The translations under genes and the position numbers were made by a program. Below are positions 1 through 64,000 of a stretch of 64,000 nt of DNA, piece by piece (position 1 is the stretch's first letter; every line of letters starts with the position of its first letter). The notes under the pieces were generated by a model that saw only the letters and a program-made list of their open reading frames with translations, was not told the DNA's origin and made no database searches. This stretch comes from Salinisphaera sp. Q1T1-3 (lineage in GTDB: Bacteria > Pseudomonadota > Gammaproteobacteria > Nevskiales > Salinisphaeraceae), in NCBI RefSeq assembly GCF_003602005.1, contig NZ_QZWD01000008.1, positions 62,001 to 126,000 of the forward strand. The letters run 5' to 3'.

Positions 1-1
1 G

Positions 2-418
2 ATGGACAAGCACGGCCCGCTCATCGCACGCGGTTCGACGTTGATGAACCATCTGACCGGCGGTTCTGTGGCCGGCCTGACGGGCGAGTTCGACGATGCC
101 GACGAACTGCAGATCGTCGGCGTGCGGGGCGATGGCAGCCCGGTCACGCCGGAGCACATGAGCGAGGGCACGCGCGACCAGCTGTATCTGGCCCTGCGCG
201 TGGCCGCGATCGAGGATTACCTCGAACGCGCCGCCCCCCTGCCCGTCGTTGCCGACGATCTGTTCATCAATTTCGACGACGACCGCGCCATCGCCGGGCT
301 CGAAATCCTGGCGACCCTGTCGCGTCGGACCCAGGTGTTGTTCTTCACTCACCACGCGCACCTGCGCGATATGGCGGCGCGCACGCTGGGCAACCAGGTG
401 GCAACCCATGAACTCTGA
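2..418 (+). CDS. C-terminal end of a YhaN-like AAA/SMC-type ATPase (5' end outside window)
   Basis: Only the last ~138 residues are present; the reading frame is open to the window edge, so the ATG at position 2 is probably internal. An ABC-type signature (SEGTRDQLYLALRVAA) is followed by a Walker-B-like stretch (LPVVADDLFINFDDDRA) and a histidine switch (FFTHH). This order is typical of the second half of the head domain of Rad50/SMC-like ATPases, and the wording is closest to the YhaN family of DNA-repair-type ATPases, which usually pair with a YhaO-like nuclease. The stop overlaps the start of the next gene, so the two are probably translationally coupled. The family call rests on motifs only. 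Confidence 0.75.
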   Translation: MDKHGPLIARGSTLMNHLTGGSVAGLTGEFDDADELQIVGVRGDGSPVTPEHMSEGTRDQLYLALRVAAIEDYLERAAPLPVVADDLFINFDDDRAIAGLEILATLSRRTQVLFFTHHAHLRDMAARTLGNQVATHEL

Positions 419-1358
419 TTCCCTGTCGTCGGCCGAACAGGCCCTGGTCGCAACACTGGAGCCCCTGGCCGGGCGTCGGATCGCCCTGATCGCGCCGGCC
501 GGCGGCGTCGCCGACGACCGGATCGACACCGCACTCGCTGTTTGCCATGCCGCGGGCATCCGAACCTGGCTCGGCGCGCATGCTCGCGCGCATCACCGCT
601 ACCTGGCCGGCACGCCTGCCGCGCGCCTGGTGGATCTGCACGCCGCGTTCAAGCAGCCCGATCTCGCCGCTGTCTGGTGCCTGCGCGGCGGCTATGGCAG
701 CGCACAGTTCGTCGATGACATCGACTGGCATCGTATCCCGAGCGACGTCCCGCTCGTCGGTTTCTCCGACATGAGCGTGCTGTTGTCAGCCTTTCATCGC
801 CATGGACGCCGGGCGATTCATGGCCCGGTCGCCACCCAACTGGCCCTGCCCGGCGAGACGGCAACAGCGCGCGCCGAGCGCCGGCACAGCATGGCCGCAC
901 TCGTAGCCTGCATCGACGGCGGCCCGGCGCGCTGGCCGGCCGAACACGTCAGCGGCGACCGGGGCGCGCGGCACGGCGTGCTCGTCGGCGGCAATCTGAC
1001 CACGCTGGCCAGCATCGCCGGCACGCCGGCAGCGATGCAGCTCACGCGGCCCGCGATCCTGTTGCTCGAAGACGTCGGCGAGGCAGCCTTTCGTCTCGAG
1101 CGCTGCCTGTATCAACTGTTGGCCTCTCTCGATCGACGCCACGTGGCTGCAATCGCGCTCGGTGAGTTCGCCCGATGCACGCCGGACGACGACATGGTGC
1201 TGATCCGCTCGATCGTCACCGAATGGGCTGGCCGCGACGATATCCCGGTCTACGCTGGACTCCCCATCGGGCACGACGTGATCAACCATGCCTGGCGGAT
1301 CGGTGCCGCTGCCGTTCTCGATCCAGACCAGGGGCTCATCGTTTCCGCCGCGTCATGA
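408..1358 (+). CDS. ldcA: LD-carboxypeptidase (peptidase S66, LdcA type)
   Basis: Cytoplasmic serine peptidase of 316 residues that releases the terminal D-Ala from murein tetrapeptides during cell-wall recycling. The start at 408 overlaps the upstream stop by 11 bases. Family landmarks: the N-terminal ALIAPAG strand, the CLRGGYGS motif (about residues 91-98), the nucleophilic serine in GFSD (Ser120), a glutamate in the LLLEDVGE segment and a late histidine in PIGHD (about His289), which together form the Ser-Glu-His triad of S66 peptidases. The length is normal for the family. MccF-type self-immunity proteins share the fold and cannot be fully excluded, but there are no microcin genes nearby. 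Confidence 0.88.
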   Translation: MNSDSLSSAEQALVATLEPLAGRRIALIAPAGGVADDRIDTALAVCHAAGIRTWLGAHARAHHRYLAGTPAARLVDLHAAFKQPDLAAVWCLRGGYGSAQFVDDIDWHRIPSDVPLVGFSDMSVLLSAFHRHGRRAIHGPVATQLALPGETATARAERRHSMAALVACIDGGPARWPAEHVSGDRGARHGVLVGGNLTTLASIAGTPAAMQLTRPAILLLEDVGEAAFRLERCLYQLLASLDRRHVAAIALGEFARCTPDDDMVLIRSIVTEWAGRDDIPVYAGLPIGHDVINHAWRIGAAAVLDPDQGLIVSAAS

Positions 1359-1454
1359 AGACCGGCCAAGACCGAGAGCGCGCCGGCAACTGGCGACAGG
1401 CCAGCGGTGTGGCGCGTGTGCGAGGCACGTCGAGGCGACCGCAGCGCCGGTCAT

Positions 1455-1877
1455 TCAACCCTTCGGAACACGGGTGCGGCCGTCGATCTCGTCGCTGCCG
1501 CAGGCCGGCGCAGCCAGATCGTCGGCCAGCGAAATCGCCCGGTTGCGTGCATCGACATGCACGACCTGGGCGGTATGGCCGGCCCGTTTTTCTTCTGCGA
1601 TTGAAACGAAGCTCATGATGATCACCAGATCACCAACGGCCACGAGATGCGCGGCCGCCCCGTTGATCCCGATGATGCCGCTGTCGCGCGGCCCGGCGAT
1701 AACATAGGTTTCCAGACGCGCCCCGTTGGTGACATCGACAACGGCGACCTGCTCGCCCTCGACCAGATCGGCCGCCTCCATGAGCGCCACATCGATGGTG
1801 ATCGAACCGACATAGTGCAGATCGGCCTGAGTCACCGTGGCCCGGTGAATCTTGCCGTTGACGAGTGTGCGATACAT
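1455..1877 (-). CDS. panD: Aspartate 1-decarboxylase (pantothenate biosynthesis)
   Basis: Pyruvoyl-dependent enzyme that decarboxylates L-aspartate to beta-alanine for pantothenate and coenzyme A synthesis. The 140-residue product has the canonical start [16 protein letters not shown] and the self-cleavage site YVGS, with Ser25 becoming the pyruvoyl group after cleavage between Gly24 and Ser25. Tyr/Asn and Thr residues around NGAAAHL match the family core. A purine-rich GGGAG lies just upstream of the ATG. It is convergent with the LD-carboxypeptidase gene and has no other pantothenate gene beside it. Confidence 0.95.
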
Positions 1878-1998
1878 GCCGGGCTCCCGGGAACCACATC
1901 GAATGGAGCGCCTATTCTAAGGGCCGTGCCCTGCCCAACGCAGCCATCATCGATACCGGGCGACAAGCAGCCGGCCAGGGCCGGCGTGGCGCACGCAG

Positions 1999-2298
1999 TT
2001 AGATGTTATCGGTTGGCGTGATAACCTTTGATCGACGACGAGCGGCGCGCCTGGAAACGCCGTCGGCAGTGTATCGGGACGGCCAGATATCCTCGGGTTT
2101 TTGATCGATGGCCGCAGCGATCAGGCGTTCTGCACCCGGCCATTGTTGATACAAAGCCTTTGCGAGCGACTGCGGCTTGAACCCGTGATGAACTGAAAGC
2201 CGGCGTAGCGACCAGCCCGCCTTTTCGAGATCGGCCTTGATATCGGCCGGATGGCGGTCGGACGTGCGCTCATTAGGTGCCGCCGAAATTTTCTTCAT
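1999..2298 (-). CDS. Ner/Nlp-like small DNA-binding protein
   Basis: A 99-residue protein whose central part (HPADIKADLEKAGWSLRRLS, then HHGFKPQSLAKAL and WPGAERLIAAAI) matches the lambda-repressor-like helix-turn-helix of the Ner/SfsB/Nlp family, including the PEDIWPSRY ending usual for these proteins. In phage Mu, Ner is an early regulator that represses both divergent early and repressor promoters. The start at 2298 (MKKISAAP) was chosen because an upstream extension (to 2355) has no family similarity; no good ribosome site supports either. It is divergent from an XRE/S24-like repressor gene, the layout of a phage regulatory switch, but no other phage gene is in the neighbourhood. Confidence 0.75.
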   Translation of the reverse strand: MKKISAAPNERTSDRHPADIKADLEKAGWSLRRLSVHHGFKPQSLAKALYQQWPGAERLIAAAIDQKPEDIWPSRYTADGVSRRAARRRSKVITPTDNI

Positions 2299-2332
2299 GA
2301 AGAATGACCAAGATGTCACGCAGAATGAATAT

Positions 2333-2344
2333 ACCAACATTGGT
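2333..2344. promoter_or_regulatory. Candidate operator in the divergent Ner-like / XRE promoter region
   Basis: ACCAACATTGGT has 5-base inverted arms (ACCAA/TTGGT) and lies between the two divergently transcribed regulator genes, about 35 bases upstream of the Ner-like start and 65 upstream of the repressor start. A role as the binding site of either regulator is inference from position and symmetry. Confidence 0.35.
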
Positions 2345-2409
2345 GCATCGGTCAAAAAGCCAGACGGCTTTCGTATCGTTTTTCACTGTCTTGCGCGCAT
2401 CCGCTCGAT

Positions 2410-3126
2410 ATGACGTCCGATTCATCCGTGCCTGACCACCGCCGCGTCGCCGAGCGCTTCAAGGCGCTGCGCAAGGCATGGGGTCGGACCCAGAAACAGG
2501 CCGGCGAGGCCATCGGTGGCGGGCTGCGGACGTGGCAGAACTACGAAACCGGTCAGAGCGCGCCCAACTGGCGGGCTCTGCACGCGCTCAACGCTGCCGG
2601 TGTGAACGTCAACTGGTTGCTGTCCGGTTACGAACCGATGTTCGACGATACGCGACAGGTAGCCTCGGAGATCCGGGAACCAGGCGCCGGTTATGACACC
2701 GGGCCCGTCGACCGCGATCACGATAGCCGCGATTTCCTCGCGATCGCCCCCCTGCCCGACGCGCCCGATGACCGATATGGCCGGGATACCGCCTACTGTC
2801 GTTTTGATCGCGCCTTTGCGCGAACCATCGCGCATCGCGTGGACGATCTGCGCACCGCGATCCAAGCCGACGACACCATGCCGGGCATCGTGGAGCCCGA
2901 CCGGCTGATGCTCGTCGATACCGGTCAGCGCGTGCTCGTCCCGGCGCAGATCTTCGCCGTGCGTCTGGCGGGCCGGATCACGGTCCGGCGCGTCGACCAG
3001 GATCCCGACGGCCGACTGTATCTGCGCGCCACCGGCGACCGATACGACGATATCGCGCTCGATGACGGCGTAATCGAGACGGTCGAGGTTGCCGGACGCA
3101 TCGTATGGGCCGACCGCGTGCTTTGA
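2410..3126 (+). CDS. XRE-family repressor with degenerate S24 (LexA/CI-like) C-terminal domain
   Basis: 238 residues. An XRE helix-turn-helix occupies about residues 12-70 (FKALRKAWGRTQKQAGEAIG, then LRTWQNYETGQSAPNWRAL and a VNVNWLLSG end). The C-terminal half (about 140-236) follows the S24 peptidase fold of phage CI, Mu-type c and LexA repressors. The catalytic dyad looks lost: the usual GDSM is DDTM (Thr156 at the Ser position), and the usual Lys of the VKR segment is Arg193 (ITVRRV). Self-cleavage is therefore doubtful, and the domain may serve only for dimerisation or ligand sensing. It is divergent from a Ner-like gene, suggesting a domesticated phage switch. DNA binding is confident; the phage origin is inferred. 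Confidence 0.8.
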   Translation: MTSDSSVPDHRRVAERFKALRKAWGRTQKQAGEAIGGGLRTWQNYETGQSAPNWRALHALNAAGVNVNWLLSGYEPMFDDTRQVASEIREPGAGYDTGPVDRDHDSRDFLAIAPLPDAPDDRYGRDTAYCRFDRAFARTIAHRVDDLRTAIQADDTMPGIVEPDRLMLVDTGQRVLVPAQIFAVRLAGRITVRRVDQDPDGRLYLRATGDRYDDIALDDGVIETVEVAGRIVWADRVL

Positions 3127-3214
3127 GCGGCGCCGGGCCGGCGCCATTGACAGGACAGCACGGCGCGTTCTAACGTCACCGCCGATTTCGAATCCGAATG
3201 CCTGCGTCGCTTCG

Positions 3215-3301
3215 ATGACCCAACATATCAACGTACTCGTCATGCTCGTACTGGTGGTCGTAACCACCGGGGGCACTGGTGTGTGCGCGATGATGACGTA
3301 G
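3215..3301 (+). CDS. ilvL: ilv operon leader peptide
   Basis: A 28-residue open frame (ATG at 3215, TAG at 3299-3301) that is extremely rich in branched-chain amino acids: its middle reads INVLVMLVLVVV. It ends 24 bases before a strong intrinsic terminator and 86 bases before ilvG. This is the arrangement of the ilvGMEDA and ilvBN leaders of enterobacteria, where ribosome stalling at Val/Leu/Ile codons during amino-acid shortage favours an antiterminator. The sequence differs from the E. coli leaders, so the call rests on composition, position and the downstream terminator. Confidence 0.85.
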   Translation: MTQHINVLVMLVLVVVTTGGTGVCAMMT

Positions 3302-3325
3302 CCGATACGACATTCGACACACCAG

Positions 3326-3362
3326 AGCCCCCGGCGCCGCAAGGCCCCGGGGGCTTTTTTTT
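3326..3362 (+). terminator. ilv transcription attenuator
   Basis: Perfect 9-bp stem: AGCCCCCGG at 3326-3334 pairs with CCGGGGGCT at 3347-3355, with a smaller GCC-GCAA-GGC hairpin inside the loop, followed by an eight-T tract at 3355-3362. It lies between the leader peptide and ilvG, so it should act as the regulated attenuator. The competing antiterminator pairing was not worked out. Confidence 0.9.
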
Positions 3363-3387
3363 GCGTATTCGACGAGACGACCGACCC

Positions 3388-5106
3388 ATGAATGCCGCAC
3401 ATCAGATTCTCGACGTTCTCACCGCCCACGACATCGATACGGTCTTCGGCTATCCGGGCGGCTGCGTGATGCCGCTCTACGATGCCCTCGTGGACCATCC
3501 GGCCATCCGTCACGTGCTCTGCCGGCACGAACAGGGCTGTGCCCTGGCTGCCGACGGTTATGCCCGAGCGAGCGGTCGACTGGGCGTGTGTATCGCGACC
3601 TCCGGGCCGGGTGCGACCAATCTCGTCACCGGCGTGGCCAATGCCCATCGCGATTCGATCCCGATGCTGGTGATCACCGGCCAGACGCCGTCGGCGGCGA
3701 TCGGCACCGATGCGTTCCAGGAAGTTGACGTGCTCGGCATGACCCTGGATATCGTCAAGCACAGCCGTCTCGTGCAGCATCCCGACGAACTGGCCGCGGC
3801 CGTGGCCGAGGGCATCGAGATTGCGACCCGTGGCCGCGGCGGGCCGGTGTGGCTCGATGTGCCCAAGGACGTGCTCGCCGCGGCGACATCCGAGCCGGCC
3901 ATTGAAGTGCCCCGACACGTGCCGGGCCCGATCGGCCCACGGGCCACGGAACGTGACCTGGCCCGGATTCTGGCCATGCTGCGCACGGCACGTCGCCCGC
4001 TGCTCTATACCGGCGGCGGCGTGGCCCGTGCCGGCGCCGAACCGGCCATGCGCGACTTCGCGGCACGAAGCGGCCTGCCCGCCGTGACCAGCCTGAACGG
4101 GATTGGCAATGCCGGGCATCGGGCGCCGGATGATCTCGGCATGCTGGGCATGCACGGCTCACGCGCGGCCAACCAGGCAGTCGATGCCTGCGATGTGCTG
4201 TTCGTCATCGGCGCCCGCATGGACGATCGCGCCACCGGCGCCCTGTCGGGCTTCGCCCCGAATGCCCGGATCGTGCATATCGATATCGACGCCGCGGAGC
4301 TGCATAAACGCCGGGCCGTGGAGATCGGCGTGCACGCCGACCTCGGCGATGCCCTGACCCGCCTGACCGAAGCATTGACCCATACGCCGCTGTCGATCGC
4401 AGCGTGGCGACGTCAGTGTCGGGAGTGGCATGCGAGGCACGGCTTCGCGGCAGCCCTTTCGAGATCGCCGCGCCCGCATCTGACCGGGCCGGATCTGATC
4501 CATGCCCTGTCAGAGGCCTGTCGGTCCGATACGGTCGTGGCCTGCGACGTGGGGCAACACCAGATGTGGGTCGCCCAGCATTTCGACTTCGGCGCGCCGC
4601 GCAATCACCTGAGCAGCGGCGGACTCGGCACCATGGGCTACGGACTGCCCGCGGCGATCGGCGCGGCTTTCGCGCGACCGGATGCTGCCGTGCTCAATAT
4701 CGCCGGCGACGGCTCGTTCATGATGAACGTCCAGGAACTGGCCACGATCCGCCGACACGATCTGCCGGTGAAAATCGTGGTTCTCGACAACGCCTGTCTC
4801 GGCATGGTCCGACAACAACAGGCGCTGTTCCACGACAACCGCGAAAGCCAGATTGCGCTGGATGACAACCCCGATTTCAGCGCCCTGGCCGCGGCTTTCG
4901 GCATTCCGGCCAGCCGGGTCACCACGCCCGGTGAGCTGGCGGCCGGCCTCGAAGGCTGGCTGCACGCACCCGGCCCGGCGCTGCTGCACGCCCATATCGT
5001 GCGCAACGATAACGTCTGGCCGATGGTCGCACCGGGTGCGGCCAACCGCGACATGCTCGATGCCACGCATCTGCCCGCCGTTGAAACGGCTGCCACTGCG
5101 AGCTGA
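3388..5106 (+). CDS. ilvG: Acetolactate synthase large (catalytic) subunit
   Basis: Thiamine-diphosphate enzyme that condenses two pyruvates to acetolactate, or pyruvate with 2-ketobutyrate to acetohydroxybutyrate, the first common step of Val/Leu/Ile synthesis. 572 residues, usual length. The N-terminal TPP domain has the catalytic glutamate in CRHEQGCALAADGYAR (about Glu48), followed by the SGPGATN and GTDAFQEVD motifs; the C-terminal TPP domain has the GDGSFMMNVQELATI thiamine/Mg motif near residue 440. The start at 3388 follows the attenuator. The partner small subunit begins 3 bases after the stop, so this is an ilvGM-type pair. No ilvE, ilvD or ilvC follows, unlike the enterobacterial operon. 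Confidence 0.95.
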   Translation: MNAAHQILDVLTAHDIDTVFGYPGGCVMPLYDALVDHPAIRHVLCRHEQGCALAADGYARASGRLGVCIATSGPGATNLVTGVANAHRDSIPMLVITGQTPSAAIGTDAFQEVDVLGMTLDIVKHSRLVQHPDELAAAVAEGIEIATRGRGGPVWLDVPKDVLAAATSEPAIEVPRHVPGPIGPRATERDLARILAMLRTARRPLLYTGGGVARAGAEPAMRDFAARSGLPAVTSLNGIGNAGHRAPDDLGMLGMHGSRAANQAVDACDVLFVIGARMDDRATGALSGFAPNARIVHIDIDAAELHKRRAVEIGVHADLGDALTRLTEALTHTPLSIAAWRRQCREWHARHGFAAALSRSPRPHLTGPDLIHALSEACRSDTVVACDVGQHQMWVAQHFDFGAPRNHLSSGGLGTMGYGLPAAIGAAFARPDAAVLNIAGDGSFMMNVQELATIRRHDLPVKIVVLDNACLGMVRQQQALFHDNRESQIALDDNPDFSALAAAFGIPASRVTTPGELAAGLEGWLHAPGPALLHAHIVRNDNVWPMVAPGAANRDMLDATHLPAVETAATAS

Positions 5107-5109
5107 ATC

Positions 5110-5427
5110 ATGCATATCCCCGATATCAGCGATCGCCAGCATCGTCTGTTCTGCCGCCTTGCCGGCGCCCCGGGCGATCTCGAACGACTGTTACAGGTCG
5201 TGCGACGTCGCGGTTTCTCGATCCGGCAGGTTGAGGCACGCCAGACAGAATCCTGCCTGGCGGTTGCCCTGCATGTGCAGGGCGCACGCGCCATCGAGAC
5301 GCTGCGCGCGCACCTGGCCAACATCGCGACAATGCAATCGGTCCAGCGACCGCTAGGGCCTGTTGATGTGTCGTGCGAGTCCGCGCCAAGCGCTGTTCTG
5401 CGGCAAGACGAGGCGTCGCAGGCATAG
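5110..5427 (+). CDS. ilvM: Acetolactate synthase small regulatory subunit (IlvM-like ACT domain) with repeat-derived tail
   Basis: About the first 81 residues form a short ACT domain like IlvM (FCRLAGAPGDLERLLQVVRRRGFSIRQVEA), which binds and stabilises the catalytic subunit. It starts 3 bases after ilvG. From the CTA codon at 5353 onward the frame runs into an interspersed repeat: the last ~24 residues (LGPVDVSCES... to QDEASQA) are encoded by the repeat and contain a segment also found in translations of the other copies. The original C-terminus and stop were therefore probably replaced. IlvM proteins are usually about 85-90 residues, so the ACT core seems intact; whether the tail matters is unknown. 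Confidence 0.85.
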   Translation: MHIPDISDRQHRLFCRLAGAPGDLERLLQVVRRRGFSIRQVEARQTESCLAVALHVQGARAIETLRAHLANIATMQSVQRPLGPVDVSCESAPSAVLRQDEASQA

Positions 5428-5688
5428 CGTGTCATTCTGCGCCAACCTGCTGGAACGCTGTATTGCCGTCGTGTTTTTGATTTTATTAACCCAGCATAAA
5501 AATAGATGATTTTTCGGGTTGATAACGCGCGTGTGCGAAAGCACGCGCGCCACGGCCAAAGGCCGTGAAGCCATTGAAAATAAAAAGACGGACAAGTGCC
5601 GGCTTTTATTTTTCGATGGCGTTGAAAACAGCTGACGTCGTCAGCTGTTTTGGTGCCGGATTAATAGGGCGCTTGTCCCTTTGGGTTG
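5353..5688. repeat. Family-1 MITE-like repeat, interrupted by a family-2 element
   Basis: Left end CTAGGGCCTGTTGATG at 5353, then sequence closely matching the copy at 42049-42362 (AAGACGAGGCGTCGCAGGC, GCTGTATTGCCG, TTTTTGATTTT). The match breaks at about 5484, where a ~183-bp family-2 element is inserted, and resumes at 5667 with GGGCGCTTGTCCCTTTGGG. The right-hand half, including the expected terminal ACGAAACATCAACAGG, is missing, so this copy is truncated. It overlaps the 3' end of ilvM. Confidence 0.8.
5484..5666 (+). repeat. Family-2 structured repeat, copy 1 (nested in family-1 element)
   Basis: About 183 bp, more AT-rich than its surroundings, with imperfect inverted ends (TTATTAACCCAGCA at the left; the right end read backwards is TATTAATCCGGCA). 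Three internal hairpins are visible: CGCGCGTG/CACGCGCG (5526-5549), CACGGCC/GGCCGTG (5551-5567) and an 11-bp-arm palindrome AACAGCTGACG/CGTCAGCTGTT (5627-5649). A close second copy lies at 25530-25711. No coding capacity is seen; it is probably a non-autonomous mobile element. Confidence 0.8.
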
Positions 5689-5834
5689 CGCCCTGTCATG
5701 CGGCTGACGCGGGCGACGCGGCCATATCGCCCCGGACCAAGTGAGTCGAGCGAAGCGGATGACAGGCTGATCACTTTCTGACCAACCGCCGCCAGGCCAG
5801 GCGCTGCCGGGCCTGGCGACATTCACACACGTGG

Positions 5835-5843
5835 TTATCCACA
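5835..5843 (+). promoter_or_regulatory. DnaA box (perfect consensus), copy 1
   Basis: TTATCCACA matches the strong DnaA-box consensus exactly. It sits in a 33-base core that is repeated with about 80% identity at 5997-6029. Confidence 0.55.
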
Positions 5844-6011
5844 GATATTGTGGGAAAAGACCGGCCCGATCGAGACCGCGGCAGCCACCAGCGGGCCCGA
5901 GGTTCCGATCCGTTTTCGAACACGACTCGCGCACACCGCTGATCTGGTCATTTTTTGATCAGAGGCCGGCAGCCCTTGTGCGGTGCCGGCTAGCGCCATT
6001 CATGCACGCGA

Positions 6012-6020
6012 TTATCCACA
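6012..6020 (+). promoter_or_regulatory. DnaA box (perfect consensus), copy 2
   Basis: Second exact TTATCCACA, in the same orientation and 177 bp from the first, again preceded by a GC hairpin and followed by ATTGTG. No dnaA, dnaN or rep gene is near, so a chromosomal origin is unlikely; a DnaA-titration site or the remnant of a plasmid or phage origin is possible. Confidence 0.55.
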
Positions 6021-6294
6021 GCAATTGTGTGTATTCGTGAATCGTCCGCGTCGGGGCCGACACACGACCTGCGGCACGGCCTCAGGCCCCGGCTCACAGG
6101 TCGTACCATTTGCATGTCCGGCATGCCCCAACTGATCCAGCCGTGACCGAAGCGCGCCGAGACGCCGGTGACGAGGCGACCGGCGAGACACCGCACCGCC
6201 GGATACGCACCGAGTCCGGACCAACACCCGGCGCCATCCCGCTTGTCCACCGGACCGTCTGTGCGCCCGGACGTGCCGGCGGCCGAACACCGAA

Positions 6295-6567
6295 GGAACC
6301 TCTGATCTATTCATCTACGGTCGCGCCGGTGTCTTTTGCGCGCGTCTGACAAGACGCCGCGAGCGCCGTTTGCTGAATGCAAATGAGCGAGCGGCAACGC
6401 CGCTCAGGCGCGCGCAAAAGCCCGGCCGCCAAGCGGTTTGGCCCAAAAGGCCGCGCTACGGCCTTGCATGGCTGGATCATGGCGTGGCTATGACGCGGCG
6501 CCATGCGCCTTGTATCGTGGCCTTTTGGGACTCAAACGCGACCGTGGATGAATAGATCAGAGGTTCC
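6295..6567. repeat. Family-4 MITE-like element with 31-bp terminal inverted repeats
   Basis: The first 31 bases (6295-6325, beginning GGAACCTCTGATCTATTCAT) and the last 31 (6537-6567) are inverted copies differing at one position. The 273-bp element has no plausible gene. Its right end directly abuts the TAG stop of the reductase gene at 6568. The inverted ends are typical of a transposon-derived non-autonomous element whose transposase is not in this window. Confidence 0.85.
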
Positions 6568-7299
6568 CTAACTCATGTACATCCCGCCGTTGACGTTGAA
6601 GGTCTGCCCGGTGATGTAGGCGTTTCGGGCCATGTGGACGACGAGTTCGGCGACTTCGTCGACAGCGCCGAATCGCCCGAGCGGAATCAAATCCGGCGAG
6701 ATGTTGTCGTTGTCGGCGATCATGTCGGTCTCGATGAGCGCCGGGGCGATCGCATTGGCCGTGATGCCGGTACCGGCGAGCAGTCGTGCGTAACTGCGCA
6801 TGAGCCCGAGCTGGCCGGCCTTGCTGGCAGCATAGTGTGGCCCGATGACGCCGCCCAGCTGGGCGGCCACCGACGACATCATGATCAGACGCCCCCAGCC
6901 CCGCTCGCGCATGCCCGGGATGACACGCTGCGAGAGCATGAACGACGATGTCAGATTGGTCTGCAGCGTCGTCTGCCAGCGTTCGAGATTGAGCTCGTCG
7001 ATCGCGTACACCGGGTTGATGCCGGCGTTGTTGACCAGGATATCGACCGGGCCGAGTTCGGCCTCCGTGCTGCCGACCAGCATCTCGGCGGCCGCGCTGG
7101 CGGACACGTCGGCGGGAATGAGCACCGCCTTCTGTCCGCACTCGCGCACCGCGCGGGCCACCGATTCGGCCTCGGCCTTCGAGCTGTTGTAACCCAGCGC
7201 CACGTTGCAGCCGGCCCGCGCCAAGGCGATGGCACTCTCTGCCCCAATCCCGCGCGAAGCCCCGGTCACCAGGGCCACGCGATGCACCAGATCATCCAT
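6568..7299 (-). CDS. Short-chain dehydrogenase/reductase, FabG (3-oxoacyl-ACP reductase) type
   Basis: 243-residue NAD(P)-dependent classical SDR. The Rossmann motif TGASRGIG is at residues 12-19, NNAG at 90-93, the catalytic serine at 142/143 (MMSSVAAQ), and the Tyr-x-x-x-Lys pair at Tyr156 and Lys160 (YAASK). The ATG at 7299 was preferred over an in-frame GTG 18 bases upstream because GGGAA lies 7 bases before it. The overall wording resembles FabG and acetoacetyl-CoA reductases, but no fatty-acid or PHA gene is adjacent, so the substrate is unknown. The stop codon is flush with a transposon-like repeat. Confidence 0.85.
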   Translation of the reverse strand: MDDLVHRVALVTGASRGIGAESAIALARAGCNVALGYNSSKAEAESVARAVRECGQKAVLIPADVSASAAAEMLVGSTEAELGPVDILVNNAGINPVYAIDELNLERWQTTLQTNLTSSFMLSQRVIPGMRERGWGRLIMMSSVAAQLGGVIGPHYAASKAGQLGLMRSYARLLAGTGITANAIAPALIETDMIADNDNISPDLIPLGRFGAVDEVAELVVHMARNAYITGQTFNVNGGMYMS

Positions 7300-7473
7300 T
7301 GCGAATTCCCGAACCACTGTGCCTGGACAACAGCTTACGCCGAGCGGCTGAACATCGACAGTGTCACGGAAGGCGACGTCGCTCAGACGACGAAAGACCG
7401 GGTATCAGCCGGTGATCGGCCGCCGACAGATGTCGGGCACATGGTCCAGGGTCGCGGTCCGGATCGCCCGGGC

Positions 7474-8328
7474 TCAACGCGTGATCAGAACCGGCACCTC
7501 TGCCCGCCGGATCATGTCGGTCGTGGTGCTGCCAACCAGCATGTGCCGGATACGGCTGTGGCCGTAGGCGCCCATGACCATCAGGTCGCAGCCGTTCTCG
7601 CGCTGGTAGGTGTGCAGTGCAGATTCGACTTCGCCGGTCACGACAGCCGTGGTGACATCGGCCCCGGCCTGGCGCAGCGTGGCCTCGGCTTCGTCGATCT
7701 GCGCCCGGCGTCGATCATCCGGCTCCCCCACATAAACGAGGTGGGCGGCGACTTCGCCGAGCAGCGGCGAGGCCGCGGCTCGCTGGATGAGATTCTGGCC
7801 GGTGGCGCTGCCATCGAAGGCGATCAGCACGCGCTGCGGCGCGCTGAAGGTTTCGGTGGTGATCAGGATCGGACAGGACACGCCCCGAATGACGCGCTCG
7901 AGATTAGAGCCCAGATGATCATCGTCGCCGGCCGACTCGCCGCGCTTGCCGATGACCATGAGCCGGATCTCCGCCTCGATCGCGGTGATGGCGTCGACCA
8001 GTTCGCCGTTGCGCTGTCGACACTGCGGCTCGGCGATGCCGGCCTCGCGCGCACGCTCGGCGGCGGCACTGAGCATGTCGGTGCCGCGTTCCCGAGCCAG
8101 CTTGGCACGGGCGCCGTCGAGTTCGGCCAGCTCGTTGAGCAGATGCTCGCGGGTGCCCAACCCGATGCGGCCCGACACATCGGTGGCCGCCGCATGCTTG
8201 CGACGACTGATGACGTGCACGAAGCTGAGCGCCGAATCCAGCTTGGCTGCGGCCCAGACGGCCGCATCGCAGGCCGCGGCGGCATAGCTGGAGCCGTCGA
8301 TGCAGGCGACGATAGTACGATCATTCAT
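7474..8328 (-). CDS. Tandem universal stress protein (UspA-type, two domains)
   Basis: 284 residues made of two Usp domains (about 1-145 and 150-284). The second has an intact ATP-binding signature G-2X-G-9X-G-S/T (MGAYGHSRIRHMLVGSTT) before the final PVLITR strand; the first ends PILITTE with a weaker motif (IGKRGESAGDDDHLGSN). The start at 8328 (MNDRTIVACIDGS) was chosen because family similarity begins there. It lies 16 bases downstream of the SulP transporter gene on the same strand, so the two are very probably co-transcribed. Usp proteins act in the cytoplasm in stress survival; a regulatory role on the transporter is plausible but unproven. Confidence 0.9.
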   Translation of the reverse strand: MNDRTIVACIDGSSYAAAACDAAVWAAAKLDSALSFVHVISRRKHAAATDVSGRIGLGTREHLLNELAELDGARAKLARERGTDMLSAAAERAREAGIAEPQCRQRNGELVDAITAIEAEIRLMVIGKRGESAGDDDHLGSNLERVIRGVSCPILITTETFSAPQRVLIAFDGSATGQNLIQRAAASPLLGEVAAHLVYVGEPDDRRRAQIDEAEATLRQAGADVTTAVVTGEVESALHTYQRENGCDLMVMGAYGHSRIRHMLVGSTTTDMIRRAEVPVLITR

Positions 8329-8344
8329 TGCGCTGTCTCCCCAA

Positions 8345-9832
8345 TCATCCGTTTTCGAGTAGTTTTTCGGCATCCGGCTTGTCGTGCACCGCCACCTTGT
8401 CGACCAGCGTGCGGCTGGCTTCGTTCATGCCGACGATATCGACGTCGGTGCCCTCGCGACGGAACCGCAACACCACACGATCCAGTGCCTCGACGGCCGA
8501 GATATCCCAGAAATGGGCACGATGCACATCGATCGTCACGCGCGGCAAGGCCTCGTTGAAATCGAAGGCATGCCGGAAGCTGGTCGCGGAGGCGAAGAAC
8601 ACCTGGCCGGTAATCTCGTAGACGCGTCGCGTATCGCCCTCGCTCAGATGGCTGTCGATATAGAGCAGACGCCCGACCTTGTTGGCGAAGAACAGAGCCG
8701 AAAGCAGCACGCCCACGAATACCCCGATCGCGAGGTTGCCAGTGGCAACCACCACGGCGACGACCGTGATCATCACGATATTGGTCGATAGCGGATGCTT
8801 GGGCAGATCGCGGATCGACTCCCAGGAGAAGGTGCCGATCGAGACCATGATCATCACGGCCACGAGCGCGGCCATCGGGATCTGACCGACCCATTTCGAA
8901 AGAAACACCACCATGATCAGCAGCGTCACGCCCGCGGTGAGCGTCGACAGCCGGGTGCGCCCGCCGGATTTCACGTTGATCACAGTCTGGCCGATCATGC
9001 CGCAACCGGCCATGCCGCCGAGAAAGCCGGTGACGATATTGGCCATGCCCTGGCCGGCGCATTCGCGGTTTTTGTTGGAGCCGGTATCAGTCAGATCATC
9101 GACGATCGTGGCCGTCATCATCGACTCCATGAGGCCGACCACGGTGAGCATCAGGCCGTAGGGGACGATCACCGACAGCGTCTCCAGCGTGAGCGGGACA
9201 TGCGGAATCAGCAGATGCGGCAGGCTGTCCGGCAGCTCACCCATATCCCCGACCGTATGGATATGGAAACCGCTGGCCATATAGATACCGGTCATCACCA
9301 GGATCGCGACCAGCGGGCTGGGCAGCAGACGCCCGACAAACGGGATATAAGGAAACAGATAGATGATCGCCAGCGAGGCCGCGCACATCGCGTAGACAAT
9401 CCACGACACATCGGTCAGTTCGGGCAGCTGTGCCATGAAGATGAGAATCGCCAAGGCGTTGACGAAGCCCGTGACCACCGAGCGGGAAACAAACCGCATC
9501 AGGTTACCCAGCCGGAACACGCCTGCCAGGATCTGGAACACGCCGGTGGCCAGCGTGGTGGCGAGCATCATATCCAGCCCGTACTGCGCCACGACGGTCA
9601 CGAGCACGAGTGCCATCGATCCGGTCGCCGCCGAGACCATCGCCGGACGGCCGCCGGTGAACGAAATCACCACACAGATCGCGAAGGAGGCATAGAGCCC
9701 GACCTTCGGATCCACGCCCGCAATGATCGAGAATGCGATCGCCTCGGGAATGAGCGCCAGTGCCACGACAATGCCGGACAGCACGTCAGCGCGAATATTG
9801 GATAACCAGTGTTCTCGTATCAGTTGCAGCAT
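8345..9832 (-). CDS. SulP-family inorganic anion transporter with C-terminal STAS domain
   Basis: 495-residue inner-membrane permease. After a short N-terminus ([20 protein letters not shown]) come about 10-12 hydrophobic segments including the SulP hallmark [20 protein letters not shown] and a later [13 protein letters not shown] segment. A cytoplasmic STAS domain fills roughly the last 110 residues ([30 protein letters not shown]). SulP proteins carry sulfate, bicarbonate or other anions. The [17 protein letters not shown] wording and the downstream universal stress gene recall putative bicarbonate transporters, but the substrate cannot be read from sequence. The start at 9832 is the first Met close to the family N-terminus. 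Confidence 0.9.
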
Positions 9833-9926
9833 TGATTCGTTCCAGCACAAATAGCCACACCCGACGCGGCGTGTCGATGATCGTTCGGGAATGATCGCGC
9901 GGTAGACGCTGCGATCGAGGAGCACC

Positions 9927-10157
9927 TTAACAGGAATGGGACCGATCACACCAACCCGATGCCGTCAGCCATCGACAGGGATTGTCGTTGGCCCCGGTCG
10001 CCGATGCGGCGGCGGCGAGCCCTGCCCGGGTATGGCCGAGATCGGCCAGATGACGGTCATCAAGGGTCAGTAACGCCTGTATCTCGCGGCGACACCGCCG
10101 CCTCCTGCGCCAGCGACGCCAGGCGTCAAACAGGCCGAGCGGCGGCATGGCGGGCAT
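9927..10157 (-). CDS. Small DUF1127 protein
   Basis: 76 residues. The core (FDAWRRWRRRRRCRREIQALLTLDDRHLADLG followed by HTRAGL) is a clear DUF1127 (YjiS-like) domain: an Arg/Trp-rich segment then L-x-D-x-x-L-x-D-(I/L)-G. DUF1127 proteins are short basic proteins linked in some bacteria to phosphate, stress or RNA metabolism. Met at 10157 or 10148 could be the start; no strong ribosome site marks either. It is divergent from a LysR regulator gene, a pairing common for DUF1127 genes, so the LysR protein may control it. Confidence 0.75.
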   Translation of the reverse strand: MPAMPPLGLFDAWRRWRRRRRCRREIQALLTLDDRHLADLGHTRAGLAAAASATGANDNPCRWLTASGWCDRSHSC

Positions 10158-10322
10158 GCAGAGCGTGGGCTGCGGCGCGGGCCGATCACAATGATTCCGG
10201 TCGCGTGGGCACATGGCGTGTCTGTCGTCTTGAAGCCGAGACTCGACACTGCGACGCGTTCGTGGATAAGAAAATCTAAAAGATATAAATTCGGCATTCA
10301 GAATATTTGAATACACAATGCC

Positions 10323-11213
10323 ATGGAGACGCCTCCTCACGCGCCGCCGTCTCGGCTGCCGACTCTCGACAGCGACGTATTGCGCAGTTTCGTGACGATC
10401 GCCGATACCGGCAGTTTCACGGCTGCCGCGCGCGAGGTGCATCGCACGCCGGCAGCCTTGAGCATGCAGATCAAGGGTCTGGAAACCACGCTCGGCCAGA
10501 CGCTATTCGTACGGGGGGCGCGGCGAGTCACGGTCACCGAGCACGGCGTGCGTCTGCTGCCGTACGCCCGTCGCCTGCTCGCGCTCAACGCGGAAGCCGT
10601 CAGTGCTTTTCTCGATCCGCCGGTGACCGGCGCGGTGTCTCTGGGACTGCCGGACGATCTGGCACGTATCGGTCTGACGCCGACCTTGCGCCGGCTGGCA
10701 CTTTCACATCCCGGCGTGCAGGTTCAAGTCATCGCGGCGGGCAGTCGCGGCCTGGCTGCGCGTATTGACGACGGCACGCTGGATGTCGCGCTGGTCTGCG
10801 TCGGCAACGACGATCTGTCGGTCGCGGCCGGCGCGATCATCAGTCACGAGCCGATGGTCTGGGCAGCACCGATCGACAGCCGGGCCCTGCATGCACGGCC
10901 CTTGCCGCTGGCCCTGGCCCATACCGGTTGCGCCTGGCGCCACAGCGCGCTTGCCGCACTCGATGCCGCGGATATCGATTATCGAATCGCCTATTCGAGC
11001 GAAAGCGGCACCGGTCAGAGCGCAGCGGCCAGCGCCGATCTGGCGGTCGCCGCCCTGCCAGCCCGGCTCGTGGCCGCGCCGCTGGTCGTACGCGATGAGC
11101 TACCGGCCATGGCACCGACCGGCATCGGGCTGCTGGCCCGCCCGGCCCTCGCCTCGGCCGGGCAGGCGCTGGTATCGAGCCTGCAAGGCGCTTTCGCCAC
11201 ACGATCGCCATGA
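10323..11213 (+). CDS. LysR-family transcriptional regulator
   Basis: 296 residues. An N-terminal winged helix-turn-helix (about residues 17-76: DVLRSFVTIADTGSFTAAAR, then HRTPAALSMQIKGLETTLGQ and FVRGARRVTVTEHG) is followed by a periplasmic-binding-like effector domain starting at about 95. This is the standard architecture of LysR tetrameric regulators, which typically control a divergently transcribed target; here that is the DUF1127 gene at 9927-10157. Alanine and leucine are unusually frequent in the effector domain. The ligand is unknown. Confidence 0.9.
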   Translation: METPPHAPPSRLPTLDSDVLRSFVTIADTGSFTAAAREVHRTPAALSMQIKGLETTLGQTLFVRGARRVTVTEHGVRLLPYARRLLALNAEAVSAFLDPPVTGAVSLGLPDDLARIGLTPTLRRLALSHPGVQVQVIAAGSRGLAARIDDGTLDVALVCVGNDDLSVAAGAIISHEPMVWAAPIDSRALHARPLPLALAHTGCAWRHSALAALDAADIDYRIAYSSESGTGQSAAASADLAVAALPARLVAAPLVVRDELPAMAPTGIGLLARPALASAGQALVSSLQGAFATRSP

Positions 11214-11240
11214 CACCCGGTCGCCGACCGGGCGGTCACT

Positions 11241-11510
11241 TCAACGCAACAGGCTGTCCTTGCTGGCACGCCGGTTGACGCCGCCCTGACGGGCGTCATG
11301 GGCATCGGCCTCGGCCTGACAGGCCACGCAGCGACGCACGCCCGGTACGAGTTCGCGGCGCCGCTCGGGAATCGGCTCTTCGCAATCCTCGCAATGCGTC
11401 AGGCTCGGACTGGCGGCGGCCAGCCGGGCACGCGCCGCCGCCACGCCTTCGTCGATCGTGGCATCGATCTGTTCCTGTACGCCGCCTTCCTGTGCCCAGC
11501 CGCTGGCCAT
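11241..11510 (-). CDS. DksA/TraR-type C4 zinc-finger protein
   Basis: 89 residues with four zinc-ligand cysteines in CEDC (Cys40, Cys43) and CVAC (Cys61, Cys64), separated by EEPIPERRRELVPGVRR, the hallmark of the DksA/TraR/YbiI family. The N-terminal part is a short helix (QIDATIDEGVAAARARLA) without the long coiled coil of true DksA, so this is a YbiI-like short paralogue. Such proteins can bind the RNA polymerase secondary channel; whether this one does is not known. The gene is convergent with the LysR gene. Confidence 0.85.
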   Translation of the reverse strand: MASGWAQEGGVQEQIDATIDEGVAAARARLAAASPSLTHCEDCEEPIPERRRELVPGVRRCVACQAEADAHDARQGGVNRRASKDSLLR

Positions 11511-11567
11511 CTCGCATCACCATTGATTGCGGTTTGCTAGACCAACATGCCGCTCACGCCGCACGCT

Positions 11568-11593
11568 TGCAAGCCATTCACAATGTCTATAAT
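11568..11593 (+). promoter_or_regulatory. Candidate sigma-70 promoter
   Basis: A perfect TATAAT (11588-11593) is preceded, with a slightly short 15-base spacer, by TTGCAA. Transcription would begin near 11600, which argues for translation of the downstream gene from the ATG at 11623 rather than 11596. Confidence 0.45.
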
Positions 11594-11622
11594 CGATGGC
11601 ATCACCCGGCGATGCCGATGCC

Positions 11623-12813
11623 ATGTCAGATTCAGACGAGGACACCGGTGTGCGTGACGCCGCCCCGTTCACGCCGCTGGCCGACTATTGCGTGCCGGCC
11701 ACCCCCACGCGGGATTCACTACAAACCTGGTTGACCCGGGCACGGGAGTTGTTCCGGCGCAAGCCACCGGCCCCGATGATCACCGACGATCGGCTGCGAC
11801 GCTCCACCCTCGACATGCTGGATGATGTCGCCTCGCCGCCGGCCTGCGGACCGTTGCTGGCCGAGATCGATGCCAGTCTCGCGGACTGGCTGGCCGAGGA
11901 GACGCCGGCCCGTCGCAAGCGGCTATTCGTCCTGCCGCCGGGCGATCGCAACCACATCGTGGCCGCTTGGGCCGAGACAGCCGGGCATGCCCGACTCACC
12001 CCGCCGCCCCGCAGCGAGCTTCTGACGCCGGGCGGCGCGCCGTTGCCCGACGTGCGCGGCGACGGGCTGCTGGTCATTCCAGCGCTGGAAGACTGGTTCG
12101 TCCGTCACACACACGGTCTGGACACTCTCCGACAGCTGCTCGACACGCTCGACCGGCTGGATCGTCACGTCCTGATCGGCTGTAACAGCTGGGCCTGGCA
12201 GTATCTGAGCCGCGCGGTGGCCGCCGATGCCGTGCTCGGCCCGGCCGAGACGTTCCAGGCGTTCGATGCCCATCGCCTGCGCGCCTGGTTCAACGAGATT
12301 TCGCAGGGCGCCGAACACGGCCCCGTGTGCTTTCGCGATGCCCGCAGCGGCGACGACATCATGGCACTCGATGCACAGGATGAGCCGCATGAAATGCTGA
12401 TCAGCCTGGCGGCCCGCAGCCGCGGCATACCCTGGGTCGCCTGGCGCCTGTGGCGCCGCAGCCTGCGCCGTCGCATCGATCCCGAGGATGACGCGCACGA
12501 TGCCCCGGCGGCGGTGAGCGACGCCGACGAACAAACCCTCTGGGTGATCGCCCTCGAGGAATTCTCCCTGCCCGGCGCCGACAACGACGACACCCTGTTC
12601 CTGCTGCACGCGTTGCTCATACACGGCGCCCTGACGCCCGATCTGCTGCGCGCAGTCCTGCCGATCACGCAGGCCATGCAACGACTGCCCGCGCTCGTCG
12701 CCGCCGGTATCGTCACACGCCACGAGGACGGGCGTCTGGCCTGCGCGCCGGCAGCCTACCCGGCGATTCGAGCCGGCCTGACCACGGCCGGCTTTCCGAT
12801 CGCGGCACTCTGA
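11623..12813 (+). CDS. Uncharacterised protein upstream of an MscS channel
   Basis: 396 residues, acidic N-terminus, no signal peptide or membrane span seen. I do not recognise a domain. It carries a basic stretch (WRLWRRSLRRRI), an acidic stretch (DPEDDAHDAP) and a C-terminal part (FLLHALLIHGALTPDLLRAV, then LPALVAAGIVTRHEDGRL) resembling a helix-turn-helix or winged-helix end. Codon use matches its neighbours. The gene ends 18 bases before the MscS gene on the same strand, so the two are probably co-transcribed and may act together in osmotic response. The start at 11623 is supported by a TATAAT just upstream; an in-frame ATG at 11596 is the alternative. Confidence 0.7.
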   Translation: MSDSDEDTGVRDAAPFTPLADYCVPATPTRDSLQTWLTRARELFRRKPPAPMITDDRLRRSTLDMLDDVASPPACGPLLAEIDASLADWLAEETPARRKRLFVLPPGDRNHIVAAWAETAGHARLTPPPRSELLTPGGAPLPDVRGDGLLVIPALEDWFVRHTHGLDTLRQLLDTLDRLDRHVLIGCNSWAWQYLSRAVAADAVLGPAETFQAFDAHRLRAWFNEISQGAEHGPVCFRDARSGDDIMALDAQDEPHEMLISLAARSRGIPWVAWRLWRRSLRRRIDPEDDAHDAPAAVSDADEQTLWVIALEEFSLPGADNDDTLFLLHALLIHGALTPDLLRAVLPITQAMQRLPALVAAGIVTRHEDGRLACAPAAYPAIRAGLTTAGFPIAAL

Positions 12814-12831
12814 TCACGCACGGGACATCGC

Positions 12832-13659
12832 ATGGCGGACATGAACACGACCAAGCAGAAGGCCGATCAACTGATCTACAGCCTCAGCAACATCAATTTC
12901 GTCAAGATCGCATTGATCGTGCTCGGCACCTGGCTGGCGATTTATCTGGCGCGTCGTCTGCTGCCCTATCTGGCCGAACGCGGACCCAGCCAGACGCGGC
13001 TGATCCTGCTCGGTACGGTGCCCATCGCCCGACTCGGGCTGCTGGTCATCGCGATCTGCTGGATCATCCCCCTGATCTTCAACGTCACGTTCCAGAACTT
13101 CCTGGTGATCGCGGGGGCGGCAAGCGTGGCGATCGGTTTCGCCTTCAAGGATTATGTCTCTAGCCTGATCGCCGGCATCGTGGCGATCTTCGAGCGCCCC
13201 TACCGGCCGGGCGACTGGGTGCGTTTCGGTGACGACTACGGCGAGGTCATCAACGTCGGGCTACGCGCGGTGTCGATCAACACCGCCGACGACGACATGG
13301 TCACGGTGCCGCACGACACGATCTGGACTTCGAACATCGTCAACAGCAACGACGGTGCACGCACTCTCCAGTGCGTGACCGATTTCTACGTTGCGCCCGA
13401 ACACGATGCCGCGGCCGTACGGGCCGCGCTTCACGACGTGGCCTTGACGAGCGCTTATCTCGACTACGACAAACCCATCGTCGTGGTGCTGAAGGAAACG
13501 CCCTGGGGGACGCACTACAAGATACGGGCCTATCCGTTCGAAATGCGGGACCAGTTCGTCTTCATCAGCGATCTGACGGGTCGTGGCAAGCGTGCCCTGG
13601 CCGCAGCGGGCGCCCGCCCGATCACGACACCGGCCGGCGTGGAAGCACCGACCGGGTGA
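12832..13659 (+). CDS. Small-conductance mechanosensitive channel (MscS family)
   Basis: 275-residue inner-membrane protein with about three N-terminal helices (near residues 22-42, 58-80 and 86-105), then the pore-helix signature FLVIAGAASVAIGFAFKDYV with GIVAIFERPYRPGDWVRFG entering the beta domain. This is the conserved MscS core, which forms heptameric pores that open under membrane tension and release osmolytes on osmotic downshock. The family-typical start of the beta domain (GEVINVGLRAVSINTADDDMVTVPHDTIW) is intact. It is probably in one transcript with the unknown gene 18 bases upstream. Confidence 0.93.
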   Translation: MADMNTTKQKADQLIYSLSNINFVKIALIVLGTWLAIYLARRLLPYLAERGPSQTRLILLGTVPIARLGLLVIAICWIIPLIFNVTFQNFLVIAGAASVAIGFAFKDYVSSLIAGIVAIFERPYRPGDWVRFGDDYGEVINVGLRAVSINTADDDMVTVPHDTIWTSNIVNSNDGARTLQCVTDFYVAPEHDAAAVRAALHDVALTSAYLDYDKPIVVVLKETPWGTHYKIRAYPFEMRDQFVFISDLTGRGKRALAAAGARPITTPAGVEAPTG

Positions 13660-13710
13660 ATCGCGGCATTCGGATCGCCGGGCGATTCAAGCCGCCCGGC
13701 GACGCCGTCG

Positions 13711-14127
13711 TCAGGTGTTATCGCCGTCCGATCCGCTATCGGCCGCGCCCGAGGATTGCGAGGACGACTGTTCCGGGTTTTGTCCTTGCCTCTGACCCTG
13801 GCCCTGTTGTGGCTTCGGCTGGCGCTGGCCGGGCTTCGCACCCGCCGGCGGCGGGCCAAGCCGTGCGATCAGCGGCCGCACGGCATCCAGACAGCCCTTC
13901 ATCGGCTCGTCGCCACACTGGACCTGCAAACGGTGCCCGTGGCCCATGTCCAACACGAATCCCTTGCCCTGAAGACTCGGGCCGGGCATCGGCGGATGCG
14001 GATGATGGTGGCCCGGCTCGGGCGGGGCTTTCTTCCCGGACGACGCTGGATCATCCCCGGACTGGGCGAATGCCAGGCCGCTGGCGGCCAGCACGACCGA
14101 CAATACGACAGCACTTTGTCTGAGCAT
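13711..14127 (-). CDS. Small secreted His/Pro/Gln-rich protein
   Basis: 138 residues with a clear signal peptide (MLRQSAVVLSVVLAASGLAFA, cleavage near residue 21). The mature part has a histidine-rich GHHHPHPPMPGP motif that could bind metal, a short structured-looking segment (GFVLDMGHGHRLQVQCGDEP...CLDAVRPLI) with two cysteines, and a low-complexity Gln/Ser/Gly tail. GAGGGAG lies 7 bases before the ATG at 14127, deciding this start over one 39 bases upstream. I do not recognise a family. A periplasmic metal-binding role is a guess from composition. It is convergent with the MscS gene. Confidence 0.75.
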   Translation of the reverse strand: MLRQSAVVLSVVLAASGLAFAQSGDDPASSGKKAPPEPGHHHPHPPMPGPSLQGKGFVLDMGHGHRLQVQCGDEPMKGCLDAVRPLIARLGPPPAGAKPGQRQPKPQQGQGQRQGQNPEQSSSQSSGAADSGSDGDNT

Positions 14128-14215
14128 GACTGCACTCCCTCGTGATGATGGTTCGGCCGACGCCAACCGCCAACCGATACACCAGATCAGTCATAGCACA
14201 GTTTTGGCTTCACTC

Positions 14216-14529
14216 CAGGGCGTGTTGAAGTGTCCTGCGAGTCCGCGCCAAGCGCGCCCTGACATTGACGATGGGCGGCAAGACGAGGCGTCCTGCGCGC
14301 CGTGCCGTCATTCTGCACCCGCGGGCGACAACGCTGGATTGCCGTCGTGTTCTTGATTTTGGGGCGCTTGTCCCTTCGGGTTGGGCCGCCCATGAAAAAT
14401 CGACGATGGGCGCCCGGCGGCGTTGCGAGCCTTGATCGTGGCACGCCACGATCGGCGACTCGCGCCTTGCCGGACACGCTGCGGCCTCTCGACGAAAAGG
14501 CGCGCGCACGAAACATCAACAGACCCTAG
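14216..14529. repeat. Family-1 MITE-like repeat (full-length copy)
   Basis: About 314 bp. Left end AGGGCGTGTTGAAGTG (diverged), right end ACGAAACATCAACAGACC followed by CTAG at 14526-14529. It shares long stretches with the copy at 42049-42362, including the internal GATCGTGGC/GCCACGATC hairpin. The right-hand CTAG supplies the stop codon of the Tricorn-like gene. Together with ordinary flank it fills the gap between that gene and the His-rich secreted protein gene. Confidence 0.88.
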
Positions 14530-17500
14530 GATGATTTCGTGCCGCCCGAAGGCCAGTCGCAGGCGCCCTCGCCGACGTCCGGCGTCCCACAGGCCGGGTA
14601 GTCAGGCTGTGGCGGGAAAGCCGGCATCCAGTCCGGGGCCTGCGGATAGGTCTTCGGATGTTCGGCGATACGGGACCGCATCAGCTGTACCGCCTTGTCC
14701 AGCTGCGCATCGTGGCCGGCGTTGAGATCCTCCGGCCGGTTGCGCACCGGTACATCGGGCGATACCCCGACGTTCTCGACGTTCCACTGCCCCTTGTCGT
14801 CGTACATGCCGTTGTCGGAAATGACGAGCGCACCGCCGCCGAGCAGATCGAAGGGGCCGTCATAGCCGCGCACGCCGGCCCAGGTACGTGTCCCGATGGT
14901 CGGACCGAGATGATCGGCCCTGAACATGTAGGCGAAGATGTCGCCGTCGGAGGCCGAACCACGATTGATCAGCGCCGCCATGTATCCCATGGGCGCGTTG
15001 GGCGTGGGGTTCACCGCGCGATAACGATTGGTGAACATGCCGTTGAGCTGACGATCGATGCGGTCGAAGAGCATCGGATCGATGAACCCACCGAGGTTCC
15101 AGCGATCGTCGAAGATGATCGCTTTCTTGTGCTGCTGGCTGTAGTACTGGCGCACGAATTCACGCATGCCCTCGGCTTCCATGTCTTCGAGATAGACATA
15201 GCCGATCTGGCCATCGGATTCGCGGTTCACGACTTCGCGGTTGTGCCGGATCCAGGCCAGCAGATGCAGTTTCTCGGCATTGGCGATGGGGTCGACGTGA
15301 ATGACGTGGGCGTCGCTGCCGTCCGGCTTCGAGGCCACCTTCAGCGTGATCGTCTGGCCGTAGGTGCCTTGCAGCAGACGATACGGATTGGTCGGCGCCG
15401 CCAACCGCTGGCCGTCGATCGCAAGCACATAATCGCCGGACTGGACGTTCAGGCCCGGCTGGCTGAGCGGCGCGGTGTATCCCGGCACGGTGTTGTCGCC
15501 GTGGAATATACGCGCGATGCGATAACGCCCGGACGACTTGTCGAGCGCGAAACGCACGCCCAGATCGGCCGTGGCATCGTGGGCCGTCGTCCAGTTCTCG
15601 TCGCCCGAACGCACGTACATATGGCTCTCGCCGGGCGAACCCATGGCGTTGGCGATGAGCCAGTCCACATCATGCCGGGTGGCCGCGCGATCGAGCAGGC
15701 GCCGATAGCGAGCATCGATGGCGGGCCAGATCTTGGCGATATAGACCGGGTTGAGAAAATAGTCGCGGACGTCACGCATCGCCTCGCCGTAGGCCGTATG
15801 CCACTCGGGTACGGGGTCGACGCGACGCTGGGCCTTGGCCACGTCGATATGGTTGATCGCATCGCCGCCCGGGTTCTTCTTGAAGGCGGCCGGCCGCGTG
15901 AGCCAGTCGCCGCTGTGCTGGTAGAGCAGCGTGCTGCCATCGGCTGACATGGCGAAATGCGAAATCTCGCTCGCAAGCGTCAGATCCTTGCGCTTGTCCA
16001 TGTCGTAGGCCCGCAGCTGTGACTTCTCGCCGGCCAACGGGCCATCGATCGTCTGGCTGGGCTCGGTCGTGTAATACACCACGCCGTCGGCTTCGGCCAC
16101 GTGCGAGATATCGGCATCCGGCACCGGCAAGCGCACGGCGCGATCCATCAGATGATCGACGTCGATGACCAGCGGTTTCGACCCGGGACCGCCCGCGTGC
16201 TTGGGCTTGGCGCGCTGGCCGGACGGCGTCTCGCCGGACGCGTGATCGTTCGCGCTGCTGTCGCCCGCGTTCCTGTCAGACCCGTCGGCGTTCTTGTCGT
16301 CAGCCGTCTTCGAGGCATCGGTCTGGGCGTCGGCGGCCGTGGCCGATCGCACTCGAGGTGCGATCGGGGACGCGGTTCCCTTTTTCAGTGTGGCGGCATA
16401 CAGCCCGTCGCTCTTCAGCCCGGCCACGATCTCGTCGAAGTTGGACAACGTGGGATTGACGATCCGCGCCGAAACGAACAGCAAGTATTTGCCATCGTCG
16501 GTGAACACCGGATCCGAATCGCTGTACTGGCCGCTGCCCAGCCGCGTCAGCTTGCTATCGGTAACGTGATAGAGATAGATGGCGCGCTGGCCGGGCAGCG
16601 TCGCATTGCCGCGCTTGTCTTCGATCGGTTTGGAGAACGTGAGCCAGTCGCTGCCCGGCGACCAGCTCAGATCCGTGAAATTGCCACGGGTGGCGCTCGG
16701 ATCGCGCGCGATCTTCGTGCACTTGCCGGATGCCGCATCGACCAGCCACAGCCGTTGATCGGCATCGACATAGGTCAGCTTCTTGCTGTCCGGACTCCAC
16801 GACAACGGGCCGTGCACGCTCAGCTTGTCGGCATCGACCAGTTGTCGGGCCGGTCCGGAACCCGCGGCCGGACGGACATAGATGCCCTGGTGATCCCCCT
16901 TGGACCGAATGAAGGCGATCGATTGCCCGTCGGGCGACCAGGCCGGATCGCGATCATCGGCCGCCGCATCGTGGGTCAACGTTTCGGCGCTGCCGTACTG
17001 GGCCGGCACGCTGAACAACGCGCCACGCGCTGAAAAGACCGCGAGATGACCATTGGGCGCCAGTGCTGCGTCGTCGATATGGCCGGCGATGCCGGCCCAG
17101 TACGGCAGCCGTGCCTTGCCGTCCAGCGGCACCTGGACGTCGAGCTTCGACAGGCTGTGGCGATTCGTGTCGTAGAGATAGAGATCGCCACCGTTGGAGA
17201 AGACGATCTGATGGCCGCCGCGCGTCGGGAAGTCGATATCGTAGGTATCGAAATGAGTCAGCTGGCGAAAATGGCCGGTCTTCTGCGAGTACACCCAGAG
17301 ATTGCGGATATGATCAGCGCCGCGGTCCGACAGGAAATAGATCCGGTCGCCGGCCCACATCGGCCAGACATCGGCGCCCTTCCAGTGGGTGATGCGATGA
17401 CTCTTGCCGGCCTTGAAGTCGAACGTCCAGATATCCTGTGCCTGGCCACCGTAATACTGTTTTCTGTGAAACGGCCGATAGGCGTTGGCGAGCTGGTTGT

Positions 17501-18089
17501 AGGCGATCGTGTGATCATTGGCGCCGAAGGACAGTGGCCCGGTCCATGGAACCGGCAGCCGCGTCGGCAGTCCGCCGCCGACCGGTACCGTATAGGCATG
17601 CATGACCTGCGGGTTGAAGCTTGCACGCCGCGACAGGAAAACGATCCGATCCCCCTTGGGCGTCCAGCCGACGACACGGTTGTCGTCACTGGTCTGGAGC
17701 TGGCCACTGCCGTCCGGCGTCTGATTGATCGAATGAAAGGTCAGACGATGCACCCGGCCGCCCTGGGCCGGCACGACATAGACATCCGTATTGCCCTGAT
17801 AGCGACCGGTGAAGGCGACCCAGCGCCCGTCCGGGGAAAAATGGGCGTCTTCGTCGAAACCGGGATCGTCGGTCAACTGCACGGCCGTGCCGCCGTGGGT
17901 GGTGGTTTTCCAGAGATTGCCCCCGGCTTCGAAGACGACAGTCTGCCCGTGCACCGTGGGATACCGCATCAAGGGCGGCGGCGGCGCCGACGACGGATCG
18001 CCGGCAGCTGGCGCTGTCCCGGCCCACGCGGTCATCGGGGCCAGCAAGACCGCCAGACATACCACACGCCACTTGTTACCGAACGTCAT
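14526..18089 (-). CDS. Tricorn-like S41 protease with beta-propellers and PDZ domain
   Basis: 1187-residue exported protein: signal peptide at 1-24 (MTFGNKWRVVCLAVLLAPMTAWAG), then TolB/WD40-like propeller repeats (for example DPGFDEDAHFSPDGRWVAFTG and DPAWSPDGQSIAFIR), a charged low-complexity linker (DASKTADDKNADGSDRNAGD), a PDZ-like domain and a C-terminal S41 (tail-specific protease) domain with the catalytic segment NRGSASDGD (Ser near residue 1043). This is the order of Tricorn and Tricorn-like peptidases, which degrade peptides; a signal peptide suggests a periplasmic role here. GAGGGG lies 5 bases before the ATG. The TAG stop is contributed by the end of a transposon-like repeat. Confidence 0.9.
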   Translation of the reverse strand: MTFGNKWRVVCLAVLLAPMTAWAGTAPAAGDPSSAPPPPLMRYPTVHGQTVVFEAGGNLWKTTTHGGTAVQLTDDPGFDEDAHFSPDGRWVAFTGRYQGNTDVYVVPAQGGRVHRLTFHSINQTPDGSGQLQTSDDNRVVGWTPKGDRIVFLSRRASFNPQVMHAYTVPVGGGLPTRLPVPWTGPLSFGANDHTIAYNQLANAYRPFHRKQYYGGQAQDIWTFDFKAGKSHRITHWKGADVWPMWAGDRIYFLSDRGADHIRNLWVYSQKTGHFRQLTHFDTYDIDFPTRGGHQIVFSNGGDLYLYDTNRHSLSKLDVQVPLDGKARLPYWAGIAGHIDDAALAPNGHLAVFSARGALFSVPAQYGSAETLTHDAAADDRDPAWSPDGQSIAFIRSKGDHQGIYVRPAAGSGPARQLVDADKLSVHGPLSWSPDSKKLTYVDADQRLWLVDAASGKCTKIARDPSATRGNFTDLSWSPGSDWLTFSKPIEDKRGNATLPGQRAIYLYHVTDSKLTRLGSGQYSDSDPVFTDDGKYLLFVSARIVNPTLSNFDEIVAGLKSDGLYAATLKKGTASPIAPRVRSATAADAQTDASKTADDKNADGSDRNAGDSSANDHASGETPSGQRAKPKHAGGPGSKPLVIDVDHLMDRAVRLPVPDADISHVAEADGVVYYTTEPSQTIDGPLAGEKSQLRAYDMDKRKDLTLASEISHFAMSADGSTLLYQHSGDWLTRPAAFKKNPGGDAINHIDVAKAQRRVDPVPEWHTAYGEAMRDVRDYFLNPVYIAKIWPAIDARYRRLLDRAATRHDVDWLIANAMGSPGESHMYVRSGDENWTTAHDATADLGVRFALDKSSGRYRIARIFHGDNTVPGYTAPLSQPGLNVQSGDYVLAIDGQRLAAPTNPYRLLQGTYGQTITLKVASKPDGSDAHVIHVDPIANAEKLHLLAWIRHNREVVNRESDGQIGYVYLEDMEAEGMREFVRQYYSQQHKKAIIFDDRWNLGGFIDPMLFDRIDRQLNGMFTNRYRAVNPTPNAPMGYMAALINRGSASDGDIFAYMFRADHLGPTIGTRTWAGVRGYDGPFDLLGGGALVISDNGMYDDKGQWNVENVGVSPDVPVRNRPEDLNAGHDAQLDKAVQLMRSRIAEHPKTYPQAPDWMPAFPPQPDYPACGTPDVGEGACDWPSGGTKSS

Positions 18090-18301
18090 AACATCCCCTC
18101 AAACCAATCGCCTGTCGGATCGCAGAATCCGTTCGGGCAGCAAAAAGCACGCCAGCGGCATCACACCGGGATATCGGCGTGATCCCGCGGGCCGGCGCCC
18201 CCGGCGCCTCATTCGGATGCATCATGCAACATAAAAGTTCAGAAACCGCTAACGTTTGATGCACGTAGAACGATCATGATTGCTCGCCAGCCAAAGGCCC
18301 G

Positions 18302-19330
18302 ATGACGACAACCCATGACACGCGATACCTGACCCGCCACCGCTGCGGGCGCGGTTTCACGTATCGATATCCCGACGGCTGTACGCTTGCCGACCGCCGC
18401 CTGCGACGCTGGATCAAGTCGCTGGCGATTCCGCCGGCCTGGCGAGACGTGGAAATCACGCTCGAACGCGATGCCCGGGTTCATGCCAGCGGCCGCGACA
18501 CGGCTGGACGCAAGCAGTACATCTACAACGAAAACTGGCGCGCCGAGCGCGATGCGGCGAAGTTCGATCGCCTGCTGGATTTCGCCCACCGGCTGCCGAC
18601 CATGCGCCGGGCGACCGGGCAGCATCTGGCGCGCGAGGATCACAGCCGCGAGTGCGTGCTCGCCTGTATGGTCCGGCTGATCGATACGGCCTACTTTCGC
18701 CCTGGCAGCGCGCGGTATGCCGCGGAGAACGCGTCATACGGCCTGACCACGATGCGCTCCAAGCATCTGTCGATCGAGGGCGACACGCTGGTCTTCGATT
18801 ATCAGGGCAAATCAGGCAAGCAACAGCATCGCGAAGTGGCCGATGCCCGCCTGGCCCGGATCGTCGCCGAACTCGACGACCTCCCGGGCTACGAAATCTT
18901 CAAGTATTACGACACCAACGGCCAACGCATCGACGTGGACTCGGCCGATCTGAACGACTATATCCATGACGTCATGGGCGATGCATTCTCGGCCAAGGAT
19001 TTCCGGACCTGGGCAGGGACCTCGCTGGCCGCCCTCGCACTCGACGAGATCGGCCCCGGCGACGACGACAATAGCCGACAGAAAAACGTCGTCGCGGCCG
19101 TCAAGAGGGTTGCTGCGCATCTGGGCAACACGCCGGCCATCGCGCGCGAGAGTTATATCCATCCGCAGGTCATCACTCATTATCTGGATGGCCGCACGCT
19201 GCGCCACTTCGCCGAACTCGTTGAAAACGAACGCGCCCGGGACGAACTGGCCGGGCCCGAGGAGCGCTTGGTGCTTGCCATGCTCGATGAGCGCTTGTCG
19301 AAGGCGGCGAACGAGGTGTCAAGCTGCTGA
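18302..19330 (+). CDS. DNA topoisomerase IB (poxvirus-like)
   Basis: 342-residue enzyme that relaxes DNA supercoils through a 3'-phosphotyrosyl intermediate. Family markers: TYRYPDG and IPPAWRDVEI in the N-terminal domain, GRDTAGRKQYIYN (DNA contacts), the catalytic arginine in MRSKHL, KDFRTWAGT with the second catalytic arginine, and the active-site tyrosine in ARESYIHP (Tyr285). All catalytic positions look intact. Bacterial type IB enzymes of this kind are scattered among proteobacteria. It is divergent from the Tricorn-like gene and convergent with the C45 hydrolase gene. Confidence 0.93.
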   Translation: MTTTHDTRYLTRHRCGRGFTYRYPDGCTLADRRLRRWIKSLAIPPAWRDVEITLERDARVHASGRDTAGRKQYIYNENWRAERDAAKFDRLLDFAHRLPTMRRATGQHLAREDHSRECVLACMVRLIDTAYFRPGSARYAAENASYGLTTMRSKHLSIEGDTLVFDYQGKSGKQQHREVADARLARIVAELDDLPGYEIFKYYDTNGQRIDVDSADLNDYIHDVMGDAFSAKDFRTWAGTSLAALALDEIGPGDDDNSRQKNVVAAVKRVAAHLGNTPAIARESYIHPQVITHYLDGRTLRHFAELVENERARDELAGPEERLVLAMLDERLSKAANEVSSC

Positions 19331-19358
19331 CTGTCTGCGGCATGTCCGGCCGGCCGAG

Positions 19359-20447
19359 TCAGTCGACATCGAAACCGTGATAGCGCTGCTCGCTGGGGCG
19401 CCCGCGTAGCGCCCACAGACGACGCGCCGTGGGGTCGGCCAGCACCGCCCCACAGGTCGTCATGCCGTACAGCGGCGTCGGCGGATAACAGATATCGTTC
19501 GTATCGCGCGTGATGGCGGCCAGCGTATCGATCGTGATCGATGGCGAATCCGCCAGTAACGACTGCGCGCGGGCCAATCGTCGGCTGCTGCTGCGCTGCG
19601 ATGCGGCCAGTCGCTGGCGCTCATGGCGCCGGGTCGCCTCGGCCATGCAGTGGTTGGTGTGCACGATCGGTGTGTCCGTCAGCGTTGTGACAACCCGCGT
19701 CGTTGCCGTGGCCTCGACGTTGATCCCCTCGCCCGACGGCGCCATGAGCAGATAATTGTGCGCGCCGGCCAACGGTGCCCGATCCAGGGCCCGACGCGCC
19801 GCGGCGAACGTCGTCCCGGCAAGCACCTCGCGCACGACGAAGTTCCACGTCACGCCATGTCGGCCGTCGGCACCGGACAGATTGTTGATACCGACGGTGA
19901 TACCGGCCTCATTCATACCAATCATGCCGAGACAACCACGGCTCGTGAAGAGCTTGAAACGCGGCGCGTCGTCCGGCCGGCCATCGAGCATCACCACGTG
20001 TGCCGTTGCGCTCTCGTGCATGTCCCAGGTCTGGGCGAACAACGGGCCACCCGTTGCCGAACGCTGCGGCGGCACCATCATCGCCGTGCATTGATCGGCC
20101 GTCGGCGACGCTGGCGCGGCGCCGGCACCGAACACGGCATGGGCCGTATCGAGAAAATCGGTGAACCCGCTGACGATCAGCGCCTCGGCCGTCGACAGGC
20201 CCGCCGCCTCGGCCAGGGCCGCGAGCTCGGTGAATAACGCCGGTGCATAATCGTGATGGGCCGGCAGGCAGGCTTCGGCCAGTGCCAGGACGTCAGCCCG
20301 GCTCACATCCGTGCCGATCCATCGTGCATCCCCGGCGGCGGCCACACGCTCGGCGGCAAACCGCGCGATATCATCACGATAGGCACTCCCGTGGGTTCGG
20401 CCCATGGCTGCCGGCGTGCCGCCGATCTGAAGTCGCTCCGGAATCAC
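19359..20447 (-). CDS. C45 family autoproteolytic acyltransferase/hydrolase
   Basis: 362 residues, Ntn-hydrolase fold of peptidase family C45 (isopenicillin N acyltransferase-like and carcinine hydrolase-like enzymes). The presumed self-processing and nucleophilic cysteine is Cys120 in DQCTAMM, followed by GGPLFAQTWDMHES, then CLGMIGMNEAGITVGINNLS and HTNHCM, all family-typical. The precursor would be cleaved before Cys120 into two subunits that hydrolyse or transfer an amide-linked acyl group. No signal peptide. The physiological substrate is unknown and no beta-lactam genes are near. Confidence 0.85.
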   Translation of the reverse strand: MIPERLQIGGTPAAMGRTHGSAYRDDIARFAAERVAAAGDARWIGTDVSRADVLALAEACLPAHHDYAPALFTELAALAEAAGLSTAEALIVSGFTDFLDTAHAVFGAGAAPASPTADQCTAMMVPPQRSATGGPLFAQTWDMHESATAHVVMLDGRPDDAPRFKLFTSRGCLGMIGMNEAGITVGINNLSGADGRHGVTWNFVVREVLAGTTFAAARRALDRAPLAGAHNYLLMAPSGEGINVEATATTRVVTTLTDTPIVHTNHCMAEATRRHERQRLAASQRSSSRRLARAQSLLADSPSITIDTLAAITRDTNDICYPPTPLYGMTTCGAVLADPTARRLWALRGRPSEQRYHGFDVD

Positions 20448-20688
20448 GACCTACGCCCGCCGGAGAAAGCAATGCGGGTTCGGGCCACAGGGATGCGCAT
20501 GAGCAGGATCGCGAGGATATGACCTGTCCATTCATCGCACGATTCGCTTTCGTTTTCATCCCGCTCCCACCACGACCGCGAAACACCGCAGCGTACGCAT
20601 TTTGGCTAATTGTCAAGCACTCTCATGCCCGCGCAACATAACTGTCACCGGCCAATGACAGCGACCAATTGGGAGTGGAGGAACGGTC

Positions 20689-20967
20689 ATGTTTACGCAA
20701 ACCGCGATCGATGCAGAACAGGCCCGAGCCAACATGTGCACTGCCAGCGACGGCCCGGCCGAGGCCGTTCAGGCCCTCAACGATGCCATTCGAGAAGCCT
20801 CGAACAAGCATCGCGGTCACACCGTGGCGTTCCTGTCGCGCAGCAACATCGACGCCGAGGACCTGGCCCGAATCAAGCGACATTTCGAGAAGCGCGGATT
20901 CCGGGTGGACGATCGCTGCCATAACCGCGAAACCTTCGCGATGACGATCAGCTGGTACCCGGAATAG
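20689..20967 (+). CDS. Small protein of unknown function
   Basis: 92 residues, probably soluble. A good ribosome site (GGAGGAACGGTC before the ATG) and high third-position GC support a real gene. The N-terminal half looks helical (EAVQALNDAIREASNKHRG) and the C-terminal half alternates helix and strand (DLARIKRHFEKRGFRVDDRC then ETFAMTISWYPE). No domain is recognised. It sits alone between the C45 hydrolase gene and a family-1 repeat whose left CTAG begins 4 bases after its stop. Confidence 0.7.
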   Translation: MFTQTAIDAEQARANMCTASDGPAEAVQALNDAIREASNKHRGHTVAFLSRSNIDAEDLARIKRHFEKRGFRVDDRCHNRETFAMTISWYPE

Positions 20968-20970
20968 CCA

Positions 20971-21266
20971 CTAGGGCCTATTGATGTTTCGTTCGAGCGC
21001 CGCGTTGGGGACCGCCAATCGTGTCCTGCAAGGTGCGAGTTGCCGATCGTGGCGTGCCACGATCAAGGCTCGCAACGCCGCCGGGCGGGATTTGTGGCCC
21101 AACCCTTCGGGACAAGTGCCCCAAAATCAAAAACACGGCGGCAATCCAGCGTTCCAGCACACTGGCTCAGCATGACACGCTATGCGTGCTATGCCTCGTC
21201 TTGCCGCCCATCGTCAATTTCAGGGCGCACTTGGCGCGGACTCGCACGAAACATCAACAGGCCCCA
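20971..21266. repeat. Family-1 MITE-like repeat (reverse orientation)
   Basis: About 296 bp, beginning CTAGGGCCTATTGATGTTTC at 20971 and ending ACGAAACATCAACAGGCCCC near 21265. Read in reverse it aligns with the 42049-42362 copy. The GATCGTGGC/GCCACGATC hairpin is conserved with a different two-base centre. The right-hand CTAG is altered to CCAA. Confidence 0.85.
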
Positions 21267-21508
21267 AGGCCGCAGCCACGGCATCGTCGGCCATCGAAAA
21301 CGACCGACAGCGACTATGGCAGGGTGCTGATGTCGCGATACCTCGGCGTCGCGGCATGACCCGAGAAAGGCAGCTTGGTGTGGGCGGCCCGTGCTCGCGC
21401 AACGGCCCGCCGCGCGGCACTGGGCGACAAATAGCGATCGTCGCAATCGAGGCCATGCCTCGTCACGCGCCCGGCGCCCGCGACGCAAAGTACGCCATGC
21501 TATCGCGC
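21267..21508. other. Short interval with only a weak possible small frame
   Basis: On the minus strand a GTG-initiated 50-codon frame (VTRHGLDCDDRYLSPSAARR at its start, ending RDISTLP with TAG near 21318) has high third-position GC, but no ribosome site or family is recognised. It may be a gene remnant between the repeat and the membrane-protein gene. No other feature seen. Confidence 0.2.
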
Positions 21509-22177
21509 TCATGATCCGACGATCGATTTCGCGCCGGTGAATCGCACAGGGGATCGCACCTGGGCACGCAGACGGCGGGCACTTTCCCAGGCGATGAATG
21601 GTGTGCCGATGACGGTCGGTGCCAGCCAGGGCAGCCAGGCCGGTTCGAAATGAGCGGGCATGTTGACCACCAAGACAGCAGTCGACGTGGCAATGGCCGA
21701 ACCGCCCATACGGCCGAGATGCAGCACGATACGCTCGGCCCCTATCGGCCATTGGGATCGCACCAGATCCCCTGCCGCGATACCACCGGCAAGCATGCCG
21801 AATACGCCCATGACGACGCCGAGCGGTGCGCCGTGCCACCCGAGCCAGATACCGTACCCGATCATCAAAGCGCCGTTGAGCGCGGCCACGGCGGCCAGCA
21901 GATATTCGGATGTGCCGATCCGTTGCTCTCGACAAGCCGCGAGCCGGATGCCGGTGGCGACCATATAAGCCGTGAATATCGCGATCGTCCCGAGAAACAG
22001 ACTCGGCAGCACAATCGACAGCCCGACGGCAGCCATGAGCGAGATCGCCATGGCCGCACCGTAGGTTCGCCCTGCCAGCCGATGCCCGCGTCGTCCCTTG
22101 CCCGCCCCGAGCGCGACCGTCAGACCCGCGAAGGCCACTGAGCCGGACAGGATATGAATCCAGAGCAGGATGATCAT
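21509..22177 (-). CDS. Multi-pass membrane protein (DUF2306-like)
   Basis: 222 residues with about six to seven predicted hydrophobic segments. The N-terminus (MIILLWIHILSGSVAFAGLTVAL, then KGRRGHRLAGRTYGAAM) resembles DUF2306 and related small membrane proteins with a conserved histidine in the first helix and a HRxxGR loop. The function is unknown. It is divergent from a PadR-type repressor gene, and inverted half-sites lie between them, so repression by that PadR protein is a reasonable inference. Confidence 0.65.
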   Translation of the reverse strand: MIILLWIHILSGSVAFAGLTVALGAGKGRRGHRLAGRTYGAAMAISLMAAVGLSIVLPSLFLGTIAIFTAYMVATGIRLAACREQRIGTSEYLLAAVAALNGALMIGYGIWLGWHGAPLGVVMGVFGMLAGGIAAGDLVRSQWPIGAERIVLHLGRMGGSAIATSTAVLVVNMPAHFEPAWLPWLAPTVIGTPFIAWESARRLRAQVRSPVRFTGAKSIVGS

Positions 22178-22205
22178 CGCGTCGCCTCGGCCGGATATGC
22201 ACTTT

Positions 22206-22243
22206 GTTGAATATCATTACGTCAGCTATCCTTGATATGCAAC
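22206..22243. promoter_or_regulatory. Candidate PadR operator
   Basis: GTTGAATATC (22206-22215) and GATATGCAAC (22234-22243) are inverted repeats matching at 9 of 10 positions. A further GATAT half-site lies just upstream (near 22195) and ATATG overlaps the PadR gene start. The position between the divergent membrane-protein and PadR genes suggests an autoregulatory operator. Confidence 0.45.
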
Positions 22244-22252
22244 AATCGGCAT

Positions 22253-22810
22253 ATGTCACTACGCTATGCCGTGCTCGGCCTGCTCGTACACGAGCCCATG
22301 ACCGGTTATGAGATCGCTCGCTTGTTCGACGCCTCGGTGGGCCATTTCTGGTCGGCGCGTCATCAACAGATCTACCGGGAATTGCGCGAGATGGCCGGCT
22401 GGGGCTGGCTCGGCGACACAGCCGAACCCCACGCGGACCGGCCCGATGCGCGACGCTATGCCATTACCGAGTCCGGTCTGAGCGCACTCGCGGCGTGGGT
22501 CGACACGCCGTTACCGCCACACCGCCCGCGCGAGCCGGTATTGCTCAAGCTGCTGGCCGCGCCCGCCGTACCACCCGACAGCCTGATGGCGGAATTCGAC
22601 CGTCAGTTGGCAGATGTCGAGGCCCGGTTGGCCGCCTATCGCGATATCGTCGCCCGTCATTACGACCCGCCCCCGCCGCTGGCGACCGGGCCGCTGAACC
22701 GTCATGCGGTGCTCTATCTGTCGTTGACGCGCGGCCTGAGCGCTGCCCTCGCCTATCGCGACTGGCTGATCGAAACCCGTGATCTGCTGGTCGGCGGCGC
22801 CGCGACATGA
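22253..22810 (+). CDS. PadR-family transcriptional regulator
   Basis: 185 residues. The N-terminal winged helix has the PadR pattern (MSLRYAVLGLLVHEPMTGYE, IARLFDASVGHFWSARHQQIYRELREMAGWGWL, then DARRYAITESGLSALAAWV). A C-terminal helical dimerisation region (about 100-180, with MAEFDRQLADVEARLAAYRDIVARHY) corresponds to the Vir_act_alpha_C type. PadR proteins usually repress detoxification or efflux genes. The ATG at 22253 is preferred to a TTG 21 bases upstream. The stop overlaps the murI start by 4 bases (ATGA). Confidence 0.9.
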   Translation: MSLRYAVLGLLVHEPMTGYEIARLFDASVGHFWSARHQQIYRELREMAGWGWLGDTAEPHADRPDARRYAITESGLSALAAWVDTPLPPHRPREPVLLKLLAAPAVPPDSLMAEFDRQLADVEARLAAYRDIVARHYDPPPPLATGPLNRHAVLYLSLTRGLSAALAYRDWLIETRDLLVGGAAT

Positions 22811-23631
22811 ACGCACGAGGCACCGACCGGACGGTCGCCGCCGGTGCGCCGATCGTCGTCTTCGACTCCGGCGTCGGCGGGCTGTCGGTGGTCAAGGCGA
22901 TCCGCGCGACGCTGCCGCAGGCACCGCTGGTCTATGTCATGGATCGGGCCGCCTATCCCTACGGCGAACAATCCGAATCGGTGCTGCTGGCCCGTGTGCC
23001 GGCGCTGCTCGGCCGCCTGGCCGAGCGTCATGCGCCGCGGTTGATTGTCATCGCCTGCAATACGGCATCCACCATTACGCTGGCAGCCGTTCGGGAAGCA
23101 TTGCACGTGCCGATCGTGGGCACGGTCCCGGCGATCAAGCCGGCCGCGGGCAGCACTCGGCGCGGCGTGATCGGCATCCTGGGAACCGCGGCCACGGTGC
23201 GCCAGCGCTACGTCGACGATCTGACCGCTCGCTTTGCCGGATCCTGCACAGTGCTGCGCCACGGCGCACCGGCGCTCGTCGACTACGCTGAGGCGCGTCT
23301 ACGCGGCCAGCCCGCGGACGAGACCGCGCCCCGCGACGCGCTCGCGTCGTTGATCCAACAGCCCGGCGGCGACGCCATGGATACCGTCGTACTGGCTTGT
23401 ACGCACTTTCCACTGGTGGCCGAAGCCTTGCAACGCGACGCGCCACATCCGCTGACGTTCGTCGACGGCGCCGCCGGCATCGCGGCCCGTTGTGCCGCCT
23501 TGACCGCCGGTCAGCCGTGGCCCGACCGGGCCGCGACTGGCCTCACGCTGACCACCGGCGGGCTCGCGGAATGCCGCGATCTGACGGGCGCGCTCGCGTC
23601 CTTCGATCTGGCGCCAGCCAAACGATTCTAG
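22807..23631 (+). CDS. murI: Glutamate racemase
   Basis: 274-residue cofactor-independent racemase that makes D-glutamate for peptidoglycan. Both catalytic cysteines are present (IACNTAST and LACTHFPL), along with FDSGVGGLSV and the GTVPAIKPA segment; the spacing is typical. Translation is coupled to the PadR gene by an ATGA overlap, an unusual partner. The TAG stop is the last part of the CTAG at 23628-23631, which is the duplicated target site of the IS5-family element directly downstream. Confidence 0.95.
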   Translation: MNARGTDRTVAAGAPIVVFDSGVGGLSVVKAIRATLPQAPLVYVMDRAAYPYGEQSESVLLARVPALLGRLAERHAPRLIVIACNTASTITLAAVREALHVPIVGTVPAIKPAAGSTRRGVIGILGTAATVRQRYVDDLTARFAGSCTVLRHGAPALVDYAEARLRGQPADETAPRDALASLIQQPGGDAMDTVVLACTHFPLVAEALQRDAPHPLTFVDGAAGIAARCAALTAGQPWPDRAATGLTLTTGGLAECRDLTGALASFDLAPAKRF

Positions 23632-24493
23632 GCCCTGTTGAGGTTTCGCCATAAGCGATTGAAATAGAATGGCGAACTCGCATTGTTGCGGTATTCCACC
23701 CCCGCTTCAAAACGAGTTCGCCATGGCCCGCCAGATGCGCTCAGAAAAGCTCTGGACGAAGCTCAGACAGATACTGCTGGCTGAGTCGATTGACGACAAG
23801 CCCCGATTGCGGCAAACAGTCGAGGGCATGCGCTACCGTATGCGGGTCGGATGCCCATGGCGCGACCTGCCGCCGGCCTTCGGGCCGTGGACTACGATTT
23901 ATCAGCGTTTTCGAGCCTGGGTAGCCAGTGGCAAGTGGCGGCGTATTTTCCGTGCGTGCATCGTCGACCCCGATCTCGAATGGGCCTTTATGGATGGCAG
24001 CTATACCAAGGCCCACCAGCACAGTGCCGGGGCTAGCGGCGGTCAGCCGCAGGCGATCGGCCCCAGTCGCGCCGGGCGCACGACCAGGATTCAATTGGCC
24101 GTGGATGCCTACGGCTTGCCGATCACCTTCGAGATCACCGGCGGTCAGATCAACGATTGTTCGATCGGGCCGAGCCGGGTCGACGCGATACCTCGCGTTG
24201 ACATCATGATCGCCGATAAAGGCTATGACAGTCATCGAGTCCGCGCAGCGATCCAGACCCGATCCAGTCGGCCGGTCATTCCGCGCCGGCGTCATTCCAA
24301 GCGAGCCAATCCAGACTTCGATCGCGGTTTATACCGTTATCGACATCTCGTCGAGAACGCGTTTGCACGGCTCAAACAGTACCGTGCGATCGCTTGTCGC
24401 TTCGATAAATTAAAGGCGCACTACGACGCGGTCGTCGCCATGGCATGTGCTCTGCTCTGGCTGCCCATGTAATGAAACATCAACAGGCCCTAG
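23628..24493 (+). mobile_element. IS5-family insertion sequence, intact
   Basis: 858 bp between CTAG direct repeats at 23628-23631 and 24490-24493. Ends: GGCCCTGTTGAGGTTTC at the left; the right end read inward is GGGCCTGTTGATGTTTC (15 of 17 identical). One uninterrupted transposase gene is inside. The same terminal sequence bounds the family-1 short repeats elsewhere in the window, so this element is a candidate source of their transposase. It sits between convergent murI and pdxY, whose stop codons lie in the flanking CTAG sites. Confidence 0.92.
23723..24472 (+). CDS. IS5-family transposase
   Basis: 249 residues, single reading frame without frameshift. The N-terminal helix-turn-helix-like DUF4096 region (GMRYRMRVGCPWRDLPPAFGPWTTIYQRFRAW) is followed by a DDE nuclease core: first Asp in AFMDGSYTKAHQH, second in MIADKGYDS, and Glu in RYRHLVENAFARLKQYRAIACRFDK. 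All three acidic residues and the expected spacing are present, so it is probably active. Start chosen at 23723 (MARQMRSEKLW), where family similarity begins; an upstream Met (23669) would lie close to the IS end. Confidence 0.92.
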   Translation: MARQMRSEKLWTKLRQILLAESIDDKPRLRQTVEGMRYRMRVGCPWRDLPPAFGPWTTIYQRFRAWVASGKWRRIFRACIVDPDLEWAFMDGSYTKAHQHSAGASGGQPQAIGPSRAGRTTRIQLAVDAYGLPITFEITGGQINDCSIGPSRVDAIPRVDIMIADKGYDSHRVRAAIQTRSSRPVIPRRRHSKRANPDFDRGLYRYRHLVENAFARLKQYRAIACRFDKLKAHYDAVVAMACALLWLPM

Positions 24494-25377
24494 CGGAGTC
24501 GCTCGATGGCAATAGACGTCCCTGCCGGTGCTCGCACCGCCGCGGCAACGGCATCCTGGGCCCCGATCAGGGCCAGTTCTCGCGTACCTGCCGCCTGTGT
24601 CGCGGAAAACAGCGCTTCAACGGCCGCCGCCGTGCGAGCCAGCGCCCGGGCCGGACCATCACCGCCCAAGCCCGCATCGAGACAGCCGGCGAGAAACACG
24701 GCGGCCGTGAAATCGCCCGCGCCGTTGGGCGCAATATCGAAGCCGATCCGCGGGCTCGAGACACGCCAGCTGCCCTCGGCGGTATCGACCAGCATCGCGA
24801 TCCGCTCGGGACGCGTGTCCTCGACCGCCAGCGAGGTCACGAGCACGACGGCCGGCCCGGTTCCGCGCAGCGCCGCCGTGGCTGCCAGCGCTTCGGCCCG
24901 CGTGGTCACCGGCTGATCGGCAAGCCAGGCGAGCTCGAACTGATTCGGCGTGACGATATCGGCTGCCGGCAGCGCCCGAGCACGCATCCATTCCGGAATA
25001 CCGGGCCGGACGAAGAAACCTCGCCCGGTATCCCCCATCACCGGGTCACAGCAATACAGCGCCTCCGGCGCCGCGGCCCGAATACGACGCAGCGCATCGA
25101 GGGTGACCTCGCCGGTGTTCTCGTCGCCCATGTAACCGGTCAGCAGCGCGGCCACATCCCGAAACCCGGTCAGGGACTCGATGCCGGCGAGCACGTCCGC
25201 CAGATGGGCCGGCGAGAACACCTCACCGGTGAACGCGCCGTAGCCGGTGTGGTTCGAGAATTGCACGGTGTTGATCGCCGTGACGTCCCATCCCAGACGT
25301 TGCAACGGAAACACCGCGGCCCGGTTGCCGACATAACCATGGGCCACGTGGCTCTGTATCGACAGAATTTCGCTCAT
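24490..25377 (-). CDS. pdxY: Pyridoxal kinase
   Basis: 295-residue ribokinase-fold enzyme that phosphorylates pyridoxal in vitamin B6 salvage. Family motifs: [26 protein letters not shown] at the start, [32 protein letters not shown] and the anion-hole/catalytic segment [11 protein letters not shown] with the catalytic Asp. The length is close to E. coli PdxY. The TAG stop falls within CTAG at 24490-24493, the right-hand target duplication of the adjacent IS element; removing the IS would leave murI and pdxY with overlapping stops in a single CTAG. Confidence 0.93.
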
Positions 25378-25520
25378 CGCTGCAGCTCCCCGAACACGAT
25401 CATGTCGATGCGCATGATGCGCCTCGACCGCAGCGCCTGGCCAGCAAGGCGGTCATACCGACCGGCCAGCTGTCCTTGATAAACCACCGACCACGCGCTG
25501 CGGTGTCTCACCGTCTCGCA

Positions 25521-25877
25521 TAGGACCTGTTATCAACCCGGCATAAAAATAGATGATTTTTCGGGTTGATAACGCGCGTGAGCGACAGCACGCGCGCCAC
25601 GGCCAACGGCCGTGAAGCCATTGAAAATAAAAAGACGGACAAGGGCCGGCGTTTCTTTCGATGGCGTTGAAAACAGCTGACGTCGTCAGCTGTTTGGGTA
25701 CCGGATTAATAACACTTCACACGTGACCGCGTTGCCGCCCGACGGGACGGCGGTCATTTTGCGCAATCCGGCGTTGTCGTTCGCGACGCCCGAATGACGG
25801 CCGTACGCCCCGATGCCTTGTCTTGCAAAAAAATGAGCGCCGGCGCCGCGCACGCGGGACGTGTTGACAGGCCCTAG
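25521..25877. repeat. Family-3 repeat, copy 1, interrupted by a family-2 element
   Basis: Left end TAGGACCTGTT at 25521; right end GTGTTGACAGGCCCTAG finishing at 25877. The outermost CTAGGGCCTGT matches family-1 ends but the next bases differ (CAACAC versus TGATG). Inside, AACACTTCACACGTGACCGC and CGACGGGACGGCGGTCATTT also occur at 46953-47117. A family-2 element is inserted within the left terminal repeat. The CTAG supplies the MFS gene stop. The rest of the 25378-25873 gap shows nothing else. Confidence 0.75.
25530..25711 (+). repeat. Family-2 structured repeat, copy 2 (nested in family-3 element)
   Basis: About 182 bp, closely similar to copy 1 at 5484-5666 and in the same orientation, with ends TTATCAACCCGGCA and (inverted) TATTAATCCGGTA. 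The three hairpins are kept although loop bases differ: CGCGCGTG/CACGCGCG, CACGGCC/GGCCGTG and AACAGCTGACG/CGTCAGCTGTT. Confidence 0.8.
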
Positions 25878-27079
25878 TGATTGGTCACCGACGAGCGACT
25901 ATCCGGATGCGGATCGTGCCCGGTGCGCTTGTCATAAGCCCAGGTGATCGCCCACATGATCAGGCCGCCGACACATAGCGCCGCCCCGACATAGCCGGCG
26001 ACTTCCGCGCCGTAGCCGTAGGCGAGCACAACGCCGGCCAGAAACGGGCCCAGCGCGTTCGCGGCATTGAAAGCCACGTGATTGAGCGCGGCCGCCAGAT
26101 TCTGGGCGTCGCCGGCCACATCCATCAGCCGGGTCTGCAGAATGGCCGCCAGCGACACGCTGATACCGATCAAGAATACATCCAGCGTCACGGTCCAGGC
26201 GTTATGGCTGGCCAGCGGGAATGCCAGCAGCGCGAGCATCGACCAGACCAGCATCGCGCCGGCCGTGGGCATCTGTGCCCGGTCGGCAAAGCGCGGAATG
26301 ACCATGTTGCCGACCGTCATGCCCACACCGAACACGCCGAGTACCACCGGCGCCCATTGCGCAGACATGTGCGTGACGTTGGACAGTGTGGTCGTCAGAT
26401 ATGTGTAGACAGCGAACACACCGCCGAAGCCGATCGCCCCGATGGATAACGTCAGCCACACGTTGGGCCGCGCCAGCGCGGACAGCTCGCGCAGCGGATG
26501 CGCATCTCCATGTGCGCCCTGATACGGCGCGAAGATGACGATGAGCAGGCAGGCTGCCAGCGCGATGGCCGTCACGGACCAGTACCCGGCACGCCAGTCG
26601 GTGATATTGGCCAGCCACGTCGCGGCCGGCACACCGAGGATGGTCGCCAGCGTCAGACCGAGCATGACGTAACCGACGGCCTGCGTGCGGCGATGCGGTT
26701 TGACAATGGATGCGGCCACCAGCGAGGCCAGTCCGAAATAGGCGCCGTGCGGCAGTCCACTGATGAAGCGAAAGACCACGAGCCACGGATAGCTCGGGGC
26801 CAGCGCCGACAGGCCGTTGCCGATGGCGAAGACAGCCATCAGCCCGACCAGCAGCGGCTTTCGCGAGATCCGTGCCGCCAAGACGGTGATGATCGGCGCT
26901 CCGACCACTACACCCAGCGCGTACGCACTGATGATGTGGCTTGCCGTGGATTCGTTGATGGAAAAGGCCTGCTGGATCAGCGGCAGGAGACTCATGGTTC
27001 CGAATTCGGTCGTGCCGATCGCGAAACCGCCGGTCGCCAGCGCGATGAAAACCAGCACCTGGAGAACTCGATTGGGCAT
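25874..27079 (-). CDS. MFS exporter, AraJ/YdhP-like (DHA1 family)
   Basis: 401-residue inner-membrane protein with 12 predicted helices. The N-terminal FALATGGFAIGTTEFGTMSLLP-like segment (here VFIALATGGFAIGTTEFGTM) and GVVVGAPIITVLAARISRKPLLVGLMA match AraJ/YdhP/PbuE-type sugar or purine-nucleoside efflux proteins. The loop between helices 2 and 3 carries the expected basic residues. Start at 27079 (MPNRVLQVLVF); an upstream Met adds a non-conserved tail. Substrate unknown. The TAG stop is in the CTAG terminus of a family-3 repeat. Confidence 0.88.
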   Translation of the reverse strand: MPNRVLQVLVFIALATGGFAIGTTEFGTMSLLPLIQQAFSINESTASHIISAYALGVVVGAPIITVLAARISRKPLLVGLMAVFAIGNGLSALAPSYPWLVVFRFISGLPHGAYFGLASLVAASIVKPHRRTQAVGYVMLGLTLATILGVPAATWLANITDWRAGYWSVTAIALAACLLIVIFAPYQGAHGDAHPLRELSALARPNVWLTLSIGAIGFGGVFAVYTYLTTTLSNVTHMSAQWAPVVLGVFGVGMTVGNMVIPRFADRAQMPTAGAMLVWSMLALLAFPLASHNAWTVTLDVFLIGISVSLAAILQTRLMDVAGDAQNLAAALNHVAFNAANALGPFLAGVVLAYGYGAEVAGYVGAALCVGGLIMWAITWAYDKRTGHDPHPDSRSSVTNH

Positions 27080-27257
27080 AAGCAAAAGACAAGAAGGACG
27101 AGGGCCGGGCCCAGGGAATATGCGCAGCCTATCCACAAAACGGCTAATACTAAAGTAGTAGACCTATCCGAACGGGCCGATACATGACCGGGCATCCGAC
27201 TGGTCGAGACGCAATGCATTGCGTACAGTCGAATATTCGACTGTTGGCCGCGATGCC

Positions 27258-28601
27258 ATGACTTTTCATTTTACGCGTGCGAGCCGTCGACAGCTCGTCA
27301 TCGAAGCGATCGATGCGCAGAACAGCGCGCTGTCCGACATCGATCGATCGCGCAAGTACGACAAGATGAGCCGCTCGCCGTATCGTTTCTTTCGCGGTAC
27401 GAATCATCTGTTCTGGGCCGATGCCTGGCACGACTGGCGCTATTATCTGTTCGGCGGCCTGCTCGATTCCCAGACCTGGCTGCAGGGCGATGCCCATGTC
27501 TACAACCACGGCGCCTTCGGTGACGATCATCAGGGCGTTCACTACGGCATGGACGACTTCGATGATGCCCTCATTGGCGATTATCAGTATGACCTCTGGC
27601 GCCACGCCGCTTCCATGGTGCTCGATGCCGAGGAAAACGCCGGCCTGTCCGAAAGCCAGACACGGCGCGCGATTCGCCACCTGCTGACGAGTTATCTCGA
27701 CACCCTCGCCGCCGGTCTTCGCGGCCTGTCGGCCGACGATATCCACGTGGCCTATCAGAATCCGCCGCTTCGCGCGTTCATCGACAAGGTGAGCCGAAAG
27801 CGTGGCGTAGCCCGGCAGCTGGCCAAATGGACCTGCGAGGACAGCGACGGCCGGCCGCGTCTGGATATTGCTCGTGCCAAGCTCGGCGAGATCCACGCGG
27901 ATGAACGTGCTCGGATCGAAACAGCCCTGACCGAGCAATACCCGGCCACCCTGCGTCGTGCCGGCGAGCATCGACGCACGCAGCTCCGGGTACGCGATGT
28001 CGCGCGACGGCTCAATGCCGGTACCGGCTCACTCGGACTGCATCGCTTCTATGCGCTGGTGAGCCCGATAGACGAGGCGCTCGACGACCTGATCCTGCTC
28101 GACATCAAGCAACAGACACGCCCACCGGCCTACGATTGCATGACAGCCGCCGAGAAAAGTCGCTGGCGTCATGCCTTCGAACACGAAGCCCATCGACATG
28201 CCGAGGCCTTTCATGCCCTGTCGCAGCACCCCGATGCCTACGTTGGCTGGCTGTCGCTCGACGACACCTGGTTTTCGGTCCGGCGGCGATCCCCGTACAA
28301 GAAGGATTTCCCCACCCATAAGATCGGCGGGTTCAAGCCGTATCGAGCGCTCACCCGTCAATGGGGACGCATACTCGCGCGCGAGCACATCCGCGGCGCG
28401 GCCGCCCTGCGCCCTGACGACCCCGGCTATTTCCAGCGTGCCGTGACGGCCCGCATCGGCGATGACCGCGAAGAATTCAAGCGCGTGATCGTGGATTTCG
28501 CGTTTGCCTACGCCGAGTGCACGCGGCGCGACTGGGCGGCCTTTGTCGAAGCCCGCGGCCCGTCCAGCCGCACCGGACCGGCCGCTCCACGATCTCGTTG
28601 A
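27258..28601 (+). CDS. DUF2252 family protein
   Basis: 447 residues, soluble. The sequence follows DUF2252: KYDKMSRSPYRFFRGTNHLFWAD near the N-terminus, WLQGDAHVYNHGAF, then MDDFDDALIGDYQYDLWRHAAS, a layout like aminoglycoside-phosphotransferase/kinase-fold proteins (GDxHxxN and a later DFDD). A kinase-like activity is suggested by the fold relationship but no substrate is known. Start at 27258 (MTFHFTRASR). It is divergent from the MFS gene and stands alone. Confidence 0.85.
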   Translation: MTFHFTRASRRQLVIEAIDAQNSALSDIDRSRKYDKMSRSPYRFFRGTNHLFWADAWHDWRYYLFGGLLDSQTWLQGDAHVYNHGAFGDDHQGVHYGMDDFDDALIGDYQYDLWRHAASMVLDAEENAGLSESQTRRAIRHLLTSYLDTLAAGLRGLSADDIHVAYQNPPLRAFIDKVSRKRGVARQLAKWTCEDSDGRPRLDIARAKLGEIHADERARIETALTEQYPATLRRAGEHRRTQLRVRDVARRLNAGTGSLGLHRFYALVSPIDEALDDLILLDIKQQTRPPAYDCMTAAEKSRWRHAFEHEAHRHAEAFHALSQHPDAYVGWLSLDDTWFSVRRRSPYKKDFPTHKIGGFKPYRALTRQWGRILAREHIRGAAALRPDDPGYFQRAVTARIGDDREEFKRVIVDFAFAYAECTRRDWAAFVEARGPSSRTGPAAPRSR

Positions 28602-28926
28602 CCCGCAAGATCGCGCCTTTCGCGGCCACATGGCGCGTCGCGCCGGAACGAAATGCCGCCGAACAGGGTTCGGCGGCGCGCCATACCGCGTGGCGCAATC
28701 GAAACGAAAGACTTCCGGAAAAGCGGCCGTTTTAGAACAATCACGCGCGATGCCTGTTCCAATCGCTGCCACTGTCGCCCGCTCCGCCGATCCGGAATCG
28801 ACCGGTCATCGGGCAACGACTGCATCGTGCCGGCCAAGCGCCCGTGCACGCGTCGGCTTGCGAAAATCTGGCACCATCCCAACCTATTTCAGGTCGACTC
28901 ATTTGCCGAGCGAGGTCTAGACGCAC
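28602..28926. other. Intergenic region upstream of the isocitrate dehydrogenase gene
   Basis: No gene seen. A perfect 10-bp-arm hairpin GCCGCCGAAC (28655-28664) / GTTCGGCGGC (28668-28677) lies 54 bases after the DUF2252 stop and may act as its terminator, though no T tract follows. The remainder presumably contains the icd promoter, which I cannot place. Confidence 0.4.
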
Positions 28927-31170
28927 GTGTCCGATACGCCGAAGATTATCTATACGCTTACCGACGAAGCACCCGCGCTGGCCACGCGCTCGCTGCTCCC
29001 GATCATCGATGCCTATACCGATTCGGCCGGGATTCGGGTCGAGACCCGCGACATCTCGCTGGCCGGCCGGATCATCGCGCATTTTCCGGATTACCTGACC
29101 GAGGAACAGAAAGCCGCCGATCATCTGGCCGAACTGGGCGAGATGACGTCCAACCCCGCGGCCAACATCATCAAGCTGCCCAACATCAGCGCCTCGACGC
29201 CGCAGCTCAAGGAAGCGATCGCCGAGCTGCAGAATCAGGGCTATGACCTGCCCGATTATCCCGAGGAACCCGAGACCGACGCCGAGAAGGAAATCGCCTC
29301 GCGCTATGAGAAGGTCAAGGGCAGCGCCGTGAACCCGGTTCTGCGTCAGGGTAACTCGGACCGCCGCGCCCCGGCCTCGGTCAAGGCCTATGCCCGCAAG
29401 TACCCGCATCGCATGGGCGCCTGGGAATCGGACAATCGCGCCGAGGTCACGCACATGACCCACGGCGATTACTACGAGTCGGAACGCGCGGTCACCATGG
29501 CCGACGACGACGAACTCACGGTCACCTTCTTCGGCGAGCAGGCCGATACCGCCGTTCTCAAGAACGGCATCAAGGTCGGCGCTGGCGACGTCGTCGATGC
29601 CGCGGTGATGCACGCCGAGCCCTTCCGACGCTTCGTGCGTGACGAGATCGCCGATGCCAAGGCCAAGGACCTGCTGTTCTCGGTCCACCTCAAGGCCACG
29701 ATGATGAAGGTCTCCGACCCCATCATGTTCGGCTGGGTGGTCTCCGAATACTATGCCGACGTCTTCAAGGAACACGGCGAGACGCTCGACGAGGTCGGCT
29801 TCGACCCGCGTTCCGGGCTCGGTGATCTGTACAAGACGATCCAGTCCCTGCCCGACGACAAGCTCGCTGCGATCGAATCGGCGGTGGCGACGGTCAACAA
29901 CGAATCCGCGCCACTGGCCATGGTCGACTCGCATCGCGGCGTGTCCTGCCTGCACTGGCCCAACGACATCATCATCGATGCCTCGATGCCGGCCATGATT
30001 CGCGACTCGGGCACCATGTGGGGCGCCGACGACGGCCAGCACGAGGCCAAGGCCCTGATCCCCGATCGCAGCTATGCCGGCATCTATGCCGCCGTGGTCG
30101 AGGACTGCAAGGCCAACGGCGCCTTCGATCCGACCACCATGGGCACCGTCCCCAACGTCGGCCTGATGGCCCAGAAGGCCGAGGAATACGGCTCGCACGA
30201 CAAGACCTTCCAGATGCCCGGCAAGGGCCGGGTACAGGTCACCAACACGGCGGGCGACAGCCTCTTCGAGCACGACGTGGCCGCCGAGGACATCTGGCGC
30301 ATGTGCCTGACCACGGATGCCGCGATTGCCGACTGGGTCAAGCTGGCGGTCGCCCGCGCCCGCGACTCGGGCATGCCGGCCATCTTCTGGCTGGACCAGA
30401 ATCGCGGCCATGACGCCGAGATCATCAAGAAGGTCGAGCATTACCTCGGCGATCACGATACCGACGGCCTGGATCTGTCGATCATGGCGCCGGTCGCGGC
30501 CATCCAGCACACGCTGGCGCGCACCCGACGGGGTGAGGACACCATCTCGGTGACGGGCAACGTGCTGCGCGACTATCTCACCGATCTGTTCCCGATCATG
30601 GAGCTGGGTACCAGTGCGAAGATGCTCTCGATCGTGCCCTTGATGGCCGGCGGCGGCCTGTTCGAGACCGGAGCCGGCGGCTCGGCCCCCAAGCATGTGC
30701 GCCAGCTCCAGCGTGAAGGCCATCTGCGCTGGGATTCGCTGGGTGAGTTCCTGGCCCTGGCTGCCTCGCTCGAGCATCTGGGCAAGACGTTCGACAACCC
30801 GCGGGCACAGGTCATGGCCGACGCGCTGGACAAGGCCAACAGCCGTTTCCTGACCGAGAACAAGTCACCCTCACGCAAGGTCGGCGAACTCGACAATCGC
30901 GGCAGCCATTTCTATATCGCCATGTACTGGGCCCGCGCGATCGCGGACCAGGACAGCGATCGGGAACTGGCCGCGCTGTTCACCGAGCTGGCCGATGCGC
31001 TTGAAGCCAACGAGGACAAGATCGTGGCCGAGCTCAACGATGCCCAGGGCGAGCCCGAGGATCTGAACGGCTACTATCTGCCCGAGGAAGCCCGGGTCCG
31101 CCAGATCATGCGGCCCAGCGCCACGCTCAACGAGACCATCGACATGGTCGCGAGCAAGAAGACGCACTGA
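28927..31170 (+). CDS. icd: Isocitrate dehydrogenase, NADP-dependent, monomeric type
   Basis: 747 residues, the length of the monomeric IDH-II class that replaces or accompanies the dimeric enzyme in some gammaproteobacteria and actinobacteria. It oxidatively decarboxylates isocitrate to 2-oxoglutarate in the TCA cycle with NADP. Family motifs: [20 protein letters not shown] at the start, [66 protein letters not shown] and [13 protein letters not shown]. The start codon is GTG at 28927 with a GAGG upstream. The product is acidic. A strong terminator follows. Confidence 0.97.
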
Positions 31171-31197
31171 GCCGCGCCCGGCGCGAACGCTCCGTTG

Positions 31198-31228
31198 GCC
31201 GGCGCATGATTCATGCGCCGGCTTTTTT
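31198..31228 (+). terminator. Intrinsic terminator after isocitrate dehydrogenase
   Basis: 12-bp perfect stem GCCGGCGCATGA (31198-31209) / TCATGCGCCGGC (31211-31222) with a six-T tract (31223-31228). Confidence 0.93.
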
Positions 31229-31242
31229 ATGTCCGCCCGGCC

Positions 31243-31270
31243 CGACTCGCACGAAACATCAACAGGCCCC
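31243..31270. repeat. Solo terminal fragment of a family-1 repeat
   Basis: GACTCGCACGAAACATCAAC followed by AGGCCCC is the right-hand end of a family-1 element with no body attached. It directly abuts the left end of the next copy, suggesting successive insertions or a deletion between two elements. Confidence 0.7.
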
Positions 31271-31543
31271 AGGGCCTGTTGAGATTTCGTTCGAGCGCCT
31301 TTTCGTCGAGAGGCCGCAGCGTGTCCGGCAAGGCGCGAGTCGCCGATCGTGGCGTGCCACGATTCAGGCTCGCAACGCCGCAGGGCGCGATTTGTGGCCC
31401 AACCCTTCGGGACAAGCGCTGTTTTGCGGCAATACAGCGTTGTAGCCCGCTGGTGCAGAATAACGGCACGGCGCGCACTACGCCTCGTCTTGCCACAAAA
31501 CAGCGCTTGGCGCGGACTCGCACGAAACATCAACAGGCCCTAG
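31270..31543. repeat. Family-1 MITE-like repeat (reverse orientation)
   Basis: About 274 bp: left end AGGGCCTGTTGAGATTTCGT, right end ACGAAACATCAACAGGCC with CTAG at 31540-31543. It contains the conserved GATCGTGGC hairpin (one arm slightly changed). It ends 38 bases before the lipoprotein start codon, so it may contribute that gene's promoter or leader. Confidence 0.88.
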
Positions 31544-31581
31544 GATGATTGCCCACAACTCAAAACGACAAAATCGACGCA

Positions 31582-32250
31582 ATGCTCAAGCAGTGTTCTG
31601 CCCTCGCCCTCGTTGCACTGGCCGTCGCCGGCTGTACCACGGTCCGTGAGACACAGCCCACGCAGACCGCCAGAGAACAGCTGATCATGTCGAGCGCCGC
31701 GGACTACGCGAGCGCGCAGATCCACCCCAACGTCCCGCGCGGCAACGCGATCTTCGTGGATGGCTCGAACTTTCCGAGCGATGCCGAATACCGCAGCAGC
31801 TATGCCGTGGCCGCGATTCAGGCGCAATTGCTGAGCGACGGCTACCGTCTGGTCGGTTCGGCCGACCAGGCCGATACGATCGCCCGTCTCGGCTCCGGCG
31901 CGCTTTCAATCAATCAGTCGGATACGCTGTTCGGCATCCCGAGCATCCCGATCCCGATTCCGTTGACCGGCACCGTACAAACGCCGGAACTCGCCCTGTA
32001 CAAGAAGGCACGCCGTACCGGCGTCGCCAAACTGCTCATCTCCTTCTACAACGCCAAGAGCGGCGATCTGCAGGATGTCGTGGGCCCGCTGTATGGTTTT
32101 TCGCACGACAACCGAGCCTCGATCCTCGGGGTGAGCTGGCGCCATCAGAACATCGTGCCGGCCGCGGATCAGGCCGAGCTGGGCGGGCGGATGCCCAAGC
32201 CCGCACCGTCCACGACACCGGTCGGCGGCGACGCGCGCTCGACGCGCTGA
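31582..32250 (+). CDS. Predicted lipoprotein, DUF6655-like
   Basis: 222 residues. The signal ends in a lipobox (ALAVAGC, Cys18), so the mature protein is probably lipid-anchored. The TTVRETQPTQTAREQLIMSSAADYA stretch after it resembles the DUF6655 family, though I am not certain. A proline/isoleucine-rich PSIPIPIP segment and a C-terminal ISFYNAKSGDL region are notable. Function unknown. The ATG at 31582 starts the signal peptide; upstream Met codons lie closer to the repeat. The gene has a family-1 repeat immediately in front of it. Confidence 0.75.
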   Translation: MLKQCSALALVALAVAGCTTVRETQPTQTAREQLIMSSAADYASAQIHPNVPRGNAIFVDGSNFPSDAEYRSSYAVAAIQAQLLSDGYRLVGSADQADTIARLGSGALSINQSDTLFGIPSIPIPIPLTGTVQTPELALYKKARRTGVAKLLISFYNAKSGDLQDVVGPLYGFSHDNRASILGVSWRHQNIVPAADQAELGGRMPKPAPSTTPVGGDARSTR

Positions 32251-32369
32251 CCTCGTGGCCATCACGTGCACCCCGGCGTCGCTGCCGGGGCTGCATCAGG
32301 CTGTCTCGCGCGGTAATCTCGGGTTCAAGAACAACATGATGCGCACGACGCATTTTTCCGGAGGAGCCC

Positions 32370-32801
32370 ATGACCACCATCAACGACCTGCTGCGCGACA
32401 AACCCTCGAGTGTATGGACCGTCGGTCCCGACGATTCGGTCTATGACGCACTGCAGCTCATGTCGGACAAGAACATCGGCGCCGTGCTCGTCATGGACGA
32501 CGGGCACCTCGTGGGCCTGCTTTCCGAGCGCGACTACGCCCGCAAACTGGTGCTCGAGAATCGAAGCTCTCGGGAGACACCGGTCCGCGACGTCATGACA
32601 CAGCGCGTGGCGTACGTCGCACCAACCAAGGAAGTCGAGCAGTGCCTGGCCCTGATGACGGACAAGCGCTTCCGTCACCTGCCCGTTCTCGACAACGGCA
32701 AGCTGATCGGGCTCGTGTCCATCGGCGATCTGGTCAAGGCGATCATTGCGGACAAGCAGTTCATCATCGAACAGCTCGAGTCCTATATCAGCGGCCAGTA
32801 A
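32370..32801 (+). CDS. CBS-pair domain protein
   Basis: 143 residues consisting of two CBS motifs and little else: first SVWTVGPDDSVYDALQLMSDKNIGAVLVMD (about 12-62), second ATPVRDVMT-like PVRDVMTQRVAYVAPTKEVEQCLALMTDKRFRHLPVLDNGKLIGLVS (about 70-125). Stand-alone CBS pairs bind adenosine nucleotides and act as energy sensors on partner proteins. A strong ribosome site (CGGAGGAGCCC) precedes the ATG. No obvious partner is nearby. Confidence 0.92.
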   Translation: MTTINDLLRDKPSSVWTVGPDDSVYDALQLMSDKNIGAVLVMDDGHLVGLLSERDYARKLVLENRSSRETPVRDVMTQRVAYVAPTKEVEQCLALMTDKRFRHLPVLDNGKLIGLVSIGDLVKAIIADKQFIIEQLESYISGQ

Positions 32802-32817
32802 CGCCCCGATCATGAAA

Positions 32818-32849
32818 AACCCCGGCCGGTCGGTCGACCGGTCGGGGTT
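32818..32849. terminator. Bidirectional terminator between the CBS gene and htpX
   Basis: AACCCCGGCCGGTC (32818-32831) pairs with GACCGGTCGGGGTT (32836-32849), 13 of 14 positions, with A-rich and T-containing flanks, between two convergent genes. Confidence 0.8.
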
Positions 32850-32893
32850 CTATCATCGGGCCGAGCCCGAGGCTATCGCGAACGGCGATGCGG

Positions 32894-33763
32894 CTACATG
32901 CGCGCGCGATCGCCTATCGCCTGGAGGCGCTGAATCCGCTCTTCGGTCGGTGGATGGGTAGAGAACATCTTGCCGATGTTCAGCCCCGACAACGGGTTGA
33001 CGATGAACAGATGCGCCGTGGCCGGGTTACGGGCCGCGGATTCCATGGGATGCTGCCGATTGGCCGATTCGAGCTTGCGCAATGCATTGGCCAGGCCAGT
33101 CGGGCTGCCGGCGATTTCGGCACCGCCCTTGTCGGCACCGAATTCACGCGAACGCGACACCGCCATCTGAATCATCGTGGCGGCCAGCGGCGCCAGGATC
33201 ATCATCGCCAGTCCACCGAGCATGCCGGGGCCTTCGCCTTCGTTATCGTTACCGCGGAAACCACCGAACAGCATCGCCCATTGCGCCATGTTGGCGATCA
33301 TGGCGATCGCACCGGCAAACGTTGCCGCCACGGCGCTGATCAGGGTGTCGCGGTGGCGCACGTGGGCCAGCTCGTGCGCCAGCACGCCGCGCAGCTCGTC
33401 CCGATTCATCAATCGCATCAGGCCGGTGGTCGCCGCTACCGCAGCATGCGACGGATTGCGCCCGGTCGCGAAGGCGTTCGGCGTCTCGGACTCCATCACG
33501 TAGACCCGCGGCATCGGCAACTGGGCGTTGTGGGCGAGTTCCCGCACGATGTTGTAAAGCTCCGGCGCGTCCGAGGCCGAGGCCTCGCGGGCGCCGTGCA
33601 TCTTGAGCACCATGCGATCCGAAAACCAGTAGCTGCCGAAGTTCATCAGGGCAGCGAAGACAAAGGCGATGACCATGCCGCCACGGCCGCCCAACGCCCC
33701 ACCGACGAGAATGAGCAATACGGTCAGAGCGGCCAGCAGGGCCCCCGTTCGCAACGCATTCAT
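32894..33763 (-). CDS. htpX: Protease HtpX homologue (M48 membrane metalloprotease)
   Basis: 289-residue inner-membrane zinc protease involved in membrane-protein quality control. Two N-terminal membrane helices (about 7-24 and 29-47) are followed by the zinc site HELAH (130-134) and the third ligand region in [15 protein letters not shown]; two more hydrophobic segments lie between (about 145-165 and 180-200). The length fits HtpX. Start at 33763 ([10 protein letters not shown]), preceded by GAGGG nine bases upstream; an upstream Met adds eight unconserved residues. Confidence 0.95.
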
Positions 33764-34070
33764 GGCTTTTAACCCTCTGGTGAACAAACGAGTCCGTTAT
33801 TCCCTGAAAATAGCGACGCTTGCTCGGCGATCAAGTGAAAAATAAACGTGCGGCAAGCGATAGTCCACCCATCGCTTGCCGCGTAATATACGCTCGCAGA
33901 GATAACATCATCGGGCTGCGCATCCGGGGCCGCTTGTTCTCGCGCGCTGCACGGTCTGGCAGGCATGACCTGACCGGTCGTGGAGGCCTTCGGTACGAGT
34001 CGTCGCTTATGAGAGATATAGCACATGCCCTGTCGCCCCGGATCGACGAACCGGGATCGGTCACAGCCGC
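33764..34070. other. Intergenic region between htpX and the EAL gene with an isolated hairpin
   Basis: No gene seen. It contains a perfect 12-bp inverted repeat with a 9-base loop (GCGGCAAGCGAT at 33850-33861, ATCGCTTGCCGC at 33871-33882). Read on the minus strand it is followed by ACGTTTATTTTTC, so it could terminate a short minus-strand RNA from the 33883-34070 interval, or form part of the htpX leader. Confidence 0.4.
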
Positions 34071-35258
34071 ATGATGAAATCCTCTGCCTATCGCAGCTAC
34101 GCGCTACATAGTGCGTTTCAGCCGATCTTCAGTCTCTGCCACCAGCGAACCGTCGGCTTTGAAGCCCTGATGCGCCCGCACATCGACAACACCACGCCGG
34201 TATCGCCACTGGCGCTCATGGACATCGCCACCACGCACGGCGAACAACGCGAGCTCGACACACTCTGTCAGACGCTGCACATCACCAATTTCGCGCTACA
34301 GAAACCGGAACGTCGCTGGCTGTTTCTGAATCTGGATCCGAACACGGTGACCCGCCGGTGGTACGACGACGGCAAGTTGCTTGGCGCGCTTGAGCAGGCC
34401 GGTATCGCGCCGGAGGAAGTGGTCATCGAATTGCTCGAAGGCCGCATCGACGACGAACCCGCCCTGTTGGAGGCCATCAATTTCTTTCGCGAGATGGGGG
34501 CCATGGTCGCGCTCGACGACTTCGGCGCCGGCCACTCCAATTTCGACCGACTCTGGCGCGTGACGCCAGACATCATCAAGCTCGACCGTACACTCATCAC
34601 CGAGGCCGAGCAGCATCGTGGCAGCCGGCTCCGACGGATCCTGCCCAATCTGGTCTCACTCATGCACGAAGCCGGCTCGCTTGTCCTGTGCGAGGGCATC
34701 GAAACAGAAGATCAGGCCATGGTCGCCATGGAGGCCGATGTCGATTTCGTCCAGGGCTTCTACTTCGGCTATCCACGAGACCGTATCGATCATCCGGCCG
34801 ACCCCGGCAGTCAGCGGCTTTCGAGCCTGAGCACCCGCCATGCCAGTGCCTTGTCGGCTACCGAGTCACGCGAACTCGCGCAGCTGCGGCCCTATATCGC
34901 CGCATTCAGAGCCGAGACCGCGCATTTCGCTTCCAATACTGTCTTTCCCGCGATCGCGAACGCCCTGATCGGCTTGCCTCGCACGGCTCGGGTCTATCTC
35001 CTGAACGAATCGGGCGCAGAAATCGACCAGCGCACCAACACCGAGCTGACCCGCCATACGCGCGCGGCCTCGATTCTCGATAGCGCCGGCGGCATCTGGT
35101 ATCGGCGACCATATTTCCGCGCCGCGGTCGAGGCGCCCGGCCAGCTGCAGGTCTCACGGCCTTACCTGTCGAGCGCCGGCGGCTACATGTGCGTGACCCT
35201 GTCGCTGGCCACCGCAGAGCTGCCCCGCCGCGTCATCTGCTGCGACGTGTTGGCCTGA
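34071..35258 (+). CDS. EAL-domain c-di-GMP phosphodiesterase with C-terminal YkuI-like sensor domain
   Basis: 395 residues, no membrane span. The N-terminal EAL domain (about 10-245) has the key residues: EAL (Glu31) in VGFEALMRP, NLDP, VIELLE, DDFGAGHSN, IIKLDRTL and CEGIETEDQAMVAMEADVDFVQGFYFG, so hydrolysis of c-di-GMP is likely. The C-terminal ~130 residues (YLLNESGAEIDQRTNTELTR, then PYFRAAVEAPGQLQVSRPYLSSAGGYMCVTLSLA) look like the PAS/Cache-type YkuI_C domain that follows EAL in Bacillus YkuI. A cytoplasmic signal input is therefore expected; the ligand is unknown. Confidence 0.9.
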   Translation: MMKSSAYRSYALHSAFQPIFSLCHQRTVGFEALMRPHIDNTTPVSPLALMDIATTHGEQRELDTLCQTLHITNFALQKPERRWLFLNLDPNTVTRRWYDDGKLLGALEQAGIAPEEVVIELLEGRIDDEPALLEAINFFREMGAMVALDDFGAGHSNFDRLWRVTPDIIKLDRTLITEAEQHRGSRLRRILPNLVSLMHEAGSLVLCEGIETEDQAMVAMEADVDFVQGFYFGYPRDRIDHPADPGSQRLSSLSTRHASALSATESRELAQLRPYIAAFRAETAHFASNTVFPAIANALIGLPRTARVYLLNESGAEIDQRTNTELTRHTRAASILDSAGGIWYRRPYFRAAVEAPGQLQVSRPYLSSAGGYMCVTLSLATAELPRRVICCDVLA

Positions 35259-35451
35259 GCGGCCACGGCAGCCCGGTCATCAGAGGCCACCGGAACATCC
35301 AAAAGAGAGCGCGTCCGGCGTCGTGCCACCGCCCGGCCAAGCCGTTTCAGCGAGCTTCGGCTATCCTGACGCGCTGACGGTCACACGCCGATTGTCGAGA
35401 GAACGCCGGCCAGTCTCGTAGAATGCCGGTTCAGCACAGGCAACGATCATC

Positions 35452-36021
35452 ATGGGACAGTCGTTACAGGATCAACTGCTCAAGGCCGGGCTGGCCAATT
35501 CCAAGCAGGCCCGCAAGGCACAGCAGGACAAGACCGGCAAGAAGAACAAGAACCGCAAGAAGAAGAGCCAGCGCGCACCGGCGGATGCGCCGTCCGAACT
35601 CTCGCGTGAAGTTGTCGCGGCTGACGCCGAAAAGCGTCGTCGCGATCAGGAACGGGCCCGGCGCGCCAACGCCGAGCGCGCCGGCCGCGAGCGCAGTGCC
35701 GCAGCCGACCAGATTCTTGCGCAGAACACAATCAAACGCGAACCGGCGCCCGAGGAAGATCCGCCGTTCAGCTACACCATGGAAGGCCGTATTCGTCGGC
35801 TGCCGGTCAGCCGTGCCCAGCGCGCCAAACTGGCCAACGGCGAACTGGGCATCGTACGGCGTGGCGGCCACACGTTACTCGTCGACCGAGCGACTGCAGA
35901 ACGGCTCGCCGAATTGATTCCGAAACGCATCTCACTCGCCGAGAAAGCACCCGAGGCCGGCCCGACCGACCCCGAGGATCCTTATGCCGGTTACGAAGTC
36001 CCGGATGACCTGATGTGGTGA
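35452..36021 (+). CDS. DUF2058 (YaiL-like) nucleic-acid-associated protein
   Basis: 189 residues, matching the DUF2058 plan: N-terminus MGQSLQDQLLKAGLANSKQARK, a long Lys/Arg/Glu-rich coiled region (about 25-100), the conserved FSYTMEGRIRRLPVSRAQRAKLANGELGIVRRGG core, then LVDRATAERLAELIPKRIS and an acidic C-terminus ending YAGYEVPDDLMW. The charged coil suggests nucleic-acid binding; no enzymatic activity is established. The gene stands alone. Confidence 0.9.
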   Translation: MGQSLQDQLLKAGLANSKQARKAQQDKTGKKNKNRKKKSQRAPADAPSELSREVVAADAEKRRRDQERARRANAERAGRERSAAADQILAQNTIKREPAPEEDPPFSYTMEGRIRRLPVSRAQRAKLANGELGIVRRGGHTLLVDRATAERLAELIPKRISLAEKAPEAGPTDPEDPYAGYEVPDDLMW

Positions 36022-36364
36022 TCCGAGGTGCCGCGCGCCCGGGATGGCAACGCCGGCGCGCGCGGCGCGACGCGGAAAATCGCCGGTAACCGGTTCAGGA
36101 CGCATCGTCCGGAGACCGGCGGTCGCACCAGCGGCCAAGCCATGCCAAGACAGGCCGTCGCGAGCGCGGCGTGGCGGCGCCACATCGGCGAACGATAACG
36201 CGGGATTGCCGCGGCCGGGCCGCTGCTGCCCCTTCGGATCGTCCCGCCGGCGGCGTCATGCAGCGTTGCGGACCTGACGCGCGGGACGCCACGCGCTATG
36301 GCCCACGCCTTGCCTGACACACCCGGCGCGAGCGATGCGACGTCATATATCGCGACGATACGAT
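36022..36364. other. Non-coding interval, nothing recognised
   Basis: 343 bp of GC-rich sequence between the DUF2058 gene and a family-1 repeat. No convincing coding frame, terminator with T tract, or RNA gene was seen. Confidence 0.4.
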
Positions 36365-36519
36365 CTAGGGCGTGTTGAGGTTTCGTTCGAGCGCCCTTTC
36401 GTCGAGAGACCGCAGTGCGTCGGGCAAGGCTTGCAACGCCGCCGGGCGCGATTTGCGGCCCAATCCAAAGGGACAAGCGCGACAAGCGCGGACTCGCACG
36501 AAACATCAACAGGCCCTAG
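36365..36519. repeat. Short family-1 MITE-like repeat (internally deleted)
   Basis: 155 bp bounded by CTAG on both sides (36365-36368 and 36516-36519), with ends GGGCGTGTTGAGGTTTCGT and ACGAAACATCAACAGGCC. It keeps both termini but lacks the central hairpin segment. It shows the smallest complete unit of the family. The right CTAG is the stop of the gamma-glutamyltransferase gene. Confidence 0.88.
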
Positions 36520-38309
36520 AATCCGGCTGCGAGCCCGGCCGGCCGGCGGCGGTCGTTGGCGCCCTGCAGCCGGCCCGTGTCCGGATCCCGAAGGATCGCT
36601 TCGTCGGCGCCCCAGGACTGGACCACGTCGAACTCGTGCCCCATGGATTCGAGTGCCTGTCTCGTCTGATCCGTCAGATAACCGGGCTCGACCTTGGTGT
36701 GATCCGGCTGCCACTGGTTGTGCAGGCGTGGCGCATTCACCGCCTGCTGGATGTTCATGCCGAAGTCGATCACGTTGAGCATCGACTCCAGGGTCGTCGA
36801 GATGATCGTGGAGCCGCCCGGGCTACCGGTGACCATGTACAACTCGTCGTCATCGAGCACCATCGACGGCGACATGGACGACAGCGGTCGCTTGCCGCCT
36901 TCGACCTGGTTGGCCTTGCCCTGAACCAGCCCGAATGCGTTCGGCACACCGGGCTTGGCGGTGAAGTCGTCCATCTCGTTGTTGAGGAAGAAGCCAGTGT
37001 CCCCGGCGATTCGTCCATTACCAAACAGATAGTTGATCGTATACGTCACGCTTACCGCATTGCCTTGCGGATCGACGATCGAATACTGCGTGGTGTGCTG
37101 ACCTTCCCGTGCGCCCAGGCTGCCATCGATTTCGCTCGACGGCGTGGCCCGATCGGCATCGATGCTCTGGCGCAGCGAATCGAGATGCGCCGACGAGAGC
37201 AGTTGGTCGATCGGGTTGTCGACGAAGGCGGGATCGCCGAGGTACGTATTGCGATCGGCGAAGGCGCGGCGCTCGGCCTCGATCAGATGATGCGACGTCT
37301 GAACCGCGCCGTAGCCCCATTTGGCCAGAGGCAGCGGATCGAGAATGCCGAGAATCTCGCAGATCGTCGTGCCGCCGGAACTCGGCGGCGGCGTGGAGAG
37401 CACGGTGTACCCACCATAACCACAGCGCACCGGTTTGCCCCAGGGGGCCGTGTAGTCGGCGAAATCCTGTTGCGTGAGAATGCCGCCATTGTCGCGGCTG
37501 GCAGCGATGATCCGCTTGGCGATCGAGCCCTGGTAGAACGCCTGGGTCCCGCCTTTCTGAATCTGGCGGAGCGTGTGCGCCAGCTGCGGCTGCTTGAGCG
37601 TGTCACCAACCTGATAGGGCTTGCCATCGTCGAGAAAGATGCGGGCGACGTTCGGCTGGTGGGCAAAATCCTTCGTCCGCTCATGGAGGATATTCACATC
37701 GCCCTGCGTCAGCGCGAACCCCCGACTCGCGAGATCGATCGCCGGCTGCATCAGGCGCTTGCGCGACATCGTGCCCAGACGTTGTCGCGCTTCTTCGAGC
37801 CCCATGACGGTACCCGGCACCCCGACAGCGAGATAACTGTCGGTGCTGCGCCCGTCGACGACATGGCCCTGGTCATCCTGGAACAGCGTCGGCGTGGCGG
37901 CCGCCGGGGCTTTTTCGCGGAAATCCAGAAACAGATCACGCGCCGGTTTGCCCTCATCGGCGGCCAGGTGCACGACCATGAACCCACCACCGCCGATGTT
38001 GCCACAACACGGATGGACCACCGCCAGGGCATAGCCGACCGCAACCGCGGCATCAACGGCGTTTCCTCCGTCACGCAAGACCTTGACGCCAACCTGGGTC
38101 GCCAGGTGCTGGGCAGTGACGACCATGGCATGCGACGCCGTGACGGGACTGGCCTTTTCGAGCGCGGCGCGCGTGGTCGGCGGCGCCGTGACGTCCAGGG
38201 CGCTACTGGCGATACCGGCATCGGCCGAATCCGCCTGGGCCGGTCCGGCAGTGCCGATGGTCAGTGCCAGCACGAGACCGGCGGTCAGAGCCACGATACG
38301 ATTCGGCAT
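36516..38309 (-). CDS. ggt: Gamma-glutamyltransferase (glutathione hydrolase)
   Basis: 597-residue periplasmic Ntn-hydrolase that removes or transfers the gamma-glutamyl group of glutathione. Signal peptide at about 1-25 (MPNRIVALTAGLVLALTIGTAGPAQA). The precursor is cleaved before the catalytic threonine in GQHTTQYS (near residue 404) into large and small subunits. Other motifs: NAVDAAVAVGYALAVVHP, NIGGGGFM, FLDFREKAP, PPPSSGGTT and RPLSSMSPSM followed by GSPGGSTI. Start at 38309 by the signal peptide. The TAG stop lies in the CTAG end of a family-1 repeat. Confidence 0.95.
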   Translation of the reverse strand: MPNRIVALTAGLVLALTIGTAGPAQADSADAGIASSALDVTAPPTTRAALEKASPVTASHAMVVTAQHLATQVGVKVLRDGGNAVDAAVAVGYALAVVHPCCGNIGGGGFMVVHLAADEGKPARDLFLDFREKAPAAATPTLFQDDQGHVVDGRSTDSYLAVGVPGTVMGLEEARQRLGTMSRKRLMQPAIDLASRGFALTQGDVNILHERTKDFAHQPNVARIFLDDGKPYQVGDTLKQPQLAHTLRQIQKGGTQAFYQGSIAKRIIAASRDNGGILTQQDFADYTAPWGKPVRCGYGGYTVLSTPPPSSGGTTICEILGILDPLPLAKWGYGAVQTSHHLIEAERRAFADRNTYLGDPAFVDNPIDQLLSSAHLDSLRQSIDADRATPSSEIDGSLGAREGQHTTQYSIVDPQGNAVSVTYTINYLFGNGRIAGDTGFFLNNEMDDFTAKPGVPNAFGLVQGKANQVEGGKRPLSSMSPSMVLDDDELYMVTGSPGGSTIISTTLESMLNVIDFGMNIQQAVNAPRLHNQWQPDHTKVEPGYLTDQTRQALESMGHEFDVVQSWGADEAILRDPDTGRLQGANDRRRPAGLAAGF

Positions 38310-38590
38310 AGGGCGTGAGAGGGTTCCCGAAAGCAATAGCGCGACTATAGCGCGGCATATCCCCGTCTGCAGGTGGCGCCCCGGCTGTCTTTCAAGACTC
38401 GCCGGACCACACCACGCCGTTAGTGGCCCCGGGAAAGGCCAGCCGCCCAACGTGGGTCAAACCGGTCGTCGCGGCTCGAGACAATTTCGCCGCGTGAACG
38501 CGCTTGTGGCTGAACCACGCCAAGCGCACGATGCCTTGACTCGCCGCCGATTGGCCGCGGGTGCGATGCTCTATTTGGTGACAACGCGCT

Positions 38591-39574
38591 CTAGGGCGTC
38601 ACCGCTCCTTCAGGCAGCAACCCCTCGTCCTTCAGATCTCGCCAGAGTCCTTGCGGAATGGCTGCATCGAACAGCGCGAGATTCTGTTCGTTGCGCTCGG
38701 GCTTGCTCGCGCCCGGGATCAGCGCGCTGACGGCTGGATGCGCAGCAGCGAACTGCAGCGCCGCGGATTTCAGATCGACCCCATGACGCTGACAGATCAC
38801 CGCCATGCGATCGCGCCTGGCGACCGTGGCCGTATCGGCCGTCTCGTAATGATAGTGATCACCGCCGGCCAGCAGGCCCGAGCCGTACGGCGCGCCAATC
38901 ACCACGCCCACACCGCGTTCGTCACAGCGCGGCAACAAAGTCTCGCCGGCCGCCGGGTTGAGCAGATGATATTGCGTCGCCAGCAGAAAGACATCGGGCC
39001 GGGATTCGTCGAGCGCCCGCAGACACGGTTCGATGGTGTTGACGCCGAGCCCCCACGCGCCGATCCGTCCGGCATCACGCAGCTCGGTCAGCGCCCGGGC
39101 GGCGCCCTGCATGGCGATGTCGAACTGCTCGGTCCAGGCCTCGCCCAGATGATCGGGCGACAGATCATGGATATAGACGATGTCGAGATGCCCGACACCG
39201 AGCCGCTGCAGACTGTCGTGCACGCTCTGCATGGCAGCGTCGTAACCGTAATCGACGAGACGCTTGAAATGCAGACCGCCGACGAACGGGCCATCCAGTT
39301 CGGGCGCGTCGGCCGGTTCGAGCAACCGCCCGACCTTGCTCGAAAGTATGTAGGACGAGCGCGGCTTGTCGGCCAGAAAATGACCGACGCGCTGTTCCGA
39401 CAGCCCCGCCCCGTAGTGCGGCGCGGTATCGAAATAGCGGATACCGGCGTTCCAGGCTGCCGCGAGCGTATCCTGAGCGACGGACTGTCGGGTCGACACG
39501 AACATATCGCCCAACGGCGCACCGCCGAAACCGATGCGGTCGAGATGCGAGAACCGGGTCTTGAAGTCGCTCAT
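38591..39574 (-). CDS. Aldo/keto reductase (D-threo-aldose / L-fucose dehydrogenase-like)
   Basis: 327 residues, NAD(P)-dependent TIM-barrel oxidoreductase. FDTAPHYGAGLSEQRVGHFL carries the catalytic Asp and Tyr; YILSSKVGRLL has the Lys, and IVYIHDLSPD the His. The GAGLSE and SKVGRLL wording matches the D-threo-aldose 1-dehydrogenase / pyridoxal 4-dehydrogenase branch, so a sugar or pyridoxal substrate is plausible. It lies 67 bases after a second aldo/keto reductase gene on the same strand and may share its transcript. The stop is TAG within CTAG, without a repeat attached. Confidence 0.88.
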   Translation of the reverse strand: MSDFKTRFSHLDRIGFGGAPLGDMFVSTRQSVAQDTLAAAWNAGIRYFDTAPHYGAGLSEQRVGHFLADKPRSSYILSSKVGRLLEPADAPELDGPFVGGLHFKRLVDYGYDAAMQSVHDSLQRLGVGHLDIVYIHDLSPDHLGEAWTEQFDIAMQGAARALTELRDAGRIGAWGLGVNTIEPCLRALDESRPDVFLLATQYHLLNPAAGETLLPRCDERGVGVVIGAPYGSGLLAGGDHYHYETADTATVARRDRMAVICQRHGVDLKSAALQFAAAHPAVSALIPGASKPERNEQNLALFDAAIPQGLWRDLKDEGLLPEGAVTP

Positions 39575-39641
39575 TCGTCTTTCTCAATCAGAGTGATACG
39601 CCTAGTCTGGCACGATTGGCAACACGCGAAGGCACACCCTC

Positions 39642-40604
39642 TCAGTCCGGCGAGTCCGGCTGACTCGCCGCGTCCAGTCGCGCCAGCGCATCGTTGTCCA
39701 GCTGCAGTTCAACGGCCCCGATCAGCTGCGTGAACTGGTCGTGCGATGTCGCTGAGACGATCGGCGCGGTCACGCTCGGCTGTGCGATGAGCCACGCCAA
39801 CGCCACGGCGGCTGGCGTGGTACCAAAGCGCTGTGCCACGGCGTCGAGCGCTTCGAGAATACGCTGGCCACGCGCATCGAAATAATCGGCAAGAAAGCCT
39901 TCGCGCGGCCGGCCTTCAGTATCCGCCGGCTTGCGATACTTGCCGGTCAGAAAACCGCTGGCCAACGCGAAATATGGCGTGACGCCGAGTTCGTGTTCGA
40001 TGCATATCTCGGCCATATCGTGCTCGAAGTTCCCGCGTTCGTACATATTGTAGTGCGGCTGCAGCACTTCGTAACGCGGCACTTCGAGATCGTGTGCCGA
40101 GGACAGCGCCTGCATCAGGCGACTGCCGTCGTAGTTCGACGCGCCGATATGGCGCACCTTGCCGTCGCGGATCAGACGGTCGAATGCCTCCATCGTTTCA
40201 TCCAGGGGCGCCCGTTGATCGTCGGTGTGTGCGAAATACAGGTCCAGACGATCGGTCTGCAGACGCGCCAGGGAGGCCTCGACCTCGCGCAGGATCCAGT
40301 CACGCGAGAGTCCTTCGCCGGCATCCGGCATTTCCATCCCGACCTTGCTGGCGAGCACGATTCGATCCCGATTGCCACGCTGGGCGAAATACCGACCGAG
40401 CACGCTCTCGGACTCGCCGCCCGCGTGGCCATCCACCCACTTCGAGTAGACGTCGGCCGTATCGATCATGTTGAAACCGGCATCAAGCCAGGCATCGATC
40501 ATGTCGAAACTGGCTTTGTCGTCGAGCGTCCAGCCAAAGACGTTGCCGCCGAAGATCAGAGGCGCGGTCGCCAGATCGGTACGACCGAGTTGTCGCTGAT
40601 TCAT
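39642..40604 (-). CDS. Aldo/keto reductase (YajO/general stress type)
   Basis: 320 residues, TIM-barrel NADP-dependent oxidoreductase of the Kvb/YajO-like branch. The N-terminus MNQRQLGRTDLATAPLIFGGNVFGW is followed by MIDTADVYSKWVDGHAGGES (catalytic Asp, Tyr), VLASKVGMEMP (Lys) and LYFAHTDDQRAP (His), then KVRHIGASNYDG and the cofactor segment VTAPIVSATSHDQFTQL. Substrate unknown. Probably in an operon with the downstream aldo/keto reductase gene (67-base gap). Confidence 0.9.
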   Translation of the reverse strand: MNQRQLGRTDLATAPLIFGGNVFGWTLDDKASFDMIDAWLDAGFNMIDTADVYSKWVDGHAGGESESVLGRYFAQRGNRDRIVLASKVGMEMPDAGEGLSRDWILREVEASLARLQTDRLDLYFAHTDDQRAPLDETMEAFDRLIRDGKVRHIGASNYDGSRLMQALSSAHDLEVPRYEVLQPHYNMYERGNFEHDMAEICIEHELGVTPYFALASGFLTGKYRKPADTEGRPREGFLADYFDARGQRILEALDAVAQRFGTTPAAVALAWLIAQPSVTAPIVSATSHDQFTQLIGAVELQLDNDALARLDAASQPDSPD

Positions 40605-40649
40605 CGTAATGCTCCCGCAGATATGACAATAAACAACAGGCGGTCCGGC

Positions 40650-40970
40650 TCAGCGCGGCCCGTCTGACCACAGCATCGATAACGCGTCGGGCGCATCCGG
40701 TTCGGGGATGCACAACTCTTCGACCGGCTCGTCCGGTACGCGCCCGAGCACGATACGAAAATAACGTTGATCCGCCGTATTGCGGGCAGCCCGCCCGGAC
40801 AGGCGACGACAATCACCGATGAGCCGTCCGATCCGTGCCCGCTCGATATCCGTGCAGTCCGACAGCGCGATCTGGCGCGGACGTGCAAGCCCCGGTGCGG
40901 CAACCAGCCCGCCCTCGCGGGCCACCCAGAGCCACGCCGTTGTCGAGGCCAGGACATCATCGCCGCTCAC
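40650..40970 (-). CDS. Emfourin-like inhibitor of the adjacent M4 protease
   Basis: 106 residues. The gene start overlaps the stop of the M4 protease gene by 4 bases on the same strand. Its product has the emfourin pattern: an N-terminal strand region (WLWVAREGGLVAAPGLAR) and a C-terminal YFRIVLGRVPDEPVEELCIPEPD. Emfourins are small protein inhibitors encoded next to protealysin-like proteases, which they bind tightly. The inference is strong because both sequence and position agree. Confidence 0.82.
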   Translation of the reverse strand: MSGDDVLASTTAWLWVAREGGLVAAPGLARPRQIALSDCTDIERARIGRLIGDCRRLSGRAARNTADQRYFRIVLGRVPDEPVEELCIPEPDAPDALSMLWSDGPR

Positions 40971-41998
40971 ACGTCGACTCCGACGGCCTGCCAGGCCTTT
41001 CGAACCGCGTCGCGCGTGGTGCTGTCGAAACGTTCTTCGGCCAGCGCTGTCGTGACCGCGGCGAAGCCGGCGAAATCGGTGTCACGCGCGAGCCGCGAAT
41101 CGGTCAGCGCGGCATACCAGATATGCCCGGCCACGACCCAGCTGTGGCCGGACAATGCGGTCGCCGCCAGATAGAAGGCCCGATTCGGGATGCCGGAATT
41201 GATATGCACACCGCCGTTGTCCTGGCGCGTGTCCACGTAATGCGCCATGTCCGCCGGCTGCGGATCCTGACCGAGCTGATCGTCGTCGTAGGCGGTGCCG
41301 GGCTGCGCCATGTCGCGCAGGGCACGGCCCTGTACGGCCTCGGTCAATAACTCGGCGCCGATCAGCCAGCTCGCCTGGGCCGCTGTTTCGTCGTTCGCGT
41401 ATTGCTCGGTCATCGCGCCGAATACATCGGAGATCGATTCGTTGAGCGCGCCGGACTGGCCTTCATAGACCAGATCGATCGTCGCCCCGGTCACGCCGTG
41501 CGTCAGCTCGTGCGCGACGACGTTCAAGGATCGGGTGAACGGCTTGAAGATACGACCGTCCCCATCCCCGAACACCATTTCGCGGCCATTCCAGAATGCG
41601 TTCATGTAATCGCGACCGTAATGCACGCTGCCGTCGAGCGGCATGCCGGCATCGTCGATCGAATCCCGATCGAAGACATCGGCATAAAAGCGATAGGTGG
41701 CACCGAGATCGTCGTAGCCTTCGTTGACTTCGCGATCGGCGACCGGCGCATCGCCCTCACCGCGCATCGGCGTGCCGGGCAGTCGCTGGGTGTGATTGGC
41801 GTCGTACAGCGTGCGTTCGAGGCCGGCCGCACGACGCGGCAGGGCCGCTGCCTCGGACGGCTCGACCGCGAGCAGTCCCTCATCGAGGGCCTGCGTGGTT
41901 TCGGCACATCGACGAAGCCCGCTATCGGCGTGTGTTTTCAGACGTTCCAGCATATGCGGCGGTACGATGCCGCGACGTCGCGCTCGGGTTTCATGCAT
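40967..41998 (-). CDS. Protealysin-like M4 zinc metalloprotease
   Basis: 343 residues. A short N-terminal propeptide (RGIVPPHMLERL) carries the PP-x-x-L motif of protealysin precursors and there is no signal peptide. The mature thermolysin-type domain has HELTH (163-167), the third zinc ligand Glu187 in ALNESISDVFG, GVHINSGIPNRAFY and the late GHIWYAAL segment. AGGAGG six bases before the ATG at 41998 decides the start. It is translationally coupled to an emfourin gene, so activity is probably held in check inside the cell. Confidence 0.92.
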   Translation of the reverse strand: MHETRARRRGIVPPHMLERLKTHADSGLRRCAETTQALDEGLLAVEPSEAAALPRRAAGLERTLYDANHTQRLPGTPMRGEGDAPVADREVNEGYDDLGATYRFYADVFDRDSIDDAGMPLDGSVHYGRDYMNAFWNGREMVFGDGDGRIFKPFTRSLNVVAHELTHGVTGATIDLVYEGQSGALNESISDVFGAMTEQYANDETAAQASWLIGAELLTEAVQGRALRDMAQPGTAYDDDQLGQDPQPADMAHYVDTRQDNGGVHINSGIPNRAFYLAATALSGHSWVVAGHIWYAALTDSRLARDTDFAGFAAVTTALAEERFDSTTRDAVRKAWQAVGVDV

Positions 41999-42048
41999 GC
42001 CGTGCCTCCTCGGGCTCGTCCGTTGCATCCTGCATCGACGTTTTCACC

Positions 42049-42362
42049 CTAGGGCCTGTTGATGTTTCGTGCGAGTCCGCGCCAAGCGCGCCCTGAAATT
42101 GACGATGGGCGGCAAGACGAGGCGTCGCAGGCATAGCGTGTCATGCTGCGCCAGCCTGCTAGAACGCTGTATTGCCGCCGTGTTCTTGATTTTGGGGCGC
42201 TTGTCCCTTCGGGTTGGGCCGCCCATGAAAAATCGACGATGGGCGCCCTGCGGCGTTGCGAGTCTGGATCGTGGCAGGCCACGATCGGCGACTCGCGCCT
42301 TGCAAGACACGCTGCGGTCTCTCGACGAAAAGGCGCTCGAACGAAACATCAACAGACCCTAG
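42049..42362. repeat. Family-1 MITE-like repeat (best-preserved full-length copy)
   Basis: About 314 bp bounded by CTAG at 42049-42052 and 42359-42362. Left end GGGCCTGTTGATGTTTCGTG; right end ACGAAACATCAACAGACC. It contains a perfect GATCGTGGC-AG-GCCACGATC hairpin. No gene inside. It is used here as the reference copy for the family. Confidence 0.92.
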
Positions 42363-42382
42363 CACGATCGCACCGGCCGGCT

Positions 42383-42404
42383 GCCCCCGGGATCGCCCGG
42401 GGGC
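42383..42404. terminator. GC-rich hairpin downstream of the EamA gene
   Basis: GCCCCCGGG / CCCGGGGGC with an ATCG loop, 15 bases beyond the EamA stop on the minus strand. No T tract, so termination is only inferred from position. Confidence 0.5.
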
Positions 42405-42418
42405 CCGCAGCCCCCGGA

Positions 42419-43312
42419 TCATCTCGCGACAGTCAATCGATCGGAGGCGACATCGAGTACGGCCGCGCCGATGAGCAACGTGCCGCCAGCGATCTGGATC
42501 GGCGCGAGCGATTCGCCGGCCAACAGGGCGGCAGAGATCACACCGACCAGCACTTCACTCATCAGCAGGATCCCGACCCGGGCCGGTTCGAGATGCGATG
42601 TCGCCCAGACCAGGGCCACCATGGTCGTGACCCACCACAGCCCGCCGGCCGCCAGCGCCCAGAGCGTGGTCGACAATGCAGGGGGCCAAACCGTCCCGGA
42701 TGGCCACGTCGGCGATAGGCCGAACAGAACGAAAGCCGTACCCAGGGCCCCGACGACGAACACGAACGTACTTTCAACCGGCGCGAGATCGCTCCGGGCA
42801 CTCATCCCGATCGAGCCGAGCGACCAGAACAGGCCGGCGAGCAACGCGTACCACTCGCCGGGGCGCTGCGGGATCGGGAGGCCGCCGCCCCGGCCGAGGG
42901 TGAGCACCAGGCCGGCCAGCCCGGCCACGATCACGACATAACGCACCGGATGCACGGCCCGCCCGAACACGAATCGCGTGAGCAACGTGGTCCAGACCGG
43001 CGTGAGATAGAACAACAGGATGACAACCGCCACACGGGCCTCGACGATCCCCACGGAGTAAAGCATGAAGGCCGAGCCGCCGAGCCCGGTCGCAGCCACC
43101 CCGAGACGATCGGCGCGTCGCCAGTCCTGTCGGCGCCAGATGACGATCGGCAACAGGATGGCCCCGGCGATCAGCGCAACGATCACCGAACCGAGCGCGC
43201 CCGGCCAGCCGGCGCCCGACAGCGCGCGCACCGGCATCCAGTAGAGCCCCCATAACGAGCCGGCAACAGCCACGATCAGGCTGGCGATCAACGTTCGGCG
43301 GGCAGCATTCAT
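42419..43312 (-). CDS. EamA-family (DMT superfamily) transporter
   Basis: 297 residues with ten predicted membrane helices in two repeats of five, the EamA arrangement. The first repeat begins LIASLIVAVAGSLWGLYWMPVRAL; the RARxAV-like VEARVAVVILLFYLTPVWTTLLTRFVFGR segment and the second-repeat LEPARVGILLMSEVLVGVISAALLAGE segment are family-typical. Such proteins export amino acids or other metabolites; the substrate cannot be deduced. The first repeat contains an unusually tryptophan-rich cytosolic loop (WRRQDWRRADR). Confidence 0.88.
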   Translation of the reverse strand: MNAARRTLIASLIVAVAGSLWGLYWMPVRALSGAGWPGALGSVIVALIAGAILLPIVIWRRQDWRRADRLGVAATGLGGSAFMLYSVGIVEARVAVVILLFYLTPVWTTLLTRFVFGRAVHPVRYVVIVAGLAGLVLTLGRGGGLPIPQRPGEWYALLAGLFWSLGSIGMSARSDLAPVESTFVFVVGALGTAFVLFGLSPTWPSGTVWPPALSTTLWALAAGGLWWVTTMVALVWATSHLEPARVGILLMSEVLVGVISAALLAGESLAPIQIAGGTLLIGAAVLDVASDRLTVAR

Positions 43313-43531
43313 GAGCGATCGATCGGTCGTGCGACGAGCGCGCGATCCTAGCAGTTAACCCACGGTCCGGCAGAGCAAGGCCCCACCGACGAAGCAATAT
43401 CGAGCCGGGCGCTCCGCCCTGGCCGAATCAGCGAGCCCCATCGTTTGCCCTGGGGCCACTGCGTTGATCGGTGCTATCCCACGAATCGCCGAGATCAAAT
43501 GGATCGGCGCCGCAGCCAGGGCGTGACGCGG

Positions 43532-44527
43532 TCAGCGAGCGCGATTTCCGACATGCCAGGCCACGGTGTCGACCAGCCCGCGGTCCAGAGGGATCCGCGG
43601 TTCCCAGCCGAGCGTGCAACGCAGACGGGTGGCATCGACGGCATAACGTCGATCATGACCGGGCCGATCGGCGACATGACGAATGCGTGCGGCACTCGGC
43701 GCCGCCGCCGGCATCGCCTCGTCCACGGCCGCGCAGAGCGCCCGCACGAGCGACAGGTTGGTACGCGGCGCGCCGCCGGCGATGTTATACCGCCGGCCCG
43801 GCTGGCCCGCGGCCAGCACGCACCGAATGGCCGCCGCATGATCATCGACATGCAGCCAGTCCCGGACCTGGCCACCGTCGCCGTAAACGGGCAGCGTTCG
43901 GCCATCCAGCGCGGCTTCGATCATGCACGGCACCAGTTTCTCGGGATGCTGGAACGGGCCGTAGCTGTTGACGCCGTGTGTCACGAGCGTCGGCAGCCCG
44001 TAGGTGACATGCCAGGCGTTGACCAGATGGTCGGCGCCAGCCTTGCTGGCCGCATAAGGCGAAGCCGGTGCGTAAGCATGCTGCTCATCGGCGACCGTCG
44101 GCGCCTCGAGACTGCCGTAGACTTCGTCGGTGGATACGTGCAGGAAACGAAACCCCGATCGCGCTGGGCCCGACAGCCGCTGCCAGTAGTCTCGCGCCGC
44201 CTCGAGCAACGCGAACGTGCCATTGACGTTGGTGGCCACGAACGGCGCCGGGCCGCTGATGGCCCGATCGACATGCGACTCGGCCGCGAGATGCAGCACG
44301 GCATGGGGCCGATGGGCAGCGAAGATGTCCGCGAGCAACGCTCCGTCGACGATATCGCCGTGAATGAACGTATAGCGCGCCGAGCCATCAACCGCGGCCA
44401 GTGCAGCCGGCTGAACCGCATAGGTCAGCGCATCGAGATTGATGATCTCGTGGTCGGTTTCCCGGATCAGGGCACGAACGAGCGCAGAGCCCAGAAACCC
44501 CGCCCCGCCGGCGATGAGTAGCCGCAT
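43532..44527 (-). CDS. rfbB: dTDP-glucose 4,6-dehydratase-like extended SDR
   Basis: 331 residues. The nucleotide-binding GGAGFLGSALVR (about 7-18), HLAAESHVDRAI, STDEVYGSLE (with the Thr-Asp-Glu of dehydratases), YAASKAGADHLV (catalytic Tyr/Lys) and the NSYGPFQHPEKLVPCMI, GDGGQVRDWLHVDDH, RPGHDRRYAVDATR motifs are those of RfbB/RmlB. It converts dTDP-glucose to the 4-keto-6-deoxy sugar for rhamnose and related surface sugars. No rfbA, rfbC or rfbD neighbours are present, so its pathway partners must be elsewhere. Start at 44527 (MRLLIAGGAG). Confidence 0.9.
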   Translation of the reverse strand: MRLLIAGGAGFLGSALVRALIRETDHEIINLDALTYAVQPAALAAVDGSARYTFIHGDIVDGALLADIFAAHRPHAVLHLAAESHVDRAISGPAPFVATNVNGTFALLEAARDYWQRLSGPARSGFRFLHVSTDEVYGSLEAPTVADEQHAYAPASPYAASKAGADHLVNAWHVTYGLPTLVTHGVNSYGPFQHPEKLVPCMIEAALDGRTLPVYGDGGQVRDWLHVDDHAAAIRCVLAAGQPGRRYNIAGGAPRTNLSLVRALCAAVDEAMPAAAPSAARIRHVADRPGHDRRYAVDATRLRCTLGWEPRIPLDRGLVDTVAWHVGNRAR

Positions 44528-44797
44528 GATCTGTCTGGCCTGTCGCCGTCTGTTCAACGAATCGGACGAACGCCTGCATCGCACGCCCGGCCGGTATCGG
44601 CTGTATTCTGCTTGAATCGCAGCAAGAGGCCCAGCGTGATCGCAGCGACACCCGCCGCGCGGTCACGTCATGCCCGGAGCGTAACCGCGCCGAGCGGCGC
44701 CGCCGCCCGAACGAAGCCGATCGAAAGACCGGCACCGCTTTGTTGCCAAGCGCCACGCACGCTCTGCCGGCGACGGCCACCGGGATCGGTCGATCGC

Positions 44798-45712
44798 CTA
44801 GGGGGCCGTCACGTAGCGATGCCAGGGATGTTGTTCGACGAACCCGAGCACGTCGCGAATCTTGCGGTTCGAGTACAGGGCCTCGTGTTCGCCGAGTGTG
44901 CCCCGGACCTCGACGTCGGGATAAAAGCGTTCGATGATCTCGGCCGTGCCGAGATGCACCGAGTTATGATCATTGCCGGCATTGAAGACCTCATACCCGA
45001 GGCCGTCGGTAGCCAGGCAGCGATCGACGATCTGGCCGAGATCGCGCGCGTCGATATAGCAGAACACGTTGCGACGCCGAACCGCCGGATCGGCGAAGAA
45101 GTGCGGAAACATCGTCGCGTACTCGTGCGGCTCTATGACGTTGCCGATACGCAGGCCATAGATATCGGCGCCGGTGCGCTTGGCGAACGCCTGCGCGGTG
45201 GCTTCATTGCAGACCTTGCTGGTCGCGTAAGTGTCGGTCGGTGCCGTCGGATGTGTTTCATCGACCGGCAGAAAGGCCGGTTGCACCGTGCCGTCGGCGA
45301 AACAGATACCGTAGGTCGTCTCCGACGAGGCGAACACGATCTTGTTGATCCCGAGTTTCGTGGCCGCGTTGAGCACATTGTAAGTGCCCTGTGTGTTGAT
45401 GCGATATGTCTCGGCATCGGTGGTTACGAAATTGCGCGGGATCGCGGCGAAATGCACAACCGCATCGAACGGACGCGGGCCCCCGTCGCCCCGTTCCAGT
45501 TCGCCCATGTTCGCGTACGTGGACAGGGCATCGAACATCTGACCGGCATCGGTCACATCAGCCGTCAAATGATCCACACGTGGGTCGTCCAGCGGCACGC
45601 GGTCGATGTTGAGCACCTGATGCCCGCGATCCAGCAGATACGGCACCACGTGGCGACCGGCCTTACCGGAGCCACCGGTGAAAAGAATACGCTTGGTATC
45701 GTTCAGGGACAT
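44798..45712 (-). CDS. NAD-dependent epimerase/dehydratase family protein
   Basis: 304 residues, extended SDR. The Rossmann motif GGSGKAG is near residues 13-19, the VVHFAAIPRN strand near 90, SSETTYG supplies the catalytic Ser, and YATSK the Tyr/Lys pair. The wording (FTGGSGKAGRHVVPYLLDRGHQVLNIDRVPL) is close to uncharacterised sugar epimerases and uronate dehydrogenase-like proteins. The substrate is unknown. It lies 270 bases upstream (in its own direction) of the rfbB-like gene. The stop is TAG in CTAG, with no repeat attached. Confidence 0.85.
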   Translation of the reverse strand: MSLNDTKRILFTGGSGKAGRHVVPYLLDRGHQVLNIDRVPLDDPRVDHLTADVTDAGQMFDALSTYANMGELERGDGGPRPFDAVVHFAAIPRNFVTTDAETYRINTQGTYNVLNAATKLGINKIVFASSETTYGICFADGTVQPAFLPVDETHPTAPTDTYATSKVCNEATAQAFAKRTGADIYGLRIGNVIEPHEYATMFPHFFADPAVRRRNVFCYIDARDLGQIVDRCLATDGLGYEVFNAGNDHNSVHLGTAEIIERFYPDVEVRGTLGEHEALYSNRKIRDVLGFVEQHPWHRYVTAP

Positions 45713-45792
45713 TATGTTCTGGTCTTACCGGATGATGAAGCTATCCTGCCACAGCTTCTGCTCCCGGCCCGCGCCCCTTCGACGATGCGCTA

Positions 45793-46935
45793 ATGACCAC
45801 TCGCTATGCCTGGCTGGCCGTTTTCACGACCGGCTTCATCCTCTATGGCTCCCTCGTGCCGTTCCACTGGTATGCCGGTGCAGCGGCCAATCCAGTGACC
45901 TATCTGTTGTCCCGCTGGGCCACACCGGCACAGACGACGGCCGGCTTCGTTGCGAACGTCGCGCTCTACCTGCCATTGGGCCTGTGCATCGCACTGGCAC
46001 TCGGCCGTTCGATCACGGTGACACGACGTGTTGTCATCGCCGGCGTTGCCAGTAGCCTGCTCTGCATCAGCGTCGAACTGGTACAGGTCTATGACTGGGG
46101 TCGCCAGTCCACGCTGACCGATGTCTACCTCAACGTCGCCGGTGGCGTGCTGGGCGCCCTGCTCGTCCCCCTCTTGCCGGTTCGCGTACAGCAACCACGC
46201 GGCAATCTGCGTCAGCCGCTGGTGCTGGCCCTGCTCGCCTCGTTTCTGGTGATCGAGCTCTATCCCTTCATCCCCTCGCTCAACGTCTCGTGGTACGACG
46301 ACGCGCTGACCTCCCTGTGGCGGCACCCGCACATCCACGACGCGATCTTCGTCCGCGCCCTGCTGCACTGGCTGCTCGCCGCGGCCCTGCTGGGGCATCT
46401 ATTCCGAAGGCGCGACGGCCTGATCAGTCTGGCGCTTCTGGCCGCCGGCGTGTTCGTCGGCCAGATCGTCATGCAGGATACCTGGCTGTCGATCAGTGAA
46501 TGGAGCGCGGCTGCCCTGGCACTTGGGCTTTACGCCGGCCTTGCAGGCACCGCGTCCCGCCACCGCGCCATGATCCTGGTCTGTGTCCTGGTCGCCGGCC
46601 AGACCTATCTGGCCTGGCTTGATCCGACCGTGCTGAGCCACGGCTCGATGATCGCCGCGCTGGAAGATCGCGATCTCGTTGCCGGTCTGCGGCGTCTGGT
46701 GGCAGCCTTCTATACGGTCGGCGGGACGTTCTGGCTTCTGAGCCGGACCGGCCTGGTCATGCATCGCGCCAGCGCGGTGCTCGCCGTGATGCTGGTCGGT
46801 ATCGCGCTGATCACTCTCGCATTCGGATCGGTGCCACCGGATCCGAGTGCCCCGCTCCTGGCGATCCTCTGCGCCCTCGGATTCGGTCTCGCCGCCCGAC
46901 GCCGCACGCAACAGGCGAACGCGGCACCGACCTGA
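45793..46935 (+). CDS. VanZ-like membrane protein
   Basis: 380 residues with about ten predicted membrane helices. The N-terminal third has the VanZ pattern: YGSLVPFHWYAG, NVALYLPLGLCIALAL, SLLCISVELVQVYDWGRQSTLTDVYLNVAGGVLGAL (the E-x-x-Q and D-x-x-x-N motif). VanZ proteins are membrane proteins linked to teicoplanin resistance or cell-envelope phosphatase-like functions. The remaining two-thirds is an additional unclassified membrane region. It is divergent from the epimerase gene. Confidence 0.85.
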   Translation: MTTRYAWLAVFTTGFILYGSLVPFHWYAGAAANPVTYLLSRWATPAQTTAGFVANVALYLPLGLCIALALGRSITVTRRVVIAGVASSLLCISVELVQVYDWGRQSTLTDVYLNVAGGVLGALLVPLLPVRVQQPRGNLRQPLVLALLASFLVIELYPFIPSLNVSWYDDALTSLWRHPHIHDAIFVRALLHWLLAAALLGHLFRRRDGLISLALLAAGVFVGQIVMQDTWLSISEWSAAALALGLYAGLAGTASRHRAMILVCVLVAGQTYLAWLDPTVLSHGSMIAALEDRDLVAGLRRLVAAFYTVGGTFWLLSRTGLVMHRASAVLAVMLVGIALITLAFGSVPPDPSAPLLAILCALGFGLAARRRTQQANAAPT

Positions 46936-46952
46936 GCACGGGCGGGCCGGCC

Positions 46953-47117
46953 AGGGCCTTTCAACACTTCGCGCGTGACCGCGTTGCCGCCCCAAACCGC
47001 CCATGCGGCGTTGCACGGCTTGACTTTGGCGTGACCAAGATCGGCGCCCTGCGCCATGTCTGGCCGATTTTTGGGCGCAACCCGACGGGACGGCGGTCAT
47101 TTTCCGCAATCCGCTAG
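46953..47117. repeat. Family-3 repeat, copy 2 (right terminus lost)
   Basis: Begins AGGGCCTTTCAACACTTC, continues GCGCGTGACCGCGTTGCCGCCC and, after a ~90-base middle part missing from copy 1, CGACGGGACGGCGGTCATTT. It ends at CTAG 47114-47117, which is the TAG stop of the Bcr/CflA gene. Copy 1 (25521-25877) has the complementary internal deletion and keeps the right end. Confidence 0.7.
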
Positions 47118-48337
47118 GACGTCGGGGCGAAACGCAACAACCCGAGATAAGCCAGGAGCGCTCCACCGGCCGCCGTGGTCATGACGATGGCCATGGCCTG
47201 CGCGTCGCCACCGACCACACCGACGCCCCAGGTCGCGAGCGCGCCGCAGGCGAACTGGAACACACCGAACAGCGCCGAGGCGGCACCGGCTGCGTCGGGC
47301 GCCAGATCCAGCAGGCCAGCCACCGTGTTCGCCCCGGCCACGCCGACGGTCGACAACAGGAAGAACAACGGAATGGCCACACCCCAGAAACCGCCGAAGC
47401 CGGAGGTCGTCGTGGTCAGCAGGACCAGCGCGCAGATCAGGGTGTTGGCGACCGCGACACCGAGCAGGCGCCGATAGCCGAACCGTTCCACGATGCGCCC
47501 GTTGGTGAAGGTCCCGATCAACATGGAGACCACGTTGGCCGAGAAATAGAAACCGAACACCGATTCGTCCACACCGAACTGTTCGATATAGATGAACGAA
47601 CTCGCGGCCACGTAGGAAAAGAGCGCCCCGAACATCAGCGCGCCGCAGACCAGATACAGCGCCACAGGCAGACGCGCGACGAGGCCGATATAGCCCATGT
47701 ACTGGGCTGCCAGCGAGCGATCGCGCACACGTCGATGATGCGGGTGCGACTCGGCCAGCAGCACGGCCAGCGCCGCAAGTGCCACGATCGAATAGATCAC
47801 CAGCATCCAGAAGATCAGCGGCCACGCCCCCATGAACAGGATGAGGCTGCCGATCATCGGGGCGAGCAACGGTGCTGCCCCCATCACCATCACCACGAAC
47901 GACATCACGCTCGCAGCCTTGGCGCCGGAAAAACGGTCGCGGACGATCGCGCGTGCCATCACCGGCCCGGCCGCTGCCCCGAAGCCCTGCAAGAGACGCG
48001 CGACGATCAGCATGTGGATCGACGTCGACAACGCACAGGCCAGGCTCGACAGCAGGTACAGCCCGAGACCGAAATACAGGATCGGTCGGCGGCCGTGGCG
48101 ATCCGAGATCGGCCCGTAGAGCAGCTGCCCGAAACCCAAACCGATGAAGAACAGACTCAGGCTGTACTGCACGGTCGCATCCGCGACATCGAACTGTTTC
48201 GCCAGGGCCGGCATGGCCGGTAGATAAGTATCGATCGACAACGGGGCGACCGCCGTGAGCAGACCGAGCACGCAGACCAGCAGGACATGCTCGCCCCGGG
48301 TCTGCTGCGCCTCGCGATCGCGGGCGACATCCGACAT
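47114..48337 (-). CDS. Bcr/CflA-type multidrug efflux MFS transporter
   Basis: 407 residues, twelve helices, drug:H+ antiporter family DHA1 (bicyclomycin/chloramphenicol resistance type). The diagnostic segment APLSIDTYLPAMPALAKQFDV is in helix 1, FFIGLGFGQLLYGPISDRHGRRPILYFGL between helices 2 and 3, and VARLLQGFGAAAGPVMARAIVRD in helix 4. GGAG six bases before the ATG at 48337 supports the start. The drug spectrum is unknown. The stop TAG lies in CTAG at the edge of a family-3 repeat. Confidence 0.92.
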   Translation of the reverse strand: MSDVARDREAQQTRGEHVLLVCVLGLLTAVAPLSIDTYLPAMPALAKQFDVADATVQYSLSLFFIGLGFGQLLYGPISDRHGRRPILYFGLGLYLLSSLACALSTSIHMLIVARLLQGFGAAAGPVMARAIVRDRFSGAKAASVMSFVVMVMGAAPLLAPMIGSLILFMGAWPLIFWMLVIYSIVALAALAVLLAESHPHHRRVRDRSLAAQYMGYIGLVARLPVALYLVCGALMFGALFSYVAASSFIYIEQFGVDESVFGFYFSANVVSMLIGTFTNGRIVERFGYRRLLGVAVANTLICALVLLTTTTSGFGGFWGVAIPLFFLLSTVGVAGANTVAGLLDLAPDAAGAASALFGVFQFACGALATWGVGVVGGDAQAMAIVMTTAAGGALLAYLGLLRFAPTS

Positions 48338-48821
48338 AAAGACTCCAAAAAACAGCGCGTCCCGCCGGCCGGCGAGTCGTCGCGGCGCACGAGATCGCGC
48401 GTTCGATCGCGCGGGCGCCAAGCGTAGGCCGTCATTATGCCAGTCGGGCCGTTAATACGGCGATTATCGCCATATTCGCGCACAACGCCTGCCGTCGATG
48501 CCCACACCGGCTGGGCAGGCCCGATGGCCATACCAAGGCAGGCAAACCAGCCGCCCCGCCAAGGCGCCGACGAAGATGTGTCGGGACGCACGCTCTGCTC
48601 GGCCTGCCCAAGCGCTGCGGTCTCGCCCGGTCAGACGGGGCTTTCGAAGGCACAATGAAACCGGGAAGTACCAATCCACGTTGATGGCGCGCCGCCATGC
48701 CGCATTAGACAATAGTCGCATACTCACGCGCCGCCACAGCCAGCCAACCGGCCTGGTCGCTGGTATCCTTGCGCGGTTGCGGCCGAGGTGAGCGGCCCCA
48801 CTGGTTCAAACGAGCGTGTTC
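48338..48821. other. Non-coding interval between the MFS gene and glk
   Basis: 484 bp with no supported gene. Presumably it holds divergent promoters. Apart from a tandem GATCGCGCG repeat near 48395-48415, nothing recognisable was seen. Confidence 0.4.
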
Positions 48822-49817
48822 ATGATCAACAAAGCCCGCGTCGGCCTTGCCGGCGACCCCGACAGTTCCTGGCGACTGATCGCCGATATCGGTGGCACCC
48901 ACGCCCGATTCGCTCTGGCCGACGATTACGGTGCGCTGCAGTCGCATGAAACACTGGAGTGCGAGGCGTTCGATGGGCCTGCCGAAGCAGCTCGCGCCTA
49001 TCTCTCTCGTCAGAACGTCAACAGTATCCGCGCGGCCGCATTCGCGGTGGCCACCGCGGTCTACACCGACCATATCGCCTTCACCAATCGCGCGTCCTGG
49101 TCGTTCTCGATACGTGAGCTGGGCAATCAGCTCGGCGTCCAGCAATTCCGGGTGATCAACGATTTCACCGCGCTCGCCCTGTCGATACCCCGTCTTGATC
49201 GCGAATGGCTGGTACCGGTTTCAGGCCATGGCACCCGGGATTTCGATGCACCGCTGGCCGTGATCGGTCCGGGCACCGGCCTCGGCGTGTCCGGGGTCAT
49301 CCCCACCCGACACGGCTGGCAGGCGCTGGCCGGTGAAGGCGGCCATACCACATTGGCACCGGCCACCGAGCGCGAAGTCGAGCTGCTGGCGATTCTCACG
49401 CGTCGATTCGGCCACGTTTCGAGCGAACGCGTGTTATCCGGCCCGGGCCTGTCCAACCTCTATCAGGCGAACTGCGAGCTGTCCGGCCTGCCGCCCGAAG
49501 ATCTCAAACCGGCCGATATCACTGAACGGGCGTTATCCGGCGAGTGCGATATCTGCACCACGGTGGTCGACGATTTCTTCGCCATGCTCGGTACCGCAAC
49601 CGCCAATCTCGTGCTCACGCTCGGCGCCCGCGGCGGCGCCTATATCGGCGGCGGTATCGTGCCGCGACTCGCCGATCGTATCGGGCACAGCCGTTTCCGT
49701 GAGCGTTTCGAAGAGCACGGCCGTCTCACGGATTATCTCAAGGACGTGCCCTGCTACATCGTCACCGCCGAATATCCGGCGCTGCAGGGCGCACTCGCGT
49801 CGCTGTCGTCGGCGTAA
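48822..49817 (+). CDS. glk: Glucokinase (Glk, ROK-unrelated bacterial type)
   Basis: 331 residues, phosphorylates glucose with ATP to glucose 6-phosphate, feeding the ED genes downstream. Motifs: LIADIGGTHARFALAD (phosphate-binding), the sugar-binding ASWSF..., VINDFTALALSIP (catalytic Asp), IGPGTGLGVSGVIP and LAGEGGHTTLAP, and a C-terminal GGIVPRL. The start is ATG at 48822, with a GTG six bases upstream as alternative. It is followed by its own terminator, so it is a separate transcript from the ABC transporter genes. Confidence 0.94.
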   Translation: MINKARVGLAGDPDSSWRLIADIGGTHARFALADDYGALQSHETLECEAFDGPAEAARAYLSRQNVNSIRAAAFAVATAVYTDHIAFTNRASWSFSIRELGNQLGVQQFRVINDFTALALSIPRLDREWLVPVSGHGTRDFDAPLAVIGPGTGLGVSGVIPTRHGWQALAGEGGHTTLAPATEREVELLAILTRRFGHVSSERVLSGPGLSNLYQANCELSGLPPEDLKPADITERALSGECDICTTVVDDFFAMLGTATANLVLTLGARGGAYIGGGIVPRLADRIGHSRFRERFEEHGRLTDYLKDVPCYIVTAEYPALQGALASLSSA

Positions 49818-49843
49818 GCCCCGTACGACAGAACACTTTGAAG

Positions 49844-49877
49844 AGCCCGGCGTACATTGGTGCGCCGGGCTTTTTTT
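49844..49877 (+). terminator. Intrinsic terminator after glk
   Basis: Perfect 9-bp stem AGCCCGGCG (49844-49852) / CGCCGGGCT (49863-49871) with a seven-T tract starting at 49871. Confidence 0.92.
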
Positions 49878-50116
49878 CGTGCGTTGTCGTCATCATCGCC
49901 TGTCATGCCGGGCCAAACCGCCGACGACGGCGGAAATGCCGATATGGGACCGGTCCGCGCTATTAGACCTTTGTGCCGTTGTGCACGCGCACCGTTTTCC
50001 TGAAGCTTGCCTCGTGCATCACAAAGTGCGGTGCGCTCATCACACTAAGCAAATACGGTGTCGCGATCCCGAAGCCGGCCTCGAAGCCCGGCCGGATGCG
50101 ACAGCAGGGAGGAGTC

Positions 50117-51409
50117 ATGGGAAATCGAGGGCTTTGGCATCACACGGCATGCCTGGGCGTCGCGGTCGCGGCGCTTTCGATCGGTAGTGTCGCATCGGCG
50201 GCACCCGACAAGGGCACCGTAAGCGTGTTGAACTGGTGGACGTCCGGCTCGGAAGCGAAGTCGATGAATGTGTTGTCCGACATGCTGGCCGATCAAGGCT
50301 ACAAGATGGTCAACGACGCAGTCTCGGGCGGGGGCGGCTCGAACGCGCGGACCGTGCTCAAATCACGCATCCAGTCGAACAACATGCCGGGCGCGGCTCA
50401 GATCAAGGGCCCCGAGATCCAGCAGTGGTGCCAGGCTGGCATGGCGATGAACATCGACGAGGTCGCCAAGCAGCAGGACTGGTCGAAGATCCTGCCCGGT
50501 CCGGTCGCCAAGGGAATGCAGTGTGACGGCCATTTCGTTGCCGTGCCCTTCAACCTGCACCGCATCAACTGGGTCTGGATCAACAAGTCGGCTCTGAAGA
50601 AGGCCGGCGCTACCATGCCGAGCGACTGGAATTCGTTCGTTGCCGCTCTCGACAAGCTCAAGGCCGCCGGCATCACGCCGATCGCCGGTGGCGGCGATAC
50701 CTGGCAGGTGGCCACCGAATTCGATGCCATCGCCCTGGCGACCGGCGGCGCCGACTTCTATCGCAACGCCTTCGTCGATCTCAAGCCCGACGCCCTGTCC
50801 AGCGACACGATGGTCAAGGCCCTGTCGCGTCTGCGCACGCTGCAGAAATACGAAGATGCCAATGATCAGGGCCTGTCCTGGAACCACAACACCGGCGCGG
50901 TGGTCAAGGGTGAAGCCGGCATGCAGATCATGGGCGACTGGGCCAAGGGCGAGATCACCAACGCCGGCGCGACCCCGGGCGACCAGGTTGCCTGCATGGC
51001 CATGCCCGGCGAGCACAGCGGCTTTGTCTACAACGCCGACTCGTTCGAGATGTTCAAGAAATCGAATTCGGACAAGGCCGCGCAGTACGCATTCGCCCGG
51101 ACCGCGCTGTCGCCGGAATTCCAGCGCAAGTTCAACATGGCCAAGGGCTCGATCCCGGTTCGTGAAGGCGTGTCGCTGGACGGCTTCGACGCCTGCGCGC
51201 AGAAGGCGCAATCCGACTTCGAGGCCGCCGAGAAGAACAACGCCCTCGTGCCGAGCTTCTCACAGGACATGGCCGAGACTGGCGCCGTCAAGGGAGCTCT
51301 GTTCGACGTGATCGCGAAGTTCTACAACAACAAGAACATGAGCGCCGAGGCCGCAGCCAAGCAGATGGCCAGCCAGGCCAAGCAGGCCAAGCTGATGTCG
51401 TCGATGTAG
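50117..51409 (+). CDS. gtsA: Sugar ABC transporter, substrate-binding protein (GtsA-like)
   Basis: 430 residues. Sec signal peptide (about 1-29, MGNRGLWHHTACLGVAVAAL, ending SVASA) with no lipobox, so it is periplasmic. The mature protein (VSVLNWWTSGSEAKSMNVLSDML, NMPGAAQIKGPEIQQWC, AVPFNLHRINWVWINKSALKKAG, DWNSFVAALDKLKAAGITPIAGGG) matches glucose/mannose-type family-1 solute-binding proteins of Pseudomonas and Thermus. GGGAGGAGTC precedes the ATG at 50117. It is the first gene of the four-gene uptake operon. Confidence 0.92.
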   Translation: MGNRGLWHHTACLGVAVAALSIGSVASAAPDKGTVSVLNWWTSGSEAKSMNVLSDMLADQGYKMVNDAVSGGGGSNARTVLKSRIQSNNMPGAAQIKGPEIQQWCQAGMAMNIDEVAKQQDWSKILPGPVAKGMQCDGHFVAVPFNLHRINWVWINKSALKKAGATMPSDWNSFVAALDKLKAAGITPIAGGGDTWQVATEFDAIALATGGADFYRNAFVDLKPDALSSDTMVKALSRLRTLQKYEDANDQGLSWNHNTGAVVKGEAGMQIMGDWAKGEITNAGATPGDQVACMAMPGEHSGFVYNADSFEMFKKSNSDKAAQYAFARTALSPEFQRKFNMAKGSIPVREGVSLDGFDACAQKAQSDFEAAEKNNALVPSFSQDMAETGAVKGALFDVIAKFYNNKNMSAEAAAKQMASQAKQAKLMSSM

Positions 51410-51425
51410 GCCACCCCGGTCTACC

Positions 51426-51457
51426 GGCCCGGGCCGCCCTGTCGGCGCGCCCGGGCC
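51426..51457 (+). promoter_or_regulatory. Intercistronic hairpin after the binding-protein gene
   Basis: GGCCCGGGC (51426-51434) / GCCCGGGCC (51449-51457), perfect 9-bp arms, no T tract, 17 bases after the binding-protein stop and 60 before the permease start. In many ABC operons such hairpins protect the upstream mRNA and give binding protein in excess over the permease; the same is inferred here. Confidence 0.6.
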
Positions 51458-51517
51458 CTGCGAACCCGCAACCGATTCGGGGCGCCGCACGCGGTGCCCC
51501 TGCATAAGAGTTCGACC

Positions 51518-52450
51518 ATGTCCGATACGACTCCCCCGGCGGGGCCGCCGACCCGGGGCATGCCCGTGCGTCGCTGGCTTGACCGCTGGCTTCCGAAAAT
51601 CGCGCTCGTACCCAGCGGTGTGGCACTCCTGGTCTTCGTCTACGGCTTCATCGGCTGGACGATCTGGCTATCGATGACCACATCGAGCCTGCTGCCGAAC
51701 AATACCTTCGCCGGACTACGCCAGTACGAGGTCCTGTTCCAGCTCGATGTCTGGTGGGTCTCGGTCATCAATCTGGCGATATTCGGCGTGCTCTACGTGG
51801 CGCTCTGTCTGGCGATCGGCCTGTTCCTGGCCATTCTGCTCGATCAGAAGATCCGCGCCGAGGGCTGGCTACGCACGATCTATCTCTATCCGCTCGCGCT
51901 GTCACTCGTGGTGACCGGCGTGGTCTGGAAATGGCTGTTGAATCCGGGCCTCGGGCTGGAGCATTTCGTGCAATCGCTCGGCTGGACGGGCTTTTCCTTC
52001 GACTGGCTCGTCAATCCGGACATGGCCATCTATGCCGTCGTGATCGCGGCCGTCTGGCAGGCGGCGGGCTTTGTCACCGCGCTGTTCCTGGCGGGCCTAC
52101 GCGGCATCGACACCTCGATCATCAAGGCTGCCCAGATCGATGGCGCGAGCCTGCCCCGTGTCTATCTGTCGATCATCATCCCGAGCCTGCGGCCGGTCTT
52201 TTTCTCCGCGATCATCCTGCTCGTCAGCCTGGCCATCAAGAGCTTCGATCTCGTGATCGCCCTGACCGGTGGCGGCCCCGGCTATTCCACATGGGTACCG
52301 GCCATCTTCATGTACGACTTCGGCTTCAACCGCGGTCAGATCGGTCTCGGCGCCGCCGCGGCCACGTTGATGATGGCGGCCGTGGCGCTGGCCATGCTGC
52401 CGATGCTCATTGCCGAACTGAAGGAGCGCCGTGATGGCCGCAAGAACTGA
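51518..52450 (+). CDS. gtsB: Sugar ABC transporter permease 1 (GtsB/MalF-like)
   Basis: 310 residues, six to seven membrane helices. The EAA loop for ATPase docking is AAQIDGASLPRVYLSIIIPSLRP. It also has the family-typical LYPLALSLVVTGVVWKWLLNPGLGLE after helix 3. It pairs with the next gene as a heterodimeric channel through the inner membrane. The ATG at 51518 (MSDTTPPAG) was chosen over an upstream Met without a good ribosome site. The 3' end overlaps the second permease gene by 17 bases. Confidence 0.93.
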   Translation: MSDTTPPAGPPTRGMPVRRWLDRWLPKIALVPSGVALLVFVYGFIGWTIWLSMTTSSLLPNNTFAGLRQYEVLFQLDVWWVSVINLAIFGVLYVALCLAIGLFLAILLDQKIRAEGWLRTIYLYPLALSLVVTGVVWKWLLNPGLGLEHFVQSLGWTGFSFDWLVNPDMAIYAVVIAAVWQAAGFVTALFLAGLRGIDTSIIKAAQIDGASLPRVYLSIIIPSLRPVFFSAIILLVSLAIKSFDLVIALTGGGPGYSTWVPAIFMYDFGFNRGQIGLGAAAATLMMAAVALAMLPMLIAELKERRDGRKN

Positions 52451-53318
52451 AGACGGCGTCGCACGCGGCGGCCCGATCGCCCGGTGCATCGTCTACGGGA
52501 TACTGATGCTGGCGGCGGCCTATTTTCTGCTGCCGCTGTACGTGATGCTCACCACGTCGTTCAAGACATTGCCGCAGATCGCCAACGGCAGCCTGCTCTC
52601 GCTACCCTCGCCGTTCAGCGTCTCGGCCTGGGGCGATGCATGGTCGAGCGCATGCACCGGCGGCGACTGTAACGGCCTGCATCACTATTTCTGGAACTCG
52701 GTGGCCTTCACCGCGCCCGCCGTTGCCCTGTCCACGGCGTTCGGGGCGCTCAACGGGTACGTGCTGACCAAGTGGCGCTTCAAGGGCTCGGAACTGATCT
52801 TCGGGCTGCTGCTCGTCGGCACATTCGTGCCGTTCCAGATGTTCCTGCTACCGATGGCGCGCGTGCTCGGCATCATCGGCCTGGACAATTCCGTGGCCGG
52901 CCTGACGCTCGTGCACACGGTCTACGGCATCGCGTTCACGACGCTGTTCTGTCGCAATTACTACGTCGCGATCCCGGACGAACTGGTCAAGGCTGCACGG
53001 ATCGATGGGGCATCGTTCATTTCGACCTTTCGCCACGTGATTCTGCCGATCTCCACGCCGATTCTCATGGTCTGCGTGATCTGGCAGTTCACCCAGATCT
53101 GGAACGACTTCCTGTTCGGCGTGGTGTTCACCTCCGGCGATGCCCACCCGATCACAGTCGCCTTGAACAATCTGGTCAACACCTCCTCGACCGGGGTCAA
53201 ACGCTACAACGTCGATATGGCCGGCGCCATCATCACGGCCCTGCCCACGCTTCTGGTCTACATCGTGGCCGGACGCTATTTCATGCGCGGCCTGACCGCC
53301 GGGGCGGTGAAAGGATGA
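52434..53318 (+). CDS. gtsC: Sugar ABC transporter permease 2 (GtsC/MalG-like)
   Basis: 294 residues with six membrane helices and the EAA loop AARIDGASFISTFRHVILPISTPILMV. The N-terminus (YGILMLAAAYFLLPLYVMLTTSFKTL) and the periplasmic insert with two cysteines (SSACTGGDCNG) resemble the Pseudomonas and Halomonas glucose permeases. The ATG at 52434 overlaps the upstream permease stop and GGAG lies just before it, so translation is coupled. Confidence 0.93.
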   Translation: MAARTEDGVARGGPIARCIVYGILMLAAAYFLLPLYVMLTTSFKTLPQIANGSLLSLPSPFSVSAWGDAWSSACTGGDCNGLHHYFWNSVAFTAPAVALSTAFGALNGYVLTKWRFKGSELIFGLLLVGTFVPFQMFLLPMARVLGIIGLDNSVAGLTLVHTVYGIAFTTLFCRNYYVAIPDELVKAARIDGASFISTFRHVILPISTPILMVCVIWQFTQIWNDFLFGVVFTSGDAHPITVALNNLVNTSSTGVKRYNVDMAGAIITALPTLLVYIVAGRYFMRGLTAGAVKG

Positions 53319-53403
53319 TCCGCCTCCTCGAGGCGCGGCCCGGCCGCTGCCTATCCAACCGTCTTGTCCGACAAGCCAGTCTCCAAAGCAGAAGAATTCG
53401 CTC

Positions 53404-54510
53404 ATGGCCGTACTGAATATCGAAAACGTATCGAAGACCTTCGGCGAGACCCGTGTACTCGAAGACATCAACATTTCGATGGCCGAAGGCGAGTTTCTGA
53501 TTCTCGTCGGCCCCTCGGGGTGCGGCAAATCCACGCTGCTCAACATGATCGCCGGCCTGGAGTCGGTCTCGGACGGCCGCATCACGCTCGACGGGCGCTC
53601 GGTCAACGATGCCAGTCCTCGCGAACGCAACATCGCCATGGTGTTCCAGTTCTACGCGCTGTATCCGAACATGAACGTGCGCCGGAACATCGAGTTCGGC
53701 CTCAAGATGCGCGGCGTACCCAAGGCCGAGCGGGCCCAGACCGTCGAACGCGTCGCGCGGATGCTGCAGATCGAGAACCTGCTCGACCGCAAGCCTGCCC
53801 AGCTGTCCGGCGGTCAGCGCCAGCGCGTGGCCATCGGTCGCGCCCTGGCACGCGATCCGGCGCTTTTCCTGTTCGACGAACCGTTGTCCAACCTCGACGC
53901 CAAGCTTCGCGTGGAGATGCGCACCGAACTCAAGCAGCTGCATCAACGTCTGGGCACGGCCATGGTCTATGTCACCCACGACCAGATCGAGGCCATGACG
54001 CTGGGCGACCGGATCGCGGTCATGCACGCCGGCCGCGTGCAACAGCTCGGCACGCCGCGCGAGATCTACGACGATCCGGCGAATCGCTATGTGGCCGGTT
54101 TCATCGGTTCACCGGCCATGAACTTCATCGAATGCGGACTGACCGGCAGCGGGGGCGATACCGCGGTCCGACTGACCGGCAGCGACACCGAGACCCATCT
54201 TGCCCTGCCGCAGGCGACCGCGGCCAAACTGGCCGAGCACGGCAAGACGCGTGTGCTGATGGGCGTGCGCCCGGAGCATCTGGTACCGGCCGCCGAAGCC
54301 GACACGCGCCGCGCGCGAGTGACGTGTGCGATCGACGTGGTAGAGCCGACGGGTCCGGACACCTATCTGCACACCGAACTCAACGATGCCGCCGTCACGG
54401 CGCGCTGCCTGCCGTCCGCGGCACCGAATACCGGCGCTCACATCCCGTTGGCCATCGACGCCGAGCGCGCCGTGTTCTTCGACTGCGACACGGAACAGCG
54501 CATCGCCTGA
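53404..54510 (+). CDS. gtsD: Sugar ABC transporter ATP-binding protein (GtsD/UgpC/MalK-like)
   Basis: 368 residues. Nucleotide-binding domain: Walker A GPSGCGKS (about 36-43), Q-loop FQFYALYPNMNV, signature LSGGQRQRVAIGRALARDP, Walker B LFLFDEPLSNLDAKLR and switch VTHDQ. The C-terminal ~130 residues form the TOBE/OB regulatory domain of the MalK subfamily (VLMGVRPEHL). It energises the two permeases. It begins 85 bases after permease 2 and ends the operon; it is convergent with eda. Confidence 0.94.
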   Translation: MAVLNIENVSKTFGETRVLEDINISMAEGEFLILVGPSGCGKSTLLNMIAGLESVSDGRITLDGRSVNDASPRERNIAMVFQFYALYPNMNVRRNIEFGLKMRGVPKAERAQTVERVARMLQIENLLDRKPAQLSGGQRQRVAIGRALARDPALFLFDEPLSNLDAKLRVEMRTELKQLHQRLGTAMVYVTHDQIEAMTLGDRIAVMHAGRVQQLGTPREIYDDPANRYVAGFIGSPAMNFIECGLTGSGGDTAVRLTGSDTETHLALPQATAAKLAEHGKTRVLMGVRPEHLVPAAEADTRRARVTCAIDVVEPTGPDTYLHTELNDAAVTARCLPSAAPNTGAHIPLAIDAERAVFFDCDTEQRIA

Positions 54511-54545
54511 GCCCGGAAAAGCGCAGCGCTCGGCACGATGTGATG

Positions 54546-54570
54546 CCCGTTGCGTCCGGCCCGCAACGGG
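54546..54570. terminator. Hairpin between convergent gtsD and eda
   Basis: CCCGTTGCG (54546-54554) / CGCAACGGG (54562-54570), perfect 9-bp arms, between two convergent stops. No T tract on either strand, so the terminator role is inferred from position. Confidence 0.55.
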
Positions 54571-54585
54571 CCGGGCCAGCAGGGC

Positions 54586-55218
54586 TCAGCTCGAGCCGAG
54601 CGCGGCCGCGCGAGTGGCCGCAGCGGCGACTGCCGATTGCGCCCCAGCCTCGTCGCTGCCCGGCGGCTTGGCCAGCCAGCTGCCGCCCACGCAGGGGATG
54701 CTCGGCAGCTTCAGATAGTCCGGTGCAGTCTGCTCGGTGATGCCACCGGTCGGACAGAACTTCACATCGGGGAACACCGCTGCATAAGCCTTGATCGCGG
54801 CCGGCCCACCGATCACCGATGCCGGGAACAGCTTGATGTGCTGCCAACCCTGGCGAACGAGATGCGCGACCTCGCTGACCGTCTGGGCCCCGGGCAGATA
54901 CGGGATATCGGCTTCTCGGCACACGTCGCCGACCTCATCGGCAACGCCCGGCGAAACGATGTACTTCGCACCCGCATCGATCGCCTCGCGACACTGGTCT
55001 GCGCTCCAGACGGTGCCCATGCCGAGCACGAGTTCGGGCACGTCGCGGGCGATCGCCTGCATGGCCTCGACCGCGACGCTGGTTCGTCTCGTGATCTCAA
55101 TGGTCTTGAGACCGCCGGCGTGGATATCGCGGGCCACCGCCACCGCCTCGTCGACGTCGTGGAACGTGACCACCGGGATCACCGGCGAAAGTTTCATGAT
55201 GGCAAACGTGTCAGCCAT
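54586..55218 (-). CDS. eda: KDPG aldolase (2-keto-3-deoxy-6-phosphogluconate aldolase)
   Basis: 210 residues. It cleaves KDPG into pyruvate and glyceraldehyde 3-phosphate, the last step of the ED pathway. Class I aldolase motifs: the active-site Glu and Arg in IEITRRT (usually EVTLRT), GMGTVWSADQCREAIDAGAKYIVSPG, and the Schiff-base lysine in HIKLFPAS, followed by FCPTGGI. The C-terminal alanine-rich tail is longer than in E. coli. Last gene of the zwf-pgl-edd-eda operon, 68 bases after edd. Confidence 0.95.
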   Translation of the reverse strand: MADTFAIMKLSPVIPVVTFHDVDEAVAVARDIHAGGLKTIEITRRTSVAVEAMQAIARDVPELVLGMGTVWSADQCREAIDAGAKYIVSPGVADEVGDVCREADIPYLPGAQTVSEVAHLVRQGWQHIKLFPASVIGGPAAIKAYAAVFPDVKFCPTGGITEQTAPDYLKLPSIPCVGGSWLAKPPGSDEAGAQSAVAAAATRAAALGSS

Positions 55219-55286
55219 GACTCATCCTTGGAAAATGGTGGCGATTAGGTATTCGCGCGATCATCGCCGCGGATACCGCATCGAAC

Positions 55287-57116
55287 TCAACCGTGAAGTG
55301 CGGGACCGGCGCCTTCCTCGGCGGGCAAGGCGTTGTTGCGGAACAGCGCGAAGAGTTCACGCCCCAGCCCATGTTCGGCCGACGGTGCATCGTCGAATTC
55401 AATGCAGCCGCGGGCTTCCAGCTCATCGTCGGCGACCGCGACCGACAACTCGCCCGTCATGCAGTCGACCACGATATGATCGCCGTCGCGGATCTTGCCG
55501 ATCGCCCCGCCCAGTTTGGACTCCGGAGTCACCTGAATCGCCGCCGGGACCTTGCCCGACGCGCCGGACATCCGTCCGTCGGTCACCAACGCGACCTGAT
55601 AGCCCCGCTGCAGGAGCACGGACAGGCTCGGTGTGAGCTTGTGCAGCTCCGGCATGCCGTTGGCGCGCGGGCCGTTATTGGGCACGACCACGACCACGTC
55701 GCGATTGAGTTCGTCGGCCTTGAAGGCGTCGATCACGGCTTCCTGGCTCGAGAAGACACGTGCCGGCGCCTCGATGCGTCGATGCGCCCCGGCCACGGCC
55801 GAGGTCTTGATGATGGCACGCCCGAGGTTGCCCTGCATGACCGTGATACCACCGGTCGGCGCGAACGGGTTGTCGACGGTGCGCATGACGTCTTCATCGT
55901 GACTGGCCGCCGGGCCTTCCCGCCAGGCCAGCGCGTCACCCTCGATAAACGGCTCTTTCGTGTAGTGATGCAGGCCATGCCCCTCGACTGTCATCACATC
56001 GTCGTGCAGGAGGCCGGCATCCAGCAGAGACCGGATCATGAGCTGTATGCCGCCGGCCGCGCGCATGTGGTTCACGTCGGCGACACCGTTGGGATAGACA
56101 CGCGCCAGCAGAGGCACCACGGAAGACAGTTCCGAGAAGTCGTCCCAGTTGATCTGAATGCCGGCGGCTCGCGCCACGGCGACGTAATGCATGGTGTGAT
56201 TGGTCGAGCCCCCCGAGGACAGCAGGCCGACAAGCCCGTTGACCACGGATTTCTCGTCCACGATGTCGCACATCCGACGGGCCTTGCCATCATCGGCGAC
56301 ATGGCTCATCTCCACCGCACGACCGGCGGCGGCCTCGGTCAGCGCACGGCGCAACGGCGTGCCCGGATTGACGAAGGAAGTGCCGGCCATGTGCAGGCCC
56401 ATGAACTCCATCATCAGCTGGTTGGAGTTGGCCGTGCCGTAGAACGTACACGTCCCCGGCGAGTGATAGGACAACGACTCGGCCTTGAGCAACTCGTCGC
56501 GACCGATCTCGCCCTGGGCAAAACGCTCACGAACCTTGGCCTTGACCGGATTCGACATGCCCGAGGTCATCGGGCCGGCAGGCGCGAAGATCACCGGCAG
56601 ATGCCCGAAGGCCAACGAGCCGATCAGCAGCCCCGGCACGATCTTGTCGCAGACGCCGAGACAGATCGCCGCATCGAACATGTTGTGCGTCAGCGCCACC
56701 CCGGTCGACAGCGCGATGACATCACGCGAGAACAGCGACAGCTCCATGCCCGGCTGGCCCTGCGTGACACCGTCACACATCGCTGGCGTGCCCCCGGCGA
56801 ACTGAGCGACGCCGCCCGCAGCCCAGGCCGCTTCCTTGATCCAGGCCGGATAGTCCTCGAACGGCTGATGCGCGGAGAGCATGTCGTTGTAGGCCGACAC
56901 GATCGCCACGTTCGGGCGCACGTCAGTGGCCAGGGCGTCCTTGGCAGACGGGCCGCAGGCCGCGAACCCGTGGGCCAGGTTCGAGCAGGACATATCGCCC
57001 CGATGCGGGCCATGCCGGCCAGCCTCGTTCATGCGCGCCAGATAATCGGCGCGAGTATCCCGCGAACGCTCGATGATGCGCTGCGTGACGTCGTGAAGCA
57101 CCGTATTCAGTGCCAT
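55287..57116 (-). CDS. edd: 6-Phosphogluconate dehydratase
   Basis: 609 residues, usual length. It dehydrates 6-phosphogluconate to KDPG with a 4Fe-4S cluster, the diagnostic ED enzyme. IlvD/Edd motifs: [85 protein letters not shown] and [16 protein letters not shown]. The cluster cysteines in CDG, CDK and CTFYGTAN are present. It starts 36 bases after pgl and precedes eda. Confidence 0.96.
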
Positions 57117-57152
57117 ATCAGTCTCCGTGGCAATGGCCGCGGTCAGGGGGCG

Positions 57153-57836
57153 TCAAGCCGCCCAGTGCACCGTGGCCGTCGGCGATTGTGTATTCAGGAT
57201 GCCGCGAATCGGCAGTTCGGCAATCGGACCATCGTGGCGTGCCCGCTCGTACACGGCCTGCTTGTCATCGCCGAAGATCAGCACATCGATGCGCCGGGCA
57301 TCGGTCAGTACCGACAGGCCAAGGCTCAACCGTGCCGGCGGGCCGACGTCAGCCGGAATGCAGGCCGCATCCGAGGCGACCGCTTCGTCGATGTCCGACG
57401 CATGCGGGAACAGTGATGCCGTATGGCCATCACCGCCCATGCCGAGCAGCACCCCATCGAACGGCCGGGGAATGTCGGCCAATGCCCGGGTCACGCTCTC
57501 GACCGCGGCCGCGGGCGTCTCGGTATCCCGATGCAGACTCACGAAATGAGCATCCGCGGCCAACCCGGTCAGCAGCTTATCCCGGATCATGCGTTCGTTG
57601 CTCTGGGCATCGTCGACGGCAACCCAGCGTTCGTCCGACGGCACGACGGTCACGCGAGACCAGTCCAACTCGGTGGCCGAGAGATGCTCGAACAGCTCGA
57701 GCGGCGAACTACCACCGCAGACCACCAGGCTCGCCTGCCCGCGCTCGGCGATCGCCACGCGCAGCGATTCGGCAATCGAGGCAGCCAGGGTTTCAGCGGC
57801 CTCCTTGCGGCTATCATAGCTTGTGAATTCGGACAT
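57153..57836 (-). CDS. pgl: 6-Phosphogluconolactonase
   Basis: 227 residues, DevB/SOL family, hydrolyses 6-phosphogluconolactone to 6-phosphogluconate. Motifs: LVVCGGSSPLELFEHL, VTVVPSDERWVAVDDAQSNERMI and GVLLGMGGDGHTASLFPHA, with the catalytic His and acid residues. Start at 57836 (MSEFTSYDSRKEAAE), as similarity begins there. It lies 47 bases after zwf and 36 before edd, in the middle of the ED operon. Confidence 0.94.
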   Translation of the reverse strand: MSEFTSYDSRKEAAETLAASIAESLRVAIAERGQASLVVCGGSSPLELFEHLSATELDWSRVTVVPSDERWVAVDDAQSNERMIRDKLLTGLAADAHFVSLHRDTETPAAAVESVTRALADIPRPFDGVLLGMGGDGHTASLFPHASDIDEAVASDAACIPADVGPPARLSLGLSVLTDARRIDVLIFGDDKQAVYERARHDGPIAELPIRGILNTQSPTATVHWAA

Positions 57837-57883
57837 GGGAACGGTCCCTATTTGACAGAAGCCCGGGGTCCGGGCGTAGGAAA

Positions 57884-59362
57884 TCAGCCTTCGTACCAGC
57901 GACGTCCGTCGCGGTCGAGCATCACGAATGCATCGGTCGGCCCCCAGCTGCCGGCCATGTATTCCTGGGTTTCGACCTGTTCCTTGTGCCAGCTGTCGAG
58001 AATGCGATCGACCCACTGCCAGCCGGCCTCGACTTCGTCGCGCCGCATGAACAGCGCCGGATTGCCCCGCAGCACTTCCATGAGCAGTCGCTCATAGGCA
58101 TCCGGATAAGCCACTTCGAAGGCCTGCGAGAAGCTCAGGTTGAGCGGCAGGCTGCGCATGCGGAACCCGCCGGGCCCCGGCTCCTTCGTCATGATCGACA
58201 TTTCCACGCCCTCTTCGGGCTGCAGACGCAGCACCAGGCGGTTGGGCTGGAGCGGCTCGTCGCCGAAGATCGAGTGCGGGACCGGCTTGAATTCGAAGAC
58301 GATCTGGCTCGACTTGCGAGCCAGCCGCTTGCCGGTACGCAGATAGAACGGCACTCCCTGCCAGCGCCAGTTGTCGATCTCGGCCTTGATGGCGACAAAG
58401 GTCTCGGCCTCGGCTTCGGTCGACGGCGCCTGCTGCTTGTCATCGGTGGCGCCATAGGCCGGCACGGCCTGGCCTTCGATCATGCCGGCGCCATACTGAC
58501 CGCGTGACGTGGCGGCCCGCACGTTGTCGGCCGTGATGGGCTTGAGCGACCGCAGCACCTTGATCTTCTCGTTGCGGACGTCGTCATGGTTCATGCTGGC
58601 CGGCGGCTCCATGGCCGTGAGACACAGCAGCTGCAGCATGTGGTTCTGCACCATGTCACGCAGCGCACCGGTGGCTTCATAGAAATCGAAACGCTCGTCC
58701 ACGCCGAGACTTTCCGCCACGGTGATCTGGACGTTGTCGACCGCCTGACGCCCCCACACCGGTTCGAACAGGGAGTTGCCGAAGCGCAGCGCGATCAGAT
58801 TCTGGACCGTCTCCTTGCCCAGGTAATGATCGATGCGATAGATGCGCGATTCGTCGAAGCGCGCGCCCACGGCATCGTTGATCTCGCGCGCGGATTCGGT
58901 GTCGTGACCGACCGGCTTTTCCAGCACGATGCGGTTGGGGGCTTCCGAGAGACCGGCATCGGCGATACCCGCGGCGATCTTGCCGAAAAGGCTCGGCGCC
59001 GTGGCGAGATAGAACACACAGATACGGCTGTCGTTGTCGACGAAGCGCTCGGCGAAAGTCCGCCAGTTGTCGGCATCGTCCACGTCCAGCGTGATATGAC
59101 AGAGACGTTGCTTGAACCGTTCGAACACGCCCTCGTCGATCGACTCCGGCAGGTGCTCCTCGAGGACTTCGCGAACCCAGTCCGCATACGCCGCATCGTC
59201 CATGTCCTGACGCGAAACGGCCAGCACGCGGCTGTCATCCGAAAACTGATCGTCCGCGTCACGATGATAGAGCGCCGGCAACAGCTTGCGTCGCGCCAGA
59301 TCGCCCGTTCCCCCGAAAATCACCAGGTCGAACGGGTCAACGGGGACAAATTCGGCAGCCAT
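57884..59362 (-). CDS. zwf: Glucose-6-phosphate 1-dehydrogenase
   Basis: 492 residues. It oxidises glucose 6-phosphate to the lactone with NAD(P). The coenzyme motif GGTGDLARRKLLPALY (from about residue 17), the active-site RIDHYLGKE with catalytic His, EKPVGHD, and the C-terminal FRMRSLPLNLSF substrate region are all standard. First gene of the zwf-pgl-edd-eda operon. A perfect inverted repeat (59395-59420) lies 33-58 bases upstream of the start codon and could be an operator. Confidence 0.96.
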   Translation of the reverse strand: MAAEFVPVDPFDLVIFGGTGDLARRKLLPALYHRDADDQFSDDSRVLAVSRQDMDDAAYADWVREVLEEHLPESIDEGVFERFKQRLCHITLDVDDADNWRTFAERFVDNDSRICVFYLATAPSLFGKIAAGIADAGLSEAPNRIVLEKPVGHDTESAREINDAVGARFDESRIYRIDHYLGKETVQNLIALRFGNSLFEPVWGRQAVDNVQITVAESLGVDERFDFYEATGALRDMVQNHMLQLLCLTAMEPPASMNHDDVRNEKIKVLRSLKPITADNVRAATSRGQYGAGMIEGQAVPAYGATDDKQQAPSTEAEAETFVAIKAEIDNWRWQGVPFYLRTGKRLARKSSQIVFEFKPVPHSIFGDEPLQPNRLVLRLQPEEGVEMSIMTKEPGPGGFRMRSLPLNLSFSQAFEVAYPDAYERLLMEVLRGNPALFMRRDEVEAGWQWVDRILDSWHKEQVETQEYMAGSWGPTDAFVMLDRDGRRWYEG

Positions 59363-59394
59363 GACGCCTCTCTTGGTTCGATTCTCAAAATACG

Positions 59395-59420
59395 ACAGAC
59401 GAGTATAACCGCTCGTCTGT
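59395..59420. promoter_or_regulatory. Candidate operator upstream of zwf
   Basis: Perfect 9-bp inverted repeat ACAGACGAG / CTCGTCTGT with an 8-base TATAACCG spacer, located where a repressor of the ED operon would bind. It does not look like the HexR consensus. The regulator is unknown; the SorC-type protein at 61537-62511 is a candidate. Confidence 0.55.
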
Positions 59421-59526
59421 TGCCTGTGGTGCCGAGCGGCAACACCTGGCGGCGGCTCGGCGGATCAATCGCCCGGCGACCGATCGGCCGACGCGATATC
59501 ACGTCGGCCGGAGGCCGGACAAAAAA

Positions 59527-59550
59527 AAGCCCGGCCGTCAGGCCGGGCTT
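59527..59550 (-). terminator. Intrinsic terminator after the porin gene
   Basis: On the minus strand AAGCCCGGCC pairs with GGCCGGGCTT around a short loop and is followed by a run of eight or nine T, a strong terminator for the porin transcript. Confidence 0.92.
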
Positions 59551-59565
59551 TCAGACAGCGGTCGA

Positions 59566-61179
59566 CTAGAATTCGTAGTAGACGCGCACGCGGTTGTTGT
59601 AGAAGTTCGGGGCCCCTTCGTCGTAACGGGTGATACCCAGGTTGTCGTTGATCTTCAGACCGGCGAGCTGCTTCCAGATACCGCCCAGATCGTAGGTCAG
59701 GCCGATGCCGATGGCATCGCTGTACTGATCGTTCACCTCGTCGCCGACGAACGAATCATCCGTGATGACGTTGTTCGCGCCGCCGTTGAAGTAGAAGTCG
59801 TGGTAGTGGCCGTTCTTGGCCTGATAACGCACGTAGCGCGCATACATCGCCAGGTTGTCGGTCGGCGTGAAGTCGATGCGGGCACCGGCCGCCCAGCCCG
59901 GGCCGAACTCCTGAATACCGTTGTTCATGGTGTCGGTGTAGAGCACGCCCGACAGATCGGTATACGGATGCAACAGCTGACCGTCGTTGAACGACCCCTC
60001 GTGCTCCGGCGAGAAGTTGCCGAAGACCGCGAAGCCGAATTCGGCCGTGTTGAAGCCGAGTTTCAGACCATAGATCTGGCTGTTGATGCCCTGCGGCACG
60101 CGGTTCTCATCGGCATCGTAGGCAGCCATGACCTGGGCACGGATATAGGGTGCCCAGCCGCCGTTGGCGGCATCCCCGATGATCGGGGCCATGTAGCCGA
60201 TTTCGCCGTAGTCGGCGGATTCGGTCTGCTGGAAACGATAGTGGTAGTACTGGCCGATGATCTGACCTTTCTCGGTCACGTTACGGAAGGTCGTACCGAC
60301 GCTCCAGAAACCGTCCACGTCAGTGAAATAGCGGTTGTCGGTGACGAATTCGTCGGCGTTGCCACGACCCTCGTAGCGACCGATCTTGGCACCGAAGATC
60401 TGCCATTCCGGCATATCCATGGACTTGGCGCCGAACGCAAACGGCAGATACTGATCCGTTTCGTAGTTCTGATTGTCAGCCACGCGCGACTGCGTGATCT
60501 GCGGGCCGTATTCGCTCTGATCGGTGGCATCGCCCTGGGCCAGGTCGCCCGGCGAGTAGCTCAGACGCTTGATCATCTGCAGCGGGCGAACGACCGCGCT
60601 CACACCGTTGAACGAACGCGGCAGGAAAGTGAACTGGTCGGCACCGGCCAGCGGCGTGTTGAGCAACTGACGACCGCCCCGAATCTGCGCGCCGTAGGCA
60701 TTGAACTGCAGATAGCCCTGGGTGATGTTCGAGATCGCGCCGTTGCACGCCAGGTTGCAGTTCAGCTTCGTGTTGTCGTCGTTATCGCCATAGAAGCTAT
60801 CGGAATAGACGAATTCGGCGCCCGCGGAAAAGCCGTAGATCCGTCCTGTCTGAATACCGATCTGAGCGCCGTAGTTGGTGCCCTGGGTGTTGAAATCATC
60901 GTCGGTATCCGGCTGGCCCGGATACGGCTGGTTGGTGTCGTGCCAGCGACGGAAATCGTAGACACCGACGCGGCCGTGGACTTCCGAGCCCTTGACGACC
61001 TGCTCCTGAAATTTTTCCGCGAAGGTCTTCGCGGTCATGTCGTTCGAGGCAGCATCGTCGCTGGACTGTGCCTGCACCGTTCCGGCACAAAGTGCTGCAC
61101 CGGCCCCCAGCGCCAGCCCCGACAGACGCCAAACGCGGCTAGCGGGCGCGTTGCGCCCTTTCGTTTCCTGTTCGCCCAC
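59566..61179 (-). CDS. OprD-family outer-membrane porin
   Basis: 537 residues. Signal peptide at about 1-37 (hydrophobic LSGLALGAGAALCAGTVQAQ). The mature part is rich in alternating Tyr/Asn/Asp beta-strands and ends in YYEF, the C-terminal aromatic signature of outer-membrane barrels. The wording (GGRQLLNTPLAGADQFTFLPRSFNGVSAVVRPLQ, NDNLGITRYDEG) resembles OprD/OccD porins rather than the OprB carbohydrate porins usual beside ED genes. The start codon is GTG at 61179, with CAGGAG seven bases upstream. Its place in the sugar cluster suggests it admits a sugar or sugar acid. Confidence 0.82.
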   Translation of the reverse strand: MGEQETKGRNAPASRVWRLSGLALGAGAALCAGTVQAQSSDDAASNDMTAKTFAEKFQEQVVKGSEVHGRVGVYDFRRWHDTNQPYPGQPDTDDDFNTQGTNYGAQIGIQTGRIYGFSAGAEFVYSDSFYGDNDDNTKLNCNLACNGAISNITQGYLQFNAYGAQIRGGRQLLNTPLAGADQFTFLPRSFNGVSAVVRPLQMIKRLSYSPGDLAQGDATDQSEYGPQITQSRVADNQNYETDQYLPFAFGAKSMDMPEWQIFGAKIGRYEGRGNADEFVTDNRYFTDVDGFWSVGTTFRNVTEKGQIIGQYYHYRFQQTESADYGEIGYMAPIIGDAANGGWAPYIRAQVMAAYDADENRVPQGINSQIYGLKLGFNTAEFGFAVFGNFSPEHEGSFNDGQLLHPYTDLSGVLYTDTMNNGIQEFGPGWAAGARIDFTPTDNLAMYARYVRYQAKNGHYHDFYFNGGANNVITDDSFVGDEVNDQYSDAIGIGLTYDLGGIWKQLAGLKINDNLGITRYDEGAPNFYNNRVRVYYEF

Positions 61180-61536
61180 CTTTATCTCCTGATTGGCTAG
61201 TTTTTACTGCAGCGACACGGTGTTGCCTCGTGCCGCCTTCCCCTTCATCACACCGCGCCGCTCGGGCCGACTGCGGTGTATCCGAGCGCGCCGATAACGA
61301 CGCGCACGTTGGTTCACGCCGCAGCACCGACCACGGTCTACACCGCGCGGAACTGGTTCCATGAAAAATCGAGTCTCCCCTTGCCAAGCATCATACCCAC
61401 CGCGATGCCGTGCCCCCATAAGAGAAAAGTCGCAGATCGCAGCGTATCGTCGCTGCGGGGCGAGACCCGGCATGCACGGCCGCCAATCGCGGGTCCGACC
61501 GTGTCTTCTGGCGATGGATCCATGTCGCTGAAACCT
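61180..61536. other. Intergenic region upstream of the porin gene
   Basis: 357 bp with no supported gene. It separates the SorC-type regulator gene from the porin gene on the same strand. GGAACTGGTTCC (61349-61360), a short palindrome, is a weak candidate regulatory site. A porin promoter must lie here but cannot be placed with confidence. Confidence 0.35.
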
Positions 61537-62511
61537 TCATTCGACAAGCGTCGGCAACGCCTCGAGGGCCCGGGCAGCGCATTCGTCGATGATCAGACGA
61601 TCGATGACGCCACTGGCGAGTACGGCGCGGATCGCCTCGGCCTTGTCGGCGCCGCCGACGACTGCCACCACCTCCAGGCCCGCAAGCTCGGCGAAGGAGA
61701 CACCAATCGTGCGTCGATTCATGTCGATATCGACCAGACGCCCGGTCCGATCGAGAAAGTGTCCGACGAGCTCGGCCACGACGCCAGCCGCCTTGAGATC
61801 GGCCAGCTCATCGGCGCCGAGCAGCCCGCGTTCGGCACGAAAGATCGGCTGGTCGGCCCGCATCGCAGCAATCCCGACGACCGCCAGATCGACGCTGCGC
61901 GCCCGCTCGAGCGCTTCGCCGACGATGCGCTGTGCGTTGAGCACGTCTCTATCGGCAACGGTGTCGGCAATGAAGGGCACCGGCAGGAAGAATCCCTGGC
62001 CGCCGGTGATCTCGGCGAGTCGATACACGACATCGAACGGATTGATCGCGGCCTGCTGCGTCAAACTGCCCATGAGCGAGACCACGGACAGATCGGTACG
62101 CTGCTCGCGGGGCATGCGTCGTGTCATTTCGGCCAGCGAACGCCCCCAGGACACGCCCAGCGACGTCACCTCGCCGCTGGCCAGGCGGCCATGGACATAA
62201 CGCGCCGACGCAGCGCCGAGGGCCGCCAGGTTGCCGCCACGCTCGGCCTCGTCCTCGACGTCCGGCACGACCGTGCACTGCGTCAACGAGAAACGTCGGG
62301 CGAGCCGATCCTCTTGGTCGACAAGCTGCTGCGGGGAACGATCGATGAAGACGTGCACATAGCCCGCCTTGTGCGCTTCGCCGATCAAACGATGCACCTT
62401 GGCACGCGACAACGACAGACGCGTCGCGATCTCGGCCTGCGTATAGCCGCCCACATAAGACAGCCAGGCGACATAAATCGACAGGTCTCGAGAATCTTGT
62501 GCAATCGTCAT
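61537..62511 (-). CDS. SorC/DeoR-type sugar-binding transcriptional regulator
   Basis: 324 residues. The N-terminal helix-turn-helix (VAWLSYVGGYTQAEIATRLSLSRAKVHRLIGEAHKAGYV, about 15-55) is followed by a sugar-phosphate-binding domain of the SorC/CggR type (GVSWGRSLAEM, VVSLMGSL, AVVGIAAM, GEIVG-like GVVAELVGHFLD and ADKAEAIRAVLASGVIDRLIIDE). Such proteins sense phosphorylated sugars and control nearby catabolic genes. The likely targets are the porin, ED and uptake genes. Start at 62511 (MTIAQDSRD). An AT-rich inverted repeat lies 17 bases upstream. Confidence 0.9.
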   Translation of the reverse strand: MTIAQDSRDLSIYVAWLSYVGGYTQAEIATRLSLSRAKVHRLIGEAHKAGYVHVFIDRSPQQLVDQEDRLARRFSLTQCTVVPDVEDEAERGGNLAALGAASARYVHGRLASGEVTSLGVSWGRSLAEMTRRMPREQRTDLSVVSLMGSLTQQAAINPFDVVYRLAEITGGQGFFLPVPFIADTVADRDVLNAQRIVGEALERARSVDLAVVGIAAMRADQPIFRAERGLLGADELADLKAAGVVAELVGHFLDRTGRLVDIDMNRRTIGVSFAELAGLEVVAVVGGADKAEAIRAVLASGVIDRLIIDECAARALEALPTLVE

Positions 62512-62527
62512 GACACCGGCATCGAAC

Positions 62528-62550
62528 ATTTTTTCGGCAACCGAAAAAAT
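62528..62550. promoter_or_regulatory. Inverted repeat upstream of the SorC-type regulator gene
   Basis: ATTTTTTCGG / CCGAAAAAAT, 10-bp perfect arms with a CAA centre, 17 bases upstream of the regulator start. It is a likely autoregulatory operator; it also resembles a terminator stem but is placed at the 5' end of the gene. Confidence 0.5.
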
Positions 62551-62682
62551 TTACGACACGGGCTATCGGGATGTCATTGAGACCTTGGTGGGGGGCACGA
62601 ATGGCGCATGCGCCGGAACAGGCCGGAGCGCCTGGCAGCGGACCGACAGGCGGCTTGATGCCGGCCTGTCGTCGCGCATAAA

Positions 62683-62710
62683 AAAGGGCCGCCCTGTCGA
62701 GCGGCCCTTT
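62683..62710 (-). terminator. Intrinsic terminator of the tRNA-Ala gene
   Basis: On the minus strand AAAGGGCCGC pairs with GCGGCCCTTT around an 8-base loop and is followed by TTTTTTATG, nine bases after the tRNA 3' end. Confidence 0.9.
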
Positions 62711-62718
62711 CTGCAATC

Positions 62719-62794
<76 letters not shown>

Positions 62795-62983
62795 GAACAA
62801 CGTCCGCCGCGGCGAACGAGCTGCGTATCATACCAACCTTGTCGGCGTTGCCAACCCCTTGTGCCTCTTCGATTCAGCAGCCGGGTCGTGAACGGCACCG
62901 GCACCGTCGCAACCGGTGCCGATGTCCGGGTCGGCGCGCCTCGATGCAACAGCAGCTCGGGGCGCTGATAGACTGCCGCGGGC

Positions 62984-63682
62984 ATGGAGGATGCAATCAC
63001 CAAGCCTGTGTCGGTGCTGCTGTTCGTCAAGGCGCCGGTACCGGGCCGATGCAAGACTCGCCTGGCGCGTCACGTCGGCAACGTCCATGCCGCGCGTTGT
63101 CATCGCGCGATGACGGAACATGTGGTCCGACATCTCGCCGGCCTGCCCGACGTCCGATTGACGCTGATGTGCGCACCGGACACCCGACATGCGTTCTTTC
63201 GACGACTCGCGCGGCGTTATCGCTGCCGGCTCGAACGCCAGCATCGCGGCACGCTGGGTCAGCGCATGCATCACGCGCTGCGACAGGCAATCCGGCGTCA
63301 GGAACCGGCGCTTGTCATGGGCAGCGACCAGCCGGATCTGGCCGACCTGCCGCTCGCCGGGGTTCGCCAGGCACTCGATGCCGATCGCGCGGTACTGGCA
63401 CCGACGCACGACGGCGGTTACTGGTTCATCGCGTTGCCGCAGACCCAGGCACGCCTGTTCTGGGGCATCAGCTGGAGCACACCGCGAGTCGCACGCCAGA
63501 CCCGGACCGGATTTCGGCGCCTGCGCATGAGCTGGACCGAGTCGACCCCGCGCCGCGATGTCGATACGCACGCCGATTGGCGTGCGCTACCCCGTCGGAC
63601 AAGGCTTGCGCTCGGCCGAGCTGTGGTGATGCCGGGCCGAGCCGCCGCCAGGGGCGCTGCGCCCGACGACGAACCACGCTGA
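62984..63682 (+). CDS. DUF2064 / TIGR04282-type glycosyltransferase-like protein
   Basis: 232 residues, GT-A fold nucleotidyltransferase-like. The start SVLLFVKAPVPGRCKTRLARHVG is the signature of the family (F-x-K-x-P-x-P-G-x-x-K-T-R-L), followed by ALVMGSDQPDLADLP and APTHDGGYWFIALP, which match the metal and nucleotide-sugar sites. Some relatives take part in arsenosugar biosynthesis, but no arsenic genes are seen here. The basic C-terminal tail (RRTRLALGRAVVMPGRAAARG) is unusual. It is convergent with the LOG-family gene. Confidence 0.85.
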   Translation: MEDAITKPVSVLLFVKAPVPGRCKTRLARHVGNVHAARCHRAMTEHVVRHLAGLPDVRLTLMCAPDTRHAFFRRLARRYRCRLERQHRGTLGQRMHHALRQAIRRQEPALVMGSDQPDLADLPLAGVRQALDADRAVLAPTHDGGYWFIALPQTQARLFWGISWSTPRVARQTRTGFRRLRMSWTESTPRRDVDTHADWRALPRRTRLALGRAVVMPGRAAARGAAPDDEPR

Positions 63683-63709
63683 TCGGCGCTCCGCTGTCGG
63701 CGTCGTGGT

Positions 63710-64000
63710 TCAGCCGGCCGCCACGCTGTCCCGCCCCTCGCGACGACGCTTGGTCTCGACCGGGCAATCGTCGAGCGCCTCGGTCAGAAAGCCGTATGCG
63801 TCATCGACGTTCTCGGCCTCGTAGAACAGATCCAGATCGCTGCTGCTGATGAGACCGTGCTCCTCGAAAACCGAGAAATCGATCAGCCGGTCCCAGAACG
63901 CGCGACCATAGAGTACCACCGGTATCCGAGGCTGCTTGCCGGTCTGAATGAGGGTGAGCATCTCGAACAGCTCGTCCATCGTGCCGAAGCCGCCCGGGAA
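63710..64000 (-). CDS. LOG family protein (TIGR00730), C-terminal part
   Basis: Truncated by the window edge; the last 96 residues are visible. The frame enters with FPGGFGTMDELFEMLTLIQTGK, the PGGxGTxxE motif of LOG / cytokinin riboside 5'-monophosphate phosphoribohydrolases (formerly annotated as lysine decarboxylases). It continues with PVVLYGRAFWDRLIDF, as in nucleotide 5'-monophosphate nucleosidases (PpnN/YgdH-like). The ATG at 63979 is internal. Confidence 0.88.
   Translation of the reverse strand, partial: FPGGFGTMDELFEMLTLIQTGKQPRIPVVLYGRAFWDRLIDFSVFEEHGLISSSDLDLFYEAENVDDAYGFLTEALDDCPVETKRRREGRDSVAAG

Follow-up and report, generated by a model that had tools for sequence, protein, structure and literature searches.

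The locus raises the question of why the ends of an insertion sequence (IS) and of several short repeated elements coincide with CTAG tetranucleotides whose TAG is the stop codon of the adjacent gene. The window, i.e. the whole stretch of 64,000 nucleotides of Salinisphaera sp. Q1T1-3 DNA that was analysed, contains an 860 bp IS on the plus strand (23631..24490), located between the convergent genes murI and pdxY. An ORF without interruption (23669-24472) encodes its transposase of 267 aa. At the left IS junction, CTAG (23628..23631, plus strand) provides the murI stop (TAG, 23629-23631); at the right junction (CTAG, 24490..24493), pdxY terminates at the minus-strand TAG. The sites 23631 and 24490 are two ends of one insertion. 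The transposase matched the IS5 family model NF033580 of NCBIfam (248.6 bits, cut-off 110) as well as Pfam DUF4096 and DDE_Tnp_1, both above gathering scores. With an IS5-type transposase, terminal inverted repeats and a short target duplication at YTAR/TA, the element belongs by its sequence to the IS5 family, and we describe it as ISPa67-like. The TA duplication is consistent with the IS427-type subgroup, which presumably is a possible label. IS630 reportedly favours TA within CTAG (Tenzen and Ohtsubo 1991). It differs in having a Tc1/mariner-type transposase; no IS630 or Tc1/mariner model matched the window transposase, for which the best Pfam and NCBIfam models were IS5 and IS4/IS5-type, and membership in the IS630 family was rejected. 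This genome contains two close matches to the IS, one full and one partial. The murI/pdxY locus lacks the IS in five relatives (G001, G002, G006, G008 and G010), four of which have no element there. The murI stop position is the same in homologues from all six relative loci and the pdxY stop position in five of six, the sixth (L126) containing many N.

Short inverted-repeat elements of family F1 occur at several further sites. A 309 bp copy (14218..14526) has CCAG at its left junction and at its right a CTAG (14526-14529) that is the stop of a Tricorn-like gene. A shorter copy of 149 bp (36368..36516) is flanked by CTAG at both ends, and the right one (36516-36519) is the ggt stop. No stop is found at the junctions of the 291 bp element at 20974..21264 (left CTAG, right CAAG) or the 308 bp element at 42052..42359 (CTAG at both ends); neither is the right CTAG (31540) of a 269 bp element (31272..31540), in tandem with a fragment ending at 31269, a stop. 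Two elements are composite. In one (5356..5666) the left half of F1, with CTAG at 5353, is joined to F3 (5483-5666); the other combines F3 and F2 (25523..25876), and its right CTAG (25874-25877), which fits the F2 end motif only if the full limit of three mismatches is allowed, is the stop of an MFS gene. The first-pass annotation had named six CTAG stops as element ends, and this was correct for five. The sixth, at 47114, is indeed the stop of a Bcr/CflA-like MFS gene, but the F2 fragment next to it (46953..47113) has no terminal repeat facing the CTAG: the neighbouring sequence (..CGCAATCCG) is repeat interior, the same repeat continues elsewhere, and the site is not an element terminus.

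Paired F1 elements span 119-396 bp and have the CTAG target in common with the IS, whose two ends deviate from the F1 motif by 2 and 1 mismatches of 18 positions. F1 is short and repetitive and shares both its terminal repeats and its target duplication with the resident IS, and can be classed as a putative MITE. The common ends and target suggest that the short elements may be moved in trans by the IS5-type transposase.

CTAG occurs 25 times in the window compared to a mean of 64 in 100 dinucleotide shuffles. A recognisable terminal repeat marks eleven of these sites (5353, 14526, 20971, 23628, 24490, 25874, 31540, 36365, 36516, 42049 and 42359) as element junctions. Called-gene stops account for five of the eleven (14526, Tricorn-like; 23631, murI; 24490, pdxY; 25874, MFS; 36516, ggt). 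However, 4 of the 14 remaining CTAGs are also stops (38591, 44798, 47114 and 59566), and the window alone therefore cannot demonstrate enrichment.

Enrichment was assessed in a sample of 1.65 Mb (43% of the genome), with gene calls from our own script, not a standard annotation. At the insertion level, 28 of 71 paired insertions had a junction that is a called-gene stop, compared to 77 of 393 unoccupied CTAGs (OR 2.7, p = 6e-4). Thus the enrichment over all CTAGs that the first-pass annotation had put forward as its check is present in this sample. One pair counted as non-stop (C11:395700) in fact keeps its stop but was misregistered; the corrected count of 29/71 gives an OR of 2.8. Stops were found on both sides in three of the 28 stop-site pairs. 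At the junction level, 50 of 108 element-junction CTAGs but only 83 of 428 unoccupied CTAGs are stops (OR 3.6, p = 4e-8); these counts comprise CTAG junctions only, exclude ends with other flanks and count both ends of each insertion, and the insertion-level figures are preferred. The enrichment has the same direction in each of the three end families of the sample. Only three of the 108 junctions lie in a coding interior, as opposed to 139 of 428 unoccupied CTAGs, and none of the 71 pairs spans a gene. This near absence from coding DNA makes up most of the enrichment.

The CTAG specificity assumed earlier was borne out by the target words. Among 29 pairs with both TAs intact, the target was CTAG in 23, CTAA in four and ATAG in two, while CTAG constitutes 245 of 5,861 intergenic NTAN words. 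The duplicated target is TA. Beside CTAG no clear consensus was visible, apart from a slight excess of C 2-3 bases outside the TA. The first element base inside the TA is G at 76 of 85 junctions; nine lack it. A TAG stop usually survives insertion because the element starts with G, TA|G re-making TAG. This explanation of stop survival was absent from the first-pass annotation.

The sequences show that the IS, with its ISPa67-like transposase of the IS5 family, and several families of short, putatively non-autonomous elements with related ends insert at YTAR, overwhelmingly CTAG. The G at each element end re-creates TAG at both junctions, so that a target TAG or TAA stop is preserved for the adjoining gene, and on both sides where two convergent genes have the CTAG in common. 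Given the rarity of CTAG, and with stops making up about 30% of its unoccupied occurrences outside coding interiors, specificity alone directs a large proportion of survivable insertions to stops. Insertions within genes would be lost to selection, as their near absence suggests. Together, YTAR/CTAG insertion, TA duplication, rescue of the stop by the G tip and selective loss from genes are very probably the best explanation. The observation is thus partly confirmed, in that it largely holds, and its earlier interpretation is partly supported. Elements do land naturally at gene ends and are tolerated there, as had been suggested. A safe site in the sense of tolerance is supported, whereas a strategy of active stop targeting is not: against non-coding CTAGs only, with every pair counted, the insertion-level OR is only 1.5 (p = 0.15).

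Whether stop CTAGs are truly favoured over other non-coding CTAGs, by a transposase or host factor that prefers gene 3' ends (supercoiling, terminated transcription or extended context), depends in part on the counting. The excess over non-coding CTAGs is small and estimator-dependent: counting C11:395700 as a stop (29/71) gives an OR of 1.6 (p = 0.11), and requiring at least one intact end gives 2.3 (p = 0.007). The background had been corrected by removing 24 unoccupied "intergenic" CTAGs inside elements, ten further CTAGs bordering element homology, six of which are stops, and one interior CTAG, which reduced the non-coding OR. Among relatives, 11 of 30 sampled junctions in G006 were at stops (3/30 called interior), as were 10 of 30 in G001 and G010 together (1/30 called interior). 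Non-coding junctions coincide with stops in 11 of 27 cases in G006, where a null of 15-17% gives p = 0.001-0.003 and one of 21%, derived from its own seven stop and ten intergenic CTAGs, gives p = 0.014; in G001 and G010 they do so in 10 of 29 cases (p = 0.008-0.015). The null presupposes that each insertion has two scorable junctions, and its background is either small or taken from other species. The relatives' loci retrieved for synteny showed no enrichment, with stops at 5 of 21 element CTAGs compared to 42 of 214 (p = 0.58). Selection against promoter or other intergenic insertions would yield an equal excess, and no strong extended motif adjoins CTAG, so that a true preference seems rather unlikely. 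Slightly less likely still is that such a factor steers elements to stops beyond CTAG availability and selection, with a G tip adapted to re-make the stop.

Any gene entering TA|G in the right frame would end there, and an insertion could in principle have cut the gene short, the element TAG being its new stop. Eleven occupied-stop genes in four stretches were compared with homologues, which were found for nine; some relatives' genes were counted twice in overlapping loci. Eight of the nine end within 3 residues (median) of the relatives' genes, as do 41 of 47 unoccupied-stop genes, which argues that the stops preceded the elements and rules out truncation as their source for these eight. Among the testable genes, only the MFS gene at 25874 has an end that deviates further, with homologues 2-9 residues shorter in five of eight relative loci and 83-319 residues longer in three. 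In addition, two stop-site insertions (C4:2348 and C33:31106) have A outside the far TA, i.e. no TAR target, and the pre-insertion codon would have been a non-stop unless this base mutated later. However, a YTAR target means that the same codon was already TAR, and the absence of gene-spanning pairs also speaks against truncation, which we regard as highly improbable. Hardly more probable is that elements are retained at gene ends for host benefit, acting as terminators or forming RNA structures at 3' ends, for example between convergent genes. Three pairs do lie in a CTAG common to two convergent genes, none of the unoccupied CTAGs sampled fell into the shared-stop class, and G010 has two further elements in a shared convergent CTAG. 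Yet the convergent share is 8/30 at stops against 18/87 in the background, no terminator-like site was found in the one F1 copy scanned, and that of an F3 copy (5615) is at chance level. A functional RNA was rejected: in 23 folded copies the covariation term was +0.32 and 4 of 70 pairs were changed on both sides, in an alignment slightly worsened by row 14218, apparently in the wrong orientation. At gathering scores, Rfam detected only a tRNA in the window.

Following insertion, selection may keep the CTAG on the stop side, while the free end might drift to CCAG or CTGG. In line with this, 25 stop ends were kept compared to three genes running into a decayed end, and 16 of 25 free ends were kept (p = 0.047), in a comparison that is partly circular. 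One of the three is a misregistered kept stop; its reassignment gives 26 versus 2 (p = 0.016). Vsr repair as driver of the decay from CTAG to CCAG was rejected, as this genome has no Vsr match. In the genus, Vsr matches occur in 2 of 14 genomes (G005 and G008).

ISPa67-like IS5-family copies are also found on plasmids of Raoultella, Aeromonas, Azotobacter, Halomonas and Pseudomonas, with transposases that share 58.5-63.4% identity with the query across 89-98% of its length (among the matches listed, 15 of 2,874). Eight of ten copies have recognisable, similar ends, none being recognised in the other two, and all eight have YTA/TAR flanks with the TA repeated (two represent the same site). The Halomonas copy lies exactly at an annotated TAG stop, whereas the other seven of these eight lie away from annotated stops. 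IS5 of Escherichia coli likewise uses a Py-T-A-Pu target with CTAG as the commonest word (15/24), but duplicates four bases (PMC5493358) and not TA only as here; in the accessible part of that source no stop-codon pattern was found. MITEPsy1 of Pseudomonas syringae, which is 100 bp long and listed with six copies in the genome table, is also a short inverted-repeat element of suggested IS5-type origin with CTAG or YTAA as target; it differs by a four-base duplication, and the portion of the paper available holds no discussion of stop codons (PMC3189936). MITEAba12 of Acinetobacter is similarly a short non-autonomous element thought to be mobilised by a resident IS, but has a motif-free 9-bp duplication and, according to the accessible text, leaves its target genes disrupted or truncated (PMC6382973). 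No description of CTAG elements coinciding with stop codons was found in the literature searched, itself partial in coverage.

The findings show how a transposon's choice of target word can render its insertions harmless: in the 43% sample an element is present at 50 of 133 CTAG stops, with the gene stops retained. Such elements can accumulate in many copies in a genome densely packed with genes, and a TAG at the junction is to be expected when members of the family are annotated. If steering and an adapted G tip were true, they would amount to a dedicated, stop-codon-neutral insertion habit of IS5-type elements.

The insertion sequence (IS) at 23631-24490, between the convergent genes murI and pdxY, encodes a transposase of 267 residues with the domains DUF4096 and DDE_Tnp_1, which matches the IS5-family equivalog. 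Plasmid-borne relatives are usually annotated as IS5 family, in one case as ISPa67 (among the 15 of 2,874 records listed). Besides this IS, the same genome (3.87 Mb, with the window as part of contig C58) has two matches: a close one, which is partial and located at a contig end, and a remote one. The short inverted-repeat elements, for example at 14218..14526 and 25523..25876, can be assigned by their ends to at least three families, F1 (GGGCCTGTTGATGTTTCG), F2 (GGGCCTGTTAACACTTCG) and F3 (GGGCCTGTTATTAACCCG). Tandem copies and composites are common; the CTAG at an element tip is itself a target, which gives rise to arrays and mosaics made up of F1, F2 and F3. Tandem elements with one common TA, or its decayed form, were seen at 31269-31272 and, on two other contigs, at C2:92022-92025 and C11:328083. 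A 31-bp inverted repeat (97%) at 6295-6567, whose arms lie 211 bp apart and begin with GGAACCTCTGATCTATTCATC, is perhaps another short element family; similar letters also occur beside other repeats.

Target sites were read from the 29 pairs (both ends of one insertion) that retain an intact TA at both ends. Of these, 23 had inserted at CTAG, 4 at CTAA (or TTAG) and 2 at ATAG, against a background of 245 CTAG among 5,861 NTAN words in intergenic DNA of the sample. The base just inside the TA is G at 76 of 85 intact junctions. In some cases, such as C2:76709, the target is not palindromic, yet G stands inside both ends, and a Pseudomonas copy of an IS relative reads CTA/G at one end and C/TAA at the other. 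Therefore, the duplication is TA and the G is part of the element. TA followed by this G reads TAG, and when the target is a TAG or TAA stop, a TAG stop thus remains on that side. Where two convergent genes have a CTAG in common, both stops are preserved. This arrangement was found in 3 of 71 pairs, including the IS at murI/pdxY, and the genus genome G010 has two elements with a stop at each end (loci L240/L242 and L244/L246).

The distribution of insertions was analyzed in 1.65 Mb (43% of the genome), comprising the window and stretches of eight long contigs picked from the element-match list, so that contigs without listed matches are unrepresented. Our own hexamer-based script called 1,402 genes (85% coding), 290 of them with a TAG stop, which is preceded by C in 133. 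CTAG occurs 536 times in this sample compared to ∼1,120 expected from its trinucleotides. Occupied CTAG junctions (n = 108) comprised 50 stop, 55 intergenic and 3 interior sites, unoccupied CTAGs (n = 428) 83, 206 and 139, respectively. At this level the odds ratio for stops was 3.6 (p = 4e-8) versus all CTAGs and 2.3 (p = 7e-4) versus non-coding CTAGs; by family, 39 of 90 F1, 6 of 10 F2 and 5 of 8 F3 junctions were stops. Junction counts include both ends of every insertion, of which the end at the stop is protected, and counts by insertion are therefore preferred. Here 28 of 71 pairs were at a stop (30 under an earlier pairing rule, 29 after correction of one misregistered end), 43 were elsewhere and none spanned a gene. 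After exclusion of CTAGs that lie within elements or at their edges, the unoccupied set comprised 77 stop, 179 intergenic and 137 interior sites. The first-pass annotation had proposed that the elements preferentially occupy CTAG stops. Versus all cleaned unoccupied CTAGs this was borne out in the 43% sample (odds ratio 2.7, p = 6e-4). Versus non-coding CTAGs it was not established, with odds ratios of 1.5 for all pairs (p = 0.15), 1.7 with nested pairs excluded (p = 0.10) and 2.3 for pairs with an intact end (p = 0.007). The elements strongly avoid coding DNA; they may in addition prefer stops over other non-coding CTAGs, although the data do not establish this.

A scan for the element end pattern across named genomes gave nine stretches, all of which belong to Salinisphaera, and this is therefore the probable genus of the genome studied here. 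It has 129 exact F1 ends with YTAR flanks, compared with 75 in G006 and 0-5 in each of 12 other genomes of the genus; diverged copies are widespread in the genus genomes searched (among the matches listed). G006 is a second genus genome with a separate expansion of the same F1 end sequence, and its contigs are often broken at elements. Copies of one class there show a few differences per 60 bases. The 30 junctions scored there, from 65 exact matches, were 11 stop, 16 intergenic and 3 interior. Stops thus made up 11 of 27 non-coding junctions versus 15-17% expected (p = 0.001-0.003), on the assumption of two junctions per insertion and at most one stop side, and versus 21% expected from its own small background of 7 stops and 10 intergenic sites (p = 0.014). 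G001 and G010 together had stops at 10 of 30 sampled CTAG junctions. In the loci fetched for synteny no stop enrichment was found at element CTAGs (5/21 vs 42/214).

After insertion free ends decay. The TA was lost at 47 of 82 ends of non-stop pairs, and in pairs with one stop the opposite, free end was intact in 16 of 25. Kept stop ends numbered 25 versus 3 genes running into a decayed end (p = 0.047); one of these 3, C11:395700, reads CCTAGG with the stop kept, which gives 26 versus 2 (p = 0.016). The difference hints weakly at selection to keep the stop at the junction, in a test that is partly circular because stop ends are recognized by their intactness. We noticed that decay of CTAG, read inward, is asymmetric, with CCA exceeding CTG (29 vs 9 in 71 pairs, 40 vs 11 in 233 ends; examples at 14215 and 31269). 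Both are T to C changes in CTA, on either strand, and the asymmetry therefore needs a context of at least 5 bases (CTAGG). Vsr repair has a sequence context of such kind; a search for a Vsr match in this genome found none.

The occupied stops were compared with gene ends in relatives. In relatives that lack the IS, the murI and pdxY homologues have the same end position, except for one pdxY locus full of N. Four tested stretches contained 11 genes with an occupied stop, 2 of them without a homologue in the fetched loci. Of the remaining nine, eight end within 3 residues (median) of their homologues' ends, the exception being the MFS gene at 25874; the same holds for 41 of the 47 genes whose stop is unoccupied, with some relatives' genes counted twice through overlapping loci. 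In G001 (locus L128) the murI homologue ends at a CTAG stop that is occupied by a different short element. Thus, this stop was apparently the target of more than one insertion, in two species. On plasmid pHA020_1 of Halomonas sp. A020 (L267, 132-536) an IS relative is located precisely at a TAG stop that is annotated for a hypothetical gene, an annotation independent of our gene calls. Of the 8 plasmid copies with recognizable ends, the other 7 are not at an annotated stop.

IS630 reportedly prefers the TA in CTAG, according to the title of one study. Excerpts of published reports give Py-T-A-Pu, in most cases CTAG, as the target of E. coli IS5 (PMC5493358), mention IS5 copies with CTAA or CTAG flanks (PMC11677980) and name CTAG or YTAA as the target of MITEPsy1 (PMC3189936). 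A review of bacterial MITEs, in the part available, describes them as mainly intergenic, with RUP inserting at TA (PMC2229807). As in IS5, MITEPsy1 and IS630, CTAG is among the targets here, and the elements and their target are therefore of a known kind. No description of the coincidence with stop codons, or of its cause in the terminal G, was found in the literature searched. The coincidence follows naturally from known properties of such elements.
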